A DNA stretch of 58,699 nt. It comes from an uncultured Microbacterium sp. GTDB lineage: Bacteria; Actinomycetota; Actinomycetes; Actinomycetales; Microbacteriaceae. The notes under the pieces were generated by a model that did not search any database, was not told the DNA's origin, and worked only from the letters and a program-made list of their open reading frames with translations. Positions 1-58,699 of the stretch are shown here, piece by piece. The stretch lies in contig CAJYJO010000008.1 in the NCBI GenBank assembly GCA_913774845.1, positions 1 to 58,699 of the forward strand, read 5' to 3'. Within the stretch, counting starts at the first letter, position 1, and each line of letters begins with the position of its first letter. The translations under genes were made by a program, and so were the position numbers.

Positions 1-87
1 CCCGAGGCCCTCGCCTTCGTGCGCAAGCTCGGCGAGATCACCCCGCCGCACCAGCTCTTCGACGCCGCGTTCTCGAACAAGGGCTGA
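1..87 (+). CDS. C-terminal 28 residues of an unidentified protein (truncated by window start)
   Basis: An open frame runs from base 1 to the TGA at 85-87 and ends with residues FDAAFSNKG. The codons have the G/C-ending third positions seen throughout the window. A GTG-started remnant begins 4 nt later, so the two probably belonged to one operon. The fragment is too short to name. The neighbouring sugar-catabolic genes suggest a sugar oxidoreductase, isomerase or binding protein, but this is inference only. Confidence 0.6.
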   Translation, partial: PEALAFVRKLGEITPPHQLFDAAFSNKG

Positions 88-91
88 TCCG

Positions 92-238
92 GTGATCGAC
101 GTCCTGATCCTCTCGGGGCACATGACCGTCCCGCGCGGCGTGGAGTGGGCCGCGACCGGCGACGTCACGCTCACCGGTCCCGACCGCCGCGGCGACCGCC
201 GCATCAACCCCTGGCCGTACTACAACGGCGAGGGGTGA
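92..238 (+). pseudogene. Probable internally deleted ThuA-family protein (48 codons left)
   Basis: The frame opens with GTG at 92 and reads MIDVLILSGH, which resembles the N-terminal beta strand of ThuA-domain proteins. It passes directly into GVEWAATGDVTL, which resembles the RGVEWAATG segment normally found at the C-terminus of the same family. ThuA-type proteins are usually about 210-250 residues, so the central part seems to be missing. ThuA-like proteins (glutamine-amidotransferase-like fold) often accompany Gfo/Idh dehydrogenases and sugar isomerases in sugar clusters, which fits this location. It could instead be a real short peptide. The family assignment comes from recognising the two end motifs by eye. 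Confidence 0.45.
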
Positions 239-254
239 CGCGGGCGCGTCCGGG

Positions 255-348
255 CGGCGCCGGCGGCGCGCGAGAAACGCTGCGGAGCGCGGTGCGCGGT
301 GCGCGCGGGCGTCGGTGCGGCGCCGGCGGCGCGCGAGAAACGCTGCGG
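255..348. repeat. Perfect 31-bp direct repeat (255-285 and 318-348)
   Basis: The 31 nt at 255-285 recur exactly at 318-348, separated by 32 nt of GC-rich sequence. The 3' part of each copy is the GAGAAACGC end and the next bases of the 65-nt palindromic element at 335-399. The upstream copy is therefore a partial duplication of the left end of that element. The repeat lies in the 239-564 gap, where I see no gene. Confidence 0.85.
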
Positions 349-399
349 CGAGTGAGACACGCCTTAGCGCGCCGTGTCTCACTCGCGAGGGCGTTTATC
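335..399. repeat. 65-nt palindromic element, family A copy 1 (most symmetric copy)
   Basis: The unit has outer arms GAGAAACGC (335-343) and GCGTTTATC (391-399). Perfect 14-nt inner arms lie at 348-361 and 373-386 (GCGAGTGAGACACG and its complement), around an 11-nt centre. Layout is 27 + 11 + 27 nt. The same 65-nt layout recurs at 24261, 24389, 25582 and 25699, with a decayed copy at 24530. No reading frame is conserved between copies, so this is an intergenic palindromic repeat rather than a gene. Confidence 0.85.
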
Positions 400-489
400 G
401 ATGGAGGAAGGGCGAGCATGACCGGCCTCGGGATCCCCGGGGTCGGCGGCATCGCGGAGCGCGCCGCCCCGCTGACCCCGCGCCGGAAG

Positions 490-553
490 GCGTGAGTCGC
501 CAAGATGTGTCGCTTCTCGGCATGCCGAGGCGACAGATCCTGGCGACTCACGC
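490..553. repeat. Near-perfect 64-nt hairpin, family D; likely end of the minus-strand operon
   Basis: The arms at 490-513 and 530-553 are 24 nt each and complementary at 22 positions. The loop contains CTCGGCATGCCGAG, itself a perfect palindrome. The hairpin begins 11 nt past the stop of the minus-strand isomerase gene and can act as its terminator or mRNA end-stabiliser. A partial copy (GCGTGAGTCGCC followed by a GTCGCTTC-like segment) overlaps the stop codon of hrpA at 47495-47469. Two occurrences at gene ends suggest a REP-like family. Confidence 0.8.
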
Positions 554-564
554 GCGGGGCGGGC

Positions 565-1536
565 TCAGCCCAGCAGGGGGCGCAGCACCTTCTGCACGTA
601 CCAGCCGGCGACCATCGTGCTCTCGGCGGGGTGCGGGCTCTGGTCGGACTCCACGACGATCCAGCCGCGGTAGCCGTGCTCGGCCAGGGCCCGGACGAAG
701 CCCTCGAAGTCGACCAGGGCACGCTCGTCGCTCGGCTCGTAGAACCAGCGGAGGATCTTGCGCGACCCGCCCTCGGTGCGGATGAACTGCTCGGCGTGCG
801 GCGTCGACGCCTCGGCGTCGTCGACCGTCTCGCGCGCGTCCTTCAACTGCACGTGCACGACGCGGTCGGCGTACTGCCGATACAGCTCGACGGGGTCGAT
901 CCCCGCGATCGCGAGCTCGGCGGTGTCGATCGCGAGGCCGACGGTGTCGGCATCCGTCGCCGCCAGCAGACGATGGATGCCATCGCCCAGGCGCAGCGCC
1001 GAGAGGAAGTCGACGTGCAGCCCGAGGGCGATCCCGTCCGCCGCGATCGCTGCGCCGACGCTGTTCCACAGGGTCGCCAGCACCCCGATCTGCTCGCCGG
1101 AGAGCGCGCCCGTCTGCCACGCCGACGGCGCCGCTCGCACGACCAGCACGCTGCCCCCGAGGCGGCGCAGGGCGTCGGCGAACCACCGGGCGGTGCGCAC
1201 GATCTGCTCGACCGACGCCGGGTCGAGGGGGTCGGGTCCGCGGCCCATCTCGACCTCGAAGCCGACGGACGGGTCGTAGACGTAGCTGCTCACGGCGTCG
1301 ATCGCGCACGAAGACAGGAACTCCCCGAACGCCTCGACCGAGCCGTAGAGGTCGGCGAGCTGCTGCGGCGTTCCGAGCGGCTCCCAGGCCCCGAAGCTCT
1401 CGGCCGTCAACTCGACGCCGGAGAACCCACTGATGGATGCCGTCTTGAAGGCGCGTTCGTGCTCGCGTTTGCGCACGAACGAGTCGATGTTGGTGTCCCA
1501 CTGGTTGATGGCGTAGGCCCAGCGCACGTCGCTCAT
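565..1536 (-). CDS. Xylose-isomerase-like TIM-barrel protein (sugar phosphate isomerase/epimerase family)
   Basis: This 323-residue protein has the AP-endonuclease-2 / xylose-isomerase-like TIM-barrel pattern. Candidate metal-binding segments are LHVD, AIDTAE, VHVQLKD and VVESD, in the usual order. Its last ~40 residues (GYRGWIVVESD, then ...STMVAGWY) match the upstream neighbour closely, so the two are paralogues. The ATG at 1536 overlaps the upstream TGA (ATGA), indicating translational coupling; an ATG-less extension upstream was not used. In known C-glycoside deglycosidases the alpha subunit has this fold and binds a divalent metal. This protein or its paralogue could be that subunit, the other acting as a sugar epimerase or dehydratase. 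Fold is confident, substrate is inferred. Confidence 0.85.
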   Translation of the reverse strand: MSDVRWAYAINQWDTNIDSFVRKREHERAFKTASISGFSGVELTAESFGAWEPLGTPQQLADLYGSVEAFGEFLSSCAIDAVSSYVYDPSVGFEVEMGRGPDPLDPASVEQIVRTARWFADALRRLGGSVLVVRAAPSAWQTGALSGEQIGVLATLWNSVGAAIAADGIALGLHVDFLSALRLGDGIHRLLAATDADTVGLAIDTAELAIAGIDPVELYRQYADRVVHVQLKDARETVDDAEASTPHAEQFIRTEGGSRKILRWFYEPSDERALVDFEGFVRALAEHGYRGWIVVESDQSPHPAESTMVAGWYVQKVLRPLLG

Positions 1537-2492
1537 CGCGCGACCTCCTCGGTGTAGATGCCGTCCAGCACGTTCTTGGCGTACCACCGCGAGATCGCGG
1601 TGCTCTCGGCGTAGTCACCGCCGAGCTTGTCGGCTTTGTCATGCTCGACGCTGATCCAGCCGGTGTACCCGTGGTCGCGCACCGAGCGCATCATCGCCTC
1701 GAAGTCGACGAGCCCCTCGTCGGTGCCCATCTCGTAGAACCACTTCTCGGTCGTCTTCGCCGAGACCTCGGCATCCGGGAACATCCGGTAGTCGTCGTTG
1801 ACGTCTTTGTGGCGGGTGTCCTTGAAGTGGAAGCCCGTCACGCGCTCGTGGTGCTTCTCGTACACGTCGACCGGGTCGACGTCGGCGATGCAGTGCTGCG
1901 CGGTGTCGACGAAGAACTTCACGTAGCGCGGGTCGGCGTACGCGTAGAAGCGGTCGATCTGGTCGCGCGTGCGGATGCCGGCGTAGAACTCGTGGTGGCA
2001 GGTGAGGTTGACGCCGTACTGCTGCGTGAGCTCGCCGACCTTGCCCCAGATGTCGGCCGCATGCTTGAGGCCGTCGTCGGGCACGCCGGCCTCGTCGAAG
2101 TACCGCGAGCCGGGCATGACGATGATGTTGTCGAGCTGGATGCCCGACCACATGTCGAGCGTCCGCTGGAAGTCCTCGAGGATCGTGCCGTGGGTGGCCG
2201 GCACCTCGGGGGCGTAGCGATCGGGCGAGTAATAGACCCCGTGGAACGTGTTGACGATGCGCTCGAGGCCCTGCTCCTGCACGAACTCCTGGTAGTTCGC
2301 CACCGAGCCGTACTGCTCGAAGATCTGCCAGATGCGGAAGTCGAAGGTGTCGATCGCGTCGAAGCCGACGGCGGCGACCTGCTGCAGGAAGCGCTTCATC
2401 GCCAGCCTGGACTGCCATTGGTCGTAGGGTCCGGCGGGTCCTTGGGCCCGCCAATGGTCCATGTAGCTCCACTTGATAGGTCGGTCGGTCAT
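1533..2492 (-). CDS. Xylose-isomerase-like TIM-barrel protein; candidate C-glycoside deglycosidase alpha subunit
   Basis: The 319-residue protein starts at MTDRPIKWSYMDHW. It shows the xylose-isomerase-like barrel with putative metal ligands in CHHEF, FFVDTAQH, GFHFKDTRH and WISVEHD. The start at 2492 was chosen because ATG overlaps the stop of the preceding gene (ATGA) and the family motif begins immediately after it. It is the third gene after the beta-like subunit at 3496. Described C-glycoside deglycosidases (DgpBC, DfgAB and CarBC types) pair a barrel alpha subunit of roughly this size with a small beta subunit. Which of the two paralogous barrels here is the partner cannot be decided by reading. 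Alternative role: ketosugar isomerase or epimerase acting on the released 3-ketosugar. Confidence 0.85.
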   Translation of the reverse strand: MTDRPIKWSYMDHWRAQGPAGPYDQWQSRLAMKRFLQQVAAVGFDAIDTFDFRIWQIFEQYGSVANYQEFVQEQGLERIVNTFHGVYYSPDRYAPEVPATHGTILEDFQRTLDMWSGIQLDNIIVMPGSRYFDEAGVPDDGLKHAADIWGKVGELTQQYGVNLTCHHEFYAGIRTRDQIDRFYAYADPRYVKFFVDTAQHCIADVDPVDVYEKHHERVTGFHFKDTRHKDVNDDYRMFPDAEVSAKTTEKWFYEMGTDEGLVDFEAMMRSVRDHGYTGWISVEHDKADKLGGDYAESTAISRWYAKNVLDGIYTEEVAR

Positions 2493-3499
2493 TGCGTGCT
2501 CGCTCTCTGAAGAGGGGCGGATGGGTGACGGTCGGAGAGGGCGCCGGCGGCCAACGAGAGGTGACGCGAGGTCATCTCCCACGGGTCGTCGTCGAGCCAC
2601 TCCTGGCCGCCCCACTCGCTGCAGAGCGTGCCGGTGAAGCCCGTCGCGGCGAGGGCATCGCCCACGTCGCGAAGGGGGTCGGAGATCCGGTCGTCGGCAT
2701 CGTCGAGGTCCCAGAACTTCAGGTGCACGGCACCGAGAAGAGGGAGGACGGATGCCAGATCGGAAGCCCGTGCGCGTCCGAAGCGCACGAGCAGGTTCAT
2801 GGAGAGCGTGTGCACGGGCCCCGGGACACCGCCGGTGCGCAGGAGATCGATGACGGCGTCGTGGGTCTCGGGATCGCGCCAGTCGTCGCGCAGTCGACGG
2901 AGCAGATCGGGCCGGATGCCGCTGCGCTCGAGCCGCTCGAGGTAGGTCACCGGAAGCGCTGGCATGAGCATGCTGATGTCGAGCAGCAGTCGCACGTGCG
3001 GGGTGTCGAGCTTCGCGATGCGGTCGTAGTCCGCCGGGCGCGCGTCGGGCGTCTCGTGGCCCTGAGCCTCCTCGAAGAGCACGAGGTCGAGCTCTTCGAG
3101 CAGGGGGACGAGGCCGTCGAGGAGCGACCCGGCCTGACCGATCGGCAGGCGGACGCCCGTGGCGCCGACGGCGGCCGCCGCGCGCAGCTGCGGTTCGAGG
3201 AACGCTCGGCGCTCGGCATCCGTCCGCCGTCGTCCGCGGTCGTACTCATCGATGCTCACGCCGACGATGCTGACGCGCCCGCCCGCGGCGGCGAGCCGGT
3301 CGCGGAACGCCTCGACCTCGCGCATCGGCGGTGCGGGGAACCCGCGCCACATCTGACCGAGCTCGACCTCGATGGTCGACGCGATGCCCTGGTCGACGAG
3401 GGTCAGCGCGAGGTCGGGGGCCGTGCGCTCGGCACGGATGACCGCGGGGGTGAGGTTGAAGGCGCTCGCGGACAGGGTCCAGCCGTCGGGCACGCTCAC
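2489..3499 (-). CDS. Divergent TIM-barrel isomerase-like protein
   Basis: This 336-residue protein starts with GTG at 3499, overlapping the TGA of the beta-like gene (GTGA). It has barrel-like segments such as STIEVELGQMW, GVRLPIG, LVLFEEAQGHE, VRLLLDISM, VHLKFWDL and TLCSEWGGQEW. It is only distantly similar to the two barrels downstream and lacks their shared C-terminal motif. Related proteins are usually annotated as sugar phosphate isomerase/epimerase family. Its position between the beta-like subunit and the other two barrels suggests a step on the oxidised sugar. The exact reaction is unknown. Confidence 0.75.
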   Translation of the reverse strand: MSVPDGWTLSASAFNLTPAVIRAERTAPDLALTLVDQGIASTIEVELGQMWRGFPAPPMREVEAFRDRLAAAGGRVSIVGVSIDEYDRGRRRTDAERRAFLEPQLRAAAAVGATGVRLPIGQAGSLLDGLVPLLEELDLVLFEEAQGHETPDARPADYDRIAKLDTPHVRLLLDISMLMPALPVTYLERLERSGIRPDLLRRLRDDWRDPETHDAVIDLLRTGGVPGPVHTLSMNLLVRFGRARASDLASVLPLLGAVHLKFWDLDDADDRISDPLRDVGDALAATGFTGTLCSEWGGQEWLDDDPWEMTSRHLSLAAGALSDRHPSAPLQRASTQ

Positions 3500-3909
3500 G
3501 CGGCTTCTCCGACGTCGAGCGAGACGGTCGCGGCGGTGGCGCCCGTCTCGAGGGTCCGCGTGACGGCGAACGGCAGACGCAGGGGAGCGTCGGGGCCCGC
3601 GGGCAGGTACGGGATCTCGAGCCGGAACGACACCGACACCTCATGGATGCCGGGGGCCACGGCATCCGGGACCTCCAGGACCACACGGTCCTGCAGGTAC
3701 CACCAACCGTCTTCGTCGGTGAGCGCTGCGACGGGCACCCGACGCCCGCCGAGGGCGACGGTGGGCTCGAAGCGGTGGCCGTCGATCACGACCGCGACCT
3801 CGAACAGGCTCGCGAGGGGGAGCGAGCGGATCCAGGGCAGCGAGAGACGCACCTCGGTTGCGCCGTCGGCGGCGCGCAGAGCGTCGTCGCGGAGAGCGGG
3901 AAGGGTCAT
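3496..3909 (-). CDS. C-glycoside deglycosidase beta-subunit-like protein (CGDB / DUF6379 type)
   Basis: A 137-residue beta-rich protein. Recognisable features are WIRSLPLASLFEVAVVIDGH near residue 25, DGWWYLQDRVVLEV near 70 and GIHEVSVSFRLEIPYLP near 90. These match the pattern of small C-glycoside deglycosidase beta subunits, which pack against a TIM-barrel alpha subunit and help cleave the C-C bond of a 3-keto-C-glycoside. It is the first structural gene of the minus-strand operon and overlaps the next gene by 4 nt. The start at 3909 is an ATG with a weak GAGGAC about 13 nt upstream; a GTG at 3939 is possible. The family call is from memory of the motif and was not searched. Confidence 0.72.
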   Translation of the reverse strand: MTLPALRDDALRAADGATEVRLSLPWIRSLPLASLFEVAVVIDGHRFEPTVALGGRRVPVAALTDEDGWWYLQDRVVLEVPDAVAPGIHEVSVSFRLEIPYLPAGPDAPLRLPFAVTRTLETGATAATVSLDVGEAA

Positions 3910-3967
3910 GGCGGGGCACGTCCTCGTGTCGCAGCGCACCCTACGGCGCGCTTCCGCTCATAACATA

Positions 3968-3981
3968 CCGACTAATGTCGG
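3968..3981. promoter_or_regulatory. Palindromic operator CCGAC-TAAT-GTCGG upstream of the deglycosidase operon
   Basis: The 5-bp arms are perfect around a 4-nt centre. Read on the minus strand the site is CCGACATTAGTCGG followed by TATGTT, a plausible -10 placed as at the 14527 promoter. It lies between the ROK gene stop and the start of the beta-like gene. The same palindrome occurs at 7302 and 14512, so it is probably the binding site of one common regulator. Confidence 0.7.
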
Positions 3982-3983
3982 AA

Positions 3984-5264
3984 TTAGGAAGAAGGAGAGC
4001 CGCTCAACCCGTGGACTGCGGCGACCGTCGGGCGCCCCTCGCCGAACCACCGGGGCAGGCTCACCTCGAACAGCTGCTCGAGGGCGAGGTCGACGCCGCC
4101 GCGCACCGGCTCGCGCGTGTCGTTCTCGCTCGTCTTGATGAGGAGATCGCGCGTGGCCAGGGGGAGCGACAGCTCGTAGACGCGGTGGCGCACCTCGGCG
4201 AGGAACAGCTCGCCCGTGGAGGCGACGGCTCCGCCGATGACGATGAGGCTCGGATTGAACATGTTCACGAGCGCGGCGACGGCCTCGCCGACCTGCCGGG
4301 CCGACGCCTGGACGAGCGAGGTGGCGAGAGCGTCGCCCCGGCTGGCCGCGAGGGTGATCGTCTCGAGGTTCAGGGTGTCGCCCTCGGCGACGCGGTCGGC
4401 GAGGGCTCCGGTGGCGCCCCCCTCGATCGCGGCGCGCGCGTCGCGCACGAGCGCCCATCCTCCGGCGACCGCCTCGAGGCAGCCGATCTTGCCGCAGCGG
4501 CAGACGTGCTCCGCCCCCGGAACCCGCACGTGGCCCATGTCGCCGGCCGCGCCGTTCGCCCCGCGATGCAGACGTCCGTGCGAGACGAGCCCGGCGCCGA
4601 TGCCCGTGCCGACCTTGCAGTAGATGAGGTCGACGCCCTCGTCGCGCCGTCGCGCGCGCTCGCCGGCGGCGAGGAGGTTCACGTCGTTGTCGACCCAGAC
4701 GGGGGCGTCGTAGCGCGTCTCGAACGCACCGCGGACGTCGAAGCCGTTCCAACCGGGCATGATCGGCGGGGCGACGGGACGACCCGTCTCGAAGTCGACG
4801 GGGCCCGGCAGGCCCACCACGATCGCCCACACGGGGGTGCCGTCGCCCGCGGCGAGGAGGTCGTCGACCATTCCGGTCGCGGTGGCCAGGGTCTCTTCCG
4901 GGCCGCGCGAGATGTCCCAGGCGCGGTGGCCCTCGTCGAGGATCTCTCCCTCGAGGTCGGTGACGCCGACGTGGATGTGCTGGCCGCCGAGCGCGCAGAC
5001 GACGATGCGTCCGCGTTCGGCGCGGAAACGCAGGGTGCGCGGGGCGCGTCCTCCGGAGGAGGGGGCGTATTCGGCGTCTTCGAGGAACCCCATCTCGACC
5101 GCGCGGTCGACGCGCTGGGCGACGACGCCGCGGCCCAGGCCCGTCACGCGGCCGATCTCGGGGCGGGTCACGGCCTCGCCGAGGCGCACCATGTTCACGA
5201 TGCGCAGCAGACTCGTCACCTCGTCGGTCTGCGCGCCGAAGCGGAGGGTGGAGACGTTCGCCAT
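3984..5264 (-). CDS. ROK-family transcriptional regulator with N-terminal HTH
   Basis: A 426-residue protein. The N-terminal winged-HTH region (VTRPEIGRVTGLGRGVVAQRV, about residues 32-52) is followed by a ROK sugar-kinase-like domain with GLPGPVD, WVDNDVN, GTGIGAGLV and the zinc-binding signature CRCGKIGCLE. ROK regulators of the NagC/XylR/Mlc type bind DNA and sense a sugar. The start at MANVSTLRF was chosen because upstream codons lack family character. It is the only classical regulator inside the catabolic region, so it is the leading candidate for controlling the sugar genes, possibly through the 3968/7302/14512 sites. That link is inference. It is transcribed divergently from the Gfo/Idh gene at 5376. 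Confidence 0.92.
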   Translation of the reverse strand: MANVSTLRFGAQTDEVTSLLRIVNMVRLGEAVTRPEIGRVTGLGRGVVAQRVDRAVEMGFLEDAEYAPSSGGRAPRTLRFRAERGRIVVCALGGQHIHVGVTDLEGEILDEGHRAWDISRGPEETLATATGMVDDLLAAGDGTPVWAIVVGLPGPVDFETGRPVAPPIMPGWNGFDVRGAFETRYDAPVWVDNDVNLLAAGERARRRDEGVDLIYCKVGTGIGAGLVSHGRLHRGANGAAGDMGHVRVPGAEHVCRCGKIGCLEAVAGGWALVRDARAAIEGGATGALADRVAEGDTLNLETITLAASRGDALATSLVQASARQVGEAVAALVNMFNPSLIVIGGAVASTGELFLAEVRHRVYELSLPLATRDLLIKTSENDTREPVRGGVDLALEQLFEVSLPRWFGEGRPTVAAVHGLSGSPSS

Positions 5265-5332
5265 GCGTTGATCTTCACACAAGGCGAAGCCGGACCAGGC
5301 GTTTTCCCCACATCTATGGTTCATTAGTCTCA

Positions 5333-5359
5333 CACTTCAGCGGCATTCGTGCTGAAGTG
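5333..5359. promoter_or_regulatory. 9-bp perfect inverted repeat in the ROK/Gfo-Idh divergent region
   Basis: CACTTCAGC (5333-5341) and GCTGAAGTG (5351-5359) are perfect complements separated by 9 nt. The site ends 4-5 nt before the GAAGGAG ribosome-binding site of the dehydrogenase gene. It could be an operator for the divergent pair or a leader hairpin. Its sequence differs from the CCGAC-N4-GTCGG sites, so a second regulator or ROK autoregulation is possible. Confidence 0.55.
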
Positions 5360-5375
5360 GCGCGAAGGAGCGAGC

Positions 5376-6422
5376 ATGACGTGGGGTGTGGGCATCATCG
5401 GGTCCGGGCCGGGGGTCGCGGCGCTCCACGCGCCGACGCTCACGCGCACGGGCGGCGACTTCCGTCTCGTCCACGTGAGCGATGCGGGAAGCGGTCGTGC
5501 CGCGACGATCGCCGAGCGCTTCGGTGCGCGCTCCTCCGCGGGAATCGAGGCGCTCCTCGCCGATCCCGAGGTCGACGTGGTCGCGGTGTGCAGCCCGCCG
5601 GCCCTGCACGCGGCGCACGTGCGCGCGAGTCTCGCCGCCGGACGACGAGCGATCTTCTGCGAGAAGCCGCTGGCCGACACGGCCGAGGAGGCCGACCGGC
5701 TCGTGGCCGAGTGCGCGGCCGTCGGCGCGCTCCTTGTCGTCGGCACGAACCACCTCTTCGACCCTGCGTGGGTGCGCGCGACTCATCACCTCGCTGCCCT
5801 CGACGGGCGTATCTCCTCGGTCACGGTGACCCTCTGCCTCTCGCCGAACGATCGCTACCACGCGCTCACGATGGGCGAGCCCCTTCCCGCGGGGAGGCCG
5901 CCGCAGCGCCCGCCGCTCGACCTCGACGATCCGGCGCAGAGCGCGGGCATCGTGCGTCAGCTCGTCGCCGGCCTCGGGGTGCACGACCTCCCTCTCGTGC
6001 GCGATCTCGCCCCCGAGGCCCCCGAGCTGGTGTGGGCGCGAGCCGTCCCGCCCATCGGCTTCGACCTGGGCTTCCAAGCCGGTGAGGCGCTCGTGCGATT
6101 CACGGCCGTGATGCTCCCCGACGGTGCCGATTCGCTCTGGCGCGTGGGGGTCACCACCGCCGGTGCCCGCATCGAGGTGGAGTTCCCGCCGCCGTTCGTG
6201 CATGTCGGCGGTGCTCGCACGACCGTCCGCGATGCGCAGGGAGTGCACACGGTGTACCCGAGCGACCGCCGCGACGGCTATGAGGTCGAGTGGCGGGCCC
6301 TCGCCGCCCTGCTGCGCGGGGAGGCGGCGATGGAGTATGACGAGCTTCGAGCGGACGCGGCCTTCGTGCTGGCGATCGCCGACCAGGCGGCGGCGGTCGT
6401 GCGGGCGGGCGGGCAGCGATGA
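5376..6422 (+). CDS. Gfo/Idh/MocA-family NAD(P)-dependent sugar oxidoreductase
   Basis: A 348-residue protein with an N-terminal Rossmann fold (VGIIGSGPGVAALHAP, about residues 4-19), the SPPALHAAHV segment and the family signature FCEKPLADTAEEA near residue 95. The C-terminal half has the expected beta-sheet region. Family members oxidise or reduce sugars and cyclitols, often at C3, and some interconvert 3-ketosugars. The ATG at 5376 follows GAAGGAG by 6 nt. The gene overlaps the next by 4 nt. In this context it may process the 3-keto or anhydro sugar released after C-glycoside cleavage; the substrate is unproven. Confidence 0.88.
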   Translation: MTWGVGIIGSGPGVAALHAPTLTRTGGDFRLVHVSDAGSGRAATIAERFGARSSAGIEALLADPEVDVVAVCSPPALHAAHVRASLAAGRRAIFCEKPLADTAEEADRLVAECAAVGALLVVGTNHLFDPAWVRATHHLAALDGRISSVTVTLCLSPNDRYHALTMGEPLPAGRPPQRPPLDLDDPAQSAGIVRQLVAGLGVHDLPLVRDLAPEAPELVWARAVPPIGFDLGFQAGEALVRFTAVMLPDGADSLWRVGVTTAGARIEVEFPPPFVHVGGARTTVRDAQGVHTVYPSDRRDGYEVEWRALAALLRGEAAMEYDELRADAAFVLAIADQAAAVVRAGGQR

Positions 6423-7141
6423 GCGCCGTGCGCACCGATCTGGCCGCCTATCGCGCGGCCGTGGCCGAGCTCGCCCCGCGCGCGCGGCCGGGTGAGGGGA
6501 TCGACGCGATCCGCGTGGTCGAGGGGCGGGGCACCTGGTGGGAGCAGCTGGAGAGGGCGGCGGCGTTCATCGTCGACGAGCCCGACCCCGCTCCGGCTGC
6601 GGTGCACGAGCGCCTCGCCGGACTCGCCGTGCCGGTCGTCGTCGTGCGCCGACGTCTTCGCCCCGACGTCGTCGCCGACGCGATCAGCGCGTTCGCGACC
6701 CCGCGGCACGTCGTCGTGGACGCGTGGGGCGGACGGACGGATGCCGCGACGGTGCTGCGTGACGCGGTGGGCTGGGCGCGCGTGCTCACCGGCGGCCCCG
6801 TGCGTGCCTTCGCGAGAGCCGACACCGAACGCGCGACGACCCTCGCCGTGCGAAGCGAGACCGGGGTGGAGGCGAGCATCACCCGCGCGGTCGGCGGCGG
6901 CGTGGGCGCGGCGCTCACCGCGACGGCGCTCGGACCGCGGCGCGTCGAGGTGCGCGTCGACAGCGGCTCGCCGCTGCACGAGGTCTCTATCGATGACGAG
7001 GAGGGTCGCCGTACGGCCCGCGTGCGCCGCGAATCCCCGGAGCGTCTGGCCCTGCGCCGCCTCCTGGATGCCCGCGAGGGTGCCGCGCTGAGCGACCTCT
7101 CCGATCTCGCCGCCGATGACGCCGCCGCAACTCTCTCCTGA
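6419..7141 (+). CDS. Unrecognised 240-residue protein coupled to the Gfo/Idh gene
   Basis: The ATG overlaps the upstream stop (ATGA), so it is translationally coupled to the dehydrogenase. I do not recognise the family. Visible features are an RVVEGRGTWWEQLERAA segment near the N-terminus, alternating hydrophobic strands (VPVVVVRRRL, RHVVVDAWGG) and a charged C-terminal helix. There is no clear Rossmann GxGxxG motif, signal peptide or membrane segment. It could be a degenerate oxidoreductase partner that lost its cofactor domain, or a subunit. Codon use matches its neighbours. Confidence 0.8.
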   Translation: MSAVRTDLAAYRAAVAELAPRARPGEGIDAIRVVEGRGTWWEQLERAAAFIVDEPDPAPAAVHERLAGLAVPVVVVRRRLRPDVVADAISAFATPRHVVVDAWGGRTDAATVLRDAVGWARVLTGGPVRAFARADTERATTLAVRSETGVEASITRAVGGGVGAALTATALGPRRVEVRVDSGSPLHEVSIDDEEGRRTARVRRESPERLALRRLLDAREGAALSDLSDLAADDAAATLS

Positions 7142-7151
7142 CGTTGCCCGG

Positions 7152-7228
7152 CGATGCATGTCCCACTTGTGGTGGGTCGGATGCCGCCCAGGTGTCCACT
7201 TTTGGGGCATGCACCGCCAAAAAGGGGA
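7152..7228. repeat. Family B palindromic element (GTCCCAC / CCACTTTT type)
   Basis: In the 7142-7363 gap, GCATGTCCCAC begins at 7155 and a second arm pair follows: GTCCACTTTTGG (7194-7205) against CCAAAAAGGGGAC (7217-7229). The pair forms an imperfect hairpin with a roughly 11-nt loop. Closely related GTCCCACTT ... GTCCCACTTTTTGCGGGTG ... GTGGGAC sequence lies inside hrpA at 49711-49782. This is probably a small dispersed palindromic repeat; it may also terminate the 5376-7141 transcript. Confidence 0.55.
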
Positions 7229-7301
7229 CGAGGTACGAAGCGGAAGCGCGAGGAATAAGTGACGCCGATACCTGGCATCCACACAATCGGATTCCCTGAT
7301 A

Positions 7302-7315
7302 CCGACTTAGGTCGG
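7302..7315. promoter_or_regulatory. Palindromic operator CCGAC-TTAG-GTCGG upstream of the aromatic-degradation operon
   Basis: Perfect 5-bp arms around TTAG. The complement reads CCGACCTAAGTCGG, which aligns with the 3968 and 14512 sites to give the consensus CCGACMTWAGTCGG. A weak -10-like GATAGT overlaps its right edge at 7315-7320, about 45 nt before the dioxygenase start, so a bound protein would block this promoter. Confidence 0.7.
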
Positions 7316-7363
7316 ATAGTGGAAGAAGAGTCGGAACGAGCCGATTCACCGAAAGGATCGAAG

Positions 7364-8380
7364 ATGATCAAGCTTCTCTCTCATCTGTCGTTCGTCGCGA
7401 TCACGACCCCGGATGTCGAGGCGTCGGTGGACTTCTACGTCAACCAGGTGGGGCTGACCGAGGTCGCTCGCGAAGACGGGCGCGTCTACCTGCGCTGCTG
7501 GGGCGACTACTACGCGTACTCCGTGGTCGTGGCCGCGGGCGACGAGCCGGGCATGGAGACCATGGCCTGGCGCACCTCGTCGGCCGAGGCGCTCGAAGAG
7601 GCCGCGAGGCGCGTGCAGGCCGCCGGCATCGAGGGCGAGTGGTTCGAGGGCCGTGGCATCGGCCGCGCCTTCCGCTTCACCGGGCCGCAGGGTCACCACA
7701 TGACCCTGCACTGGGACGTCGAGCGTCACCGCGCCGAGCCGCACACCGCCTCGATCTTCCCCGACCGCCCCGAGAAGCGCAGCGGCGTCGCCGGCGCCCC
7801 GCGCCAGCTCGACCACGTCACGATCGCCGCGAAGGACGTCGACGCGTTCGTGCAGTGGTACGTCGACACGCTCGGCTTCCGCTTCATGGCGCGCACCGTT
7901 CTCGACGAGGCGCCCATCTCGGTGTTCTCCGTGCTCACCACGAACGAGAAGTCGCACGACCTCGGCGTCGTGCTCGACGGCTCGAGCCGCGCCGGCCGCA
8001 TCAACCATTACGCCTTCTGGGTCGACACCCGCGAAGAGCTGCTCATCGCCGCCGACACCCTCATGGAGAACGGCGTGCCGATCGAGTACGGCCCGAACAT
8101 CCACGGCATCGGCGAGCAGACCTTCCTCTACTACCGCGAGCCCTCGACCCTGCGCATCGAGCTGAACACCGGCGGCTACCGCAACTACGTGCCGGACTGG
8201 GAGGCGAACACCTGGAAGCCCTCGCTCGGCTCGAACAACATGTACCGCAACGGCGCCATGCCGATGTCGATGACCGAGTCGTTCCCGCCCGCCGACGGCC
8301 CCAGCGCCACCGAAGAGGGCGTGCCCGACGAGATCAAGGACGCCCTGCTCAACCCCTACGCCGTCCAGGGCCGGGGCTGA
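7364..8380 (+). CDS. Two-domain extradiol ring-cleavage dioxygenase (VOC superfamily)
   Basis: A 338-residue type I extradiol dioxygenase with two vicinal-oxygen-chelate modules (about residues 5-115 and 145-270). The second module carries the likely Fe(II)/Mn(II) triad: His151 in QLDHVTI, His215 in RINHYAFW and Glu266 in LRIELNTGG. Such enzymes open catecholic rings next to the hydroxyls (meta cleavage). The ATG at 7364 follows GAAAGGAT at good spacing. It is the first gene of a six-gene operon encoding ring hydroxylation, FAH-type hydrolase/isomerase and decarboxylase functions. The aromatic substrate is not visible from sequence; homoprotocatechuate- or catechol-like aglycones are candidates. 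Confidence 0.92.
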   Translation: MIKLLSHLSFVAITTPDVEASVDFYVNQVGLTEVAREDGRVYLRCWGDYYAYSVVVAAGDEPGMETMAWRTSSAEALEEAARRVQAAGIEGEWFEGRGIGRAFRFTGPQGHHMTLHWDVERHRAEPHTASIFPDRPEKRSGVAGAPRQLDHVTIAAKDVDAFVQWYVDTLGFRFMARTVLDEAPISVFSVLTTNEKSHDLGVVLDGSSRAGRINHYAFWVDTREELLIAADTLMENGVPIEYGPNIHGIGEQTFLYYREPSTLRIELNTGGYRNYVPDWEANTWKPSLGSNNMYRNGAMPMSMTESFPPADGPSATEEGVPDEIKDALLNPYAVQGRG

Positions 8381-8402
8381 GTCGAGATCCCGGTCGGGGA
8401 GA

Positions 8403-9362
8403 GTGAGCACCACCATGACGACTGCACCCTTCGCGCTCGCGCGCTTTCGTGAGGCGGATGCCGTGCGCATCGGTCTCGTCGCCGGAGACCGCATCCGCGC
8501 GCTCACCGCCGACGAACTGGGTGGGGGTCTGAACGCGTTCCTCGCCGACCCCGACTGGGATCGTCTCGAAGCACTCATCGATGGCCCGGGGGAGTGGCAT
8601 CCCCTCTCGGATGTCGCCCTCACGGCGCCCGTCGAGCCGCGCCAGGTCCTGCAGACCGGTGCCAACTACCGCGAGCACGTCATCCAGCTCGTGGCGGCGG
8701 GCCTGACGCAGAACACCGACCGCACACCCGAGGAGGCGCACGCGTTCGCCGCCGACATGATGGACGAGCGCGCCCGCAGCGGTGAGCCGTACTTCTTCAT
8801 CGGCCTCACCGCGTGCGTGGTCGGCGACGACGTTCCCCTCGTCCTGCCCGCGTACAGCGAGGTGCACGACTGGGAGCTCGAGCTTGCCGTCGTGATCGGG
8901 CGCGAGGCGTTCCGCGTCTCGCGCGAGGAGGCGCTCGATCACGTCGCGGGCTACACGATCGTCAACGACGTCACCACGCGCGACCTCGTCTTCCGCAAGG
9001 ACATGAAGGAGATCGGCACCGACTGGTACCGGGCGAAGAACGCGCCCGGCTTCCTTCCGACCGGTCCTCTCCTCGTGCCGGCGCGGTTCGTCGATCCCGC
9101 CGACACCGACGTGCGCCTCGAGCTGAATGGACAGGTGATGCAGGATGCCAACACCTCCGATCTCCTGTTCGACGTTCCGGCCCTCGTCTCGGCGGCGTCG
9201 CAGACGCACCCGCTGCTGCCCGGCGACCTGCTGCTGACCGGAAGCCCGGCCGGCAACGGGCAGCACTGGAAGAGGTTCCTGCGTGACGGCGACGTCATGA
9301 CGGGGACGATCGGGATGCTCGGCACGCAGGTCGTGCGGTGCGTGGGGGAGGCGGCGTCGTGA
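8403..9362 (+). CDS. Fumarylacetoacetate hydrolase (FAH) family protein 1
   Basis: A 319-residue protein with the FAH catalytic-domain pattern: VLQTGANYREHV near residue 82, an acidic metal-binding segment EVHDWELELAVVIG near 155, GYTIVNDVTTRDLV near 183 and GDLLLTGSPAGNG near 278. FAH-family enzymes hydrolyse, isomerise or decarboxylate the dicarboxylic products of ring cleavage. The GTG at 8403 was preferred because GGGGA lies at proper spacing; an ATG four codons later is possible. Its stop overlaps the GTG of the cyclase gene (GTGA), so it is part of the same operon. Confidence 0.9.
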   Translation: MSTTMTTAPFALARFREADAVRIGLVAGDRIRALTADELGGGLNAFLADPDWDRLEALIDGPGEWHPLSDVALTAPVEPRQVLQTGANYREHVIQLVAAGLTQNTDRTPEEAHAFAADMMDERARSGEPYFFIGLTACVVGDDVPLVLPAYSEVHDWELELAVVIGREAFRVSREEALDHVAGYTIVNDVTTRDLVFRKDMKEIGTDWYRAKNAPGFLPTGPLLVPARFVDPADTDVRLELNGQVMQDANTSDLLFDVPALVSAASQTHPLLPGDLLLTGSPAGNGQHWKRFLRDGDVMTGTIGMLGTQVVRCVGEAAS

Positions 9363-10522
9363 CCCTTCGACAGGCTCAGGGTCCCGGCGCTGCGGCTCAG
9401 GGCCCCGACGCTGAGGCTCTGGGTCCCGATGCTCAGGGTCCCGACGCTGAGGCTCTGGGTCCCGATGCTCAGGGTCCTGGCGCTGCGGCTCAGGGCCCCG
9501 ACGCTGCGGCTCAGAGCCCCGACGCTCAGGGCCCCCACCCGTCGGAGGACCCGGCCGACCTCGATCGGCAGAACCCCGAGGCCGAGATCGCCGCACGGGC
9601 CGAGGCCTACCGCAACTGGGGGCGGTGGGGCGAGGACGACGTGCTGGGCACCCTCAACTTCATCGACGCCGAGAAGCGGCGCCAGGCTGCCGCGCTCGTG
9701 CGCGAGGGCGTCTCGATCTCGCTCTCGCAGCGTTTCGACACCGACGGGCCGCAGAAGGGCTGGCGTCGGCGGACCAACCCGGTGCACACGATGACCGACA
9801 CGGGAACGGATGCCGAGCGCGGCAACCAGGGCTTCCCGCACGGCATCGGCGGCGCCGACGACGTCATCGCGATGCCCCTGCAGTGCTCGACCCAGTGGGA
9901 CGGCCTCGGGCACATCTTCGACCACGGCTTCGCGTGGAACGGGCGCCGTGCGGGCGACGTCGTCACCAGCGACGGTGACCTCGTCACCGGCATCGAGCAC
10001 GCGGCATCCGTCGTCGTCTCGCGCGGCGTGCTGCTCGACATGGGCCGCCACCTCTCTCCCGAGACCGGCGAGCTCGCCGACGGCTACGCGATCACCGTCG
10101 CCGACCTCGAGGCCTGCGCCGCGGCCGAGGGCGTCGAGGTGGGGCGCGGCGACATCGTGCTCGTGCGCACCGGCCATTACACCCGCGCGCACCGCGACGG
10201 CTGGGGCGACTATGCCGGCGGCCCTGCTCCCGGGCTCTCGCTCACCACCGCGGGGTGGCTGCACCGCACCGAGATCGCCGCGATCGCGACCGACACCTGG
10301 GGCTTCGAGGTGCGTCCGAACGAGTTCGACGTACCCGCCTTCCAGCCGCTGCATCAGGTCGTGATCCCCAACCTCGGGCTCACGATCGGCGAGATGTGGA
10401 ACCTCGACGCGCTGGCCGCGGCCTGCGCCGATGCGGGACGCTGGGAGTTCTTCCTCGCGGCGCCGCCCTTGCCCATCACGGGTGCGGTCGGCTCTCCGGT
10501 GAATCCCCTGGCCCTGCTCTAA
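9359..10522 (+). CDS. Cyclase-family (kynurenine formamidase-like) metal-dependent hydrolase with a repeat-derived N-terminal extension
   Basis: From about residue 62 the 387-residue product reads as a PF04199-type cyclase/hydrolase: NWGRWGEDDVLGTLNFID, QCSTQWDGLGHIFDHG (metal-binding HxxxH-like region), GVLLDMGRHL, DIVLVRTGHYTR and the C-terminal HQVVIPNLGLTIGEMWNLDAL. This family includes isatin hydrolase, kynurenine formamidase and related aromatic-pathway hydrolases. The first ~57 residues are a low-complexity repeat of GPDAEAL/GPDAQ units encoded by a tandem DNA repeat seeded by CCCTTCGACAGGCTCAGGG, which is not part of the family. No better in-frame start occurs between the repeat and the conserved domain. 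The GTG at 9359 overlaps the FAH stop. Confidence 0.87.
   Translation: MTLRQAQGPGAAAQGPDAEALGPDAQGPDAEALGPDAQGPGAAAQGPDAAAQSPDAQGPHPSEDPADLDRQNPEAEIAARAEAYRNWGRWGEDDVLGTLNFIDAEKRRQAAALVREGVSISLSQRFDTDGPQKGWRRRTNPVHTMTDTGTDAERGNQGFPHGIGGADDVIAMPLQCSTQWDGLGHIFDHGFAWNGRRAGDVVTSDGDLVTGIEHAASVVVSRGVLLDMGRHLSPETGELADGYAITVADLEACAAAEGVEVGRGDIVLVRTGHYTRAHRDGWGDYAGGPAPGLSLTTAGWLHRTEIAAIATDTWGFEVRPNEFDVPAFQPLHQVVIPNLGLTIGEMWNLDALAAACADAGRWEFFLAAPPLPITGAVGSPVNPLALL
9363..9532. repeat. In-frame tandem repeat grown from a CCCTTCGACAGGCTCAGGG element
   Basis: The 19-mer CCCTTCGACAGGCTCAGGG at 9363-9381 is a repeat motif I recall as common between genes in Microbacteriaceae. It is followed by about ten degenerate 15-nt units of the form GACGCTNNGGCTCNGGGNCCC-like, grouped into higher-order 30-nt repeats (for example GACGCTGAGGCTCTGGGTCC twice). 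The array stays in frame and encodes the N-terminal extension of the cyclase. Only this copy is present in the window. Confidence 0.8.
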
Positions 10523-10554
10523 CCCCCCGTCCCCCAGAACAGAGAGGTTCTGAC

Positions 10555-11688
10555 ATGACCGCCGTTCAGAAAGTCGCGATCGCCGGAGCCGGCGTCGCGG
10601 GTCTGGCCACCGCCATCTTCCTCGCGAAGGCCGGCGTCGAGGTCGACCTGTACGACGCCCAACCCGCGCTCTCCACCCGCGGCTCGGGTATCACCCTGCA
10701 GGGCAACGCCCTGCGCGTCTTCGACGAGCTCGGCGTGTGGGACGAGGTCGCCGCCGCCGGAAAGGCGTTCGAGGGCCTGAACCTCCGCGCGCCCGGCCCG
10801 GGCGCCCCCGTGGTCGCTGCCCTGCCCGACCTGAAGACCGGCGGGCCCGACTACCCCTCGACGATGGGCATGTCGCGCCCCGATCTGGCCCGCATCCTGC
10901 TCGCCGCGGCCGAGCGCCATGGCGCGCGCGTGCACGTCGGCGCGCGCGTCACGGGCGTCTCGCAGACCGACGACGCGGTCGCCGTGGAGGTCGACGGCGA
11001 GCCCGCGGGCACGTTCGACCTCCTCGTCGGCGCCGACGGCCTGCACTCCGCGGTGCGCGAGCTGATCGGCATCCACGTTTCTCCCGAGCAGACGGGCATG
11101 GGCATCTGGCGCACCTTCGTGTCGCTGCCGCCCGACGTCGACCGCAGCGAGCTGTACTACGGCGGGCCGATGTACATCGCCGGGTACACGCCGACCGGCG
11201 ACGACACGATGTACGCGTTCCTCGTCGAGGCGGCCCAGGACCGCTCACACGCCACCCCCGAGGAGGCGCGGCGCATCATGGTCGAGCAGTCCCGCGCGTA
11301 CGACGGTCCGTGGAACCACATCCGCGCCGACATCGAGGCCGGAGCAGATGCGAACTACACGTGGTTCACGCGCCACCTCGTCGAGGCGCCGTGGAACCGC
11401 GGTCGCGCCGTCGTCATCGGCGACGCCGCGCACAGCTGCCCGCCCACGATCGCCCAGGGCGCAGCGCAAGGTCTCGAGGACGCGGCGGTCCTGAGCGAGT
11501 TGCTCGTGGAGCGGGATGCCGTGGACCAGGCGCTGTGGGACGCGTTCCACGAGCGCCGGGTCGCGCGCGCGAGAGCGATCGTCGACGCATCGGTGCAGCT
11601 CGGCCAGTGGCAGCTCGACGGCGTCCGCGACGCCGACATGGGTGGTCTGATGTTCGGTGTGGCGCAGCTGACGGCGGCCCGCGCATGA
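10555..11688 (+). CDS. FAD-dependent aromatic monooxygenase (PHBH-type)
   Basis: A 377-residue class A flavoprotein hydroxylase. It has the GxGxxG dinucleotide fold VAIAGAGVAGLATAIFL at the N-terminus, the DG motif LLVGADGLHSAVRE near residue 160 and the GD motif VVIGDAAHSCPPTIAQGA near residue 290, in the usual order. These enzymes use NAD(P)H and O2 to hydroxylate phenolic rings, often ortho to an existing hydroxyl. Here it could prepare the aglycone for the extradiol dioxygenase. The ATG at 10555 follows AGAGAGG. Its stop overlaps the amidohydrolase start (ATGA). Confidence 0.92.
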   Translation: MTAVQKVAIAGAGVAGLATAIFLAKAGVEVDLYDAQPALSTRGSGITLQGNALRVFDELGVWDEVAAAGKAFEGLNLRAPGPGAPVVAALPDLKTGGPDYPSTMGMSRPDLARILLAAAERHGARVHVGARVTGVSQTDDAVAVEVDGEPAGTFDLLVGADGLHSAVRELIGIHVSPEQTGMGIWRTFVSLPPDVDRSELYYGGPMYIAGYTPTGDDTMYAFLVEAAQDRSHATPEEARRIMVEQSRAYDGPWNHIRADIEAGADANYTWFTRHLVEAPWNRGRAVVIGDAAHSCPPTIAQGAAQGLEDAAVLSELLVERDAVDQALWDAFHERRVARARAIVDASVQLGQWQLDGVRDADMGGLMFGVAQLTAARA

Positions 11689-12710
11689 CCGCCGGGGAGC
11701 GGCAGGACGTCATCGACGTCCACGCGCACCTCCTGATGCCGGGTCTGCACGCCGAGGTCGAGCGGCGCGTGCCCGAGGAGGTGCAGGCCGCGGCCGACCT
11801 CGAGCTGCGTCGCAACGGTCTCGCGAGCCTGCAGGCCTCGGGGCGGATGATCGGCGAGCGCTTCCCGCGCCTCACCTCCGTCGAGGCGCGTCTGGCCGCG
11901 ATGGACGCGCAGGGCGTGGATCACCAGTGGGTCAGCCCCTCGCCGAATCACTTCTACCCGTGGGCGAACGAGGGGCTGGCGACCTGGGCCACCGGGGAGG
12001 CCAACCGCCTCATCGCCGATCACGTCGCCCAGGCGCCCGACCGTCTCGTGGGCCTCGGGGTCATACCCTTGCAGCATCCGCACCTGGCCGTCGACGCTCT
12101 CGACGACGCCGTTCTCGGCCGCGGTCTCGCGGGCGTCGAGATCTCGTCCTTCGCGGGGGACGTCGAGCTCAGCGACGAACGTCTCGAGCCCTTCTGGGCG
12201 CGGGCGGCGGAGCTGCGCGCCGTGGTGTTCCTGCATCCCTTCGGGTGCTCGCTCGACGAGCGGCTCGACCGTTTCTACCTCTCGAACACGGTGGGTCAGC
12301 CCACCGAGAACGCCGTCGCCCTCTCGCACCTCATCTTCGCGGGCGTGCTGGATCGGCATCCGGGACTCCGTCTGATCGCGGCGCACGGCGGGGGATACCT
12401 GCCGACCGCGATCGGTCGGTCGGATCGCGCGTGGAAGGTGCGCCCTGAAGCGCGCGGCTGCGCGCACGCGCCCTCGACGTACCTCTCGAAGCTCTGGTTC
12501 GACACGGTCGTCCACGACGAGCGGGCGCTGCGCTGGCTCGTCGAGGCGGCGGGAGCGGACCGCGTGCTGCTCGGAAGTGATTTCCCCTTCGACATGGGTC
12601 TCGACGACCCCGTCGCCTTCGTGCGGGGAGCGGGGCTCTCGGATGCCGAGTCCTCCGGCATCCTGGGCGGAAACGCCGCGGAGCTGCTGCGGACCCGGGT
12701 GCGCGCGTGA
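11685..12710 (+). CDS. Amidohydrolase-2 family protein (ACMSD / hydroxybenzoate decarboxylase-like)
   Basis: A 341-residue TIM-barrel metalloenzyme with VIDVHAHLL (HxH metal motif, about residues 10-18), VVFLHPFGC, LIAAHGGGYLPT and LLGSDFPFDMG (catalytic Asp). The layout matches PF04909 enzymes such as aminocarboxymuconate-semialdehyde decarboxylase and gamma-resorcylate decarboxylase. In a ring-cleavage operon it most likely decarboxylates an aromatic acid or a ring-fission product. It is coupled on both sides by 4-nt overlaps (ATGA upstream, GTGA downstream). Confidence 0.9.
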   Translation: MTAGERQDVIDVHAHLLMPGLHAEVERRVPEEVQAAADLELRRNGLASLQASGRMIGERFPRLTSVEARLAAMDAQGVDHQWVSPSPNHFYPWANEGLATWATGEANRLIADHVAQAPDRLVGLGVIPLQHPHLAVDALDDAVLGRGLAGVEISSFAGDVELSDERLEPFWARAAELRAVVFLHPFGCSLDERLDRFYLSNTVGQPTENAVALSHLIFAGVLDRHPGLRLIAAHGGGYLPTAIGRSDRAWKVRPEARGCAHAPSTYLSKLWFDTVVHDERALRWLVEAAGADRVLLGSDFPFDMGLDDPVAFVRGAGLSDAESSGILGGNAAELLRTRVRA

Positions 12711-13717
12711 GGATCGCGCGGTGGGCCGACGGCGCCGACGTCGGGGAGGGGTTCGTCGACGGTGACGCGGTCGTGCCGTTTCCGGACGGGCTGCGCGTCG
12801 CGGAGGTGCTCGCGCAGGGGCTCTCCGCCGCGCACGCCCTGTTCGAGCGTCGCGACCGGGCGCTCGCGAGGCCCCTCGCCGAGGTGCGTCTGCTCGCTCC
12901 GCTCGTGCCCGCGTCGATCCGCGACTTCGTGGCCTTCGAGGAGCACGTCGAGGGCGTGAGCGCCTCGGTCGACGGCAAGAGCGAGGTCGTGCCCGAGTGG
13001 TACGAGGCCCCCACGTTCTACTTCACCAACCCGCATACGGTCCGGGCGACGGGCGAGATCGTCGCGATCCCCGAGACCCAGCGGCTCGACGTCGAGCTCG
13101 AGCTCGCGGCCGTCATCGGCGCGGTGCCCGGCTCCGACGGCGAGAATCTGGATGCCGAGACCGCGGCATCCCACATCTTCGGCTACACCGTCATGAACGA
13201 CTGGTCGGCGCGCGACCTGCAGTCGCGAGAGATGAAGGTGCGCCTGGGGCCCGCGAAGGGCAAGGACTTCGCGATGACGCTGGGTCCGTGGATCGTCACG
13301 GCCGACGAGCTCGAGCCGTTCCTCGATGACGAGGGCTTCCTCGCGGTGCGCGCCGAGCTGTTCGTCAACGGCGAGCTCATCGGCGCCGACCTCGTGTCGA
13401 ACATGGGCTGGCCGTTCCCCGAGCTGGTGATGTACGCCGCGCGGAACTCCGTTGTGCTGCCGGGCGACGTGCTCGGCTCCGGCACGGTCGGCAACGGTGG
13501 ATGCCTCGGCGAGTTGTGGGGACGCCGGGGATCACTCGACCCGCGCCCGCTCGAACCGGGCGACGAGGTGCGCATGGTGATCGAAGGCGTCGGCGAGATC
13601 GTCAACGTCGTCGGGGAGCGGGTGGCCGCGCCGTCCGTCCCGCGGGCGCGCGTGCGTTCCCGGGCGCGGGACCGTGTCGAGTCGGTCGAGGCACCGGGAG
13701 CCGCTGGCGGGCGATGA
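12707..13717 (+). CDS. Fumarylacetoacetate hydrolase family protein 2
   Basis: A 336-residue FAH-family enzyme starting at a GTG that overlaps the previous stop. The segments IRDFVAFEEHVEG, FYFTNPHTV, LDVELELAAVIG (acidic metal ligands), IFGYTVMNDWSARDLQ and NSVVLPGDVLGSGTVGNGG follow the FAH fold. It is not a close duplicate of the FAH at 8403 and carries the longer N-terminal region of fumarylacetoacetase-like members. Two FAH enzymes in one operon usually divide isomerase/hydrolase or decarboxylase/hydratase steps of meta cleavage. The last ~25 residues are Arg/Ala-rich and probably disordered. Last gene of the coupled operon. Confidence 0.9.
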   Translation: MRIARWADGADVGEGFVDGDAVVPFPDGLRVAEVLAQGLSAAHALFERRDRALARPLAEVRLLAPLVPASIRDFVAFEEHVEGVSASVDGKSEVVPEWYEAPTFYFTNPHTVRATGEIVAIPETQRLDVELELAAVIGAVPGSDGENLDAETAASHIFGYTVMNDWSARDLQSREMKVRLGPAKGKDFAMTLGPWIVTADELEPFLDDEGFLAVRAELFVNGELIGADLVSNMGWPFPELVMYAARNSVVLPGDVLGSGTVGNGGCLGELWGRRGSLDPRPLEPGDEVRMVIEGVGEIVNVVGERVAAPSVPRARVRSRARDRVESVEAPGAAGGR

Positions 13718-13783
13718 CGGAACGGCCGGCGGATCCGGGTGAACGCGCGGACCTCATCGGCGTCGCTGCCCTAACGTGCTGCT

Positions 13784-14422
13784 ATGTCTCCGACTCAGTT
13801 CCTCGGTGTGGCCGCGGCGACGGTGCTTCTCATCGTCGTGCCCGGCCCGAGCGTGGTGTTCATCGTCGGCCAGGCTCTGGCGAGGGGCCGCGCGGCGGCT
13901 CTGCTCAGCGCGGCCGGTAACGCGGTCGGAGCGTCGATGGCCGGCATGCTCATCGCCCTCGGACTCGGCGTCCTGATCACCCGGTCCGCGGTGATCGTGG
14001 AGGTCATGCGCTATGCGGGCGCGGGGGTGTTGGTGGTGCTCGGAGTGGTCGCGATCGCGACGGCCGGCACGAGCGACGGGGCGAAGGCGCCGTCGCCGAT
14101 CACTCCCCACCGCTCCGGCATCCGCTCCTTCTTCGCGGCGCTGGTCGTCGGGCTGACCAACCCGAAGGTGTACATCATCTTCGCGGCCCTGCTCCCCGCT
14201 TTCGTCGACGCGTCGTCGTCCGTTCCCGTGCCGATGCAGATGGCCGCTCTGGCGATGGTTCCGGTCGTCCTCGGTCTGATCACGGATGCCACGTGGGCGA
14301 TGGGAGCGAGCTGGGCTCGGGCGTCTGTCGTGAACGCTCCCTCGCGCATGCGGCTGTTCCGGCGTATCGGAGGGGGATGCCTCGTCGCGGTCGGCGGCTA
14401 CACGGCTCTGCACCGCGGCTGA
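13784..14422 (+). CDS. LysE/RhtB-family exporter
   Basis: A 212-residue membrane protein with about six hydrophobic segments and the LysE signature near the start (TVLLIVVPGPSVVFIVGQAL, then NAVGASMAGM). GLTNPKVYIIFAALLPAFVD near residue 125 is the typical NPK motif. Members export amino acids and related small molecules. It lies 66 nt after the second FAH gene on the same strand with no obvious terminator between, so it may read through from the operon. Its link to the pathway is uncertain. Confidence 0.85.
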   Translation: MSPTQFLGVAAATVLLIVVPGPSVVFIVGQALARGRAAALLSAAGNAVGASMAGMLIALGLGVLITRSAVIVEVMRYAGAGVLVVLGVVAIATAGTSDGAKAPSPITPHRSGIRSFFAALVVGLTNPKVYIIFAALLPAFVDASSSVPVPMQMAALAMVPVVLGLITDATWAMGASWARASVVNAPSRMRLFRRIGGGCLVAVGGYTALHRG

Positions 14423-14504
14423 CCGGCGCCCGCGCGTCTCGTGCGTGAGTCCGGACAAGGCGTTCTCGAACGGGCGATCGAGCGGGTCACGCCTCCGTCT
14501 AATG

Positions 14505-14532
14505 TTGAAAACAGACATAAGTCGGATATAAT
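14505..14532 (+). promoter_or_regulatory. Strong sigma-70-type promoter with embedded operator before the MFS gene
   Basis: TTGAAA (14505-14510) and a perfect TATAAT (14527-14532) are separated by 16 nt. The spacer holds CAGACATAAGTCGG (14512-14525), a one-mismatch version of the CCGAC-N4-GTCGG palindrome seen at 3968 and 7302. An operator between -35 and -10 is the classic geometry for repression. It drives the MFS transporter and probably the oxidoreductase behind it. Confidence 0.78.
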
Positions 14533-14631
14533 GGCGGGGACGTCGGGGCCCGCGGGTCCGTTCGCCCGGTGAGGGAGCCGGAGCGGCACATACGGTCGCG
14601 TCGATCGCCCGGTCGTACGGGCGCCCCACGT

Positions 14632-16131
14632 ATGACTCTCTCTCCCGCCCGCGTCCGCGTCCTCGTGGTCTCTCTGCTCGCGGTGTCGTTCCTCGGCGCC
14701 CTCGACCACACCGTCGTCTCCACGTCGCTCGCCACGATCGCCGGCGATCTCGGCGCTCTCGAGCACATGAGCTGGATCATGGTCGGCTATACCCTCGCCG
14801 CCACCGTGATGCTGCCCGTGCTCGGCAAACTCGGCGATGTGGTGGGCCCGCGCAGCGTCTTCCTCGTCTCGCTCGGCCTGTTCCTCCTGGCCTCCCTCGC
14901 GTGCGGGTTCGCGCCGGATCTCGCCTGGCTGATCGCCGCGCGCGTCGTCCAGGGGCTCGGATCGGCGGGGCTCCAGCTCATGTCGCAGACGATCATCGCG
15001 CGCGTCACGAGCCCGCGTCAGCGCCCCCGCTACATGGCCGTCATCGGCACCGCCTTCCCCGTCGCGATCGTGGTCGGACCCGTCGTCGGCGGTCTCATCA
15101 CCGACTTCTGGGGATGGTCGTGGGTGTTCTGGATCAACATCCCGGTCGGTCTCGCCGCCTTCGCTCTCGCCGCCGTCGCGGTCCCGCGCCTCCCCGGCGG
15201 CGCTCATCCCCGCTTCGACATCCCCGGGTCGCTCGTGTTCACCGGCGCGCTCGTCGCGCTCGTGCTCGCCGTGACGTGGATCGGCGACGACGCGTTGCGT
15301 CCCGTGGCGCTGGCCTGCGCGGCGGCGGCGGTCCTCGGCATCCTGGCCCTCGTCGGCATCGAGCGGCGGGCGGCCGAGCCGATCCTGCCGCCGCGAATCC
15401 TCCGCAACCGCACCATCCTCGCGTGCCTCGGGCTCTCGCTCATCGTGGGCTCCGGTCTCTTCGCGATCGTCGCCTACGTGCCCACCTACATCCAGATGGC
15501 GTATCGCACGACCGCGACGCTCTCGGGTCTGGTGCCGATCGCGACCGTGCTCGGCATGCTCGTCAGCAACCTGCTCACCGGATGGCTGGTCAGCCGGTCG
15601 GGCCGCTACCGCTTCTACCCCGTGTTCGGCACGGTGCTGGGAGCCGCGGGGCTCGCGACGATGGCCGCGCTGCCCGCCGGGCTGCCGCTGTGGGTCCCCA
15701 TGGTCGTGATGGCCGCGGTCGGCGTGGGGACCGGCTCGTTCACGAACCTCATCTTCGCCGTCGTGCAGAGTGCGGCCGCCCGCTCCGACCTGGGCGCCGT
15801 CACCGCCACCACGAACCTCGTGCGCCAGGTGGGGTCGGCCGTGGGGACGGCGATCGTCGGCGGCGTGGTCGGCTTCGGCGTCGCCGCGAGCCTCCCCTTC
15901 GGTGTGGATGCCGACACCCTCACGCCGGCCGTGGTGCGCGCCGCGTCCGCGCAAGTGCAGGACGCCGTCGCCGTGATCTACCATGACACGTTCGCTCCGG
16001 TGTTCCTGGGGCTCGCGGTCGTCTACGCCTGCGGGATCGTGTTCGCTCTCCTCCTGCCCGGAGGACGCCTGTCCGACGACGCGCCCGAGCCCCTCGCCGC
16101 GGTGTCCGACGCCGACCGCCAGCCCGCGTGA
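14632..16131 (+). CDS. MFS transporter, DHA2 (EmrB/QacA, 14-TMS) family
   Basis: A 499-residue membrane protein with about 14 hydrophobic segments. It has DHA2-type motifs: FLGALDHTVVSTSLATIAGDL in TM1, WIMVGYTLAATVMLPVLGKLGD, RVVQGLGSAGLQL and WSWVFWINIPVG (motif C-like). The family is best known for drug export, but members in catabolic clusters can import aromatic compounds. A promoter with the shared operator lies about 100 nt upstream, so it belongs to the catabolic regulon. The ATG at 14632 lacks a clear ribosome-binding site; a GTG at 14569 in frame is an alternative start. The gene ends 48 nt before the oxidoreductase. Confidence 0.9.
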   Translation: MTLSPARVRVLVVSLLAVSFLGALDHTVVSTSLATIAGDLGALEHMSWIMVGYTLAATVMLPVLGKLGDVVGPRSVFLVSLGLFLLASLACGFAPDLAWLIAARVVQGLGSAGLQLMSQTIIARVTSPRQRPRYMAVIGTAFPVAIVVGPVVGGLITDFWGWSWVFWINIPVGLAAFALAAVAVPRLPGGAHPRFDIPGSLVFTGALVALVLAVTWIGDDALRPVALACAAAAVLGILALVGIERRAAEPILPPRILRNRTILACLGLSLIVGSGLFAIVAYVPTYIQMAYRTTATLSGLVPIATVLGMLVSNLLTGWLVSRSGRYRFYPVFGTVLGAAGLATMAALPAGLPLWVPMVVMAAVGVGTGSFTNLIFAVVQSAAARSDLGAVTATTNLVRQVGSAVGTAIVGGVVGFGVAASLPFGVDADTLTPAVVRAASAQVQDAVAVIYHDTFAPVFLGLAVVYACGIVFALLLPGGRLSDDAPEPLAAVSDADRQPA

Positions 16132-16179
16132 CCTGTCCGCCCCCGATCTCTCAGCCCGCCCGACCTCGAAGGAGAGACC

Positions 16180-17787
16180 ATGTCCGAGACCCCCACGATC
16201 GCCGTCGTCGGCAGCGGACCCATCGGCGCCGCGTACGCCCGCGTTCTGTTGGAGTCGCTCCCGCACGCGCGCGTCGTCATGTTCGAGGCCGGACCGCAGG
16301 TGACCGAGCGCCCGGGCGAGAGCGTGCGCAACATCGTCGACCCCGACGAGAAGACCCGCGCCCGCGAGCGGTCGCAGGGGCCCCAGGCGGGGGAGTACCG
16401 CGACTCGCTCGGCATCCCGTCCGGAACCATCGTCGAGGGGATGTTCACGGCTCGCCAGGGCACGCACCTGCTGGACTTCGGCGGCGAGGGGTCGGCGCAC
16501 GCCCCGACCTTCCCGGCGGCGGCCGCCGCGACGAACGTCGGGGGCCAGGGCGCGCACTGGACCTGCGCGATCCCGCGGCCGGCGTTCAGCGAGAAGCTCG
16601 ACTTCATCGGCGACGACGAGTGGGAGGATCTCGTCTCGACCGCGGAGGATCTGCTGCACAAGCAGAGCGCGGCGTTCTCGGATTCGCCCGTCGGCGCCGC
16701 GATCCGGACGCTCCTCGACCGCGAGTTCGGGGCGGAGCTGCCGGAGGGCTACGGGGTGAGCACGCTGCCGGTCGCCGGCGACCCGCAGCCCGACGGCACG
16801 ATGCGATGGGCCGGGACCGACACGGTCCTGGGCCCGCTCATCGAACCGGGCACCGACACCGCGGCGCGCTTCGAGTTGCGCGACCTGACCCTCGTCCGCC
16901 GCATCGAGCACGATGGCGCGCGCGTGCGGGGCGTCGTCGTGGAGGACCTGCGCACGCACGAGGAGGCGTTCGTCGCCGTGGATGCCGTCGTGGTCGCCGC
17001 CGACGCGTTCCGCTCTCCGCAGCTGCTCTGGGCGTCCGGCATCCGTCCGGCTCCGCTGGGCCGGTACCTCACCGAGCACCACGTCGTCATCGGCACCGTC
17101 GTGCTCGACGGCGAGCGGATGAGCGAGCTCGTCTCCGATGCCGAGCTGCAGGCCGAGCTCGACCGGCGCGCGCTGAACCCCGCCGACCCGGTCGCGGCGG
17201 TCAACCGCATCCCGTTCTCGGAACCCGACCACCCCTACTCGGCGCAGATCATGTACGCCGAGACCCCGCCGTTCCCGCTCGATCCCGCCCACCCGGCCGC
17301 GGGCAATCGCTGGGGGTACGTGAACATGGGCTACGGGGTGCGCAAATTCCCTCGGTTCGAGGACGGAGCGCGCTTCAGCGACGACGAGCTCGACTACCGC
17401 GGCCTGCCGAACTTCACGATCGACTACGCCCTCGACGCCGTGGAGGAGCGCGAGATCGCGGAGGCGACGGCGCGGCTGCGTCGCGCGGGCGACGCGCTCG
17501 GCACGTTCATCGCGGAACCGCGGCTGCTCCCGTTCGGCTCGAGCCTGCACTTCATGGGGACGATGCGGGCGGGGACCGACCCCGAGACGTCGGTCGCCGA
17601 CCCGTTCTCGCGCGTCTGGGGATTCGACAACCTCGTCGTGGGCGGCAACGCCCTGATCCCGACGGCGAACACGATGAACCCGACGCTGACGAGCGTGGCG
17701 ATCGCGGTGCGCGGCGCGCGCCGCCTCGCCGAGAGTCTGCGCGAGGTGTCGGCGGATGCCGATCGGGATGAGGCCGTGCGCGCCTGA
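16180..17787 (+). CDS. GMC oxidoreductase, candidate FAD-dependent C-glycoside 3-oxidase (CarA/pyranose-oxidase-like)
   Basis: A 535-residue flavoprotein with an N-terminal FAD fold (IAVVGSGPIGAAYARVLLE, then VVMFEAG). It also has NVGGQGAHWTCAIPRP near residue 122 and the C-terminal GMC region. The catalytic pair is probably His457 (SSLHFMGTM) and Asn500 (NTMNPTLTS), as in pyranose 2-oxidase. Length and these motifs fit the FAD-dependent C-glycoside oxidases (CarA) described from Microbacterium and Arthrobacter, which oxidise the sugar C3-OH before C-C cleavage. The ATG follows GGAGAGACC. It shares the MFS promoter. Together with the beta-like subunit at 3496 it makes C-glycoside catabolism the best reading; oxidation of O-glycosides or free sugars is the alternative. 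Confidence 0.82.
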   Translation: MSETPTIAVVGSGPIGAAYARVLLESLPHARVVMFEAGPQVTERPGESVRNIVDPDEKTRARERSQGPQAGEYRDSLGIPSGTIVEGMFTARQGTHLLDFGGEGSAHAPTFPAAAAATNVGGQGAHWTCAIPRPAFSEKLDFIGDDEWEDLVSTAEDLLHKQSAAFSDSPVGAAIRTLLDREFGAELPEGYGVSTLPVAGDPQPDGTMRWAGTDTVLGPLIEPGTDTAARFELRDLTLVRRIEHDGARVRGVVVEDLRTHEEAFVAVDAVVVAADAFRSPQLLWASGIRPAPLGRYLTEHHVVIGTVVLDGERMSELVSDAELQAELDRRALNPADPVAAVNRIPFSEPDHPYSAQIMYAETPPFPLDPAHPAAGNRWGYVNMGYGVRKFPRFEDGARFSDDELDYRGLPNFTIDYALDAVEEREIAEATARLRRAGDALGTFIAEPRLLPFGSSLHFMGTMRAGTDPETSVADPFSRVWGFDNLVVGGNALIPTANTMNPTLTSVAIAVRGARRLAESLREVSADADRDEAVRA

Positions 17788-17840
17788 GGGCAGCACCGGT
17801 GAGGCCGCGGCGGGGCCGGCGGACGCCGGGAGCCGCGTCC

Positions 17841-18404
17841 TCAGCGCAGGTGCACGCGCACGCTCGAGGGGGCGATCCGGCAGCGCGCGGTGAAGGTCTC
17901 GACCGTGCCCGACACGGTGGCCGCCGCGCGTCCGCTGCCGAGGAAGGCCACGGCCGAACCGGTCGCCCCGAGGACCGGCTCGCGCTCGGTGAAGCGCCGC
18001 ATCTGCCCGCCCGCCCGTCCGGAGAAGGCGACGTCGAGTTCGACGTCGAGGACCGGACCGACCTCGGACGACACGCGCCACCCGATCGTGGCGAGACCCC
18101 CGCCGCGGCTCGTCATCGTGAGGGTGACGGCGCCGCACTCCTCGCCACCGACGTTCTCGGTGCGCAGGGGGAGGTCGGGGGCGGTCGTATCGGCGCCGCA
18201 GAGGCCGATCGCGTGCAGTCGCGCGTACTCGCGAGCGCGGTCGGTGATGCTCGAGCAGTCGGCCAGCATCGGCGTCTGCGTGGTCTCCGACAGCGGGTCC
18301 AGGCTGCGGGATGTGGATGCGGACGCGGACGCGGGGACGGCGCAGAGGACGGCCGCGAGCAGGACCGCGACGGCGGACGCCGCCGCTGCCCCCCGTAGAC
18401 CCAT
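17841..18404 (-). CDS. Secreted protein of unknown function
   Basis: A 187-residue protein with a clear Sec signal peptide: MGLRG, then a hydrophobic stretch AVAVLLAAVLCAVPASASAS with a likely AxA cleavage near residue 30. The mature part contains four cysteines (MLADCSS, IGLCGAD, GEECGAV, TARCRIA) that may form disulfides, and is rich in beta-strand-like sequence. I do not recognise the family. The gene is convergent with the GMC oxidoreductase and leaves a 53-nt gap with no strong terminator. Confidence 0.75.
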   Translation of the reverse strand: MGLRGAAAASAVAVLLAAVLCAVPASASASTSRSLDPLSETTQTPMLADCSSITDRAREYARLHAIGLCGADTTAPDLPLRTENVGGEECGAVTLTMTSRGGGLATIGWRVSSEVGPVLDVELDVAFSGRAGGQMRRFTEREPVLGATGSAVAFLGSGRAAATVSGTVETFTARCRIAPSSVRVHLR

Positions 18405-18467
18405 GCCGTGCCTCCTCGCCGACGGGAGCGAATCTACGCCCGAGCGGCGTGCGCCGCCACGAGCGCG

Positions 18468-19571
18468 TCAGCGCTTCGTCGACACGGTCACGGTGAACTT
18501 GCGATCGCGCGCGACCTGGCGGGTCGGACCGACGAGCCGCTCCAGCGCGGGTCGATACTGCAGGGCGGAGTTCCACACGGTCCACAGCTCCCCGCCCGGA
18601 CGGAGCACGCGCGCCGCGTCGGCGAACATGCGTGGGGCGAGGCCCTCGTTGACCGCGGCCCCCTCGTGGAACGGCGGGTTGAGCGCGATGAACGACGCGG
18701 TGGCATCCGCCCGCGTGCGCAGCATGTCGTCGCGCACCACCTCGACCCGGTCCGCGACGCCGTTGGCGGCGGCGGTCTCGCGCGCGGATGCGACCGCGAT
18801 CGCCGACTGGTCGCACGCGAGCACGCGGAGGGAGGGATGCCGCACGGCCAACGCCGCGGCCACCACACCCGTCCCGCACGCGAGGTCGATCGCCCGCTCG
18901 CCCTTCGGCTCCGGCAGGCGGGCGAGCAGCAGGCGCGTGCCGATGTCGATCGAAGCCCCGGCGAAGGCGCCGCCGAAGGCGCGGATCCGGATGCCGTCGA
19001 TCTCGGCGGACTCGGGCTCGGGATCGACGCCGTCGTGCGGTTCCCGGGCGAGGAGCACGCGGGACTTCTGCCGGGCGTGCGTGACGTCGACGCGCTCGAA
19101 CCGTTCGCGCAGCACGTCGTTCATCGACAGGGACATGTGCTTCACGCGGCCTCCGGCGACGACCACGACGTCGGGGGCGGCGTACCGGGCCACCAGCCCC
19201 GCGATATCGGCGAGGGCGCGCAACGACCGGGGGAGGCGCAGCAGGACCACGCGCGCTCCGCGCACGAGATCGGCGTCGAGGGGAGACGAGCGGTAGACGT
19301 CACCGAGACCGGCGTCGGCGGCGTTCGCCGCGAGGGCCTGCTCGCCGAGGAGTTCGTCCTGGTGCACCCGGATGCCGCGCGCCCCGGCATCCGCCGAACC
19401 GAGCGTCAGCGCGCCGAACGCGTCGCCGATCACGACGAGCTCGCCCGGGGCGAGGCCGTCGCGCACGGCCGCGGACTCGTCGAGGATCAACCGGTCGGCG
19501 GCGTCGACGGCCACCTGCTCCGGACCCTCGAGGTCGGGGCGGCGACGAAGGGCGTCGAACGAGAAGGGCAC
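18468..19571 (-). CDS. RsmC/RlmG-like class I SAM-dependent RNA methyltransferase
   Basis: A 367-residue two-domain protein. The N-terminal half looks like the non-catalytic methyltransferase-like domain of RsmC/RlmG. The C-terminal half has the SAM site AIDLACGTGVVAAALA near residue 232 and the N6/N2-methylase signature ALNPPFHEG near residue 300. Proteins with NPPFHxG methylate guanine N2 in 16S or 23S rRNA. The start is a GTG at 19571. It precedes the secreted-protein gene on the same strand with a 63-nt gap. Whether it acts on 16S or 23S rRNA cannot be decided here. Confidence 0.88.
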   Translation of the reverse strand: MPFSFDALRRRPDLEGPEQVAVDAADRLILDESAAVRDGLAPGELVVIGDAFGALTLGSADAGARGIRVHQDELLGEQALAANAADAGLGDVYRSSPLDADLVRGARVVLLRLPRSLRALADIAGLVARYAAPDVVVVAGGRVKHMSLSMNDVLRERFERVDVTHARQKSRVLLAREPHDGVDPEPESAEIDGIRIRAFGGAFAGASIDIGTRLLLARLPEPKGERAIDLACGTGVVAAALAVRHPSLRVLACDQSAIAVASARETAAANGVADRVEVVRDDMLRTRADATASFIALNPPFHEGAAVNEGLAPRMFADAARVLRPGGELWTVWNSALQYRPALERLVGPTRQVARDRKFTVTVSTKR

Positions 19572-19605
19572 CGTGACACGCTACCCGGGCGCCGCCCGGA
19601 GAGGT

Positions 19606-19755
19606 TTACCGGGTGCCGAAGTGGAAGGGCAGGGCGAGCGACGCCGACACGAGGATGATGCCGAGCGCGAAGAACAGGGCGGGGGCGGCGAGAGAGAACG
19701 ACAGGCCGGTCAACAGCATGCCGCCGACGAACAGGATGAGCGAGACGATGAACAT
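19606..19755 (-). CDS. Small 49-residue membrane protein
   Basis: The frame starts MFIVSLILFVGGMLL, ends PFHFGTR and consists of two hydrophobic segments joined by FSLAAPAL. An AAGGGA-like ribosome-binding site precedes the ATG. It lies between the EI24-type gene (25 nt upstream) and the methyltransferase gene (35 nt downstream) on the same strand, so it is probably co-transcribed. Function unknown; similar tiny two-helix proteins are common in actinobacteria and usually missed by gene callers. Confidence 0.72.
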   Translation of the reverse strand: MFIVSLILFVGGMLLTGLSFSLAAPALFFALGIILVSASLALPFHFGTR

Positions 19756-19779
19756 GAGGATCCCTTCGGTCGCTCCAGG

Positions 19780-20574
19780 CTATCGTGCCGCGTCGGTCGG
19801 TCGGTCCGCGGGCGACGCGCGTCGCGGTGCCGGTGTCCGCGCGGCCGCGGAGTCGCCGAGAGCCGCGTGCACCCACAGGGTGCTGCCGGCGACGGCCGCG
19901 GGCATGACGGCGACCGCGCCCAGGGGGACGAGGAAGCACAGCTGGGTCGCGACGCCGAAACCGAGCGCGCGGGCGCGGTTCGCCGCGATGACCGTTCGCC
20001 GCGCGCGCCGATCGAGCCCGCGTGCCGAGAACGCGCGCGAGGTGAGCTCGTCGGCGAGAAGCCACCCGGTCAGCAGCACGCCCGAGACGAAGCCCAGCAC
20101 GCCGCCGACGAAGGGGATGAGACCGATGAGGCCGGCGACCGCCGCGGCGACGACGCCGCGCAGGACCAGGCGCACGCTGTCGCCCACGGCGCGCCAGAAC
20201 CCGTACTCGACGTCGGGCACGGAGCCGGCGGCGCTGCGCTCGGTGGCCCGCCAGATGCGGTCGTAGAAGGGTTCGCCGACCGCGAGGGTCACCGCGGTGA
20301 ACGACACGATCGCCAGCAGGACCGCGGCGCCGAAGGAGGCGAGGCCGATCGCGACGCGCACCGCCTCAGCCCAGAACGGCGCCCATCCGTCGGCGAACGG
20401 CGTCCAGGCATCGACCAGGGCGGGCAGCCAGAGGCCCCAGCCCACGAGCGCCGCACCGAAGACGAGCCCGACGAGCGTCCCCGGTATCAGACCGAGCGCC
20501 ATGGCACCCGGTGTGCGTCTCCACTGCCCGAGCCCTCGAAGCAGCAGGGCGGCACCGGCCAGGAAGTCGCGCAT
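19780..20574 (-). CDS. EI24-domain (CysZ-like) integral membrane protein
   Basis: A 264-residue protein with about four to six membrane segments and the family segment GEPFYDRIWRATER near residue 105. LIPFVGGVLGFVSGVLLTGWLLADEL near 155 is typical of EI24/CysZ proteins. CysZ of enterobacteria moves sulfate; actinobacterial homologues are uncharacterised and often annotated as EI24 domain-containing. The last ~25 residues are Pro/Arg/Ala-rich and probably cytoplasmic. It is divergent from the membrane protein at 20667. Confidence 0.82.
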   Translation of the reverse strand: MRDFLAGAALLLRGLGQWRRTPGAMALGLIPGTLVGLVFGAALVGWGLWLPALVDAWTPFADGWAPFWAEAVRVAIGLASFGAAVLLAIVSFTAVTLAVGEPFYDRIWRATERSAAGSVPDVEYGFWRAVGDSVRLVLRGVVAAAVAGLIGLIPFVGGVLGFVSGVLLTGWLLADELTSRAFSARGLDRRARRTVIAANRARALGFGVATQLCFLVPLGAVAVMPAAVAGSTLWVHAALGDSAAARTPAPRRASPADRPTDAAR

Positions 20575-20666
20575 GCGGGAAGTCTGGCAGACCGGTTCCG
20601 CGTCGCGCGCGGACGCGCCACGCGGCGGGCCACCGGGGTGTCGGTGCTCGCTGACAGGATGTGCTC

Positions 20667-21518
20667 ATGCGCATCCGCACGACGTCGACGCAGCGCACGT
20701 ACCGCTACGTGCGCCTCGCCCTCATCGCGGCGACGCTGTTCCTGGCGGTGGGGGTGGGCATCGAGCTCGCCAGGGGCGGCTCCCTGCCCTCGGTGAGCGC
20801 GGCGTACTACACGCCGGCGGGCCCGGTGTTCACGGGGTCGTTGTGCGCGATCGCGCTGGCGCTCCTGGCGTTGTCGGGCCGCAGTCTCGAGCAGGGCCTG
20901 CTCGACGTCGCGGCGGTCCTCGCGCTCGCGGTGGCGTTCGTGCCGACGACGCAGGACGCCCTCTGTCCCGACGGGGCGCGGTGCGTGCCGGAGGCCGTGC
21001 TCCCCGCCGTCGTCAACAACGCCGCCACGGCGGCATCCGTGGTCCTCGTCGGGGCGGTCGGGGCCGTGGTCCTGGCGCGGGTGCAGGGCACGGCCGGGCG
21101 CGGGACGTTCGTCACGATCGCCGTGATCGTCGCGCTGGTGCTGGGTGGGACGACGTGGGGCGTCCTCGCGCCGGAGGCCTTCCTGCGGTCCGCCCACAAC
21201 GTCGCCGCGGTGTCGTTCTTCGCGATCGTCGCCGCCGTCGCCGGTCTCGCGGCCTGGCGTCCCCACCCCGACGGCGGGGGCGCCCGGGGCGTGCGGGCGG
21301 CGTACGCCGTGGTCGCGGTCGGCATCCTCGTGACCTTGGTGGCGCTCGCCGCGGCGATCCTCGGCGGTGCGACGCGCAGCGGCTTCCCGGTCGTGTTGGT
21401 GGGGGAGGCGGTGGCGCTGGCCCTGTTCGCGGTGTTCTGGTTCGTGCAGACCGTCGAGCTGTGGAACGACCCGGATCCGCGGGTGCTCGGGCGCCTCGGG
21501 AATACCCCGCCCGGGTAG
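20667..21518 (+). CDS. Integral membrane protein of unknown function (about 7-8 TMS)
   Basis: A 283-residue protein with hydrophobic segments at roughly residues 15-35, 50-68, 75-95, 110-135, 150-170, 180-200, 215-235 and 240-262. A short extracytoplasmic loop holds two cysteines (DALCPDGARCVPEAV). No named family is recognised with confidence. The ATG at 20667 follows AGGAT at 8-nt spacing; a GTG two codons upstream is also possible. It ends 73 nt before the clp gene. Confidence 0.78.
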   Translation: MRIRTTSTQRTYRYVRLALIAATLFLAVGVGIELARGGSLPSVSAAYYTPAGPVFTGSLCAIALALLALSGRSLEQGLLDVAAVLALAVAFVPTTQDALCPDGARCVPEAVLPAVVNNAATAASVVLVGAVGAVVLARVQGTAGRGTFVTIAVIVALVLGGTTWGVLAPEAFLRSAHNVAAVSFFAIVAAVAGLAAWRPHPDGGGARGVRAAYAVVAVGILVTLVALAAAILGGATRSGFPVVLVGEAVALALFAVFWFVQTVELWNDPDPRVLGRLGNTPPG

Positions 21519-21526
21519 GCGTTGAA

Positions 21527-21575
21527 GTTGATACGTCGACGCTCAAGTAGCAAACTTGAGCGCATCGCACTCACG
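21527..21575. promoter_or_regulatory. Two HAIR-like HspR operators, with an extra overlapping palindrome, before the clp gene
   Basis: The HAIR consensus is CTTGAGT-N7-ACTCAAG. CTTGAGC-N7-ACTCACG at 21555-21575 matches 12 of 14 positions. GTTGATA-N7-GCTCAAG at 21527-21547 matches fewer (about 10). Between them, CGCTCAAG-N7-CTTGAGCG (21540-21562) is a perfect 8-bp inverted repeat. HspR represses dnaK and clpB-type genes through such boxes in actinobacteria, so heat-shock control of the downstream gene is expected. A clear -35/-10 pair was not found. Confidence 0.7.
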
Positions 21576-21591
21576 TATCTCAGGAGACGAA

Positions 21592-24108
<2,517 letters not shown>

Positions 24109-24121
24109 CCTTCGCGGGCGA

Positions 24122-24149
24122 CGCCCCCGGTGCTTCGGCGCCGGGGGCG
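24122..24149 (+). terminator. Intrinsic terminator after clpC
   Basis: CGCCCCCGG and its complement form a long GC stem closed by a short TTCGG-containing loop, 13 nt after the clp stop. The T-tail is weak, as usual in high-GC actinobacteria. Confidence 0.75.
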
Positions 24150-24260
24150 TTGGCGTGTGCGGGTGGCTGGACGCGGGGGCGTGTGGTTGGCATGTGCGGG
24201 GGGTCGGGGGCGCGGGTGTGGCGGGTGGTCCGGCGTGGGTGGTGCGGGGTGGTGTGGCGT

Positions 24261-24594
24261 GATAAACGCTCGGGCGAGTGAAACACGCCGCGGCGGGGCG
24301 TTTCTTGCTCGGGGAGGCGTTTGTTGCGGGTCGGCGCGGCCCCGCGCGGCTCGGCCGGGTGCGGCCCGGCGCGGCTCGGCCGATGCCCGATAAACGCCCT
24401 GACGAGTCGGACACGCCGCGGCGCGGCGTTTCGCCCCCGCGGCAGCGTTATTCGCAGGTCGGCGGCCGCGGCGTCGCGCGGCGGCGGTGTCGCGCGGCGG
24501 GGCCGGGTGCGGCCGGGGCGGCCATGCCCGATGAACGCCTGGGCGAGTCAGACACGGCGCGGCGCGGCGCGGCAGATGCTCGAGGAACCGCCCT
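24261..24594. repeat. Family A palindromic elements, copies 2-4 (24261-24325, 24389-24453, decayed 24530-24594)
   Basis: Two full 65-nt copies begin GATAAACGC and end GCGTTTGTT or GCGTTATTC. Each holds GAGTGAAACACG or GAGTCGGACACG in the left inner arm. A third begins GATGAACGC at 24530, keeps GCGAGTCAGACACG, but its right half has decayed. Flanks are also shared: GGCC-ATGCCC before copies 3 and 4, and GCNGGTCGGCG after copies 2 and 3. Spacers of about 63-76 nt are GC-rich and low-complexity. This accounts for most of the 24109-24794 gene-free stretch. The remainder holds only an imperfect GAGGAACCGCC/GGCGGTTCC hairpin at 24582-24630. Confidence 0.85.
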
Positions 24595-24794
24595 CGCGAG
24601 GCAGTCTTCGCCCGCCTGGGCGGTTCCCTCTCGCTCAAGCGTTCACCCGAACAGGACTGCACCGGAACGTCTGGACGCGAGAAACCGGCGGCGGCGAACG
24701 CTGGGGACTGGCTGTGAGCTTTCGATGACCTCGCTAGGCTGATGGGTCGAGCCCGCCCATTGGGGGTAGCGGGCCTGAACCCGAAAGATCAGCA

Positions 24795-25490
24795 GTGACT
24801 ACATCTGAATTCTCACCCGCCCCGGTGGCACCTGCCGTCAAGCAGAAGAACGGCGTCGGCCTCGCGGCCCTCATCGTCGGCATCGTGGCGTTCGTGTTCG
24901 CGATCATCCCGTTCGTGAGCTTCATCGCGTGGCTGCCCGCTCTGGCCGCAATCGTCCTCGGCATCATCGGGCTCGTGCTGAAGAACCGACGTCGTGCCTT
25001 CGCCTGGACGGGCCTCGGTCTCGGGATCGTGGCGTGGATCATCGCGATCGTCGTGTCCTTCGCCTCCCTGGCTGGGGTCGCGGGCGCCGTCAACGAGAGC
25101 ATCGAGCAGAACTCCATCGTCCCGGTGGCGCCGTCCGGCGACACGAGCGAAGACGACGGCTCGTCCGCTGAAGAAGTCGCCGCGGGCGGTGGCAACCTCG
25201 TCTACGAGGTCACGAGCGACGGTGCGACCGTCTACAACGTGACGTACATGACGGCCGATGCGTCGGGAAGCTCCATGCAGCAGGCGGACAACGTCCCCGC
25301 CCCGTGGTCGACGGAATTCGCGGTCGATCAGGCCGGGTTGCTGAACTTCTCTGTGTTCTCGCTCGTTGCGCAGGCCGATCCGTCGGCGACCTCGGTGTCG
25401 TGCAAGATCACGTTCAACGGCGAGGTCATCGCCGAGCAGACCTCGACGGGTCAGTACGCGGTCGTCACCTGCTCGGGATCGAGCGAGTAA
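24795..25490 (+). CDS. Membrane-anchored protein with DUF4190-like helices and an MmpS-like C-terminal domain
   Basis: A 231-residue protein with two or three N-terminal membrane helices (about residues 20-50, 48-65 and 72-98). An acidic Ser/Asp-rich linker (SEDDGSSAEE) follows, then an extracytoplasmic beta domain. That domain (LVYEVTSDGATVYNVTYM, PWSTEFAV, SCKITFNGEVIAEQTSTG, VVTCSG) resembles MmpS transport-accessory proteins, with two cysteines spaced for a disulfide. No MmpL partner is adjacent. The GTG at 24795 has only a weak GAAAG upstream. A strong terminator follows at 25502. Confidence 0.78.
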   Translation: MTTSEFSPAPVAPAVKQKNGVGLAALIVGIVAFVFAIIPFVSFIAWLPALAAIVLGIIGLVLKNRRRAFAWTGLGLGIVAWIIAIVVSFASLAGVAGAVNESIEQNSIVPVAPSGDTSEDDGSSAEEVAAGGGNLVYEVTSDGATVYNVTYMTADASGSSMQQADNVPAPWSTEFAVDQAGLLNFSVFSLVAQADPSATSVSCKITFNGEVIAEQTSTGQYAVVTCSGSSE

Positions 25491-25501
25491 CCGGCACACG
25501 G

Positions 25502-25533
25502 ATGCCCCCGACCTTCTCGAAGGTCGGGGGCAT
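25502..25533 (+). terminator. Intrinsic terminator after the MmpS-like gene
   Basis: A perfect 14-bp stem (25502-25515 with 25520-25533, ATGCCCCCGACCTT and complement) with a CTCG tetraloop, followed by TTTCC. One of the clearest terminators in the window, 11 nt after the stop codon. Confidence 0.9.
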
Positions 25534-25580
25534 TTCCGTGCGCGGACGCGGCTCCGGGGTGGCAGAGCGCGGCCAATGCG

Positions 25581-25763
25581 CGATAAACGCCCTAGCGAGT
25601 CAGACACGCCGTGGCGCGGCGTTTCTTCCTCACGGCAGCGTTTATCGCGGGCCGGCCGGCGCGGCGGGGCCGCGGCGCGGCCGGGGCGTCCAACGGCGGA
25701 TAAATGCCAGGGCGAGTCAAACACGCTGCGGCGGGGCGTTTCGACCTCGGGGGAGCGTTTATT
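25581..25763. repeat. Family A palindromic elements, copies 5 and 6 (25582-25646 and 25699-25763)
   Basis: Copy 5 begins CGATAAACGC (25581) and ends GCGTTTATCG (25647): a perfect 10-bp terminal inverted repeat around the 65-nt unit. Copy 6 begins GATAAATGC and ends GCGTTTATT. Both keep the left inner arm (GCGAGTCAGACACG and GCGAGTCAAACACG). They fill most of the 25491-25891 gap between the terminator and the LLM oxidoreductase gene. No gene is seen in that gap. Confidence 0.87.
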
Positions 25764-25891
25764 CCGGCAGAAGGAACGGAACCCCGGGCCGGCTCAGCGA
25801 GCGGGCGACGGGCCCGATGCGCGGGAACGAGCACTCGGGGCAGACGCACGTCGCACATCCGGATGTCGGTGGTTCGCGGCAGAGTAGAACC

Positions 25892-26773
25892 ATGAGTCGT
25901 ATCGGCACGATCTTCAGCCCGTACCCGCATCCGCCGGAAGAGCTGCGCGATGCCGCGCGCGCCGCCGAAGAAGCCGGGGTCGAGGAGCTCTGGCTGTGGG
26001 AGGACTGCTTCCGGTCGTCGGCCTGGGCCGCGGCCGCCGCCGCGCTGGCGGTCACCGACCACCTGCGGATCGGCGTCGGCATCGCTCCGCTGCCCCTGCG
26101 CAACGTCGCCGCCTCGGCGATGGAGGTGGCCACGATCGAGCGCATGTTCCCCGGTCGGCTCCTGCCCGGCTTCGGCCACGGTGTGCAGGACTGGATGCGA
26201 CAGGTCGGCGCCAAAGCGGCTTCCCCGCTCACGCTCATGCAGGAGCAGGTGCCGGCGCTGCGAGCGTTGCTCGCCGGTGAGAGCGTCACCGCCGAAGGCC
26301 GTTACGTGAAGCTGCGCGACGTCGCCCTGGACTGGCCCCCGGCCAGCGCACCGCGCGTGTACGCCGCCGCCGAGGGCCCGAAGACGCTCGCGCTCGCCGG
26401 CGCCGTCGCCGACGGCGTGGTCCTCGACAGCCGCCACACGGTTGACGAGATCGCCGCCGCGGTGCGGACGGTTCAGGCGTCTCGAGCAGAGGCTGGGCGT
26501 CCCGGCAGAGCCGACGTCGTGGCCTACGTCTTGACGGCGTTCGGCCCCGATGCACACGACCGGGCCACAGCGGTGCTGTCCGACCGCCCGGATGCCGCCG
26601 ACCGCGTCCTGGCCGGTTCGGTGTCCGAGGTGGCCGAGGGTGTGACACGCTTCCAGGCGGCCGGTGTCGACGACGTCGTGCTCCTGCCGACTGACGAGGT
26701 GGACCTCGCCGCGTTCTACTCGGCAGTGGGACAGGTCGCGGTCGCCGTTCCCGGCGCCGGGGGTGTCTCCTGA
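25892..26773 (+). CDS. LLM-class flavin-dependent oxidoreductase 1
   Basis: A 293-residue luciferase-like TIM barrel. It shows EEAGVEELWLWEDCF, LRIGVGIAPLPLRNVAASAMEVATIERMF, GRLLPGFGHGVQDWMRQVGA and APRVYAAAEGPKTLALAGAVADGVVLD, all typical of F420- or FMN-dependent LLM enzymes of the tetrahydromethanopterin-reductase-like group. The substrate is unknown. The stop overlaps the start of a second, shorter LLM gene (TGATG), so they form a coupled pair. The ATG at 25892 was taken because family homology begins there; no strong ribosome-binding site is seen. Confidence 0.9.
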   Translation: MSRIGTIFSPYPHPPEELRDAARAAEEAGVEELWLWEDCFRSSAWAAAAAALAVTDHLRIGVGIAPLPLRNVAASAMEVATIERMFPGRLLPGFGHGVQDWMRQVGAKAASPLTLMQEQVPALRALLAGESVTAEGRYVKLRDVALDWPPASAPRVYAAAEGPKTLALAGAVADGVVLDSRHTVDEIAAAVRTVQASRAEAGRPGRADVVAYVLTAFGPDAHDRATAVLSDRPDAADRVLAGSVSEVAEGVTRFQAAGVDDVVLLPTDEVDLAAFYSAVGQVAVAVPGAGGVS

Positions 26774-27546
26774 TGCGCGGCGTTGTCTCGCTCGGCGTCG
26801 CCGGATCGCTCGGTCCGGCCGCGATCGCCGAGATCGCGCCCGCGGTCGAGCGGGCCGGTTTCCACACGCTCTGGGTCAACGACACCCCCGACGGCGATGC
26901 CCTCGCAGCGCTCGCCGCCGCGGCCCGTGTCACAGAGCGCTTGCGTCTGGCTACCGGCGTGATCCCGGTCGACCGTCGTCCTGCCGACGACATCGCCGAT
27001 GCCGTGGCATCCCTCGACCTCCCCCTCGACCGCCTCACGATCGGCATCGGTTCCGGCATGGCTCGGCAGGGTGCGCTGGGGCGGGTCCGCGACGCGGCGG
27101 AACGCCTGCACGGAGCCGGACTGCCGCGGGTGCTCGTCGGCGCCCTCGGCCCGAAGATGCGCCGCGCGGCCGCCGAGAGCGCCGAGGGTGTGCTGCTCAA
27201 CTGGGTACCTCCCCGCGAAGCGAAGGAACAGGCCGACGCGCTGCACGCGCTCGCTCCGTCGACCCACGTCGCCGTCTACGTGCGCACCGCGATCGTGTCG
27301 GCCGCTCGGGAGCGGCTCGAGGCGGAGACGGCCCGCTACGCCTCCTTCCCCAACTACGCAGCCAACTTCGAACGCATGGGCGTCGATGCGATCGACACGA
27401 CGATCCGCGACGTCACCGAACTCGGCGCCGCCCTCGACGCGTACACCGCGGCAGCCGACGAGGTCGTGCTGCGCGCGATCGTCCCCGACGACACGGTCGA
27501 GGCGTACATCGACTTCGCTCGCCGCACGGCTCCCTCGCCGTTCTGA
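26773..27546 (+). CDS. LLM-class flavin-dependent oxidoreductase 2 (short)
   Basis: A 257-residue luciferase-like protein coupled to its neighbour by a 1-nt stop/start overlap. It reads VSLGVAGSLGPAAIAEIAPAVERAGFHTLWVND at the N-terminus, LRLATGVIPVDRRP near 58, LTIGIGSGMAR near 90 and RVLVGALGPKMRRAAAESAEGVLLNW near 118. It is shorter than typical members (about 300 residues) and lacks part of the insertion loops. The adjacent LLM enzyme suggests a heteromer or consecutive steps. Substrate unknown. Confidence 0.87.
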   Translation: MRGVVSLGVAGSLGPAAIAEIAPAVERAGFHTLWVNDTPDGDALAALAAAARVTERLRLATGVIPVDRRPADDIADAVASLDLPLDRLTIGIGSGMARQGALGRVRDAAERLHGAGLPRVLVGALGPKMRRAAAESAEGVLLNWVPPREAKEQADALHALAPSTHVAVYVRTAIVSAARERLEAETARYASFPNYAANFERMGVDAIDTTIRDVTELGAALDAYTAAADEVVLRAIVPDDTVEAYIDFARRTAPSPF

Positions 27547-27566
27547 CCGATCCCCGCGCCGGTCAG
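27543..27566. terminator. Bidirectional terminator-like hairpin between convergent genes
   Basis: CTGACCG (27543-27549) and CGGTCAG (27560-27566) form a 7-bp stem that contains the stop codons of the LLM gene (plus strand) and the GNAT gene (minus strand). It is short and lacks T-tracts, so termination strength is uncertain. Confidence 0.5.
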
Positions 27567-28057
27567 CGGACCAGACGCACCGTTTCGCCGATCGGACCGA
27601 AGCTCGACGTCGCGCCGTCGGCGACGAAGCCGTTTCGGCGGTAGAAGGCGTGCGCGCGAGGGTTGTCGGCGGCGACCCACAGCGACGCGGGCCGGTCGGC
27701 GAGCACGGCGTCGAGAAGGGCTTGACCTGCGCCGCTCCCGTGCGCCGCGGCCAGCACGTACAGCATGGTCAGCTCTGCGGGTCGCACGGCGTCGGCCTCC
27801 GGCGTCGGCTGGACGGCGCCGAAACCGATGATGTCCCCGTCCTGCACGGCGACGACCGTGTCGAAGGCGTTCTGCTCGAGATTCTGCCGCCACATGCCGA
27901 TGCGCCGCTCGACGTCGAACCACGCGCTGGTGTCGGGGTCGTCGACGAATCGTCCGTACGTCTCACGCCACGACGTCGCGTGGACGGTCGCGATGCCCAC
28001 GGCATCCTCGATCCGAGCCTCGCGGACGTCGATTCCCCCACCGTGATGCATCCCCAT
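27563..28057 (-). CDS. GNAT-family N-acetyltransferase
   Basis: A 164-residue acetyltransferase. It has IDVREARIEDAVGIATVHATSWRETY at the N-terminus, LTMLYVLAAAHGSGAGQALLDAVL (acetyl-CoA-binding motif A, with GSGAGQAL in place of the usual RGxGxG/A) near residue 95 and SLWVAADNPRAHAFYRRNGFV near 125. The YRRNGF motif is typical of GNAT. The substrate cannot be told. It is convergent with the LLM pair; the start may be ATG 28057 or ATG 28051. Confidence 0.9.
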   Translation of the reverse strand: MGMHHGGGIDVREARIEDAVGIATVHATSWRETYGRFVDDPDTSAWFDVERRIGMWRQNLEQNAFDTVVAVQDGDIIGFGAVQPTPEADAVRPAELTMLYVLAAAHGSGAGQALLDAVLADRPASLWVAADNPRAHAFYRRNGFVADGATSSFGPIGETVRLVR

Positions 28058-28108
28058 TCCGCGAGGCTACGCGACCCCCGCGACGCTGCGCGATGGCAGA
28101 CTGACCGG

Positions 28109-28516
28109 ATGCCACGCCGTCGAGGTCTCACCGTCCGCTCCGTCGCGCGCGGCGCGTTGGCTCTGCTGCTGGTCGCCGCGGGCGTCAGCCACGTCACGTG
28201 GGGGCGCCGCGGATACCGCATCGTCGTGCCGGACTGGGCCACCCGTGTGCTTCGCACGGACAAGGACGCCATCGTCGTGGCGTCCGGAGCCGTGGAGGGA
28301 ATCCTCGGCGTCGCGCTCGTCGCTCTACCGCTCGAGCGCCGACGCATCGGTGCGGCGATCGCCGCGTTCTTCGTGGCCGTGTTCCCCGGTAACGTGCACC
28401 AGTGGCGCACCGGCCGCTCCGCGCCGGGACTGTCCACCGACCGGGCGCGCTTCGTGCGCTTGTTCCTGCAGGTGCCGCTCGTCGCGTGGGCGTGGTGGGC
28501 GACACGCGAACGATGA
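28109..28516 (+). CDS. DoxX-like small membrane protein
   Basis: A 135-residue protein with four hydrophobic segments (about 15-32, 55-78, 82-100 and 113-130). Family-like features are AAGVSHVTWGRRGYRIVVPDW and VFPGNVHQWRTGR, which match DoxX-type proteins whose members have a conserved GxxH in the first helix and NxH near the third loop. The role is unknown; some DoxX proteins take part in oxidative-stress or quinone-related functions. It is divergent from the GNAT gene and convergent with recQ. Confidence 0.75.
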   Translation: MPRRRGLTVRSVARGALALLLVAAGVSHVTWGRRGYRIVVPDWATRVLRTDKDAIVVASGAVEGILGVALVALPLERRRIGAAIAAFFVAVFPGNVHQWRTGRSAPGLSTDRARFVRLFLQVPLVAWAWWATRER

Positions 28517-28548
28517 CGCCCGTCGACCGCCTCAGGCTCCCGCGCGCG

Positions 28549-28583
28549 GCCTGACGGCTCCGCACTCGAATCTTTCGTCAGGC
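28549..28583. terminator. Hairpin at the recQ/DoxX convergence
   Basis: GCCTGACG (28549-28556) and CGTCAGGC (28576-28583) are perfect complements with a 19-nt loop. The right arm includes the recQ stop codon (28578-28580). It lacks a T-tract and is a possible shared terminator. Confidence 0.4.
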
Positions 28584-30236
28584 GGCCTCGCCGAGTTCGA
28601 GGATGCCGGTCTCGAAGGCCGCGCGCGCCAACACCTTGTATCCGTGCTCGGGAAAGAAGACGGTCAGACGGTCGTCCTCGACGCCCATGACGGTGCCGGT
28701 GCCGAACTCCTCGTGCTGCACCGTCGAGTCGATGCGGATGCCGTCGGCGCCCGTGTCTGCGTCGGTGGGAGCCTCGACCGGTGCGGCGGCCCCGGCGTCG
28801 CAGCGGTCGCAGGCCCCGCACTGCTCGGGCGTCTCGACGCCGAAGTACTCCAGGAGGGCCCGCCGACGGCAGTGCGACGTCTCGGCGTAGGAGCGCATGA
28901 TCTCGATCCGCGACGCGCGGATCCGCTCCTCGGCTTCGTCGCGTTCGCGGACGGCTGCCACGGCGTCGCCCGCCGAGATCTTCTGCGTGTCGAGAGCCCG
29001 GATGCCATCGGGCCCGGACACCGCGAGTTCGCACGCGACGAGCTGGTTGAGCACCCGGCCGATCGCGCGCGTCGAGCGGCCACCGGCCTCGGCGATCTCT
29101 TTCGCGCGCATCGGTGCCTTCGCCGTGCGCAGCACGTCCCACACTCCCGCGACGTCGGCGCGCTTGCTGTGGCCGCCGGCGAAGAACGAGCGCAGCGAGA
29201 AGTCCTCGGCGCGGTAGTGCAGGATCGCGCGGGCGGGTTGTCCGTCGCGCGCGGCGCGTCCGATCTCCTGCGCGTAGGAGTCGAGCGATTCGGTGACGTC
29301 GGCGTGCACGACCAGGCGCACGTCGGACTTGTCGACGCCCATGCCGAACGCCGACGTCGCCACGACCACGTCGAGCTCGCCCGCGCTCCAGGCCGTGTGC
29401 ACCTCGTCGCGCCGCTTCTGCGCCATCGCCCCGTGATAGCCGGCGGCGCGCAGGCCCTGCTCGCGCAACTCGTCGGCGTAGGCGTCGGTCTCTTTGCGCG
29501 TGGCCACGTACAGCAGCGCCGGGCCGCCGGCATCCCGCACATCGGCGAGGACCGCGCGGCGCTTGTCGTCGTCGTGCTCGTGCCGGCGGACGGCGAGGTG
29601 GATCTCGGGGCGGTCCATGCCGCGCACTTCGAGGTGCGGGTCGCGCATGCCCAGGCTCGCCACGATGTCGTCGCGGACGGGGGCGGATGCCGTGGCCGTG
29701 AGCGCGAGCACGGGTGGGTGCCCGAGCGCTTCGACGGCGTCGCCGAGGCGCGCGTAGTCGGGACGGAAGTCGTGCCCCCACGCGGACACGCAGTGCGCCT
29801 CGTCGACCACGACCAGACGCACGTCGGCGCCCGCGAGCCGGTCGAACACCTCGGGGTTCGCGAGCTGCTCGGGAGCGAGGAAGGCGTACACGGCGTCGCC
29901 GCTCTCGATCGCGGCCCACGCCGCCTTCTTCGCCGAGGCGCTGGTGCGCGAGTTCAGCGCCACCGCGGCGGGGGCGTCGGGAGCGGCGTCGATCGAGTCG
30001 ATCTGGTCGCGTTGCAGAGCCAGCAGCGGCGAGATGACGACGGTGACCCCACCGAGCTCGCATCCCGCGATCTGGTACACCGCCGACTTGCCGGCGCCGG
30101 TCGGGAACACCACGAGAGTGTCGCGACCGCCGACGACGGCGTCGATCGCCTCGGCCTGCCCCGGGAGCAGGTCGTCCCAGCCGAACACCTCACGGGCGGT
30201 GCGGGCGGACTGTTCGAGCGTGGCGGGAGCGTTCAC
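28578..30236 (-). CDS. recQ: RecQ-family ATP-dependent DNA helicase
   Basis: A 552-residue superfamily-2 helicase. In order it has Walker A VVFPTGAGKSAVYQ near residue 43, motif II VVVDEAHCVSAWGHDFRPDY (RecQ-type DEAH with the aromatic-rich loop), LALTATAS, ATSAFGMGVDKSDV, and QEIGRAARDGQ. The zinc-binding region is CRRRALLEYFG...CGACDRC near 470. It is shorter than E. coli RecQ (609) and lacks a clear HRDC domain. RecQ unwinds recombination intermediates. The start is GTG at 30236. Its ribosome-binding GAGG sits in an inverted repeat (30237-30262). Confidence 0.93.
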   Translation of the reverse strand: MNAPATLEQSARTAREVFGWDDLLPGQAEAIDAVVGGRDTLVVFPTGAGKSAVYQIAGCELGGVTVVISPLLALQRDQIDSIDAAPDAPAAVALNSRTSASAKKAAWAAIESGDAVYAFLAPEQLANPEVFDRLAGADVRLVVVDEAHCVSAWGHDFRPDYARLGDAVEALGHPPVLALTATASAPVRDDIVASLGMRDPHLEVRGMDRPEIHLAVRRHEHDDDKRRAVLADVRDAGGPALLYVATRKETDAYADELREQGLRAAGYHGAMAQKRRDEVHTAWSAGELDVVVATSAFGMGVDKSDVRLVVHADVTESLDSYAQEIGRAARDGQPARAILHYRAEDFSLRSFFAGGHSKRADVAGVWDVLRTAKAPMRAKEIAEAGGRSTRAIGRVLNQLVACELAVSGPDGIRALDTQKISAGDAVAAVRERDEAEERIRASRIEIMRSYAETSHCRRRALLEYFGVETPEQCGACDRCDAGAAAPVEAPTDADTGADGIRIDSTVQHEEFGTGTVMGVEDDRLTVFFPEHGYKVLARAAFETGILELGEAA

Positions 30237-30262
30237 GAGACCTCATTCCTGGGGGAGGTCTC
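30237..30262 (-). promoter_or_regulatory. Inverted repeat covering the recQ ribosome-binding site
   Basis: GAGACCTC (30237-30244) and GAGGTCTC (30255-30262) are perfect complements with a 10-nt loop. Read on the minus strand the arm next to the start contains the GAGG Shine-Dalgarno. Folding would hide the ribosome-binding site, or the palindrome may be an operator. Confidence 0.5.
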
Positions 30263-30275
30263 AGCACACCCCAGA

Positions 30276-30431
30276 CCTCCGACATCGCCGCGGGGGTTGC
30301 GGCCGAGCGTGCGATGTGGTCCTCCGTCCGATGACAGCCGCCCCGTTCGTGGTCCGCCGGCCGCGTCGCCGCATCCGTCCCGTCGTCGCACGCCCGTGCG
30401 CCCGACGCAAGCGCGCGGGCGATGTCGGAGG
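30276..30431. repeat. 156-bp element with 14-bp perfect terminal inverted repeats between recQ and the ligase gene
   Basis: CCTCCGACATCGCC (30276-30289) and its exact complement (30418-30431) flank 128 nt. The similarity continues inward imperfectly for about 30 nt (TTGCGNC and TGCGA blocks on both sides). No open frame with family character lies inside and no target duplication is obvious. It may be a non-autonomous MITE-like element or an operator array for the divergent genes. Confidence 0.5.
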
Positions 30432-30450
30432 GGGATGCCAGGATGCCGAC

Positions 30451-31995
30451 ATGCTCTTCGGCGACATCGAGACGGCGCTCGCGGCGGTGACGAACACCCG
30501 CTCGCGGCTGGCGAAGGTCGACACCCTCGCGGTGGTGCTGCGCGGCCTCGACCCCGACGAGATCGTCCCGGCCGTCGGTCTGCTCACCGCGTCGCCTCGA
30601 CAGGGCCGCCTCGGGGTGGGATGGCGCACGCTGTCCTCGCGCGGCGGATCGCACGCGAAGACGCCCACGCTCACCATCGGCGACGTCGACGCCGCTTTCA
30701 CCCGCCTCGTCGAGGTGGGCGGCGCCGGTTCCGCCGCCGTCCGCACCTCGCTCCTCGATGCGCTCGCCGCTCAGGCGACCGAGGGGGAGTGGAACCTGCT
30801 CATCCGCATCATGACCGGCGAGCTGCGTACCGGGGCGCTCGAGGGCGTCCTCCTCGACGCCGTCGCCCGCGCGTCCGATCGCGACGGCGCCGCCGTACGC
30901 CGCGCCGCCATGCTGTCGGGTGATCTCGGCGAGACGGCCCGTATCGCCCTCATCGGCTCCGTCGACGATCTCGCCGCCGTCGGTCTCGTCGTCGGGCGGG
31001 GTGTGCAGCCCATGCTCGCCTCGACCGCGACGAGCGTCGCCGACGCCCTGGCCGTCGCCGGCCGCGCCTCGGTGGAGTTCAAGCTCGACGGTGCCCGCGT
31101 CCAGGTGCACCGGCACGGCGACGAGGTGCGCGTGTTCACCCGCACGCTCGCCGACGTCACGCATCGCGTCCCCGAGATCGTCGAGGTCGCGCGCTCCCTG
31201 CCCGTCGCCGACGTGATCCTCGACGGTGAGACCCTCTCCCTCGACGACGACGGCTCCCCTCGCCCGTTCCAAGACACCATGGCCCGCTTCGGGGCCGAGT
31301 CGGCCCGCGAGATCGCGCTGCGTCCGTGGTTCTTCGACGTCCTGCACGTCGACGGACGCGACCTCGTCGATGAGCCGCTGTCGGCACGCCTCGACGAGCT
31401 CGAACGCGTCGCGGGGGCCTTCCGCATCCCGGCACTGCTCACCGACGACCCCGCCGCCGCCGACGCCTTCGCGCGCGACGCCCTCGCCGCCGGGCACGAA
31501 GGCGTGATGGTGAAGGGGCTCGACGCCGCCTACACGGCGGGGCGCCGCGGCAAGAGCTGGCTCAAGGTCAAACCGGTGCACACGTTCGATCTCGTGGTGC
31601 TGGGTGTCGAGCGGGGTTCCGGCCGACGTGCGAGGTGGTTCTCCAACCTGCACCTGGGCGCGCGAGATCCCGAGGGGCGCTTCGGCGAGCCGGGCGGCTT
31701 CGTGATGGTCGGCAAGACCTTCAAGGGACTCACCGACGAACTGCTGGAGTGGCAGACCGCCCACTTCTCCGAGCGGGAGGTCGGGGAGGTGCCCGGCGGC
31801 ATCCGAGTCGTTCCCGACACCGTCGTCGAGATCGCGATCGACGGGGTGCAGCGGTCGGTGCGGTATCCGGGCGGCGTGGCGCTGCGCTTCGCCCGTGTGA
31901 AGACCTACCGTTCCGACAAGCCCGCGACCGAGGCCGACACGATCGACACGCTTCGCGCGCTGCTTCCGGGCGGCGTCGCGACGACGGAAGGATGA
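30451..31995 (+). CDS. ATP-dependent DNA ligase
   Basis: A 514-residue ligase with an N-terminal alpha-helical DNA-binding domain (about 1-190). The nucleotidyltransferase core has lysine 211 in SVEFKLDGARVQVHR (KxDG), RTLADVTHRVPEIVE (motif I/III region), VILDGETLS, WFFDVLHVDG, GHEGVMVKGLDAAYTAGRRGKSWLKVKP, and an OB-fold C-terminus with VGKTFKGLTDELLEWQT and ALRFARVKTYRSDK. The length is usual for actinobacterial LigB-like enzymes, which supplement the NAD-dependent LigA. The ATG at 30451 is the first start with a GGAGGGGG-like site at reasonable distance. A small hydrolase-like gene follows after 4 nt. Confidence 0.93.
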   Translation: MLFGDIETALAAVTNTRSRLAKVDTLAVVLRGLDPDEIVPAVGLLTASPRQGRLGVGWRTLSSRGGSHAKTPTLTIGDVDAAFTRLVEVGGAGSAAVRTSLLDALAAQATEGEWNLLIRIMTGELRTGALEGVLLDAVARASDRDGAAVRRAAMLSGDLGETARIALIGSVDDLAAVGLVVGRGVQPMLASTATSVADALAVAGRASVEFKLDGARVQVHRHGDEVRVFTRTLADVTHRVPEIVEVARSLPVADVILDGETLSLDDDGSPRPFQDTMARFGAESAREIALRPWFFDVLHVDGRDLVDEPLSARLDELERVAGAFRIPALLTDDPAAADAFARDALAAGHEGVMVKGLDAAYTAGRRGKSWLKVKPVHTFDLVVLGVERGSGRRARWFSNLHLGARDPEGRFGEPGGFVMVGKTFKGLTDELLEWQTAHFSEREVGEVPGGIRVVPDTVVEIAIDGVQRSVRYPGGVALRFARVKTYRSDKPATEADTIDTLRALLPGGVATTEG

Positions 31996-31999
31996 CCCG

Positions 32000-32626
32000 A
32001 TGAGTCTGGCCCCCTGGCTCGACGGAGAGCTCGGCTACCGCAGTTTCGGCGCTCCCGGCGCCCCGCGCGCCGTGTTCGTGCTGCGCACGGGCGACGTCGC
32101 CACGACCGATCCCGACGCCCGCGTCACGGCGCTCTTCGACGTGCGCGTCGTCGCGGTCGGGCTCGACGCCCCCGAGCTCGAGGACCCGCCCGCGTTCGGT
32201 GGTCAGACGCCCGCAGGGCTCACGGTCGAGGCCCTCCAGGCCCTGCTCGAGCGCGAAGCGCCCGGAGCGACGGTGGGGCTGGTGGGAGAGCGCGCCGCGG
32301 GGCCGATCGCGGTCCACCTTGCGGCGGCCATGGGTCCCGTCGTCGACCGGCTCGCGCTCGTCGGCGTGAGGAGTCCCTCCGATCCCCTCAGCCGCAACGT
32401 CCGGACGCCTCGGCTCGACCACCTCGACGCCGAGGCGCTGATCGTGGTCGGCGGCGACGGCCCGGCCGACCCCGATGACGCGGCCTGGTATCTCGAGCGC
32501 ATGCGTTCGGCCGAGGTCGAGGTCGTCCCCGACGATGAGATCGACTCCGTCAACGGTCACGTCACGCTCACCTCGGTGTGGGAGCGCGTGCTCCAGCACG
32601 TCGCCCCGGGCGCCGAGCGCGCCTGA
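32000..32626 (+). CDS. Alpha/beta-hydrolase-like protein lacking the nucleophile
   Basis: A 208-residue protein whose beta/alpha pattern (VFVLRTGDV, VRVVAVGLDAPELEDPPAFG, TVGLVGERAAGPIAVHLA, VDRLALVGV, ALIVVGGDGP) resembles a compact alpha/beta hydrolase. At the elbow the GxSxG is replaced by GERAAG, so no serine nucleophile is visible, and it may be non-catalytic. It starts 4 nt after the ligase stop with GGAAGG upstream, hence probable co-transcription with the ligase. Function unknown; the fold is inferred from strand spacing. Confidence 0.7.
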   Translation: MSLAPWLDGELGYRSFGAPGAPRAVFVLRTGDVATTDPDARVTALFDVRVVAVGLDAPELEDPPAFGGQTPAGLTVEALQALLEREAPGATVGLVGERAAGPIAVHLAAAMGPVVDRLALVGVRSPSDPLSRNVRTPRLDHLDAEALIVVGGDGPADPDDAAWYLERMRSAEVEVVPDDEIDSVNGHVTLTSVWERVLQHVAPGAERA

Positions 32627-32690
32627 CCTGCACCGGCCGCGCGTGACCCGCACCGGCCGTGCAACCCCCGCGCCTGACCGCACCGGCCGC
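32619..32690. repeat. Degenerate tandem repeat (GCGCCTGACCNGCACCGGCCG type)
   Basis: Three imperfect copies of a roughly 20-24-nt unit containing TGACC-GCACCGGCCG occur at about 32623, 32643 and 32671, in the 32627-32794 gap. The first overlaps the stop codon of the hydrolase-like gene. The unit looks like decaying microsatellite-type sequence rather than a control site. Confidence 0.6.
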
Positions 32691-32794
32691 GCCCGACCCG
32701 CGCCGCCCACGCGAACGTCGCGCCCGGACAGCGCGTGGCGTTCGAGGCCTCCACCGCCCGCGGCCAGACCCCGCGCCGACCGCGCGCCCCCCGC

Positions 32795-33655
32795 TCAGCC
32801 CCGCCCGAGCGCCTTCACCTGCACGACGTTCGACTCCTCGTCGACCTCGACGTGGTCGGTCTGCGCCTTGAGGAAGTCCGAGAAGCTGCGGAAGCCGAGC
32901 GCTTTCTCGCTGAACGACGGGTCCAGCCGCTTCATCAGGTCTTTCACCGCGGAGGCGTGCAGCCACTCCCCGTCGGCGCGTTCGCCTTCGAGCTGCATCG
33001 CGCGATCCAGCAGGTCGACCGCGGGATCCTTCGAGCGTTTGCGGGCGCGGGGGCGAGAGGGCGCGGCATCCTTCTTGGTCTCGGCGAGTTTCGGGATGCC
33101 GGGGAGCGAGTCGTACGCGTCGAACCGGTCGCACGCAGCGGCGAGGGACTTCGCGGTGGAGCCGGCGACGCCGACGCCCACGACGAAGCGCCCGAGACGC
33201 TTGCACCGCTGCGCGAGTGGCACGTAGTCGCTGTCGCCGGCGACGATCACCACGTGCGACAGGTCGGGGAGGCGGAACATGTCCTCCACGGTGTCGACGG
33301 CGAGACGGATGTCGGCGCCGTTCTTGGCGTAGGCGGCCGCGGGGAACAGCTGCACGAGGTCGACCGCGCGGGCGACGAGCTGCGAGCGGTACTCCGCGTT
33401 CACCGGCGAGGACCAGTCGGCGTAGGCCCGGGTGAGTACGAGCGTGCCGAACGACGCCGCGTAGTCAATGATCGCGCCGACGTCGATGGTCGCCTTGGTC
33501 AGGCGCTCGGCGATCTCGGGGTCGGTCGGGTTGTCGGCGATCTTCTGACGGTCGCGGGAGTACGCGTTGCGCCCGTGGACGCGGTCATACCACGACATCA
33601 CGATGTTGTCGAAGTCGAGGTAGACGGCGACGCGGGCGCTCTGAGTATCCGGCAT
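32795..33655 (-). CDS. NYN-domain (PIN-like) ribonuclease-type protein with C-terminal OST-HTH/LOTUS-like domain
   Basis: A 286-residue protein. The NYN/PIN nuclease core has acidic residues in AVYLDFDNIVMSWYD near residue 10, GADIRLAVDTVEDM near 112 and VVIVAGDSDYVPLAQR near 136, as in the LabA/NYN family. A charged linker leads to a C-terminal domain (AMQLEGERADGEWLHASAVKDLMKRLDPSFSEKALGFRSFSDFL) that fits an OST-HTH/LOTUS RNA-binding module. A role in RNA processing or turnover is expected. A monocistronic gene, divergent from nothing and followed by a short AT-poor gap. Confidence 0.87.
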   Translation of the reverse strand: MPDTQSARVAVYLDFDNIVMSWYDRVHGRNAYSRDRQKIADNPTDPEIAERLTKATIDVGAIIDYAASFGTLVLTRAYADWSSPVNAEYRSQLVARAVDLVQLFPAAAYAKNGADIRLAVDTVEDMFRLPDLSHVVIVAGDSDYVPLAQRCKRLGRFVVGVGVAGSTAKSLAAACDRFDAYDSLPGIPKLAETKKDAAPSRPRARKRSKDPAVDLLDRAMQLEGERADGEWLHASAVKDLMKRLDPSFSEKALGFRSFSDFLKAQTDHVEVDEESNVVQVKALGRG

Positions 33656-33751
33656 GACTCCAGTCTGACCCGTCGGGAGGGCGCGCGGGTACCCCGTGCA
33701 CCCTGTCCCGAGTCGATGCGCGGCCCCTCTGGGGCAGCGAGCCCCCCCGCC

Positions 33752-34735
33752 TCAGCGCTCCGAGGGGTAGACCACGCCGATCTGCCGGCGCACCTCGTCG
33801 AGCACTCCCATGATGTCGACGGTCTCGTCGATCGAGAGGATGTCGTTCGATCCGGTTCCGGCGGCGACGAAGCGCTCCGCGGCCTGCGCCTGGAACTGCA
33901 TCCCGCGGCCCGCGACCTCGGTGGTGAACTCCTCGATCACCTCGCCGTCGGCGGAGACCACGCGGAACGACGTGGGGGTGTACCAGACGCGGTCGATCTC
34001 GATCCGCGCCTCGGTACCGACGATCTGCGCGACGTCCATACCGGCTCCGCGCGACGACGAGACGGTGGTCGACAGCGCTCCACCGGGGTGCACGAACGCG
34101 GTCGCCACCTCGGCGTCGCTGCCGGCATCCGACAGACGGGCGAGGGCGGTGATCTGCTCGGGCAGGCCCAGCACGTCGATCGCGAACGAGATGGGGTAGA
34201 TGCCGAGGTCGAGCAGAGCGCCGCCGCCGAGCGTGAGGTCGTTGAGACGGTGGGCGGGATCGGTCGAGATCTTCTGCGTGTGGTCGGCCGAGACGACGCG
34301 GATCTCGCCCAGTGTGCCGGCGGCGAGGATCTCGCGGATGCGCACCATGTGCGGCAGGTACCGGGTCCACATGGCCTCCATGGCCAGCAGCCCCTTCTCG
34401 GCCGCGCGGTCGCGGATGGCGGCGGCCTCGGCGGCGTTCAGCGTGAACGGCTTCTCGACGAGCACGTGCTTGCCGTGGTCGAGCGCCAGGAGGGCGTTGT
34501 CGACGTGGCCCGGGTGCGGGGTGGCGATGTAGACGATGTCGACGTCGGGGTCGGCGACGAGCTCCTCGTACGATCCGTGCACGTTCGGGATGTCGTACTG
34601 CGTCGCGAACGCGCGGGCGCTGTCGATGCGGCGCGAGCCGACGGCGACGACGTCGAGACCCGCGGTGCGCAGGTCGGAGGTGAAGGCGTGGGCGATGCCG
34701 CCCGTCGCGAGGATGCCCCAGTGCAGTCCGGTCAT
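33752..34735 (-). CDS. Gfo/Idh/MocA-family oxidoreductase 2
   Basis: A 327-residue NAD(P)-dependent dehydrogenase with Rossmann fold WGILATGGIAHAFTSDLR, DIVYIATPHPGHVDNALLAL near 70, HVLVEKPFTLNAAEA (EKP signature) near 92 and GGGALLDLGIYPISFAIDVLG near 180, which is typical of trans-dihydrodiol/1,5-anhydrofructose reductase-like members. The start at MTGLHWG was chosen over an upstream ATG because the Rossmann strand begins at once. It stands alone between NYN and M20 genes; the substrate is unknown. Confidence 0.9.
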   Translation of the reverse strand: MTGLHWGILATGGIAHAFTSDLRTAGLDVVAVGSRRIDSARAFATQYDIPNVHGSYEELVADPDVDIVYIATPHPGHVDNALLALDHGKHVLVEKPFTLNAAEAAAIRDRAAEKGLLAMEAMWTRYLPHMVRIREILAAGTLGEIRVVSADHTQKISTDPAHRLNDLTLGGGALLDLGIYPISFAIDVLGLPEQITALARLSDAGSDAEVATAFVHPGGALSTTVSSSRGAGMDVAQIVGTEARIEIDRVWYTPTSFRVVSADGEVIEEFTTEVAGRGMQFQAQAAERFVAAGTGSNDILSIDETVDIMGVLDEVRRQIGVVYPSER

Positions 34736-34845
34736 GCGCTCCACCGTATCGGCGTCCGGCGACACCGGCGCCGTTCGAGGCGTTTCGCGCCCGCCGGACG
34801 CCGCGCGCGCGTCGGCTCCGGATGCCGCGCCCCTAGGCTCGCAGC

Positions 34846-36168
34846 ATGACCGCCGTCGAGAGGTTCCGCGAGCTGCTGTCGATCCCGACCGTGTCCCGGG
34901 TCGACCCGGCCGAGGTCGACGACGGGGCGTTCGCGCGCTTCCACGCCGCCCTCGAGAGGTTGTACCCGCTCCTGCACGCCTCGCTCGAGCGGGAGGTCAT
35001 CGCCGGCCGGTCGCTGTTGTACCGCTGGCGCGGTCGCACCGATGAGGCGCCTCTGCTGCTCCTGGCGCATCAGGACGTCGTTCCCGTCGACGGTCAGCAC
35101 TGGCGGCATCCCGCCTTCTCCGCCGAGATCACGGGGGAGGGAGCGGATGCCGAGATCCACGCGCGTGGAGCGATCGACGACAAGGGGGCCCTGGTGGCGA
35201 TCTTCGAGGCGGTCGAGCAGGCCCTCGCCGACGGCATGACCCCGCGCGCCGACGTGTGGCTCGCGTTCGGGCACGACGAGGAGACGCGCGGGACGGGGGC
35301 ACTGGCGTTGGCGGCCCTGCTCGCCGAACGCGGCGTGCGGCCGGCTCTCGTGCTCGACGAGGGGGGAGCGGTCGTGGAGGGCGCCGTTCCGGGGGTGAGC
35401 GCGCCCACCGCGATGATCGGCGTCGCCGAACGCGGCGTCGCGACGTTCGACCTCGTCACCCGCGAGGCCGGCGGCCACGCCTCGACCCCGCCGCGCCTTC
35501 CCGCGACGGCGCGTCTGGCTCGGGCGATCGACCGCGTGCGGCGACGGCCCTTCCCGCGGCGCCTGGTCCCGCCGGTGCGCGCGATGCTCGCCACCGCCGC
35601 GGAGCACACGAGCGAGCCGCTCCGCACGGTGTTCCGCCGCACGGCGGTGACGGCCCCGGCCGTGACGGCCGCGCTGTCTCTGCTCGGTGCCGAGACGAAC
35701 GCCCTCGTGCGCACGACGGCGGTCGTGACCCGGCTCGAGGGCTCTGCGGGAGAGAACGTGCTCGCCACGACCGCCCGGGCCACGCTCAACGTGCGTCTGC
35801 TGACCGGCGAGACGCTGTCGGACGTGTCGGTGCACCTGAGCCGCGCGATCGCCGACCCGGAGGTCGACATCGAACTGCGCCACGGCAGTGATCCCTCTCC
35901 CGTCTCGCCGTGGCGCGGCGAGGCGTGGCGACGGCTGGCCGGGGTGGTCTCGCAGACGCTCGGCGACGACGTGGTGCCCCTGCCCTACCTGCAGCTCGGG
36001 GCGAGCGACAGCCGCTTCTACACCGGTCTCACGGATGCCGTGTACCGCTTCGCCCCGTTCCATCTCACCCGAGCGGAGCGCGACGCCCTGCACGCCCCCG
36101 ACGAGCGCATCCGTGTCGACGTGTGGCTGCGCGGCATCCGCTTCTACCGCGCCCTGCTCGAGAGCTGA
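34846..36168 (+). CDS. M20-family metallopeptidase (dizinc)
   Basis: A 440-residue M20 hydrolase with metal ligands in LLLLAHQDVVPV (near 68), ARGAIDDKGALVAIFEAVEQA (near 108) and FGHDEETRGTGALALAALL (near 140). The dimerisation domain is inserted before GASDSRFYTGLTDAVYRFAPF near 385. Members remove N-terminal residues or deacylate amino acids and dipeptides; the long C-terminal half matches carboxypeptidase-S-like enzymes. The ATG at 34846 follows a weak site. It is divergent from the Gfo/Idh gene. Confidence 0.92.
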   Translation: MTAVERFRELLSIPTVSRVDPAEVDDGAFARFHAALERLYPLLHASLEREVIAGRSLLYRWRGRTDEAPLLLLAHQDVVPVDGQHWRHPAFSAEITGEGADAEIHARGAIDDKGALVAIFEAVEQALADGMTPRADVWLAFGHDEETRGTGALALAALLAERGVRPALVLDEGGAVVEGAVPGVSAPTAMIGVAERGVATFDLVTREAGGHASTPPRLPATARLARAIDRVRRRPFPRRLVPPVRAMLATAAEHTSEPLRTVFRRTAVTAPAVTAALSLLGAETNALVRTTAVVTRLEGSAGENVLATTARATLNVRLLTGETLSDVSVHLSRAIADPEVDIELRHGSDPSPVSPWRGEAWRRLAGVVSQTLGDDVVPLPYLQLGASDSRFYTGLTDAVYRFAPFHLTRAERDALHAPDERIRVDVWLRGIRFYRALLES

Positions 36169-36381
36169 GGGCCGCCGGCGACGCCGCGCCGCCCTGTACC
36201 GGTGGGCCGCGCCGGCCCCCGCCCGCCGCTGCCGACCCGCGCCGACGATGCCGCGCCGTCTTGCATCGAAGCGCCGCGCCGCCGCCCGCTGCCCTACAGC
36301 GACGGTCCGCGCCGCCCCCGCCCGCCGCGGCCGCCCCCGCATCCTCGCTCCGTCGAAACGCATCTCGTCGGTTATCCTCGT

Positions 36382-36393
36382 GTGACCGGTCAC
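36382..36393. promoter_or_regulatory. LacI-type palindromic operator GTGACCGGTCAC upstream of the LacI gene
   Basis: A perfect 12-bp palindrome just after a TATCCT-like -10 (36373-36378) and about 33 nt before the regulator start. A near-identical site lies before chvE (37541), so the LacI protein probably represses itself and the transporter. The 36169-36425 gap is otherwise low-complexity CG-rich sequence without a gene. Confidence 0.72.
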
Positions 36394-36425
36394 GTAACAG
36401 CGCGTGACCCGCAATGAGGCGGACC

Positions 36426-37451
36426 ATGAGCGACACCGACATCCCGGAGGCGACGGGGCGCGCCCCGAGCATCCGCGATGTCGCCCGGTTGGCGGGGGTG
36501 TCGTACCAGACCGTGTCGCGGGTCATCAACAACAGCCCGCAGCTGCGTCCCGAGACGGCCGAGAAGGTGCGGTCGGCGATCGCCGAGCTGAAATTCGTGC
36601 CGAACCAGGCCGCTCGTGCTCTCGCGACAAGCAGATCGCGGCTCATCGGCGTCCTCGGTCCGCGCGCGACGACGTACGGTGTGGCATCCATGGTCCAGGC
36701 GGTCGAGTCGGCCGCACGCGCCGCGGGCTACCGTCTCACCCTCACCAATCTCGCCACGAGCGCACCCGACGACGTGCGCTCCTCGATCGACCACCTCATG
36801 CAGCAGGGCGTCGAGGGGCTCATCGCGGTCGCCCCGCAGACGCGAGTCCTGCCGATCCTCGACGAGCTGAAACTGCCCGTCCCGGTGCAGATCGTGTCGT
36901 CGACCGGCATCTCCACCTCGCACAACGACCAGGCCGCCGGCGCGCGCGCGGCCGTGCGCCACCTGATCGAGCTCGGCCACACGCGCATCCTGCACATCGC
37001 CGGTCCGCGCGACTGGGTCGAGGCGGATCACCGCATGCGCGGCTACCTGGCCGAGATGGATGCCAACGACCTCGCGCCCCGACCGCCGATCCTCGGCGAC
37101 TGGACGGCGCAGTTCGGATTCGAGGCCGGGATCGAGCTGTTGCGCACGGAGGACGCGACGGCGGTCTTCGCGGGCAACGACCACATGGCGCTCGGGTTCA
37201 TGCATGCCGTTCGGGCCATAGGCCGCTCGGTCCCCGAGGACATCTCGGTCGTCGGCTTCGACGACGTCCCGGAGTCGGCCCACCTGTGGCCGCCGCTGAC
37301 GACGGTACGCCAGGACTTCGTCGGCATCGGTACGCGCGCCGTGACCGACCTGCTGACCTTGCTGGGGGAGTCGGCCGGCGAGGGCGCGCTCGTCGAACCC
37401 GGCCACCTGCGTCTCATCGTGCGGTCGTCGACCGCGCCGCCGTCGCGCTGA
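36426..37451 (+). CDS. LacI-family transcriptional regulator
   Basis: A 341-residue regulator with an N-terminal LacI HTH (SIRDVARLAGVSYQTVSRVINNSPQLRPETAEKV split here as SIRDVARLAGVSYQT and VSRVINN) and the hinge NQAARALATSRS. The periplasmic-binding-like sugar domain has IGVLGPRATTYG, LIELGHTRILHIAGP, AVFAGNDHMALGFMHA and EDISVVGFDDVP. The ATG at 36426 follows GAGGCGG; an ATG four codons upstream is possible. It immediately precedes the chvE-mmsAB operon and shares GTGANCGGTCAC operators with it, so it is likely the local repressor released by an imported sugar. Confidence 0.94.
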   Translation: MSDTDIPEATGRAPSIRDVARLAGVSYQTVSRVINNSPQLRPETAEKVRSAIAELKFVPNQAARALATSRSRLIGVLGPRATTYGVASMVQAVESAARAAGYRLTLTNLATSAPDDVRSSIDHLMQQGVEGLIAVAPQTRVLPILDELKLPVPVQIVSSTGISTSHNDQAAGARAAVRHLIELGHTRILHIAGPRDWVEADHRMRGYLAEMDANDLAPRPPILGDWTAQFGFEAGIELLRTEDATAVFAGNDHMALGFMHAVRAIGRSVPEDISVVGFDDVPESAHLWPPLTTVRQDFVGIGTRAVTDLLTLLGESAGEGALVEPGHLRLIVRSSTAPPSR

Positions 37452-37497
37452 TTTCGTCACGTTTCGGCAACGGCGCGAAGTCGCCACGCGGGAGGAC

Positions 37498-37565
37498 TTG
37501 ACAGGGGCTGATCCTCGCGATGTAGCATCGCACACACAATGTGAACGGTCACATGACCGGGTCAC
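37498..37565 (+). promoter_or_regulatory. Promoter and LacI operators before the chvE-mmsAB operon
   Basis: TTGACA (37498-37503) is a perfect -35; a TAGCAT-like -10 follows at 37523. The LacI-type site GTGAACGGTCAC (37541-37552) and a second palindrome, TGACC-G-GGTCA (37554-37564), lie downstream of the start, where binding would block elongation or promoter escape. A leader of about 200 nt follows before the GTG of chvE; I see no riboswitch fold in it. Confidence 0.72.
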
Positions 37566-37749
37566 ACGGCCGACGGGACTCGCTGCGGAGCGGATCCGTC
37601 GAGACGAAGACGTTTCGAACGACGCGGGATGCCGCGCGCCGAACGGCTTGGTTTCGCCCCCGACGCCGTGCGCCCGGGTGTTCCGTCCGCTTTGCCCGTG
37701 GTGGGCTCAGGGAGAGCACCGCGACTAACACCCAATGGAGGGAACCAGA

Positions 37750-38868
37750 GTGAAGAAGCACAGCATGCTCAAGGCGATCGCGGGAGCGGGCGTCCTCGCG
37801 CTCGGCATCGGCCTCGCCGGTTGCGCGGGAGACCGCACCGGCAGCGGCTCCGGCGACGCGCAGGAGGCGGGCGGCACCATCGGCGTGGCCATGCCGACGC
37901 AGCAGTCCGAGCGCTGGATCGCGGACGGCAACAACGTCAAGTCGCAGCTCGAGGAGCTGGGCTACCAGGTCGACCTGCAGTACGCCAACGACGACATCCC
38001 CACCCAGGTCTCGCAGATCGAGAACATGATCACCACGGGCGCCAAGGCCCTGATCGTCGCCTCGATCGACGGCACCACCCTGACCGACGTGCTGCAGCAG
38101 GCCAAGGACGCGAACATCCCCGTCATCGCGTACGACCGCCTCATCAACGGCACCGAGAACGTCGACTACTACACGACGTTCGACAACTACAAGGTCGGCG
38201 TCCAGCAGGCCACCTCGCTCCTGACCGGCCTGGGCGTCCTCGACGCCTCGGGCAAGGACACCGGCGCCGCCGGTCCCTTCAACGTCGAGCTGTTCGCCGG
38301 TAGCCCCGACGACAACAACGCCACGTTCTTCTGGAACGGCGCCATGGACACCCTCAAGCCCTACATGGACAAGGGTGTGCTGAAGGTCCCGTCCGGCCAG
38401 ACCGAGTTCGGCCAGGCGGCGATCCTCCGCTGGCTGCCCGAGACGGCGCAGAAGCGCATGGAGAACATCCTCACCGTCATCGGCGGCACCAAGCTCGACG
38501 GTGTCCTCTCGCCCTACGACGGTCTGTCGATCGGCATCATCTCGGCCCTCACCTCGGGTGGCTACGCCGCCAACGCCCTCCCCGTCATCACGGGCCAGGA
38601 CGCCGAGGCCGGCTCGATCAAGTCGATCATCGCCGGTGAGCAGTACTCGACGATCTTCAAGGACACGCGCGAGCTCGCGAAGCAGGCCGTGACTATGGTC
38701 GACGACATCCGCAAGGGCGAGACCCCCGAGGTCAACGACGAGAAGACCTACGACAACGGCAAGAAGGTCGTTCCCTCGTACCTCCTGCAGTCGACGATCG
38801 TCACCAAGGACAACTACAAGGAAGTCCTCATCGACAGCGGTTACTACACCGAGGCCGACCTGGGTTGA
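37750..38868 (+). CDS. chvE: Multiple-monosaccharide ABC transporter, substrate-binding lipoprotein
   Basis: A 372-residue lipoprotein with signal peptide and lipobox LGIGLAGC near residue 28, then a periplasmic-binding fold. Recognisable ChvE-type segments are [71 protein letters not shown] and [16 protein letters not shown]. ChvE-like proteins bind galactose, arabinose, glucose and related sugars. The GTG start at 37750 is supported by GGAGGGA 7 nt upstream; an ATG at 37735 lies before that site. First gene of the operon, followed by two strong hairpins before the ATPase gene, which would raise its expression over the membrane components. Confidence 0.95.
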
Positions 38869-38873
38869 TCCCC

Positions 38874-38933
38874 GGAGGGGCTTCGAGCCCCTCCACCCCG
38901 CCTCCGCCGCGACCCTCGGGTCGCGGCGGAGGC
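38874..38933 (+). terminator. Two consecutive strong hairpins between chvE and mmsA
   Basis: Stem 1: GGAGGGGCT and complement (38874-38882 / 38886-38894) with a TCG loop. Stem 2: a perfect 15-bp stem (38900-38914 / 38919-38933) with a CTCG tetraloop. Neither has a long T-tract. They probably act as partial terminators or 3' stabilisers so that chvE mRNA exceeds mmsAB mRNA. Confidence 0.8.
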
Positions 38934-39008
38934 TCCCGCGGGTCAGCGGCATCCCGTACCCGCCCCACATTCCGACCGGCCACGAGCCGGTTCTGCAAGG
39001 AGGACCTC

Positions 39009-40539
<1,531 letters not shown>

Positions 40540-40553
<14 letters not shown>

Positions 40554-41805
40554 CAACACCGTGACCCCCCAGGGTCCCGCCACGCCGAAGGGGCCCGTCG
40601 GCGGCGGTGCCGGCAACGGCGCCGGCGGCCTCGTGCAGTTCTTCACGTCGCGCCTGCGCGAGATCGGCATCTTCATCGCGCTGATCGTCATCGTGCTGCT
40701 CTTCCAGGCGCTGACCGGCGGCCGCCTGCTCACCGCGGGCAACGTGTCGAACATCATCGTCCAGAACAGCTACATCCTGATCCTCGCGATCGGCATGGTG
40801 ATGATCATCATCGCCGGCCACATCGACCTCTCGGTCGGTTCGGTCGCCGCCTTCGTCGGTGCCGTCTCCGGTGTGCTCATCGTCCAGTGGGGTCTGCCCT
40901 GGTGGCTGGGCATCGTCCTCTCGCTGCTCCTGGGTGCCGTGGTCGGCATGTGGCAGGGCTTCTGGGTCGCCTACATCGGCATCCCCGCGTTCATCGTCAC
41001 CCTGGCGGGCATGCTCCTGTTCCGCGGTCTGACGCAGATGACCCTGGGCAACACCCAGATCACGCCGTTCCCCACGGAGTACCGCGCGCTCGGCGGTGGC
41101 TACCTGTTCCCCGACCTGTTCCCGGCCTCGAGCTCCCCGGCCGAGTGGATCACGGTCGCCCTCGGTGTCCTGACGCTCGTGCTCTTCGTCGTGTCGCAGG
41201 TGCGTCAGCGTGCCAAGCGCGCCGCCCTCGAGCTGCAGAACGAGCCGCAGGTCGCCTTCCTCGTCAAGCTCATCGGTGGCGGTGCGCTCATCGCGTACCT
41301 CACCTACCTGCTCGGCGTGGCCCCCGGCTCGCGCGGCACGCCCATCGTGCTCGTCGTGCTCGCCCTGCTGATCATCGGCTACTCGACGGTCATGAGCCGG
41401 AGCGTCTTCGGCCGCCACATCTACGCCCTCGGCGGCAACCGCACCGCGGCGAAGCTGTCGGGCATCAACACCCGCCGTGTCGACTTCATGCTGTTCGTCA
41501 ACATGGGCGTGCTCGCGGCCCTCGCCGGCATCGTGTTCACGGGCCGTCTGAACTCCGCCGGTCCCGGCGCGGGAAACCTCTTCGAGCTGGATGCCATCGC
41601 GGCATCGTTCATCGGTGGAGCAGCCGTGCAGGGTGGTGTCGGCCGCGTGGTCGGCGCGATCGCCGGTGGTCTGGTCATGGGTGTGCTCAACAACGGCATG
41701 TCGCTCATGGGTATCTCGACCGACGTGCAGCAGTTCATCAAGGGTCTCGTGCTGCTGCTGGCCGTGGCCTTCGACGTGTGGAACAAGAACCGCACCCGCG
41801 GTTGA
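40540..41805 (+). CDS. mmsB: Multiple-monosaccharide ABC transporter, permease
   Basis: A 421-residue membrane protein of the RbsC/GguB type with about 10-12 hydrophobic segments. Conserved stretches are [21 protein letters not shown] near residue 85, [18 protein letters not shown] near 148, [19 protein letters not shown] near 290 and [23 protein letters not shown] near 350. The long inter-helix region around residue 215-245, with charged QVRQRAKR, is typical of the multiple-sugar group. The start overlaps the ATPase gene by 14 nt. A terminator follows. Confidence 0.95.
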
Positions 41806-41823
41806 GTTCCCGCTCCTCCGGTA

Positions 41824-41852
41824 ACGCCCCGTCGCTTCGAGCGGCGGGGCGT
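41824..41852 (+). terminator. Terminator after mmsB
   Basis: ACGCCCCG (41824-41831) pairs with CGGGGCGT (41845-41852), with inner CGC/GCG pairs and a TTCGA loop, 18 nt after the stop. GC-rich stem without a long T-tail. Confidence 0.7.
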
Positions 41853-41881
41853 CGCCCGTTCTCCGGGGGAGGATGGAGGGG

Positions 41882-43091
41882 ATGACACGCTCCCACGCCC
41901 TCCGCGCCGCCGCGGCGCTGCTCGCCCTGACCCTCGGCCTCGCCGCGTGCGCCCGGCGCAGGGGAGCGCCGCGGGCTCGAGCGACGGGTCGAGCGACGGG
42001 GCGGGAGTGGTCGGGGTGGCCCTGCCGACGACGGCCGACGCCCTGTGGAGCCGCGGGGGCGACGCCCTGCGCCGGGAACTCGTCGTGCGCGGCTACCGCG
42101 TCGACCTGCAGTTCGCGGCCTCCGACCCGCGGACGCAGGCCGCGCAGGTGCAGAACATGCTCACGAAGAGCGCGGATGCCGTGGTCGTCGCGCCGTGGGC
42201 ATCCGAGGAGCTGACGCCGGCCCAGGCCGTCGCCGCCGACGACGGCGTCCCCGTCGTGGAGTTCGGCCCGTCGCCGAGGGATGCCGCAGATCTCGGCCGC
42301 GCCCAGGCCCAGGCGCTCCTCGCGGACCTCGCCGACGCCCCGAGCGTCGCGGAACCGTCGCCCGAGGCGACGCCGACGACCACGGCATCCGGGCCGACGC
42401 CGTCGGGGGACGCGTCGCCCGGCGCGGTGTCCGGGACGGACGCGGTGCCCGGGACCGACGCGGTGCCCGCGACCGCGGCGGTGCGTCTCGCGGTGCTGGC
42501 CGCCGGGGTCTCCGACGAGGGGGAGCAGAGCCGATACGAGGCGGCCCTCCCCACGTTGCAGCCGGCGCTCGACGCGGGACGCATCGAGATCGTCTCGGGA
42601 GCCACCCTGGAGGCGGCGGAGGTGGGCGGCGACACCGCCGAGAGCCGCGCCTCCGCGGCCGAGAAGCGCCTCCGCGACCTGCGCGCGGGGGCCGCGGACG
42701 AGGCGCCGACCGCGGTGCTCGCCCTCGGCGACGCGGTCACCCGCGGAGTGGTGACGGCGCTCACCACGACGGCCCGACCACCGAGGCCGAGACGGCGTCG
42801 CCCACCCCGACTCCGGCGACGACCGCCGCCGCGGTCGCCCCCGCGCCGCTCGTCGTCGGGTCGGGTGCCGATCCGGTCACCGTGCGCGCGCTGCGCGACG
42901 GCGCGATCGATGCGACGACCTTCGTCGATCCGCGCGCGCTCGTGCCCGCGACCGCCGACCTCGTCGGGGCGCTGCTCGCCGGCGACGACACCGCGTCCGA
43001 CGAGACGCCGGACGTCTCGCCGAGCATCCTGCGCGCCGACGACGTCGAGGAGCTCGTGGCCTCGGGATGGATCTCGGCCGACGAGCTGTGA
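41882..43091 (+). pseudogene. Frameshifted sugar-binding lipoprotein (ChvE-like paralogue)
   Basis: The gene starts at ATG 41882 with a good signal peptide and lipobox (LALTLGLAACA). The reading then jumps twice. After about 41960 the homologous frame is the one reading GVVGVALPTTADALWSRGGDALRRELVVRGYRVDLQ (quoted in part: VVGVALPTTADALW). After about 42770 it is the one reading PLVVGSGADPVTVRALRDGA and ending WISADEL. Both shifts are consistent with one missing base each. The pattern follows ChvE (VALPT, VDLQFAASDPRTQAAQVQNML). The protein also has an odd Thr/Pro/Ala-rich insert near 42360-42480. It sits behind mmsB on the same strand, so it looks like a decayed duplicate of chvE, unless the shifts are assembly errors. 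Confidence 0.72.
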
Positions 43092-43170
43092 TCCGCTTTC
43101 GGGATAACCCGAATCACGGCGGGGGCTGACCGGGCGGTGCCCGCGCCGACCGCGCCCTAGCGTGGAACGC

Positions 43171-44508
43171 ATGACCACGGCATCCGTTGTTCCGCCTCCG
43201 CCCCCGACACCCGGCGGGTACACCGCCCCGGCCGACCCCGCCTCGACCGAGACCACGACCGTCGTGCCGCAGAAGGTGCGCGTCGCCTCGCCCGGCCGCG
43301 TGGCCGGGGCCGCGGCGCACCTCGCCGCCCTGGGCGTGGTGGGTCCTGCGGTCTTCACGGGCCTGTTCAGCCTGCTCGGCTCGGGGTTCGGACTGCTCGC
43401 GGCCCTGCTGGTCGGGGTGCTCGTGCTCGTGGTCTTCGTCTACGCGCTCTTCGCCGTCGCGTGGTTCGAACGCGCGCGCGTCGACGGTCTCTACGACCTC
43501 GGGCTCGCCCCGCTGCGGCCGCGGCGCAGCCCCAAGCACGGGTTCGTCGGCGTGCTGCACACCATCTGGCTGCAGGCCATCGACCCGCTGCAGTGGCGGG
43601 CGGTGGCGTCGTTCACGATCGCGACCGTGCTCGGCATGGTGACGCTGACGGCCCTCGCGGGGTTCGCGTGGGGTCTCGCCCTCGCCGTCAGCCCGGTGTT
43701 CGGGTGGACCAACACCCGCTTGTTCGACCTCATCCCGCTCCAGGGCGCCGCCGCCCCCTTCGTGGGGATGATCGCCGTCATCGGAGGCCTTGCCGTCGTC
43801 GTCGGCCTGGCGATCCTCGACGGTGTCATCGTGCGGGCGATCTTCGTCCCCTCGCGCGAGGCGCAGCTGCTCGAGCAGGCGCGCACCTCCGACACCCGGC
43901 GCGCTGGAGCGGTCCGCGCCGCCGAGGTGGAGCGCACCCGCATCGAACGCGACCTGCACGACGGCGTCCAGCCGCGGCTCGTCTCGATCGGCATGACCCT
44001 GGGCCTTGCCCAGACCAAGATCGACGATGACCCCGAGACCGCCAAGGCCCTCGTCGCCGAGGCGCACGCCTCGACCAAGTCGGCGATCACCGAACTGCGC
44101 CAGCTCGCCCGTGGCATCCATGCCTCGGTGCTGGATGATCGGGGACTGGATGCCGCCCTCTCGGCGCTCGCGTCTCGCTCGCACATCCCCGTGACGCTCG
44201 ACGTGCGCCTGCCGCGTCGGTGCGGCCGACCGGCCGAGGCCGCGGTGTACTTCTCGATCGCCGAGGCCCTGACCAACGCGGCGAAGCACTCCCGGGCGAC
44301 CGCGTGCCGCGTGCACGTGCGTCTCCGCGAGGACGGGACCCTCTGGGCCCGCGTCGAGGACGACGGCCTGGGCGGCGCGCGGGTCGTGCTCGGGGGTGGA
44401 CTGGACGGCATCGTCAACCGCGTGACCGCGGCCGGTGGCACCGCCCGCATCGACAGCCCCCAGGGCGGACCCACGACGGTGGAGGTGAGCGTCCCGTGCG
44501 CATCCTGA
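43171..44508 (+). CDS. Sensor histidine kinase, NarL-type (HisKA_3)
   Basis: A 445-residue membrane kinase. A Pro/Thr-rich cytoplasmic start is followed by about four to six membrane segments (roughly 45-100, 145-175 and 190-220), then the dimerisation/phosphoacceptor helix with His263 in RIERDLHDGVQPRLVSIG. The ATPase domain has EALTNAAKHSRA near 365 and LGGGLDGIVNRVTAAGG near 410. This is the DesK/LiaS-like class. The stimulus is not visible; the membrane-embedded sensor suggests an envelope signal. It overlaps the response regulator by 13 nt. Confidence 0.93.
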   Translation: MTTASVVPPPPPTPGGYTAPADPASTETTTVVPQKVRVASPGRVAGAAAHLAALGVVGPAVFTGLFSLLGSGFGLLAALLVGVLVLVVFVYALFAVAWFERARVDGLYDLGLAPLRPRRSPKHGFVGVLHTIWLQAIDPLQWRAVASFTIATVLGMVTLTALAGFAWGLALAVSPVFGWTNTRLFDLIPLQGAAAPFVGMIAVIGGLAVVVGLAILDGVIVRAIFVPSREAQLLEQARTSDTRRAGAVRAAEVERTRIERDLHDGVQPRLVSIGMTLGLAQTKIDDDPETAKALVAEAHASTKSAITELRQLARGIHASVLDDRGLDAALSALASRSHIPVTLDVRLPRRCGRPAEAAVYFSIAEALTNAAKHSRATACRVHVRLREDGTLWARVEDDGLGGARVVLGGGLDGIVNRVTAAGGTARIDSPQGGPTTVEVSVPCAS

Positions 44509-45161
44509 TCTGCGAAGACTCCGTGCTGCTGCGCGAGGGACTCGTCCGCCTCCTCGCGGACGACGGCCACGAGGTCGTCTCTGCCCTCTCCGACGCGGAG
44601 GGGCTGGAGGCCGCGGTCGCCGAGACGGCACCCGAACTCTGCATCCTCGACGTGCGGCTCCCGCCGACCTGGACCGATGAGGGCATCCGCGCGGCGATCG
44701 CGCTGAGGTCCCGGCATCCGGGGCTCGCCGTCCTGGTCCTCTCGCAGTATGTCGAGGAGCAGTACGCCAGCGACTTGATCGCCGACGGACAGGGCTCGCT
44801 CGGCTACCTGCTGAAGGATCGGGTCGCCGATGTCCGTGACTTCCTCGACGCGGTCGCCCGCATCAGCGGGGGAGCGACCGTGCTCGACCCCGAGGTCGTG
44901 GCGCAGTTGCTCACCCGGCGTCGGCGCGACGAGCGCCTGCAGAGCCTCACCGAGCGCGAGCGGGCCGTGCTCGCGCTCATCGCCGAGGGACGCTCCAATC
45001 AGGCCATCGCCGCCGCCCTGTTCGTCAGTGAGGCGAGCGTCGAGAAGTACATCACCGCCATCTTCACCAAGCTCGGACTGGAGCAGGACGAGACCGGCAA
45101 CCGCCGCGTCATCGCCGCTCTCGTGCACCTGGGCCACGACCACACCGGAGCGACCTCATGA
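44496..45161 (+). CDS. LuxR/NarL-family response regulator
   Basis: A 221-residue regulator with a receiver domain (ILICEDSVLLREGLVRLL at the start, phospho-acceptor Asp52 in LCILDVRLPP, VLVLSQYVEEQYA and YLLKDRV). A C-terminal LuxR-type HTH (LTERERAVLALIAEGRSNQA, then SVEKYITAIFTKLGL) follows. The GTG at 44496 follows GGAGGTGAGC. It pairs with the kinase it overlaps. The next gene starts within its stop (ATGA), so that envelope-anchored protein may be a target or accessory of the pair. Confidence 0.94.
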   Translation: MRILICEDSVLLREGLVRLLADDGHEVVSALSDAEGLEAAVAETAPELCILDVRLPPTWTDEGIRAAIALRSRHPGLAVLVLSQYVEEQYASDLIADGQGSLGYLLKDRVADVRDFLDAVARISGGATVLDPEVVAQLLTRRRRDERLQSLTERERAVLALIAEGRSNQAIAAALFVSEASVEKYITAIFTKLGLEQDETGNRRVIAALVHLGHDHTGATS

Positions 45162-45979
45162 CCGCGAACGCCCCCCTCCCCGCCCCCGACCGCCCGCGAC
45201 GTCGCGGCTCCGCCTTCGCCGTGTCGATCATCACGATCGTGGTCGGCGCGTGCGTCGCCCTCGGCACGGTGGCCGGAACCGGCGCCTCGGCGGTCGTCGT
45301 TCTGCGCGACGCCGACCGCAGCTCGAGCCGTGTCGACGACGCGGAGCAGGCCGCGGGTTCCCTCGACATCGACATCACCGGGGGAGCGCTCACGATCGCG
45401 TACGGCGACGTCGCGAGCGCGCGTCTCGACGCCGCGCAGAACCGGTCGGGGTGGACGTTCGAAAGGCGCGGCGATTCCCTGCGCGTGGCCTCGCCGAACG
45501 GGACCTTCGTCGGGTGGGGAACGGGATCGTCGGCCACGCTCACCCTGCCGCGGGAGTGGGCCGTCAGGGGCGTCGGTGTTGACGCGCAGGTGAGCGGGGG
45601 CACGCTCGACCTGCAGGGCGACTACGGCACGGTGTCGGTCCGGGTCGCGGGCGGGACGACCTCGCTGAGCGGCGCGGCCTCTCAAATCGATCTGAACGTG
45701 TCGGGGGGATCGGCCTCGGCGCAGCTGCGCGACGTCGGCACCGCCACGTTCGAGGTGGCCGGAGGAGAGGTGACGGCGCAGCTGCGCGGCTCCACCCCGT
45801 CGCGCACCGACGTCGAGCTCACCGCCGGATCGATCGACCTGCGGCTGCCCGACGACGATTACCGCGTGAGCGTCGACGACGGCCTCGGGCAGGTCGACAA
45901 CGGCCTGCGCGAGAGCTCCACGGCCACGGCCGAGGTCGACGTCACGGCCACGATGGGCGAGGTGCACCTGCGGTCGTGA
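45158..45979 (+). CDS. Membrane-anchored beta-helical (DUF4097/adhesin-like) protein
   Basis: A 273-residue protein with one N-terminal membrane segment (AFAVSIITIVVGACVALGTVAGTGASAVV, about 18-47, quoted in part: AVSIITIVVGACVALGTVAG). An extracytoplasmic domain of repeated short strands follows (GSLDIDITGGALTIAYGD, GGTLDLQGDYGTVSVRVAGG, QIDLNVSGGSASAQLRDV). This right-handed repeat pattern is typical of DUF4097-type putative adhesins, often encoded beside LiaRS-like two-component genes. It is coupled to the response regulator by ATGA. It may be an envelope-stress effector. Confidence 0.82.
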   Translation: MTANAPLPAPDRPRRRGSAFAVSIITIVVGACVALGTVAGTGASAVVVLRDADRSSSRVDDAEQAAGSLDIDITGGALTIAYGDVASARLDAAQNRSGWTFERRGDSLRVASPNGTFVGWGTGSSATLTLPREWAVRGVGVDAQVSGGTLDLQGDYGTVSVRVAGGTTSLSGAASQIDLNVSGGSASAQLRDVGTATFEVAGGEVTAQLRGSTPSRTDVELTAGSIDLRLPDDDYRVSVDDGLGQVDNGLRESSTATAEVDVTATMGEVHLRS

Positions 45980-46004
45980 CCTCCTGCGTGCCGCCCGCCT
46001 CCGC

Positions 46005-46904
46005 TCACGCCGCGGGGACGGGCGGCTTGCGCGCGGGGGCGGAGACGGGAGCGGAGCCGCGGCGGCGGAGGTTGGTAATCGCGATGGCCGCCAGCACCAG
46101 CGCCATCCCGAGGGCCTGCGCGAGGGTGAGGGACTCCCCGCCGACGAGCACGCCGAGAGCGATCCCGGTGACCGGGTTGAGCAGGCCGATCAGTCCGACC
46201 GTTCCGGCCGGCAGGCGGCGGAGCCCGGTGAACCAGCAGACGAAGGCCAGGGCCGTCGCGACGACCGCGATCGCGGCGTAGGCGGCCACGCCCGCGGCAT
46301 CCACTCGAGGGGGACTCCCCTCCACGACGGCGGCGACGAGGACGAGGGCGATCCCGCCCGCGGTGAGCTGCCAGGCCGTCATCGCGAGAAGCGGGGTCTC
46401 GTCGCGCCACCGGGTGGTGAGGATCGCCCCCAGTGACGAGGTGAGGAGGGCGAGCACCGACGCCGCGATGCCCAGGGGAGCGACAGCGCCCGCGCTCCAG
46501 CCCACGACGAGAAGGACGCCCAGGATGCCGACGGCGCAGGCCAGCGCCCATCGCAGGCTCGGACGCTGCGCGAGCAGGGGCCACGCGAGACTCGCCAGGG
46601 CCAGGGGAGCCAACGCCATCACCGACGCCGCGATCGACGACGGCAGCGCCTGCGCGGCGACGTAGACCAGGACGAAGAACGCTCCGAAGTTGAGCAGGCC
46701 GAGAAGGGGCGCCCGCCACCACCACGAACCGGCCGGTCGACGCCGGGCCAGGGCCCACAGCAGGAGACCCGCGGGCAGGGCGCGCAGGGCGGCTCCCCAC
46801 AGGGGGGCGTCCGCCGGCAGAAGGTGGCGGGTCACGACGTAGGTCGCGCCCCACGCGATCGGAGCGACGGCGGTGATCGCCACGGCACGCCAGGTGGTTT
46901 CCAT
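46005..46904 (-). CDS. EamA/DMT-family transporter
   Basis: A 299-residue membrane protein with about ten hydrophobic helices in two EamA repeats (about 5-135 and 145-280). Typical segments are AVAPIAWGATYVVTRHLLP at the start and GTVGLIGLLNPVTGIALGVLVGGESLTLAQALG near the end. Such drug/metabolite transporters export amino acids or toxic compounds. It is divergent from a MarR gene 39 nt away, whose product probably represses it. The start at ATG 46904 sits inside the shared TTCCATGGAAGA operator half. Confidence 0.9.
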   Translation of the reverse strand: METTWRAVAITAVAPIAWGATYVVTRHLLPADAPLWGAALRALPAGLLLWALARRRPAGSWWWRAPLLGLLNFGAFFVLVYVAAQALPSSIAASVMALAPLALASLAWPLLAQRPSLRWALACAVGILGVLLVVGWSAGAVAPLGIAASVLALLTSSLGAILTTRWRDETPLLAMTAWQLTAGGIALVLVAAVVEGSPPRVDAAGVAAYAAIAVVATALAFVCWFTGLRRLPAGTVGLIGLLNPVTGIALGVLVGGESLTLAQALGMALVLAAIAITNLRRRGSAPVSAPARKPPVPAA

Positions 46905-46938
46905 GGAAGACACTTTAGCTTCCACGGAAGATAAAGTG
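46899..46938. promoter_or_regulatory. Nested operator repeats in the EamA/MarR divergent region
   Basis: TTCCATGGAAGA (46899-46910) and TTCCACGGAAGA (46920-46931) are direct copies of a palindromic 10-mer (TTCCNNGGAA). CACTTTA (46911-46917) and TAAAGTG (46932-46938) are an inverted pair. The region overlaps both starts. It is a strong candidate binding site for the adjacent MarR protein. Confidence 0.72.
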
Positions 46939-46943
46939 GAGGG

Positions 46944-47438
46944 ATGACCGCACCCGATCGCGTCGACACCTTCACCGCGCAGTGGCGCGCCGAGCGCCCC
47001 GACCTCGACCCGTCCCCGATGCAGGTCATCGGCCGCCTGCACCGCCTCGCCGACCACCTGCGCGAGGAGCTGACCGCCGGCTACCGGCGGTACGGCCTCG
47101 GCGAGGGGGAGTTCGACATCCTCGCCGCCCTCCGCCGTGCCGGAGAGCCGTTCGCCGCGGCCCCCGGAGAGCTCGCGCGCCACACGATGGTGACCAGCGG
47201 TGCGGTCACCAAGCGCGTCGACCGGCTCGTGGCATCCGGTCTCGTCGTGCGCGACGACGACACCGACGACGGACGCGCGCGCGTCATCCGCTTGACGGCT
47301 GCCGGGCGCCGCGTGATTGACGAGGCCTTCGCCGCCCACCTCGCGAACGAGGAGCGTCTGCTCGCGGGCCTCGATGCGGCGCAGCGCCGCGGTCTCGAGG
47401 CGCTCCTGCGTGCGTGGGGCGGTGCCCTGGGCGTCTGA
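46944..47438 (+). CDS. MarR-family transcriptional regulator
   Basis: A 164-residue winged-helix regulator with the MarR core: YGLGEGEFDILAALRRAGEPFAAAPGEL, HTMVTSGAVTKRVDRLVASGLVVRDDD and DGRARVIRLTAAGRRVIDEAFAAHL (wing). An N-terminal extension and the HLANEERLLAGLDAAQRRGLEALL dimer helix are typical. The ATG follows GTGGAGGG. It is divergent from the EamA transporter with operator repeats between, so it probably represses that gene and itself. Confidence 0.93.
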   Translation: MTAPDRVDTFTAQWRAERPDLDPSPMQVIGRLHRLADHLREELTAGYRRYGLGEGEFDILAALRRAGEPFAAAPGELARHTMVTSGAVTKRVDRLVASGLVVRDDDTDDGRARVIRLTAAGRRVIDEAFAAHLANEERLLAGLDAAQRRGLEALLRAWGGALGV

Positions 47439-47460
47439 GATCGGGATCCGACGCGGACCC

Positions 47461-47495
47461 GGGGATCGGAAGCGACGATCCCCGGCGACTCACGC
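47461..47495. terminator. Hairpin between MarR and hrpA, with a partial family D element
   Basis: GGGGATCG (47461-47468) and CGATCCCC (47476-47483) form a perfect 8-bp stem with GAAGCGA as loop. Next to it GGCGACTCACGC (47484-47495) repeats the outer end of the 490-553 hairpin and includes the hrpA stop (47490-47492). Convergent genes may both terminate here. Confidence 0.6.
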
Positions 47496-50400
47496 GCCCT
47501 TGAGCGCCTTCGCGATGCGCTGCGGAGAGACCGGCTCCGCGGTGCCGAGGCGCTGGGCGAACAGGCTCACGCGCAGTTCCTCGAGCAGCCAGCGCGTCTG
47601 AACGAGGTTCGCGGGCGCGTCGGCGGGCAGGGGGATCACACCGCCCGCCTCCGTGAACGCGGTTGCGGAGCGCTCGTACTCGGTCATGCGCTGGCGGTCG
47701 CGCCCGGGGTTGTCCGACAGGGTCGTCACGCGCTCCAGCGCCCCCGCGAGGTAGCGGGGGTAGTGCTGCAGGCGGTGCAGGCCGGTTCGCGCGAGGAACC
47801 CCGGGAAGATCAGCCCCGACACCTGCCCCCGCACGTCGTTGAGCGCGCCCAGGAGCGTGATGGACGCGGCATCCTTCATCGCCCTCTCGACCTCGCGCTG
47901 CGCGAGCAGGATCTTCGCCGCGAGCGAGACCGTCTGGAAGGTGCGTTCGACCGAGACGGCCGAGAACGCATCCCGCACCCGCTCGAAGTCGGCCCTCGTG
48001 CGCACCACCCCGGTCGGCGCCTCGCGCAGCAGCACGTCGTCGGCCAGGGCCACGCGCGCATCCTCGATCAGCGCCTTCGCGTTCTGGTACGGGGATGCCG
48101 CGAGCGCGAGCTTCTCGTTCGCGGTGAGGTGGTCGAGGACGTAGGTGGCGGGGGAGGGGACGGCGAGCAGCATCAGGCGGCGGATGCCGGCGCGGGTGAG
48201 GCGCGCGGCATCCTCGGGGGTGGCTTCGACGCGCAGGGTGACGCTGTCGCCGTCGTCGACGAGTGCCGGGTAGCCGCGCACGACACCGCCGGCGACCGGG
48301 GTGTCGACGACCTCGGTGAGCTCGTCGAGATCCCACGTGGTCAGCTTCGCGCGGGCGGCGAATACGGGGGAGGCTTCGGCGACCTTCGCGGCCTTCTGCG
48401 CCGGTCGTGCGATGGTCGACTCCACGCTCGACCGGGCCTTGTCGGCCAGGCGCCGCTGCAGGGCCCGCAGGTCGCGGTCGCTCCCGATCGCCCGTCCGCG
48501 GGCGTCGACCGCGCGGAACGAGGGCAGCAGGTGCGCGGGGACGCGCTCGAGTTCGAAGTCGGTCGCGCTCACGCGCTGATTGGCGACCCGCTGCACCTGG
48601 GCCGCGAGGGCGTCGATGAGCGTCGTCTTCGGCAGACCGTTCGCGTGCTCGGGACCCTTCTCGGCGAGTTCGGCCGAGAACTTCTCCGCCCAGTCGGCGG
48701 CCGGGACCACGTTGCGACGGATGGTCTTCGGCAGGGCGCGCAACAGGGCCGTGACGAGCTCGTCGCGCATGCCGGGCACCTGCCAGTCGAAGCCGTCGGG
48801 GCGCAGCTGCGCGAGCAGCGGCAGCGGCACGACCACCGTCACGCCGTCATCGGGCGCTCCCGGCTCGAAGCGATACGCGAGGTTCAGCGTCTGGTCGCCT
48901 TGGCGCCAGCGCGCCGGAAACGCGCGGTCGTCGCTCTGGGCGCGGTCGCCGGTGAGGTCGGATTCCCGCAGATCGAGCAGGTGCGGGGTGCGGTTCGAGG
49001 CGTCCTTCCACCAGGTCTCGAACGAGCGCACGTCGGTGACGTCCGCCGGGATGCGCGCGTTGTAAAACGCGAAAACGGCCTCGTCGCCGATGAGGATGTC
49101 GCGGCGGCGCTCGCGCTCCTCGATCTTCTCGAGCAGGCGGCGCTGCTCGAGGTTGCGGCGGAGGAACGCCGTGAGGCGCTTGTCGAGCACCGAGGGATCC
49201 CACTCGCCCTCCACCAGCGCGTGGCGCACGAACATCTCGCGCGCGAGCGGACGGTCGAACCGGGCGAGCTGTACGCGCCGACGGCCGACGAGTTCGACCC
49301 CGAAGAGGGTGACCTTCTCGTAGGCGGCGGCGGAGCCGGCATCCTTCGACCAGTGCGGCTCGCTCAGCGAGCGCTTGACGAGGTCGGGGGCGAGATCTTC
49401 CGCCCACGCGGGGTCGACGGCGGCGACGGTCCGCGCGAACAGGCGCGAGGTCTCGACGAGCTCGGCCGCCATGACCGCCGAGGGACGCTTCTTCTTCAGT
49501 CCCGAGCCGGGGAAGATCGCGAAGCGTGCCCCGCGCGCGCCGATGTACTCGCCCTTGACCGGGCGTGCGTCGCCGGGAGCCTTGCGATCCTTCGCCTGCG
49601 CCATCGTGCGCGGATCCAGGATGCCGAGGTGCGACAGCAACCCGGACAGGATCGCCCGGTGGATCGCATCGCCTGCAGCGTGCCCCTCGGGGGCGTCTCC
49701 AGAGGAACCTCGTCCCACTTCTGACGGTGCTTGTCCCACTTTTTGCGGGTGGGAGCCGCTCGCACCGGCCATATGTGGGACATGGTTCTTCGCGCCGCGC
49801 CCGCCGCCACCGTCGCGCCCGCCCTCGCCGCCGCGCCCACCCTCGCCGCCGCGCCCGGCACCGCCGTCGCCGCGCTCCGCGCCGAGCGAGCGCAGCTGCC
49901 GGTGCACGTCCATCCACTCGCGCACGCGCACGTAGTTGAGGTGCTCGCTGCGGCAGAGGCGCCGGAACGCGCTCGAGCCCAGCTCCGCCTGCTTTTCCTG
50001 CAGGTACTCCCAGAGGTTGAGCAGCGAGAGGAAGTCGCTGGTCGGGTCGGTGAAGCGTGCGTGGAAGCGGTCGGCCTCCTCGCGGCGCTCCTCGGGCCGT
50101 TCGCGCACGTCCTGGATCGACATGCCCGACACGATCGCCAGCACCTCGGCCGAGACATCGCCCCGCCGCGCCTCGATGAGCATGCGGGCGAAGCGCGGGT
50201 CGATGGGCAGCCGCGCGATCTCCCGGCCGATCTCGGTGAGGCGGGGACCGCGATCGTCGCCGCGCCCGCGCGAGCGGTCGCCGCGGCCGTCCCGCTGCCG
50301 GGACGGATCGCCGTCGCCGCGCACGTCGCGCTCGCGCTCCGACGCGGCGGCGGACCGCGACCCCGGCGACGGCAGCTTCACCGCCCCCAGCTCGACGAGC

Positions 50401-51800
50401 AGATCGAACGCCGCCTTCACGCCCCGCGAGTCGGGCGGAGTCAGGAACGGGAACGCCTGGATGTCGCCGAAGCCGAGCGACAGCATCTGGAGAATGACGG
50501 ATGCCAGCGAGGTGCGCAGAATTTCGGGTTCGGTGTACTCCGGGCGACGCGTGAAGTCGTCTTCGGAGTAGAGCCGGATCGCGACGCCCGGCGACGTCCG
50601 GCCGGCGCGACCCGAGCGCTGCTGCGCCGAAGCCTGCGACACGGCCTCGATCGGCAGGCGCTGGATCTTCGAGCGGTTGCTGTAGCGCGAGATGCGCGCG
50701 GTGCCGGTGTCGACGACGTACCGGATGCCGGGGACGGTGAGACTCGTCTCGGCGACGTTCGTGGCGAGGATCACGCGGCGGCGGACGCCGGCGACGGTCG
50801 AGCGCTCGAACACCCGATGCTGCTCGGCGGCCGATAGGCGTCCGTACAGGGGGAGGACCTCGGTCGGCGCGGCATCCTTCTGGTACGCCCCGCGGATGGC
50901 ATCCGCCGCATCCCGGATCTCGGCCTCGCCGGGGAAGAAGACGAGCACGTCGCCCGCGGGCTCGCGGTCGAGCTCCCGCAGGGCCGCGACGACGGCCCCG
51001 ACCTCGTCGGCGTCGTCATCGGCGCGACCGGACTTGCCCGCGGACCCGGTCTTGGCTGCGGGCCGTGCAGAACTCCGGAGATTCGACGGCGCCGACTGCG
51101 CTCGACCGCGATGAGACGGGGCCTCGTCGTCGTCGGCATCCGGAATCTCCGGAGTTTCGCCCACGCCGTCCGCGCCGTCGACCGGCCGGTACCGGATCTC
51201 GACCGGGTACGTGCGCCCCGACACCTCGATCACCGGCGCCGGCGTCGGCTCGCCGCCGGGCTCGGCGGGGGCGGCGGCGAAGTGGCGCGCGAAGCTCTCG
51301 GGGTCGATGGTCGCCGAGGTGACGATGACCTTGAGGTCGGGGCGCTTCGGCAGGATGCGCCGGAGGTAGCCGAGCAGGAAGTCGATGTTGAGCGAGCGCT
51401 CGTGCGCCTCATCGACGATGATCGTGTCGTAGCGGCGCAGGAACCGGTCGCGATGGATCTCGTTGAGCAGGATGCCGTCGGTCACCAACGCCACGCGGGT
51501 GTCGGCCGACACCTTGTCGGTGAAGCGCACCTTGTAGCCGACCGTCGAGCCGAGGGGGACCTGCATCTCTTCGGCGATGCGTTCGGCGATCGTGCGCGCG
51601 GCGATGCGGCGCGGTTGCGTGTGCGCGATGGAGGTGCGGCCGAGCTCGAGGCAGATCTTCGGTAGCTGCGTGGTCTTTCCCGACCCCGTCGCGCCGGCGA
51701 CGATCACGACCTGGTGGTCGCAGATGGCGCGCGCGATCTCGTCCCGCGCCGCGCTGACGGGCAGCTCGGGCGGGTAGACGATGACGGGTTCGACGGACAC
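47490..51800 (-). CDS. hrpA: ATP-dependent RNA helicase HrpA-type (DEAH) with interrupted linkers
   Basis: A 1436-residue DEAH helicase. It has Walker A GATGSGKTTQLPKICLELG near residue 36, TQPRRIAARTIAER, DEAH in TIIVDEAHERSLNIDFL, SATIDPESFARHF, VILATNVAETSLTVPGI and QRSGRAGRTSPGVAIRLYSE, then winged-helix, ratchet, OB and the long DUF3418-like C-terminal region. E. coli HrpA is about 1300 residues; extra length lies in three linkers (about 215-270, 497-535 and 650-705). Linkers 1 and 3 contain palindromic DNA elements (51071-51156, 49711-49782); linker 2 is an Arg/Asp/Gly-rich stretch. The enzyme probably acts in ribosome rescue or RNA turnover. Confidence 0.92.
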   Translation of the reverse strand: MSVEPVIVYPPELPVSAARDEIARAICDHQVVIVAGATGSGKTTQLPKICLELGRTSIAHTQPRRIAARTIAERIAEEMQVPLGSTVGYKVRFTDKVSADTRVALVTDGILLNEIHRDRFLRRYDTIIVDEAHERSLNIDFLLGYLRRILPKRPDLKVIVTSATIDPESFARHFAAAPAEPGGEPTPAPVIEVSGRTYPVEIRYRPVDGADGVGETPEIPDADDDEAPSHRGRAQSAPSNLRSSARPAAKTGSAGKSGRADDDADEVGAVVAALRELDREPAGDVLVFFPGEAEIRDAADAIRGAYQKDAAPTEVLPLYGRLSAAEQHRVFERSTVAGVRRRVILATNVAETSLTVPGIRYVVDTGTARISRYSNRSKIQRLPIEAVSQASAQQRSGRAGRTSPGVAIRLYSEDDFTRRPEYTEPEILRTSLASVILQMLSLGFGDIQAFPFLTPPDSRGVKAAFDLLVELGAVKLPSPGSRSAAASERERDVRGDGDPSRQRDGRGDRSRGRGDDRGPRLTEIGREIARLPIDPRFARMLIEARRGDVSAEVLAIVSGMSIQDVRERPEERREEADRFHARFTDPTSDFLSLLNLWEYLQEKQAELGSSAFRRLCRSEHLNYVRVREWMDVHRQLRSLGAERGDGGAGRGGEGGRGGEGGRDGGGGRGAKNHVPHMAGASGSHPQKVGQAPSEVGRGSSGDAPEGHAAGDAIHRAILSGLLSHLGILDPRTMAQAKDRKAPGDARPVKGEYIGARGARFAIFPGSGLKKKRPSAVMAAELVETSRLFARTVAAVDPAWAEDLAPDLVKRSLSEPHWSKDAGSAAAYEKVTLFGVELVGRRRVQLARFDRPLAREMFVRHALVEGEWDPSVLDKRLTAFLRRNLEQRRLLEKIEERERRRDILIGDEAVFAFYNARIPADVTDVRSFETWWKDASNRTPHLLDLRESDLTGDRAQSDDRAFPARWRQGDQTLNLAYRFEPGAPDDGVTVVVPLPLLAQLRPDGFDWQVPGMRDELVTALLRALPKTIRRNVVPAADWAEKFSAELAEKGPEHANGLPKTTLIDALAAQVQRVANQRVSATDFELERVPAHLLPSFRAVDARGRAIGSDRDLRALQRRLADKARSSVESTIARPAQKAAKVAEASPVFAARAKLTTWDLDELTEVVDTPVAGGVVRGYPALVDDGDSVTLRVEATPEDAARLTRAGIRRLMLLAVPSPATYVLDHLTANEKLALAASPYQNAKALIEDARVALADDVLLREAPTGVVRTRADFERVRDAFSAVSVERTFQTVSLAAKILLAQREVERAMKDAASITLLGALNDVRGQVSGLIFPGFLARTGLHRLQHYPRYLAGALERVTTLSDNPGRDRQRMTEYERSATAFTEAGGVIPLPADAPANLVQTRWLLEELRVSLFAQRLGTAEPVSPQRIAKALKGA
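49711..49782. repeat. Family B palindromic element inside hrpA, in frame
   Basis: Plus-strand GTCCCACTT (49712-49720), GTCCCACTTTTTGCGGGTG (49733-49751) and GTGGGAC (49775-49781) recreate the family B arms seen at 7152-7228. On the coding strand the stretch adds a linker (HVPHMAGASGSHPQKVGQ) without family similarity between the ratchet region and the next conserved domain. The reading frame is kept. Confidence 0.6.
51071..51156. repeat. 86-nt element with 14-bp perfect inverted ends inside hrpA, in frame
   Basis: AACTCCGGAGATTC (51071-51084) and GAATCTCCGGAGTT (51143-51156) are exact complements with 58 nt between. Each arm contains the palindrome CTCCGGAG. It falls in a non-conserved linker (about residues 215-243) between the two RecA-like domains, encoding charged, probably disordered sequence. 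Confidence 0.75.
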
Positions 51801-51863
51801 AGCCTTCCAGCCTATCGCGGCGGCCCGGCGCCGGTCGCGCCGGGCGGGGTAGCGGCTCGGCGC

Positions 51864-53087
51864 TCAGGCGAGATCGATGGGGGGAGGGGGGAATTGACCA
51901 CGATTCATGGGCGGTGACGCGGGAAGACGGCCCTCGTTCAATCTCCTGATGTATTCGCGCAGGTAGGGGAGAGCGAAGGCGACGTGTCCCGCGCCCCGTT
52001 CATCCGGGTGCCTCAAACTGCCGTCCTTGTCGACCGGGATGACGTATCCCGAATTGATGAGTCGAAGGCGGTACTGCTCCACGTACGAGGAAGACTTGCC
52101 CATGGCGCTCACAATCGCGGCCATTTTGACGGGACCATCGGGCTGATCGGCGAGCGCATCGATGAACTCGCGGTCTTTCGCGCTGAGGTCTTGGATGGTT
52201 CGGCGTAGAACCTCGTTCTCGATGCGTTGCATCATCGATGTCGCCCCGGCCCGGGCGGCGTCGGCGTCGATGACCGGCGACGATTGATTGTGGCGCCACG
52301 CCTCGTCTCCGACGAGCTGGATGAGGTAGGGGTACCCCTGGGAGGCTCGCGCGAGGTAGTCGAGCGCGTCCGCGTGAATGGTGCGTCCGCCTGTTCCCGC
52401 CGTCTCGCGGAGCACACGTTGTGTCTCATCGAAATCGAAGAGGTAGAACGGCTCGGTTCGCGCTCTCTGCATGAATGTCAGCTGTGGGCCGGTCACCAGT
52501 TTGTCGATCTCGGTCACGATGCCGGCGAAGACGACCAGGATCTTCACGCCGGCCGAGATGGCGATCTGGATCTCATTGCAGAACTGCGTCATTTCTTCGA
52601 CCTTGGTCTTCACCTTCGAGACTTCGTCGATGGTGATGAGGACCCCCCGCTCAGGGAACACGCGCGCGAGCGTGATGAGATCGTCAGCCAACGTATCTAT
52701 CGCCTTGCGGTCGGGGATGCGCTCCAGATCAACCGAGACCATTCGCGCGAGCGAAGCGTTGACCCCTTTCAGGCGAAGCCGGGCGGGATTGTCCAGGTCG
52801 TTGAGGAGCTTCGGAACCGTCGAGCTCGTAATGCGGTCGGCGAAACCGCGCGAGGCGATCGTCCCGATGGTGATCCATCCCGCAGTCTCGGCTCGCTCCG
52901 TAATCTCCGAGAGCATGGACGTCTTGCCGGAGCCGCGGACTCCTGCGAGCAGCATGGCATTCAAGCCAGCGATGTCACCGTGATCGAAGATCGCCTGAAC
53001 GCGGTCGAGGAGCGGCTGATGTCCGCCGAGAACGAGAGGGCGTACGCCGTACCCCGGGCGGAACGGGCTGTTGAAGATCTCGGCCAT
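51864..53087 (-). CDS. AAA/STAND-like ATPase with C-terminal winged helix, function unknown
   Basis: A 407-residue ATPase similar in layout to ORC1/Cdc6-type NTPases: Walker A AMLLAGVRGSGKTSMLSEIT near residue 45, Walker B GVLITIDEVSKVK near 148, sensor-like KILVVFAGIVTEIDKL near 185, a lid domain, and a C-terminal winged helix (FIDALADQPDGPVKMAAIV, then SYVEQYRLRLINSGYVIP). It ends in a Pro-rich tail. Its codon use is visibly less GC-biased than the neighbours, which suggests recent transfer. No phage or defence partner adjoins. The ATG at 53087 follows AAGGAG. Regulator, replication-linked or defence ATPase are all possible. Confidence 0.8.
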   Translation of the reverse strand: MAEIFNSPFRPGYGVRPLVLGGHQPLLDRVQAIFDHGDIAGLNAMLLAGVRGSGKTSMLSEITERAETAGWITIGTIASRGFADRITSSTVPKLLNDLDNPARLRLKGVNASLARMVSVDLERIPDRKAIDTLADDLITLARVFPERGVLITIDEVSKVKTKVEEMTQFCNEIQIAISAGVKILVVFAGIVTEIDKLVTGPQLTFMQRARTEPFYLFDFDETQRVLRETAGTGGRTIHADALDYLARASQGYPYLIQLVGDEAWRHNQSSPVIDADAARAGATSMMQRIENEVLRRTIQDLSAKDREFIDALADQPDGPVKMAAIVSAMGKSSSYVEQYRLRLINSGYVIPVDKDGSLRHPDERGAGHVAFALPYLREYIRRLNEGRLPASPPMNRGQFPPPPIDLA

Positions 53088-53100
53088 AGACTGCTCCTTC

Positions 53101-53115
53101 TTTACATTTTTACAT
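53101..53115 (-). promoter_or_regulatory. Tandem ATGTAAA repeats just upstream of the ATPase gene
   Basis: On the minus strand ATGTAAA occurs twice with 1 nt between (53115-53109 and 53107-53101), immediately before AAGGAG. This is the most AT-rich spot in the area. It could be a -10 region or a direct-repeat operator; it lies in the 36-nt gap after the GH3 gene. Confidence 0.45.
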
Positions 53116-53123
53116 TCGCGAGC

Positions 53124-54275
53124 CTAGGGCATCGCCGCCTTCTGCGCCAGGATGCGCGTGACGGCGGTGTCGACCTGGGCGGCGAAGGCGGGGTCGCTCT
53201 GGGCGCGGGCGCGGACGGCGTCGCGCATCTCGGGGTACACCGAGGCGTCGGCCGACACCAGCAGCAGGTCCACCCCGGCCTCGATCGCCCGGGTCGCCCG
53301 GTCGGCGGGGGAGTAGCCCCCCACCTGGTCGGCGGCGGAGAGGTCGTCGCAAGTGACAACACCGTCGAAGCCGACGCGGTCGCGCAGGATCCCGATGACG
53401 GTCGGCGAGAAGGCGGCGGGGGTGTCGGGGTCGATCCCGGCGTAGATGGCCGTCGACATCATGACCACCGCCGGACCCTGGGGCAGCACCGTGGAGTACA
53501 CGCCCACGTCGGGCCCGTCGGCGGTGACGACGTCGTCGGTCACCTGCGCCGAATAGTCGGTGTTGTCGTCGACGTGCCCGAGACCCGGGAAGTGCTTGAA
53601 GGTCGGCAGCACGCCGCCGTCGCGCATCCCCGCGGCGAAGGCGCCGGCCTTGGCGGCGACGGTCGCTCCGTCGTAGCCGTACTCCCGCGCGAGCTGCCCG
53701 ATGGGCGGGTTGCTCTGGGCGGTGTCGGGGCTCGTGACGATGTCGGCGACGGGGGCGAGGTTCATGTTCACCCCAGCCCGGCTGAGCTGTCCGGCCCACG
53801 TGCCGGCATCGCCGCGGAGGGTCGCGTCGTCGCGCTGCCCCTGCGCGACGGCGTTGGGGATCTCGTCGAGCCCCGGTCCCGACAGCACCTGCACGGTGCC
53901 GCCCTCCTGGTCGGTGGCCACCCACAGACCCGGTCCCGCGGAGCCGGCGGCCGCGGTGAACGTCGAGACGAGCTGCGCGGTGGCATCCACCCCGGCGTCG
54001 GAGCGTCCGTGTAGGAAGATGCCGCCGACGCCGTCGTCGCGCACGGCCGCGAGCGTGGTCGGATCGACCCCGTCGACCGAGGTGCCGACCATGAAGAGCT
54101 GTCCGACCTTGGCGTCGAGGCTCATCCCCGCCAGCGGGTCGGGGGTGGGCGTGGGAGTCGGTGTCGTCGTCGGGGTGGGAGAGGTCGTCGCGGGCGCGGT
54201 CCCGGCCGGAGCGCACCCCGCGAGCGCGAGCGCCGCGAGCACCACGAGGGCCGGGAAGCGGGTGACGGTCTTCAC
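53124..54275 (-). CDS. Beta-N-acetylhexosaminidase-type lipoprotein (GH3)
   Basis: A 383-residue lipoprotein with lipobox LAALALAGC near residue 20, a Thr/Pro-rich linker (PTPTTTPTPTPTPDP), and a GH3 barrel. It has MSLDAKVGQLFMVGT, GGIFLHGRSDAG, LWVATDQEGGTVQVL, NLAPVADI, the NagZ-type signature LPTFKHFPGLGHVDDNTDYS near 235 and VVTCDDLSAADQV near 315 (nucleophile Asp region). NagZ enzymes cut GlcNAc from muropeptides. It is probably exported and membrane-anchored, so a cell-wall recycling or scavenging role is expected. The GTG at 54275 was chosen because the signal peptide begins there. Confidence 0.92.
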   Translation of the reverse strand: MKTVTRFPALVVLAALALAGCAPAGTAPATTSPTPTTTPTPTPTPDPLAGMSLDAKVGQLFMVGTSVDGVDPTTLAAVRDDGVGGIFLHGRSDAGVDATAQLVSTFTAAAGSAGPGLWVATDQEGGTVQVLSGPGLDEIPNAVAQGQRDDATLRGDAGTWAGQLSRAGVNMNLAPVADIVTSPDTAQSNPPIGQLAREYGYDGATVAAKAGAFAAGMRDGGVLPTFKHFPGLGHVDDNTDYSAQVTDDVVTADGPDVGVYSTVLPQGPAVVMMSTAIYAGIDPDTPAAFSPTVIGILRDRVGFDGVVTCDDLSAADQVGGYSPADRATRAIEAGVDLLLVSADASVYPEMRDAVRARAQSDPAFAAQVDTAVTRILAQKAAMP

Positions 54276-54397
54276 CCTGCGATCGTCCCCGACGACTCTG
54301 GACGGTCCCCGGGAGCAGGCTCCGCCGCGACGGCGGACGGGGTGGATGCCGTTCCCCAACGCTCGATCACCGCAGCCGTCCTCGCGGCGAGACGCGG

Positions 54398-56570
<2,173 letters not shown>

Positions 56571-56583
56571 CGCCGGGCGCGAT

Positions 56584-58401
56584 GTGAACCGCCTCGCGAA
56601 CGCCTCGAGCCCCTACCTGCGGGCCCACGCCGACAATCCCGTCGCGTGGTTCCCGTGGGGGGCCGAGGCGTTCGCGCTCGCGGCCGAGAGAGACGTCCCC
56701 GTGATGGTCTCGATCGGCTACAGCACCTGCCACTGGTGCCATGTCATGGCGCGCGAGTCGTTCCAGGAAGCCGAGACCGCCGGCATCCTGAACGAGGGTT
56801 TCGTCTCGATCAAGGTCGACCGCGAAGAGCATCCCGACGTGGATGCCGCCTACCTCGACGCCGCGTCGGCGTTCACGCCGCATCTCGGGTGGCCGCTCAC
56901 GGTCTTCGCGAGCCCCGAGGGGCGCGTCTTCTACGCCGGCACCTACTTCCCGCCCGCGCCGCGCCCGCCGCAGCCCTCGTTCCGGCAGGTGCTCGCCGCC
57001 GTCCGTGAGGCGTGGACCGAACGGCGTGGAGAAGTGGATGCCACGGGCTCCTCGCTCCGCGACGCTCTGGCCGCTGCGGCCTCCGCACCCGCCGATGCGC
57101 CCCCGACCCTCGATCAACTCGCCGCCGCGGCGCGCACCGTCGCCGCCCGCGAGGATCGCGAGTACGGGGGCTTCGCCGCAGGCCCGGCCTTCGAGACCCC
57201 GAAGTTCCCGAACACCCCGGTGCTCCGCTTCCTGCAGCACCCCGCTCTGGCGTCCGAGGTTCCGGATGCCGCGGACGTGGCATCCCGAGCCCTGTCGGCC
57301 ATGGCCGGCTCCGAGCTGCACGACTCGGTCGACGGCGGCTTCTTCCGCTACGCCACGCGCCGCGACTGGAGCGTGCCGCACTACGAGCGCATGCTCACCG
57401 ACAACGCCGGTCTCGTCGAGGTCGCGCTCGCCGCGGGCGACGAGGTCGTCGCGACCGACGCCGCACGGTTCCTCGTCGACGTGCTGCAGCTGCCCTCCGG
57501 CGGAATCGCGGCCGCTCAGGACTCGGAGTCGATCATCGACGGCGTCCGCAACGAGGGCGGGTACTACCGCGTCGCCGACCGGTCCGGACTGCAGCCCCCG
57601 GCTCTGGATGCCAAGGTCGTCACCGGCTGGAACGGACACGCGATCGCCGCCCTCGCCGCTGTCGGAACGCGCGCCGACCCGCGCTTCCTCGAGGCGGCGC
57701 GGTGGGCCGCCGACGCCGTGCTCGAGAGCAACACCGCCGACGACGCGACCCTGCGCCGGGCCTCGCTCGACGAGATCCGCTCCGCCGCCCCCGCGACGCT
57801 GGAGGACTACGGCGGGCTCGCGCGGGGCCTGCTCGCTCTCGCCCGCGCGACCGGCGAGGTCGCCTACGCCGAACGCGCGCGGTCCCTGGTCGATCAGTGC
57901 CTGGGCGACGACGGCATCCATCCTCCCGGCGGGGGAGACCCCGTGCTCGTCGCGCAGGGGATGCAGCCGCACGGCGTGCCCAGCGACGGCGCCTCGCCGT
58001 CGGGCCCGTCAATCTTCGCCGCCGCCGCGCTCGATCTGTGGCGCCTCGGAGCGGGCGAGCGCTACCGCACCGCAGCCGAGACGCTCGTGCGGGCGGCGGC
58101 CGACGCGGCCCTCGCCACGCCCCTCGCTCACGGGGCGATCCTCGAGGTAGCCGCGGGTCTGGCGACGGCCCCGCGGCAGGTGGTCGTCGTCGGTGAAGCG
58201 GATGCCGCCGTCGCCGACGCGGCGCGTCGGGTCGCCGCCGACGTGGTCGCCGTGGTCTCGCCCGAGCAGGCGCGCGCGTTCGCCGCGGCGGGCTTCGAGC
58301 TGTTCGCCGGGAAGGACACGCTGAACGGGGAGGCGACGGCGTACGACTGCCGCTCGTTCACCTGCGCGCTGCCGACGACGGACCCGGCGGCGCTCGTCTG
58401 A
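56584..58401 (+). CDS. DUF255 / thioredoxin-domain (YyaL, SPATA20-like) protein
   Basis: A 605-residue protein. The N-terminal thioredoxin-like DUF255 domain starts [22 protein letters not shown] and has the CxxC site in [15 protein letters not shown] near residue 50. An N-acylglucosamine-epimerase-like (alpha/alpha)6 domain follows ([25 protein letters not shown] near 250, [17 protein letters not shown] near 345). Homologues are widespread and poorly characterised. The GTG at 56584 fits the family N-terminus (usually MNRLANETSPYL) although its ribosome-binding site is weak. It may be co-transcribed with the aldo/keto reductase. Confidence 0.92.
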
Positions 58402-58648
58402 GATCCATCAGGCGCGGCGCGTGACGGGTGCGCCGGCGCGGCTGGTCTGCGACCGGGCGGACGCGGCGTCTGGTTCGGCTCGCGGGTGATCGGTTGTGCG
58501 TGCACGGCGCGCGGACGCAGCGGGTGAGGTTTCGGGTGAGATCCGCCGTCCTGATGCGGTGCAGCATGCATACATGTGGTTGAACTGAGAGGGCACCCGT
58601 CTTTCGGCGAGCCGCCTGCTCGTCGCCGACCCGACAGGAGGATCCTCC

Positions 58649-58699
58649 GTGACCACCTTCGTTCCGCACCGTTCGCGCGGTGCAGGGGGGGGGGGGGGG
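58649..58699 (+). CDS. Start of an unidentified gene, cut by the contig end
   Basis: GTG at 58649 follows a strong AGGAGG (58636-58641) and opens the frame MTTFVPHRSRGA. GGAGGATCCTCC (58637-58648), a perfect 12-bp palindrome, covers the ribosome-binding site. From 58685 the sequence is only G (15 nt) and is unreliable. The 58402-58636 stretch before it holds no gene; a CATGCATACATG-like AT-richer patch at about 58564-58575 may belong to its promoter. The product cannot be named. Confidence 0.55.
   Translation, partial: MTTFVPHRSRGAGGGGG

Follow-up and report, generated by a model that had tools for sequence, protein, structure and literature searches.

The window, a 58,699-nucleotide stretch of DNA from an uncultured Microbacterium sp. 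(a soil and plant bacterium), carries a run of genes at positions 565 to 17,787. Every gene named in the original prediction was found as an open frame at the coordinates given here. On the minus strand lie two IolE-like TIM barrels (565..1539 and 1533..2492), a paralog of the alpha subunit of C-glycoside deglycosidases (CGD; 2489..3499), a small protein assigned to the CGD beta subunits (CGDB/DUF6379; 3496..3909) and a NagC/Mlc-like ROK protein (3984..5264). The plus strand continues with a Gfo/Idh/MocA-type oxidoreductase (5376..6422), a 240-amino-acid protein (6419..7141), a catechol 2,3-dioxygenase-like type I extradiol dioxygenase (EDO; 7364..8380), a first FAH-family C-C hydrolase or isomerase (FAH1; 8415..9362), a PF04199 'cyclase' family protein (CYC; 9338..10522, with a putative start and a repeat array at 9372-9531), a group A flavin monooxygenase, predicted to be a ring hydroxylase (FMO; 10555..11688), an amidohydrolase-2 resembling ACMSD, which may be a decarboxylase or a C-C hydrolase (AMH; 11685..12710), a fumarylacetoacetase-like second FAH-family hydrolase (FAH2; 12707..13717), a LysE-type exporter (13784..14422), a DHA2-type MFS transporter (14632..16131) and a GMC-family glycoside/pyranose oxidase (16180..17787).

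The window starts at a contig end. Positions 1..127, to which no strand applies, overlap exactly, over 127 bases, with the end of another contig of the same genome (C19), and this adjoining contig carries canonical carA, carC and carB genes. In three relatives (L165, L166 and L167) the two halves are found side by side. We explain this best by an island for the mineralisation of plant phenolic glycosides, of which the window contains the right half, with the CarABC genes just outside.

An Rfam scan of positions 1-20000 gave no match. Comparison of ten long frames, picked by length (nine at 18-53 kb, one at 56-58 kb), with Pfam identified a methyltransferase and an M20 peptidase; the other eight had no match, and some of these frames may be spurious.

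Conservation of the gene cluster

The gene cluster is genuine and conserved. Among 19 relatives, 15 have the whole run from the alpha gene through beta, ROK, Gfo/Idh, the 240-amino-acid gene, EDO, FAH1, CYC, FMO, AMH, FAH2 and MFS to the GMC gene, at alpha identities as low as 59%, and the loci of the remaining four end early at the end of a contig or stretch. The 240-amino-acid protein diverges fast (31-95% identity among relatives); it is present in most clusters and was not detected in one of the loci counted as complete (L052). The six-gene ring-hydroxylation and ring-cleavage operon of the original prediction is borne out: its frames are open and it is conserved in relatives. Both predicted transporter genes are also present, and the MFS gene belongs to the conserved run; the LysE gene lies outside the conserved block and has no match in the relatives' clusters, in either the set of 19 or that of 79 loci.

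We also surveyed 149 genomes of the genus. The alpha gene is found in 31, EDO in 49 and a GMC gene of the window's type (clade II, see below) in 33. All 31 alpha genomes also have EDO (Fisher 1e-19, with kinship ignored), 30 of the 31 have the clade II GMC gene, and 32 of the 33 genomes with this GMC gene have EDO. The co-occurrence of alpha and EDO is therefore beyond chance. Across the phylum, an alpha profile search (E<=1e-40) returned 2 of 396 genomes, namely the window's own and G610.

The association is not absolute. Of 41 alpha loci, seven lack a clade II GMC gene in the flank, and in four of them canonical genes are missing as well. L120 and L143 carry alpha, GMC and EDO, but the remaining operon genes were not detected there. 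Conversely, of the 67 named loci whose flanks are complete, 17 have none of the searched glycoside genes within 10 kb of EDO, so the EDO substrate need not derive from a C-glycoside. Some operons devoid of CGD genes adjoin GH78 rhamnosidases. EDO also adjoins canonical CGD and oxidase genes in Deinococcus aetherius (L066) and fused CGD and CarA genes in L075 and L082.

A CGD-fold pair with exchanged active-site residues

The original prediction placed three TIM barrels behind a CGDB-like small subunit. All three are present and only one of them, 2489-3499, is CGD-alpha-like. The other two match the PDB structure 3cny (9.8e-14 for 565-1539, 1.3e-13 for 1533-2492) and the NCBIfam iolE model below its cut-off (84.1 bits against a cut-off of 290, and 79.7 bits, respectively); they may be keto-sugar hydratases or isomerases. 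For the alpha protein, the AF2 model (pLDDT 90.8) adopts the CGD alpha TIM-barrel fold, and its best 16 Foldseek matches are without exception CGD alpha chains or fused CGD.

The small subunit alone stays below the Pfam CGDB cut-off (20.8-21.1 bits against 27.6). Nevertheless, in an alignment of its orthologs 25 of 30 rows reach E<=0.01 against CGDB (the best 4.6e-8), the protein matches chain B of PDB 8qvc at 1.1e-10, and when its model is searched with Foldseek, each of the 16 matches at E<=0.001 is either a CGD beta chain or fused CGD. Profile and model agree in identifying 3496-3909 as a CGD beta subunit, as had been proposed. We found nothing on DUF6379 in the open-licence literature.

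The alpha active site is only partly conserved. The metal ligands E144, D174, H259, K261 and E295 correspond to E147, D179, H269, K271 and E305 of AgCGD2 and are invariant in 52 distinct sequences. The catalytic His149 and the helper Glu307 of AgCGD2, both of which matter according to mutagenesis in that enzyme, are replaced by Gln146 and Gly297 in all 62 window-type rows; by comparison, the 36 CarB-type rows keep both residues and none has the swap. Window-type and CarB-type alphas fall on opposite sides of one branch with 100/100 support, in a tree that carries a long-branch warning. Six further residues (E46, E143, Y186, R239, R242 and E300) are fixed or nearly so in the window type and absent from CarB-type rows. 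The His of the QGH motif, two residues past Gln146, was considered as a replacement base and rejected, as it is not conserved (QGR, QGS, QGQ).

The Gln/Gly alpha signature also occurs in a genome from a different actinobacterial class, near a canonical-type CarB; no GMC or EDO gene was present in the 20 kb that were read.

Because mutagenesis showed both residues to matter and both are replaced in every ortholog examined, the window alpha should not, judging from its sequence, be classed as a functional C-C deglycosidase. The proposal that the window's pair breaks the C-C bond is thereby left unsupported.

Predicted functions of the oxidase, sugar-handling and ring-cleavage genes

The nearest solved relatives of the GMC protein are 8qve, 7dve and 7qf8, all POx/CGOx enzymes, far ahead of choline oxidase, and its His/Asn couple (H457 and N500) is that of this group. 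We rejected a cholesterol/choline-type assignment: the best choline oxidase scores 8e-6 compared to 2e-104 for pyranose oxidase, and the NCBIfam cholesterol oxidase model 0.00086. Neither of the outcomes that the original prediction named as refuting it, a small subunit unlike CGDB and a GMC protein of the cholesterol/choline type, was observed. The grouping thus agrees with the predicted CarA/pyranose-oxidase-like enzyme in family and residues, and departs from it in that the protein stands apart from CarA. Its loop, AETPPFPLDP, differs from the CarA substrate loop LDASPVPL and follows the clade II consensus SETTPFPMDP (PMC10807413). In addition, one branch with 100/100 support separates 40 clade II rows from 12 CarA-type rows, in a tree with a long-branch warning from which MPOx was left out.

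MPOx is a clade II enzyme with the loop NPPFQL that, according to the available passages of PMC11673046, oxidises phlorizin and aspalathin. In M. trichothecenolyticum the clade II GMC protein, an ortholog of the window's, has NPPFQL at residue 362, as these passages give for MPOx, and the same contig encodes a CarA with the MtCarA loop published there.

The flavin motif is at odds with this assignment. PMC10807413 prints GAWH for clade II and (G/A)AHW for clade IV, and the window's GAHW fits the latter better. An ortholog with the MPOx loop (L172) also fits the printed clade IV consensus, and we infer that the clade II motif may have been transposed in print. On the basis of loop and tree, and despite the flavin motif, we classify the window GMC protein as clade II type and not CarA; oxidation at C3 of a glycoside is a prediction.

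The predicted Gfo/Idh and ROK genes are both there. The former scores 84.2 bits with an iolG-type NCBIfam model, which is under the cut-off, and is a possible 3-keto-sugar reductase. The latter matches repressor models of the NagC/Mlc type, also with scores under their cut-offs, and is for this reason probably the regulator of the cluster, as a sugar-responsive repressor.

In EDO, H151, H215 and E266 are invariant in nine aligned rows; we take them to be the 2-His-1-Glu site by analogy to XylE. The operon combines FMO with an extradiol dioxygenase, as the fde and ifc pathways do, and by its gene classes resembles flavonoid A-ring meta-cleavage. An alternative form of the operon (form B) encodes an alpha/beta hydrolase similar to DHPON hydrolase (2jbw, 1.5e-20), an enzyme type that the isoflavone ifc pathway uses according to the available text of PMC11069340. 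This hydrolase was not detected in window-type loci, which have AMH instead (form A). The aglycone cannot be named from the operon alone, since several rings would be compatible with an ACMSD-like amidohydrolase and two FAH enzymes.

A candidate glycoside mineralisation island

Taken together, the gene content makes it reasonably probable that the locus is a flavonoid- or dihydrochalcone-glycoside mineralisation island, in which canonical CarABC is accompanied by another oxidase and its partner, a CGD paralog that has been re-tooled. The clade II enzyme would act on a phenolic glycosylated on the A ring, of the phlorizin or aspalathin kind, and oxidise its glucose. The metal-binding alpha/beta pair, devoid of the His/Glu couple, would process the keto-glycoside or keto-sugar so formed without recourse to the standard His base, and ordinary C-C cleavage would fall to the canonical CarA/CarBC encoded next door. 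The IolE-like barrels and the Gfo/Idh enzyme could feed the keto-sugar back into central metabolism. FMO would hydroxylate the ring of the released aglycone and EDO would cleave it in meta position, after which the FAH enzymes and the amidohydrolase would hydrolyse the product, in the manner of the fde/ifc A-ring pathways. The original prediction that one locus unites sugar oxidation, C-C cleavage, ketosugar handling and aglycone degradation thus holds for the gene types, which share one conserved locus; the exception is C-C cleavage by the window's own pair, with canonical CarABC on the adjoining contig.

What the Gln/Gly pair does is less certain. A new CGD-fold enzyme, metal-dependent and His-independent, acting on the keto-glycoside of the clade II oxidase, is a tentative proposal to which we give slightly less than even chances; it could catalyse, for example, elimination of an aryl O-glucoside, or an isomerisation by the metal-bound glutamates as in ketose 3-epimerases. 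The pair could instead be an active C-C deglycosidase downstream of the GMC enzyme, given the CGD fold of both subunits and the five retained metal ligands. Moreover, the His/Glu couple is not strictly required in all CGD, since PuCGD keeps 10.4% of its activity as H143A and 49.8% as E301A (passages of PMC8563793). Yet both Ala mutants of the soil enzyme MiCGD fall to 1.8% and 1.9% in the published excerpt, AtOGE H134A is inactive (passages of PMC10628242), and the exchange is universal in the window type. With canonical CarBC adjoining, a second copy would be redundant, and we regard this reading as improbable. Loss of both catalytic residues would also suit a non-catalytic protein that regulates, binds or is decaying. 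Against such a pseudo-enzyme, which we think a poor prospect too, stand the invariant metal ligands, the six residues particular to the window type and the persistence of the Gln/Gly signature in another class.

For the ring-cleavage operon, one may ask whether it degrades a simple phenolic acid and merely sits beside glycoside genes. That EDO is commoner than alpha in the genus, that a quarter or so of full-flank loci (the 17 of 67 above) show no searched glycoside gene and that the amidohydrolase is ACMSD-like all speak for this. However, EDO accompanies alpha in every alpha genome of the genus, it is linked to both separate canonical and fused CGD genes elsewhere, and some genomes link the operon to rhamnosidases; we consider the phenolic-acid reading unlikely. 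If the Gln/Gly pair is the new enzyme proposed above, conserved as it is beside or near canonical CarBC, two parallel oxidise-and-cleave systems would feed one ring-cleavage pathway. The exchange of the catalytic couple with retention of the metal site sharply defines a CGD subfamily and amounts to a natural experiment on what this site is capable of.

A C-glucosyl deglycosylation cluster of Deinococcus aerius has reportedly been described by Furlanetto in 2024. For comparison with the D. aerius system (PDB 8qvc, 8umc) we used the plasmid locus of the related D. aetherius (L066), which has CGD alpha/beta, GMC, extradiol dioxygenase, cyclase and FAH genes in a row; its CGD is canonical (E-x-H, SEYEG), unlike the window's. 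The CarA/CarBC proteins of Microbacterium and Arthrobacter (PDB 7dve, 7dnm) share their folds and metal site with the window proteins, and clustering of a GMC oxidase with CGD alpha/beta genes was already known there, as it is for PsG3Ox/PsCGD in the passages of PMC10646112. In contrast to CarA/CarBC, the window alpha has no equivalents of His149 and Glu307 and the GMC protein does not group with CarA. MPOx of Microbacterium sp. 3H14 is alike by its clade II loop motif; the available passages of PMC11673046 do not describe its neighbouring genes, and the island supplies a genomic context for clade II oxidases. AtOGE, an O-glycoside beta-eliminase, is a metal-dependent TIM barrel acting on the 3-keto glucoside of phloretin (passages of PMC10628242); it requires His134 and has no beta subunit, whereas in the window alpha the corresponding CGD position is occupied by Gln.

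A search of the open-licence literature for a link between C-glycosides and ring cleavage found none and returned only the MPOx paper; PMC4440368 yielded no passage on the fde pathway. In the passages found, C-glycoside catabolism goes as far as release of the aglycone, to which the island adds a candidate aglycone pathway. The closest counterparts of that pathway are fde (naringenin, Herbaspirillum) and ifc (isoflavone, Variovorax), which in the available text of PMC11069340 likewise use an FMO and a glyoxalase-fold dioxygenase. Form B further shares with ifc the DHPON-hydrolase-like enzyme, whereas form A has FAH1 and the amidohydrolase in place of an alpha/beta hydrolase. Compared to fde and ifc as described there, the window operon differs in being joined to glycoside oxidase and CGD genes.

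Gene content and conservation of the joined locus

The window corresponds to contig C8 of a genome of 3.37 Mb. Within 565-17787, the minus strand carries two IolE-like barrels, a barrel resembling the alpha chain of C-glycoside deglycosidases (CGD; alpha, 2489-3499), a CGD beta subunit (beta, 3496-3909) and a ROK protein. The plus strand encodes a Gfo/Idh enzyme, a 240-aa protein, an extradiol dioxygenase (EDO, 7364-8380) whose nearest named relatives are from Microbacterium, FAH1, a PF04199 protein (CYC), a flavin monooxygenase (FMO) and, 3′ of it, an amidohydrolase (AMH), FAH2, LysE, a DHA2-type MFS transporter and a GMC oxidase (16180-17787). A degenerate tandem array at 9372-9531 (57 bp x2.8, 36 bp x3.1) marks the junction of FAH1 and the cyclase gene; translation through the array would add a low-complexity, GPDAQ-rich N-terminus to the cyclase.

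We fetched the loci around alpha from 19 of the 30 other genus genomes with an alpha match. The order alpha, beta, ROK, Gfo/Idh, 240-aa gene, EDO, FAH1, CYC, FMO, AMH, FAH2, MFS, GMC is complete in 15 of the 19, counting L052, where the 240-aa gene was undetected; the remaining four are incomplete, ending with the contig (L036, L037, L043) or with the fetched stretch (L046). The joining of glycoside and ring-cleavage genes in the original prediction is real, and the finding extends past the window. In some of the 19 relatives, but not all, the two IolE-like barrels follow immediately downstream. LysE (13784-14422), inside the block, is unmatched in all 19 relatives' clusters and in the 79 survey loci described below, and is a probable local insertion.

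Among 149 genus genomes, evenly drawn from a larger group, alpha is present in 31 (E<=1e-20), EDO in 49 (E<=1e-120) and the clade II (MPOx-type) GMC in 33 (E<=1e-150). EDO occurs in 31/31 alpha genomes and 32/33 GMC genomes, and GMC in 30/31 alpha genomes, with Fisher tests that take no account of relatedness. At the order level, EDO is found in 21 of 297 genomes.

Residue exchange in the alpha subunit and class of the oxidase

PDB and fold searches agree in grouping the 3496-3909 product with CGD beta chains, as originally predicted, and alpha with CGD alpha chains. The metal ligands of AgCGD2 are E147, D179, H269, K271 and E305, and its His149 and Glu307 are regarded as catalytic (Mori et al., PMC8563793); mutants of this His and Glu keep 1.8% and 1.9% activity in MiCGD, and 10.4% and 49.8% in PuCGD (PMC8563793). 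Alignment to AgCGD2 shows all the ligands retained in the window alpha (E144, D174, H259, K261, E295) and the catalytic couple replaced by Gln146/Gly297, which is evidence against the C-C cleavage that had been attributed to the window's own pair.

From the fetched loci we assembled a set of 100 alpha rows, each typed by its best BLAST score irrespective of residue; three rows with stop codons (two window-type, one CarB-type) were excluded and the window row was added. With rows partly duplicated between genome-sample and named loci, Gln/Gly is found in 62/62 window-type rows (52 distinct) and His/Glu in 36/36 CarB-type rows (34 distinct). The H259 column is Gln in three CarB-type rows, all of the fused beta-alpha kind. 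One branch separates the two types with 100/100 support, in a tree with long-branch warnings. The Gln/Gly signature also occurs in one genome of another actinobacterial class, together with a CarB-type gene (34%) about 8 kb away and two beta genes; no GMC or EDO was found within the 20 kb read around this alpha. Taken together, the residue split, the branch and the signature in another class make the exchange look old and maintained rather than a product of decay. The part of interest is this Gln/Gly deglycosidase paralog.

The oxidase had been predicted to be of CarA/pyranose-oxidase type. Its loop sets it apart from CarA, as does the tree, which separates 40 rows from 12 with 100/100 support and carries a warning about a single long row. 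It scores 169.7 bits against the TIGR02462 pyranose oxidase model, under the cut-off of 544.9. Of the clade motifs for GMC oxidases printed in PMC10807413, its flavin motif GAHW agrees with the clade IV (CarA-type) consensus, not that of clade II; this motif counts against the clade II assignment.

Canonical genes and the survey of EDO loci

Another contig of the same genome, C19, encodes a CarA with the clade IV loop, a beta subunit and a CarB with intact His/Glu. In a comparison of these two contig ends, the terminal 127 bases of C19 recur exactly as window positions 1-127. Relatives L165, L166 and L167 have C19-like and window-like halves next to each other, and in the latter two there is a difference of some hundreds of bases near window position 130. 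M. trichothecenolyticum DSM 8608 has on one contig the clade II GMC (145777-147348) and a CarA (168334-169860) bearing the published MtCarA loop ASPVKLADD.

C19 also encodes a fused beta-alpha CGD-type protein (L054, 6244-7545), and the window's genome therefore holds several CGD types; such a fusion also seems to be present in the Microbacterium testaceum CGD of known structure (8qrz, 8un2; about 435 aa). By eye, RYM...HNAF...IIPLWVK is common to two alike proteins, one adjoining canonical carB in the window's genome (L168, 4524-5453; no NCBIfam match) and one near the CarB-type genes of the distant class (L176, 1911-2696).

An EDO-profile scan of named genomes gave 223 stretches with relatives. 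Only the best 80 were taken (79 loci), which biases the survey toward close kin, and neighbours were counted in the 67 loci of at least 20.9 kb. Within this set, window-type alpha (>=50% identity) is found in 41 loci, clade II GMC (>=60% identity) in 35, 34 of them with alpha, canonical CarA, CarB or fused CGD in 22, and a GH78/GH3 gene alone in three; 17 have none of these. Seven of the 41 alpha loci lack GMC in the flank, four of them also lacking canonical genes. The operon contains AMH in 52 loci, a DHPON-hydrolase-like enzyme (form B) in nine, both in none and neither in six. In L120 and L143, alpha, GMC and EDO were detected and none of the other operon genes; single genes were undetected in further loci (for example L112, L116, L153, L158). 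These absences speak against a rigid unit.

Beyond the survey set, Deinococcus aetherius (L066) has EDO beside canonical CGD and oxidase genes, and in L075 and L082 its neighbours are genes for fused CGD and CarA; for most other order-level EDO stretches no such neighbours were seen. On the 1-Mb plasmid StoSoilB13-2 of Arthrobacter sp. StoSoilB13 (L065), typed non-mobilizable, a window-type cluster has its beta gene on the opposite strand and a canonical CarB about 7 kb from alpha. Plasmid pAtK84c of Rhizobium rhizogenes K84 (L067) encodes an EDO (47% identical), and close to it lie FMO, FAH and DHPON-hydrolase-like genes, a candidate flavonoid-type cluster. L154 (JASDDH010000019.1; 72520 nt), titled Planococcus sp. 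APC 4015, equals in length contig C10 of genome G130 of the window's genus and is probably mislabelled.

Comparison with known systems

In CGE and AtOGE, both known 3-keto-glucoside eliminase types, a His two residues past a metal ligand is regarded as the base (PMC10628242); this His is without counterpart in the window alpha.

The fde and ifc routes attack the A-ring with an FMO and a glyoxalase-fold dioxygenase and include a hydrolase akin to DHPON hydrolase (PMC11069340). By gene class, the level of the comparison, the operon agrees with this route, and the form B hydrolase has DHPON hydrolase as its best PDB match. A rhamnosidase in L071 was verified by Pfam, and its BLAST relatives adjoin other operons. 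From these neighbours and the gene classes, we infer that the substrates may be plant phenolic glycosides.

The M. trichothecenolyticum ortholog of the window GMC has NPPFQL at residue 362, identical in motif and residue number to that published for MPOx, which oxidises phlorizin and aspalathin and for which glucose and xylose are poorer substrates (PMC11673046). Gene clusters that combine such an oxidase with CGD genes have been described before (PMC10646112).
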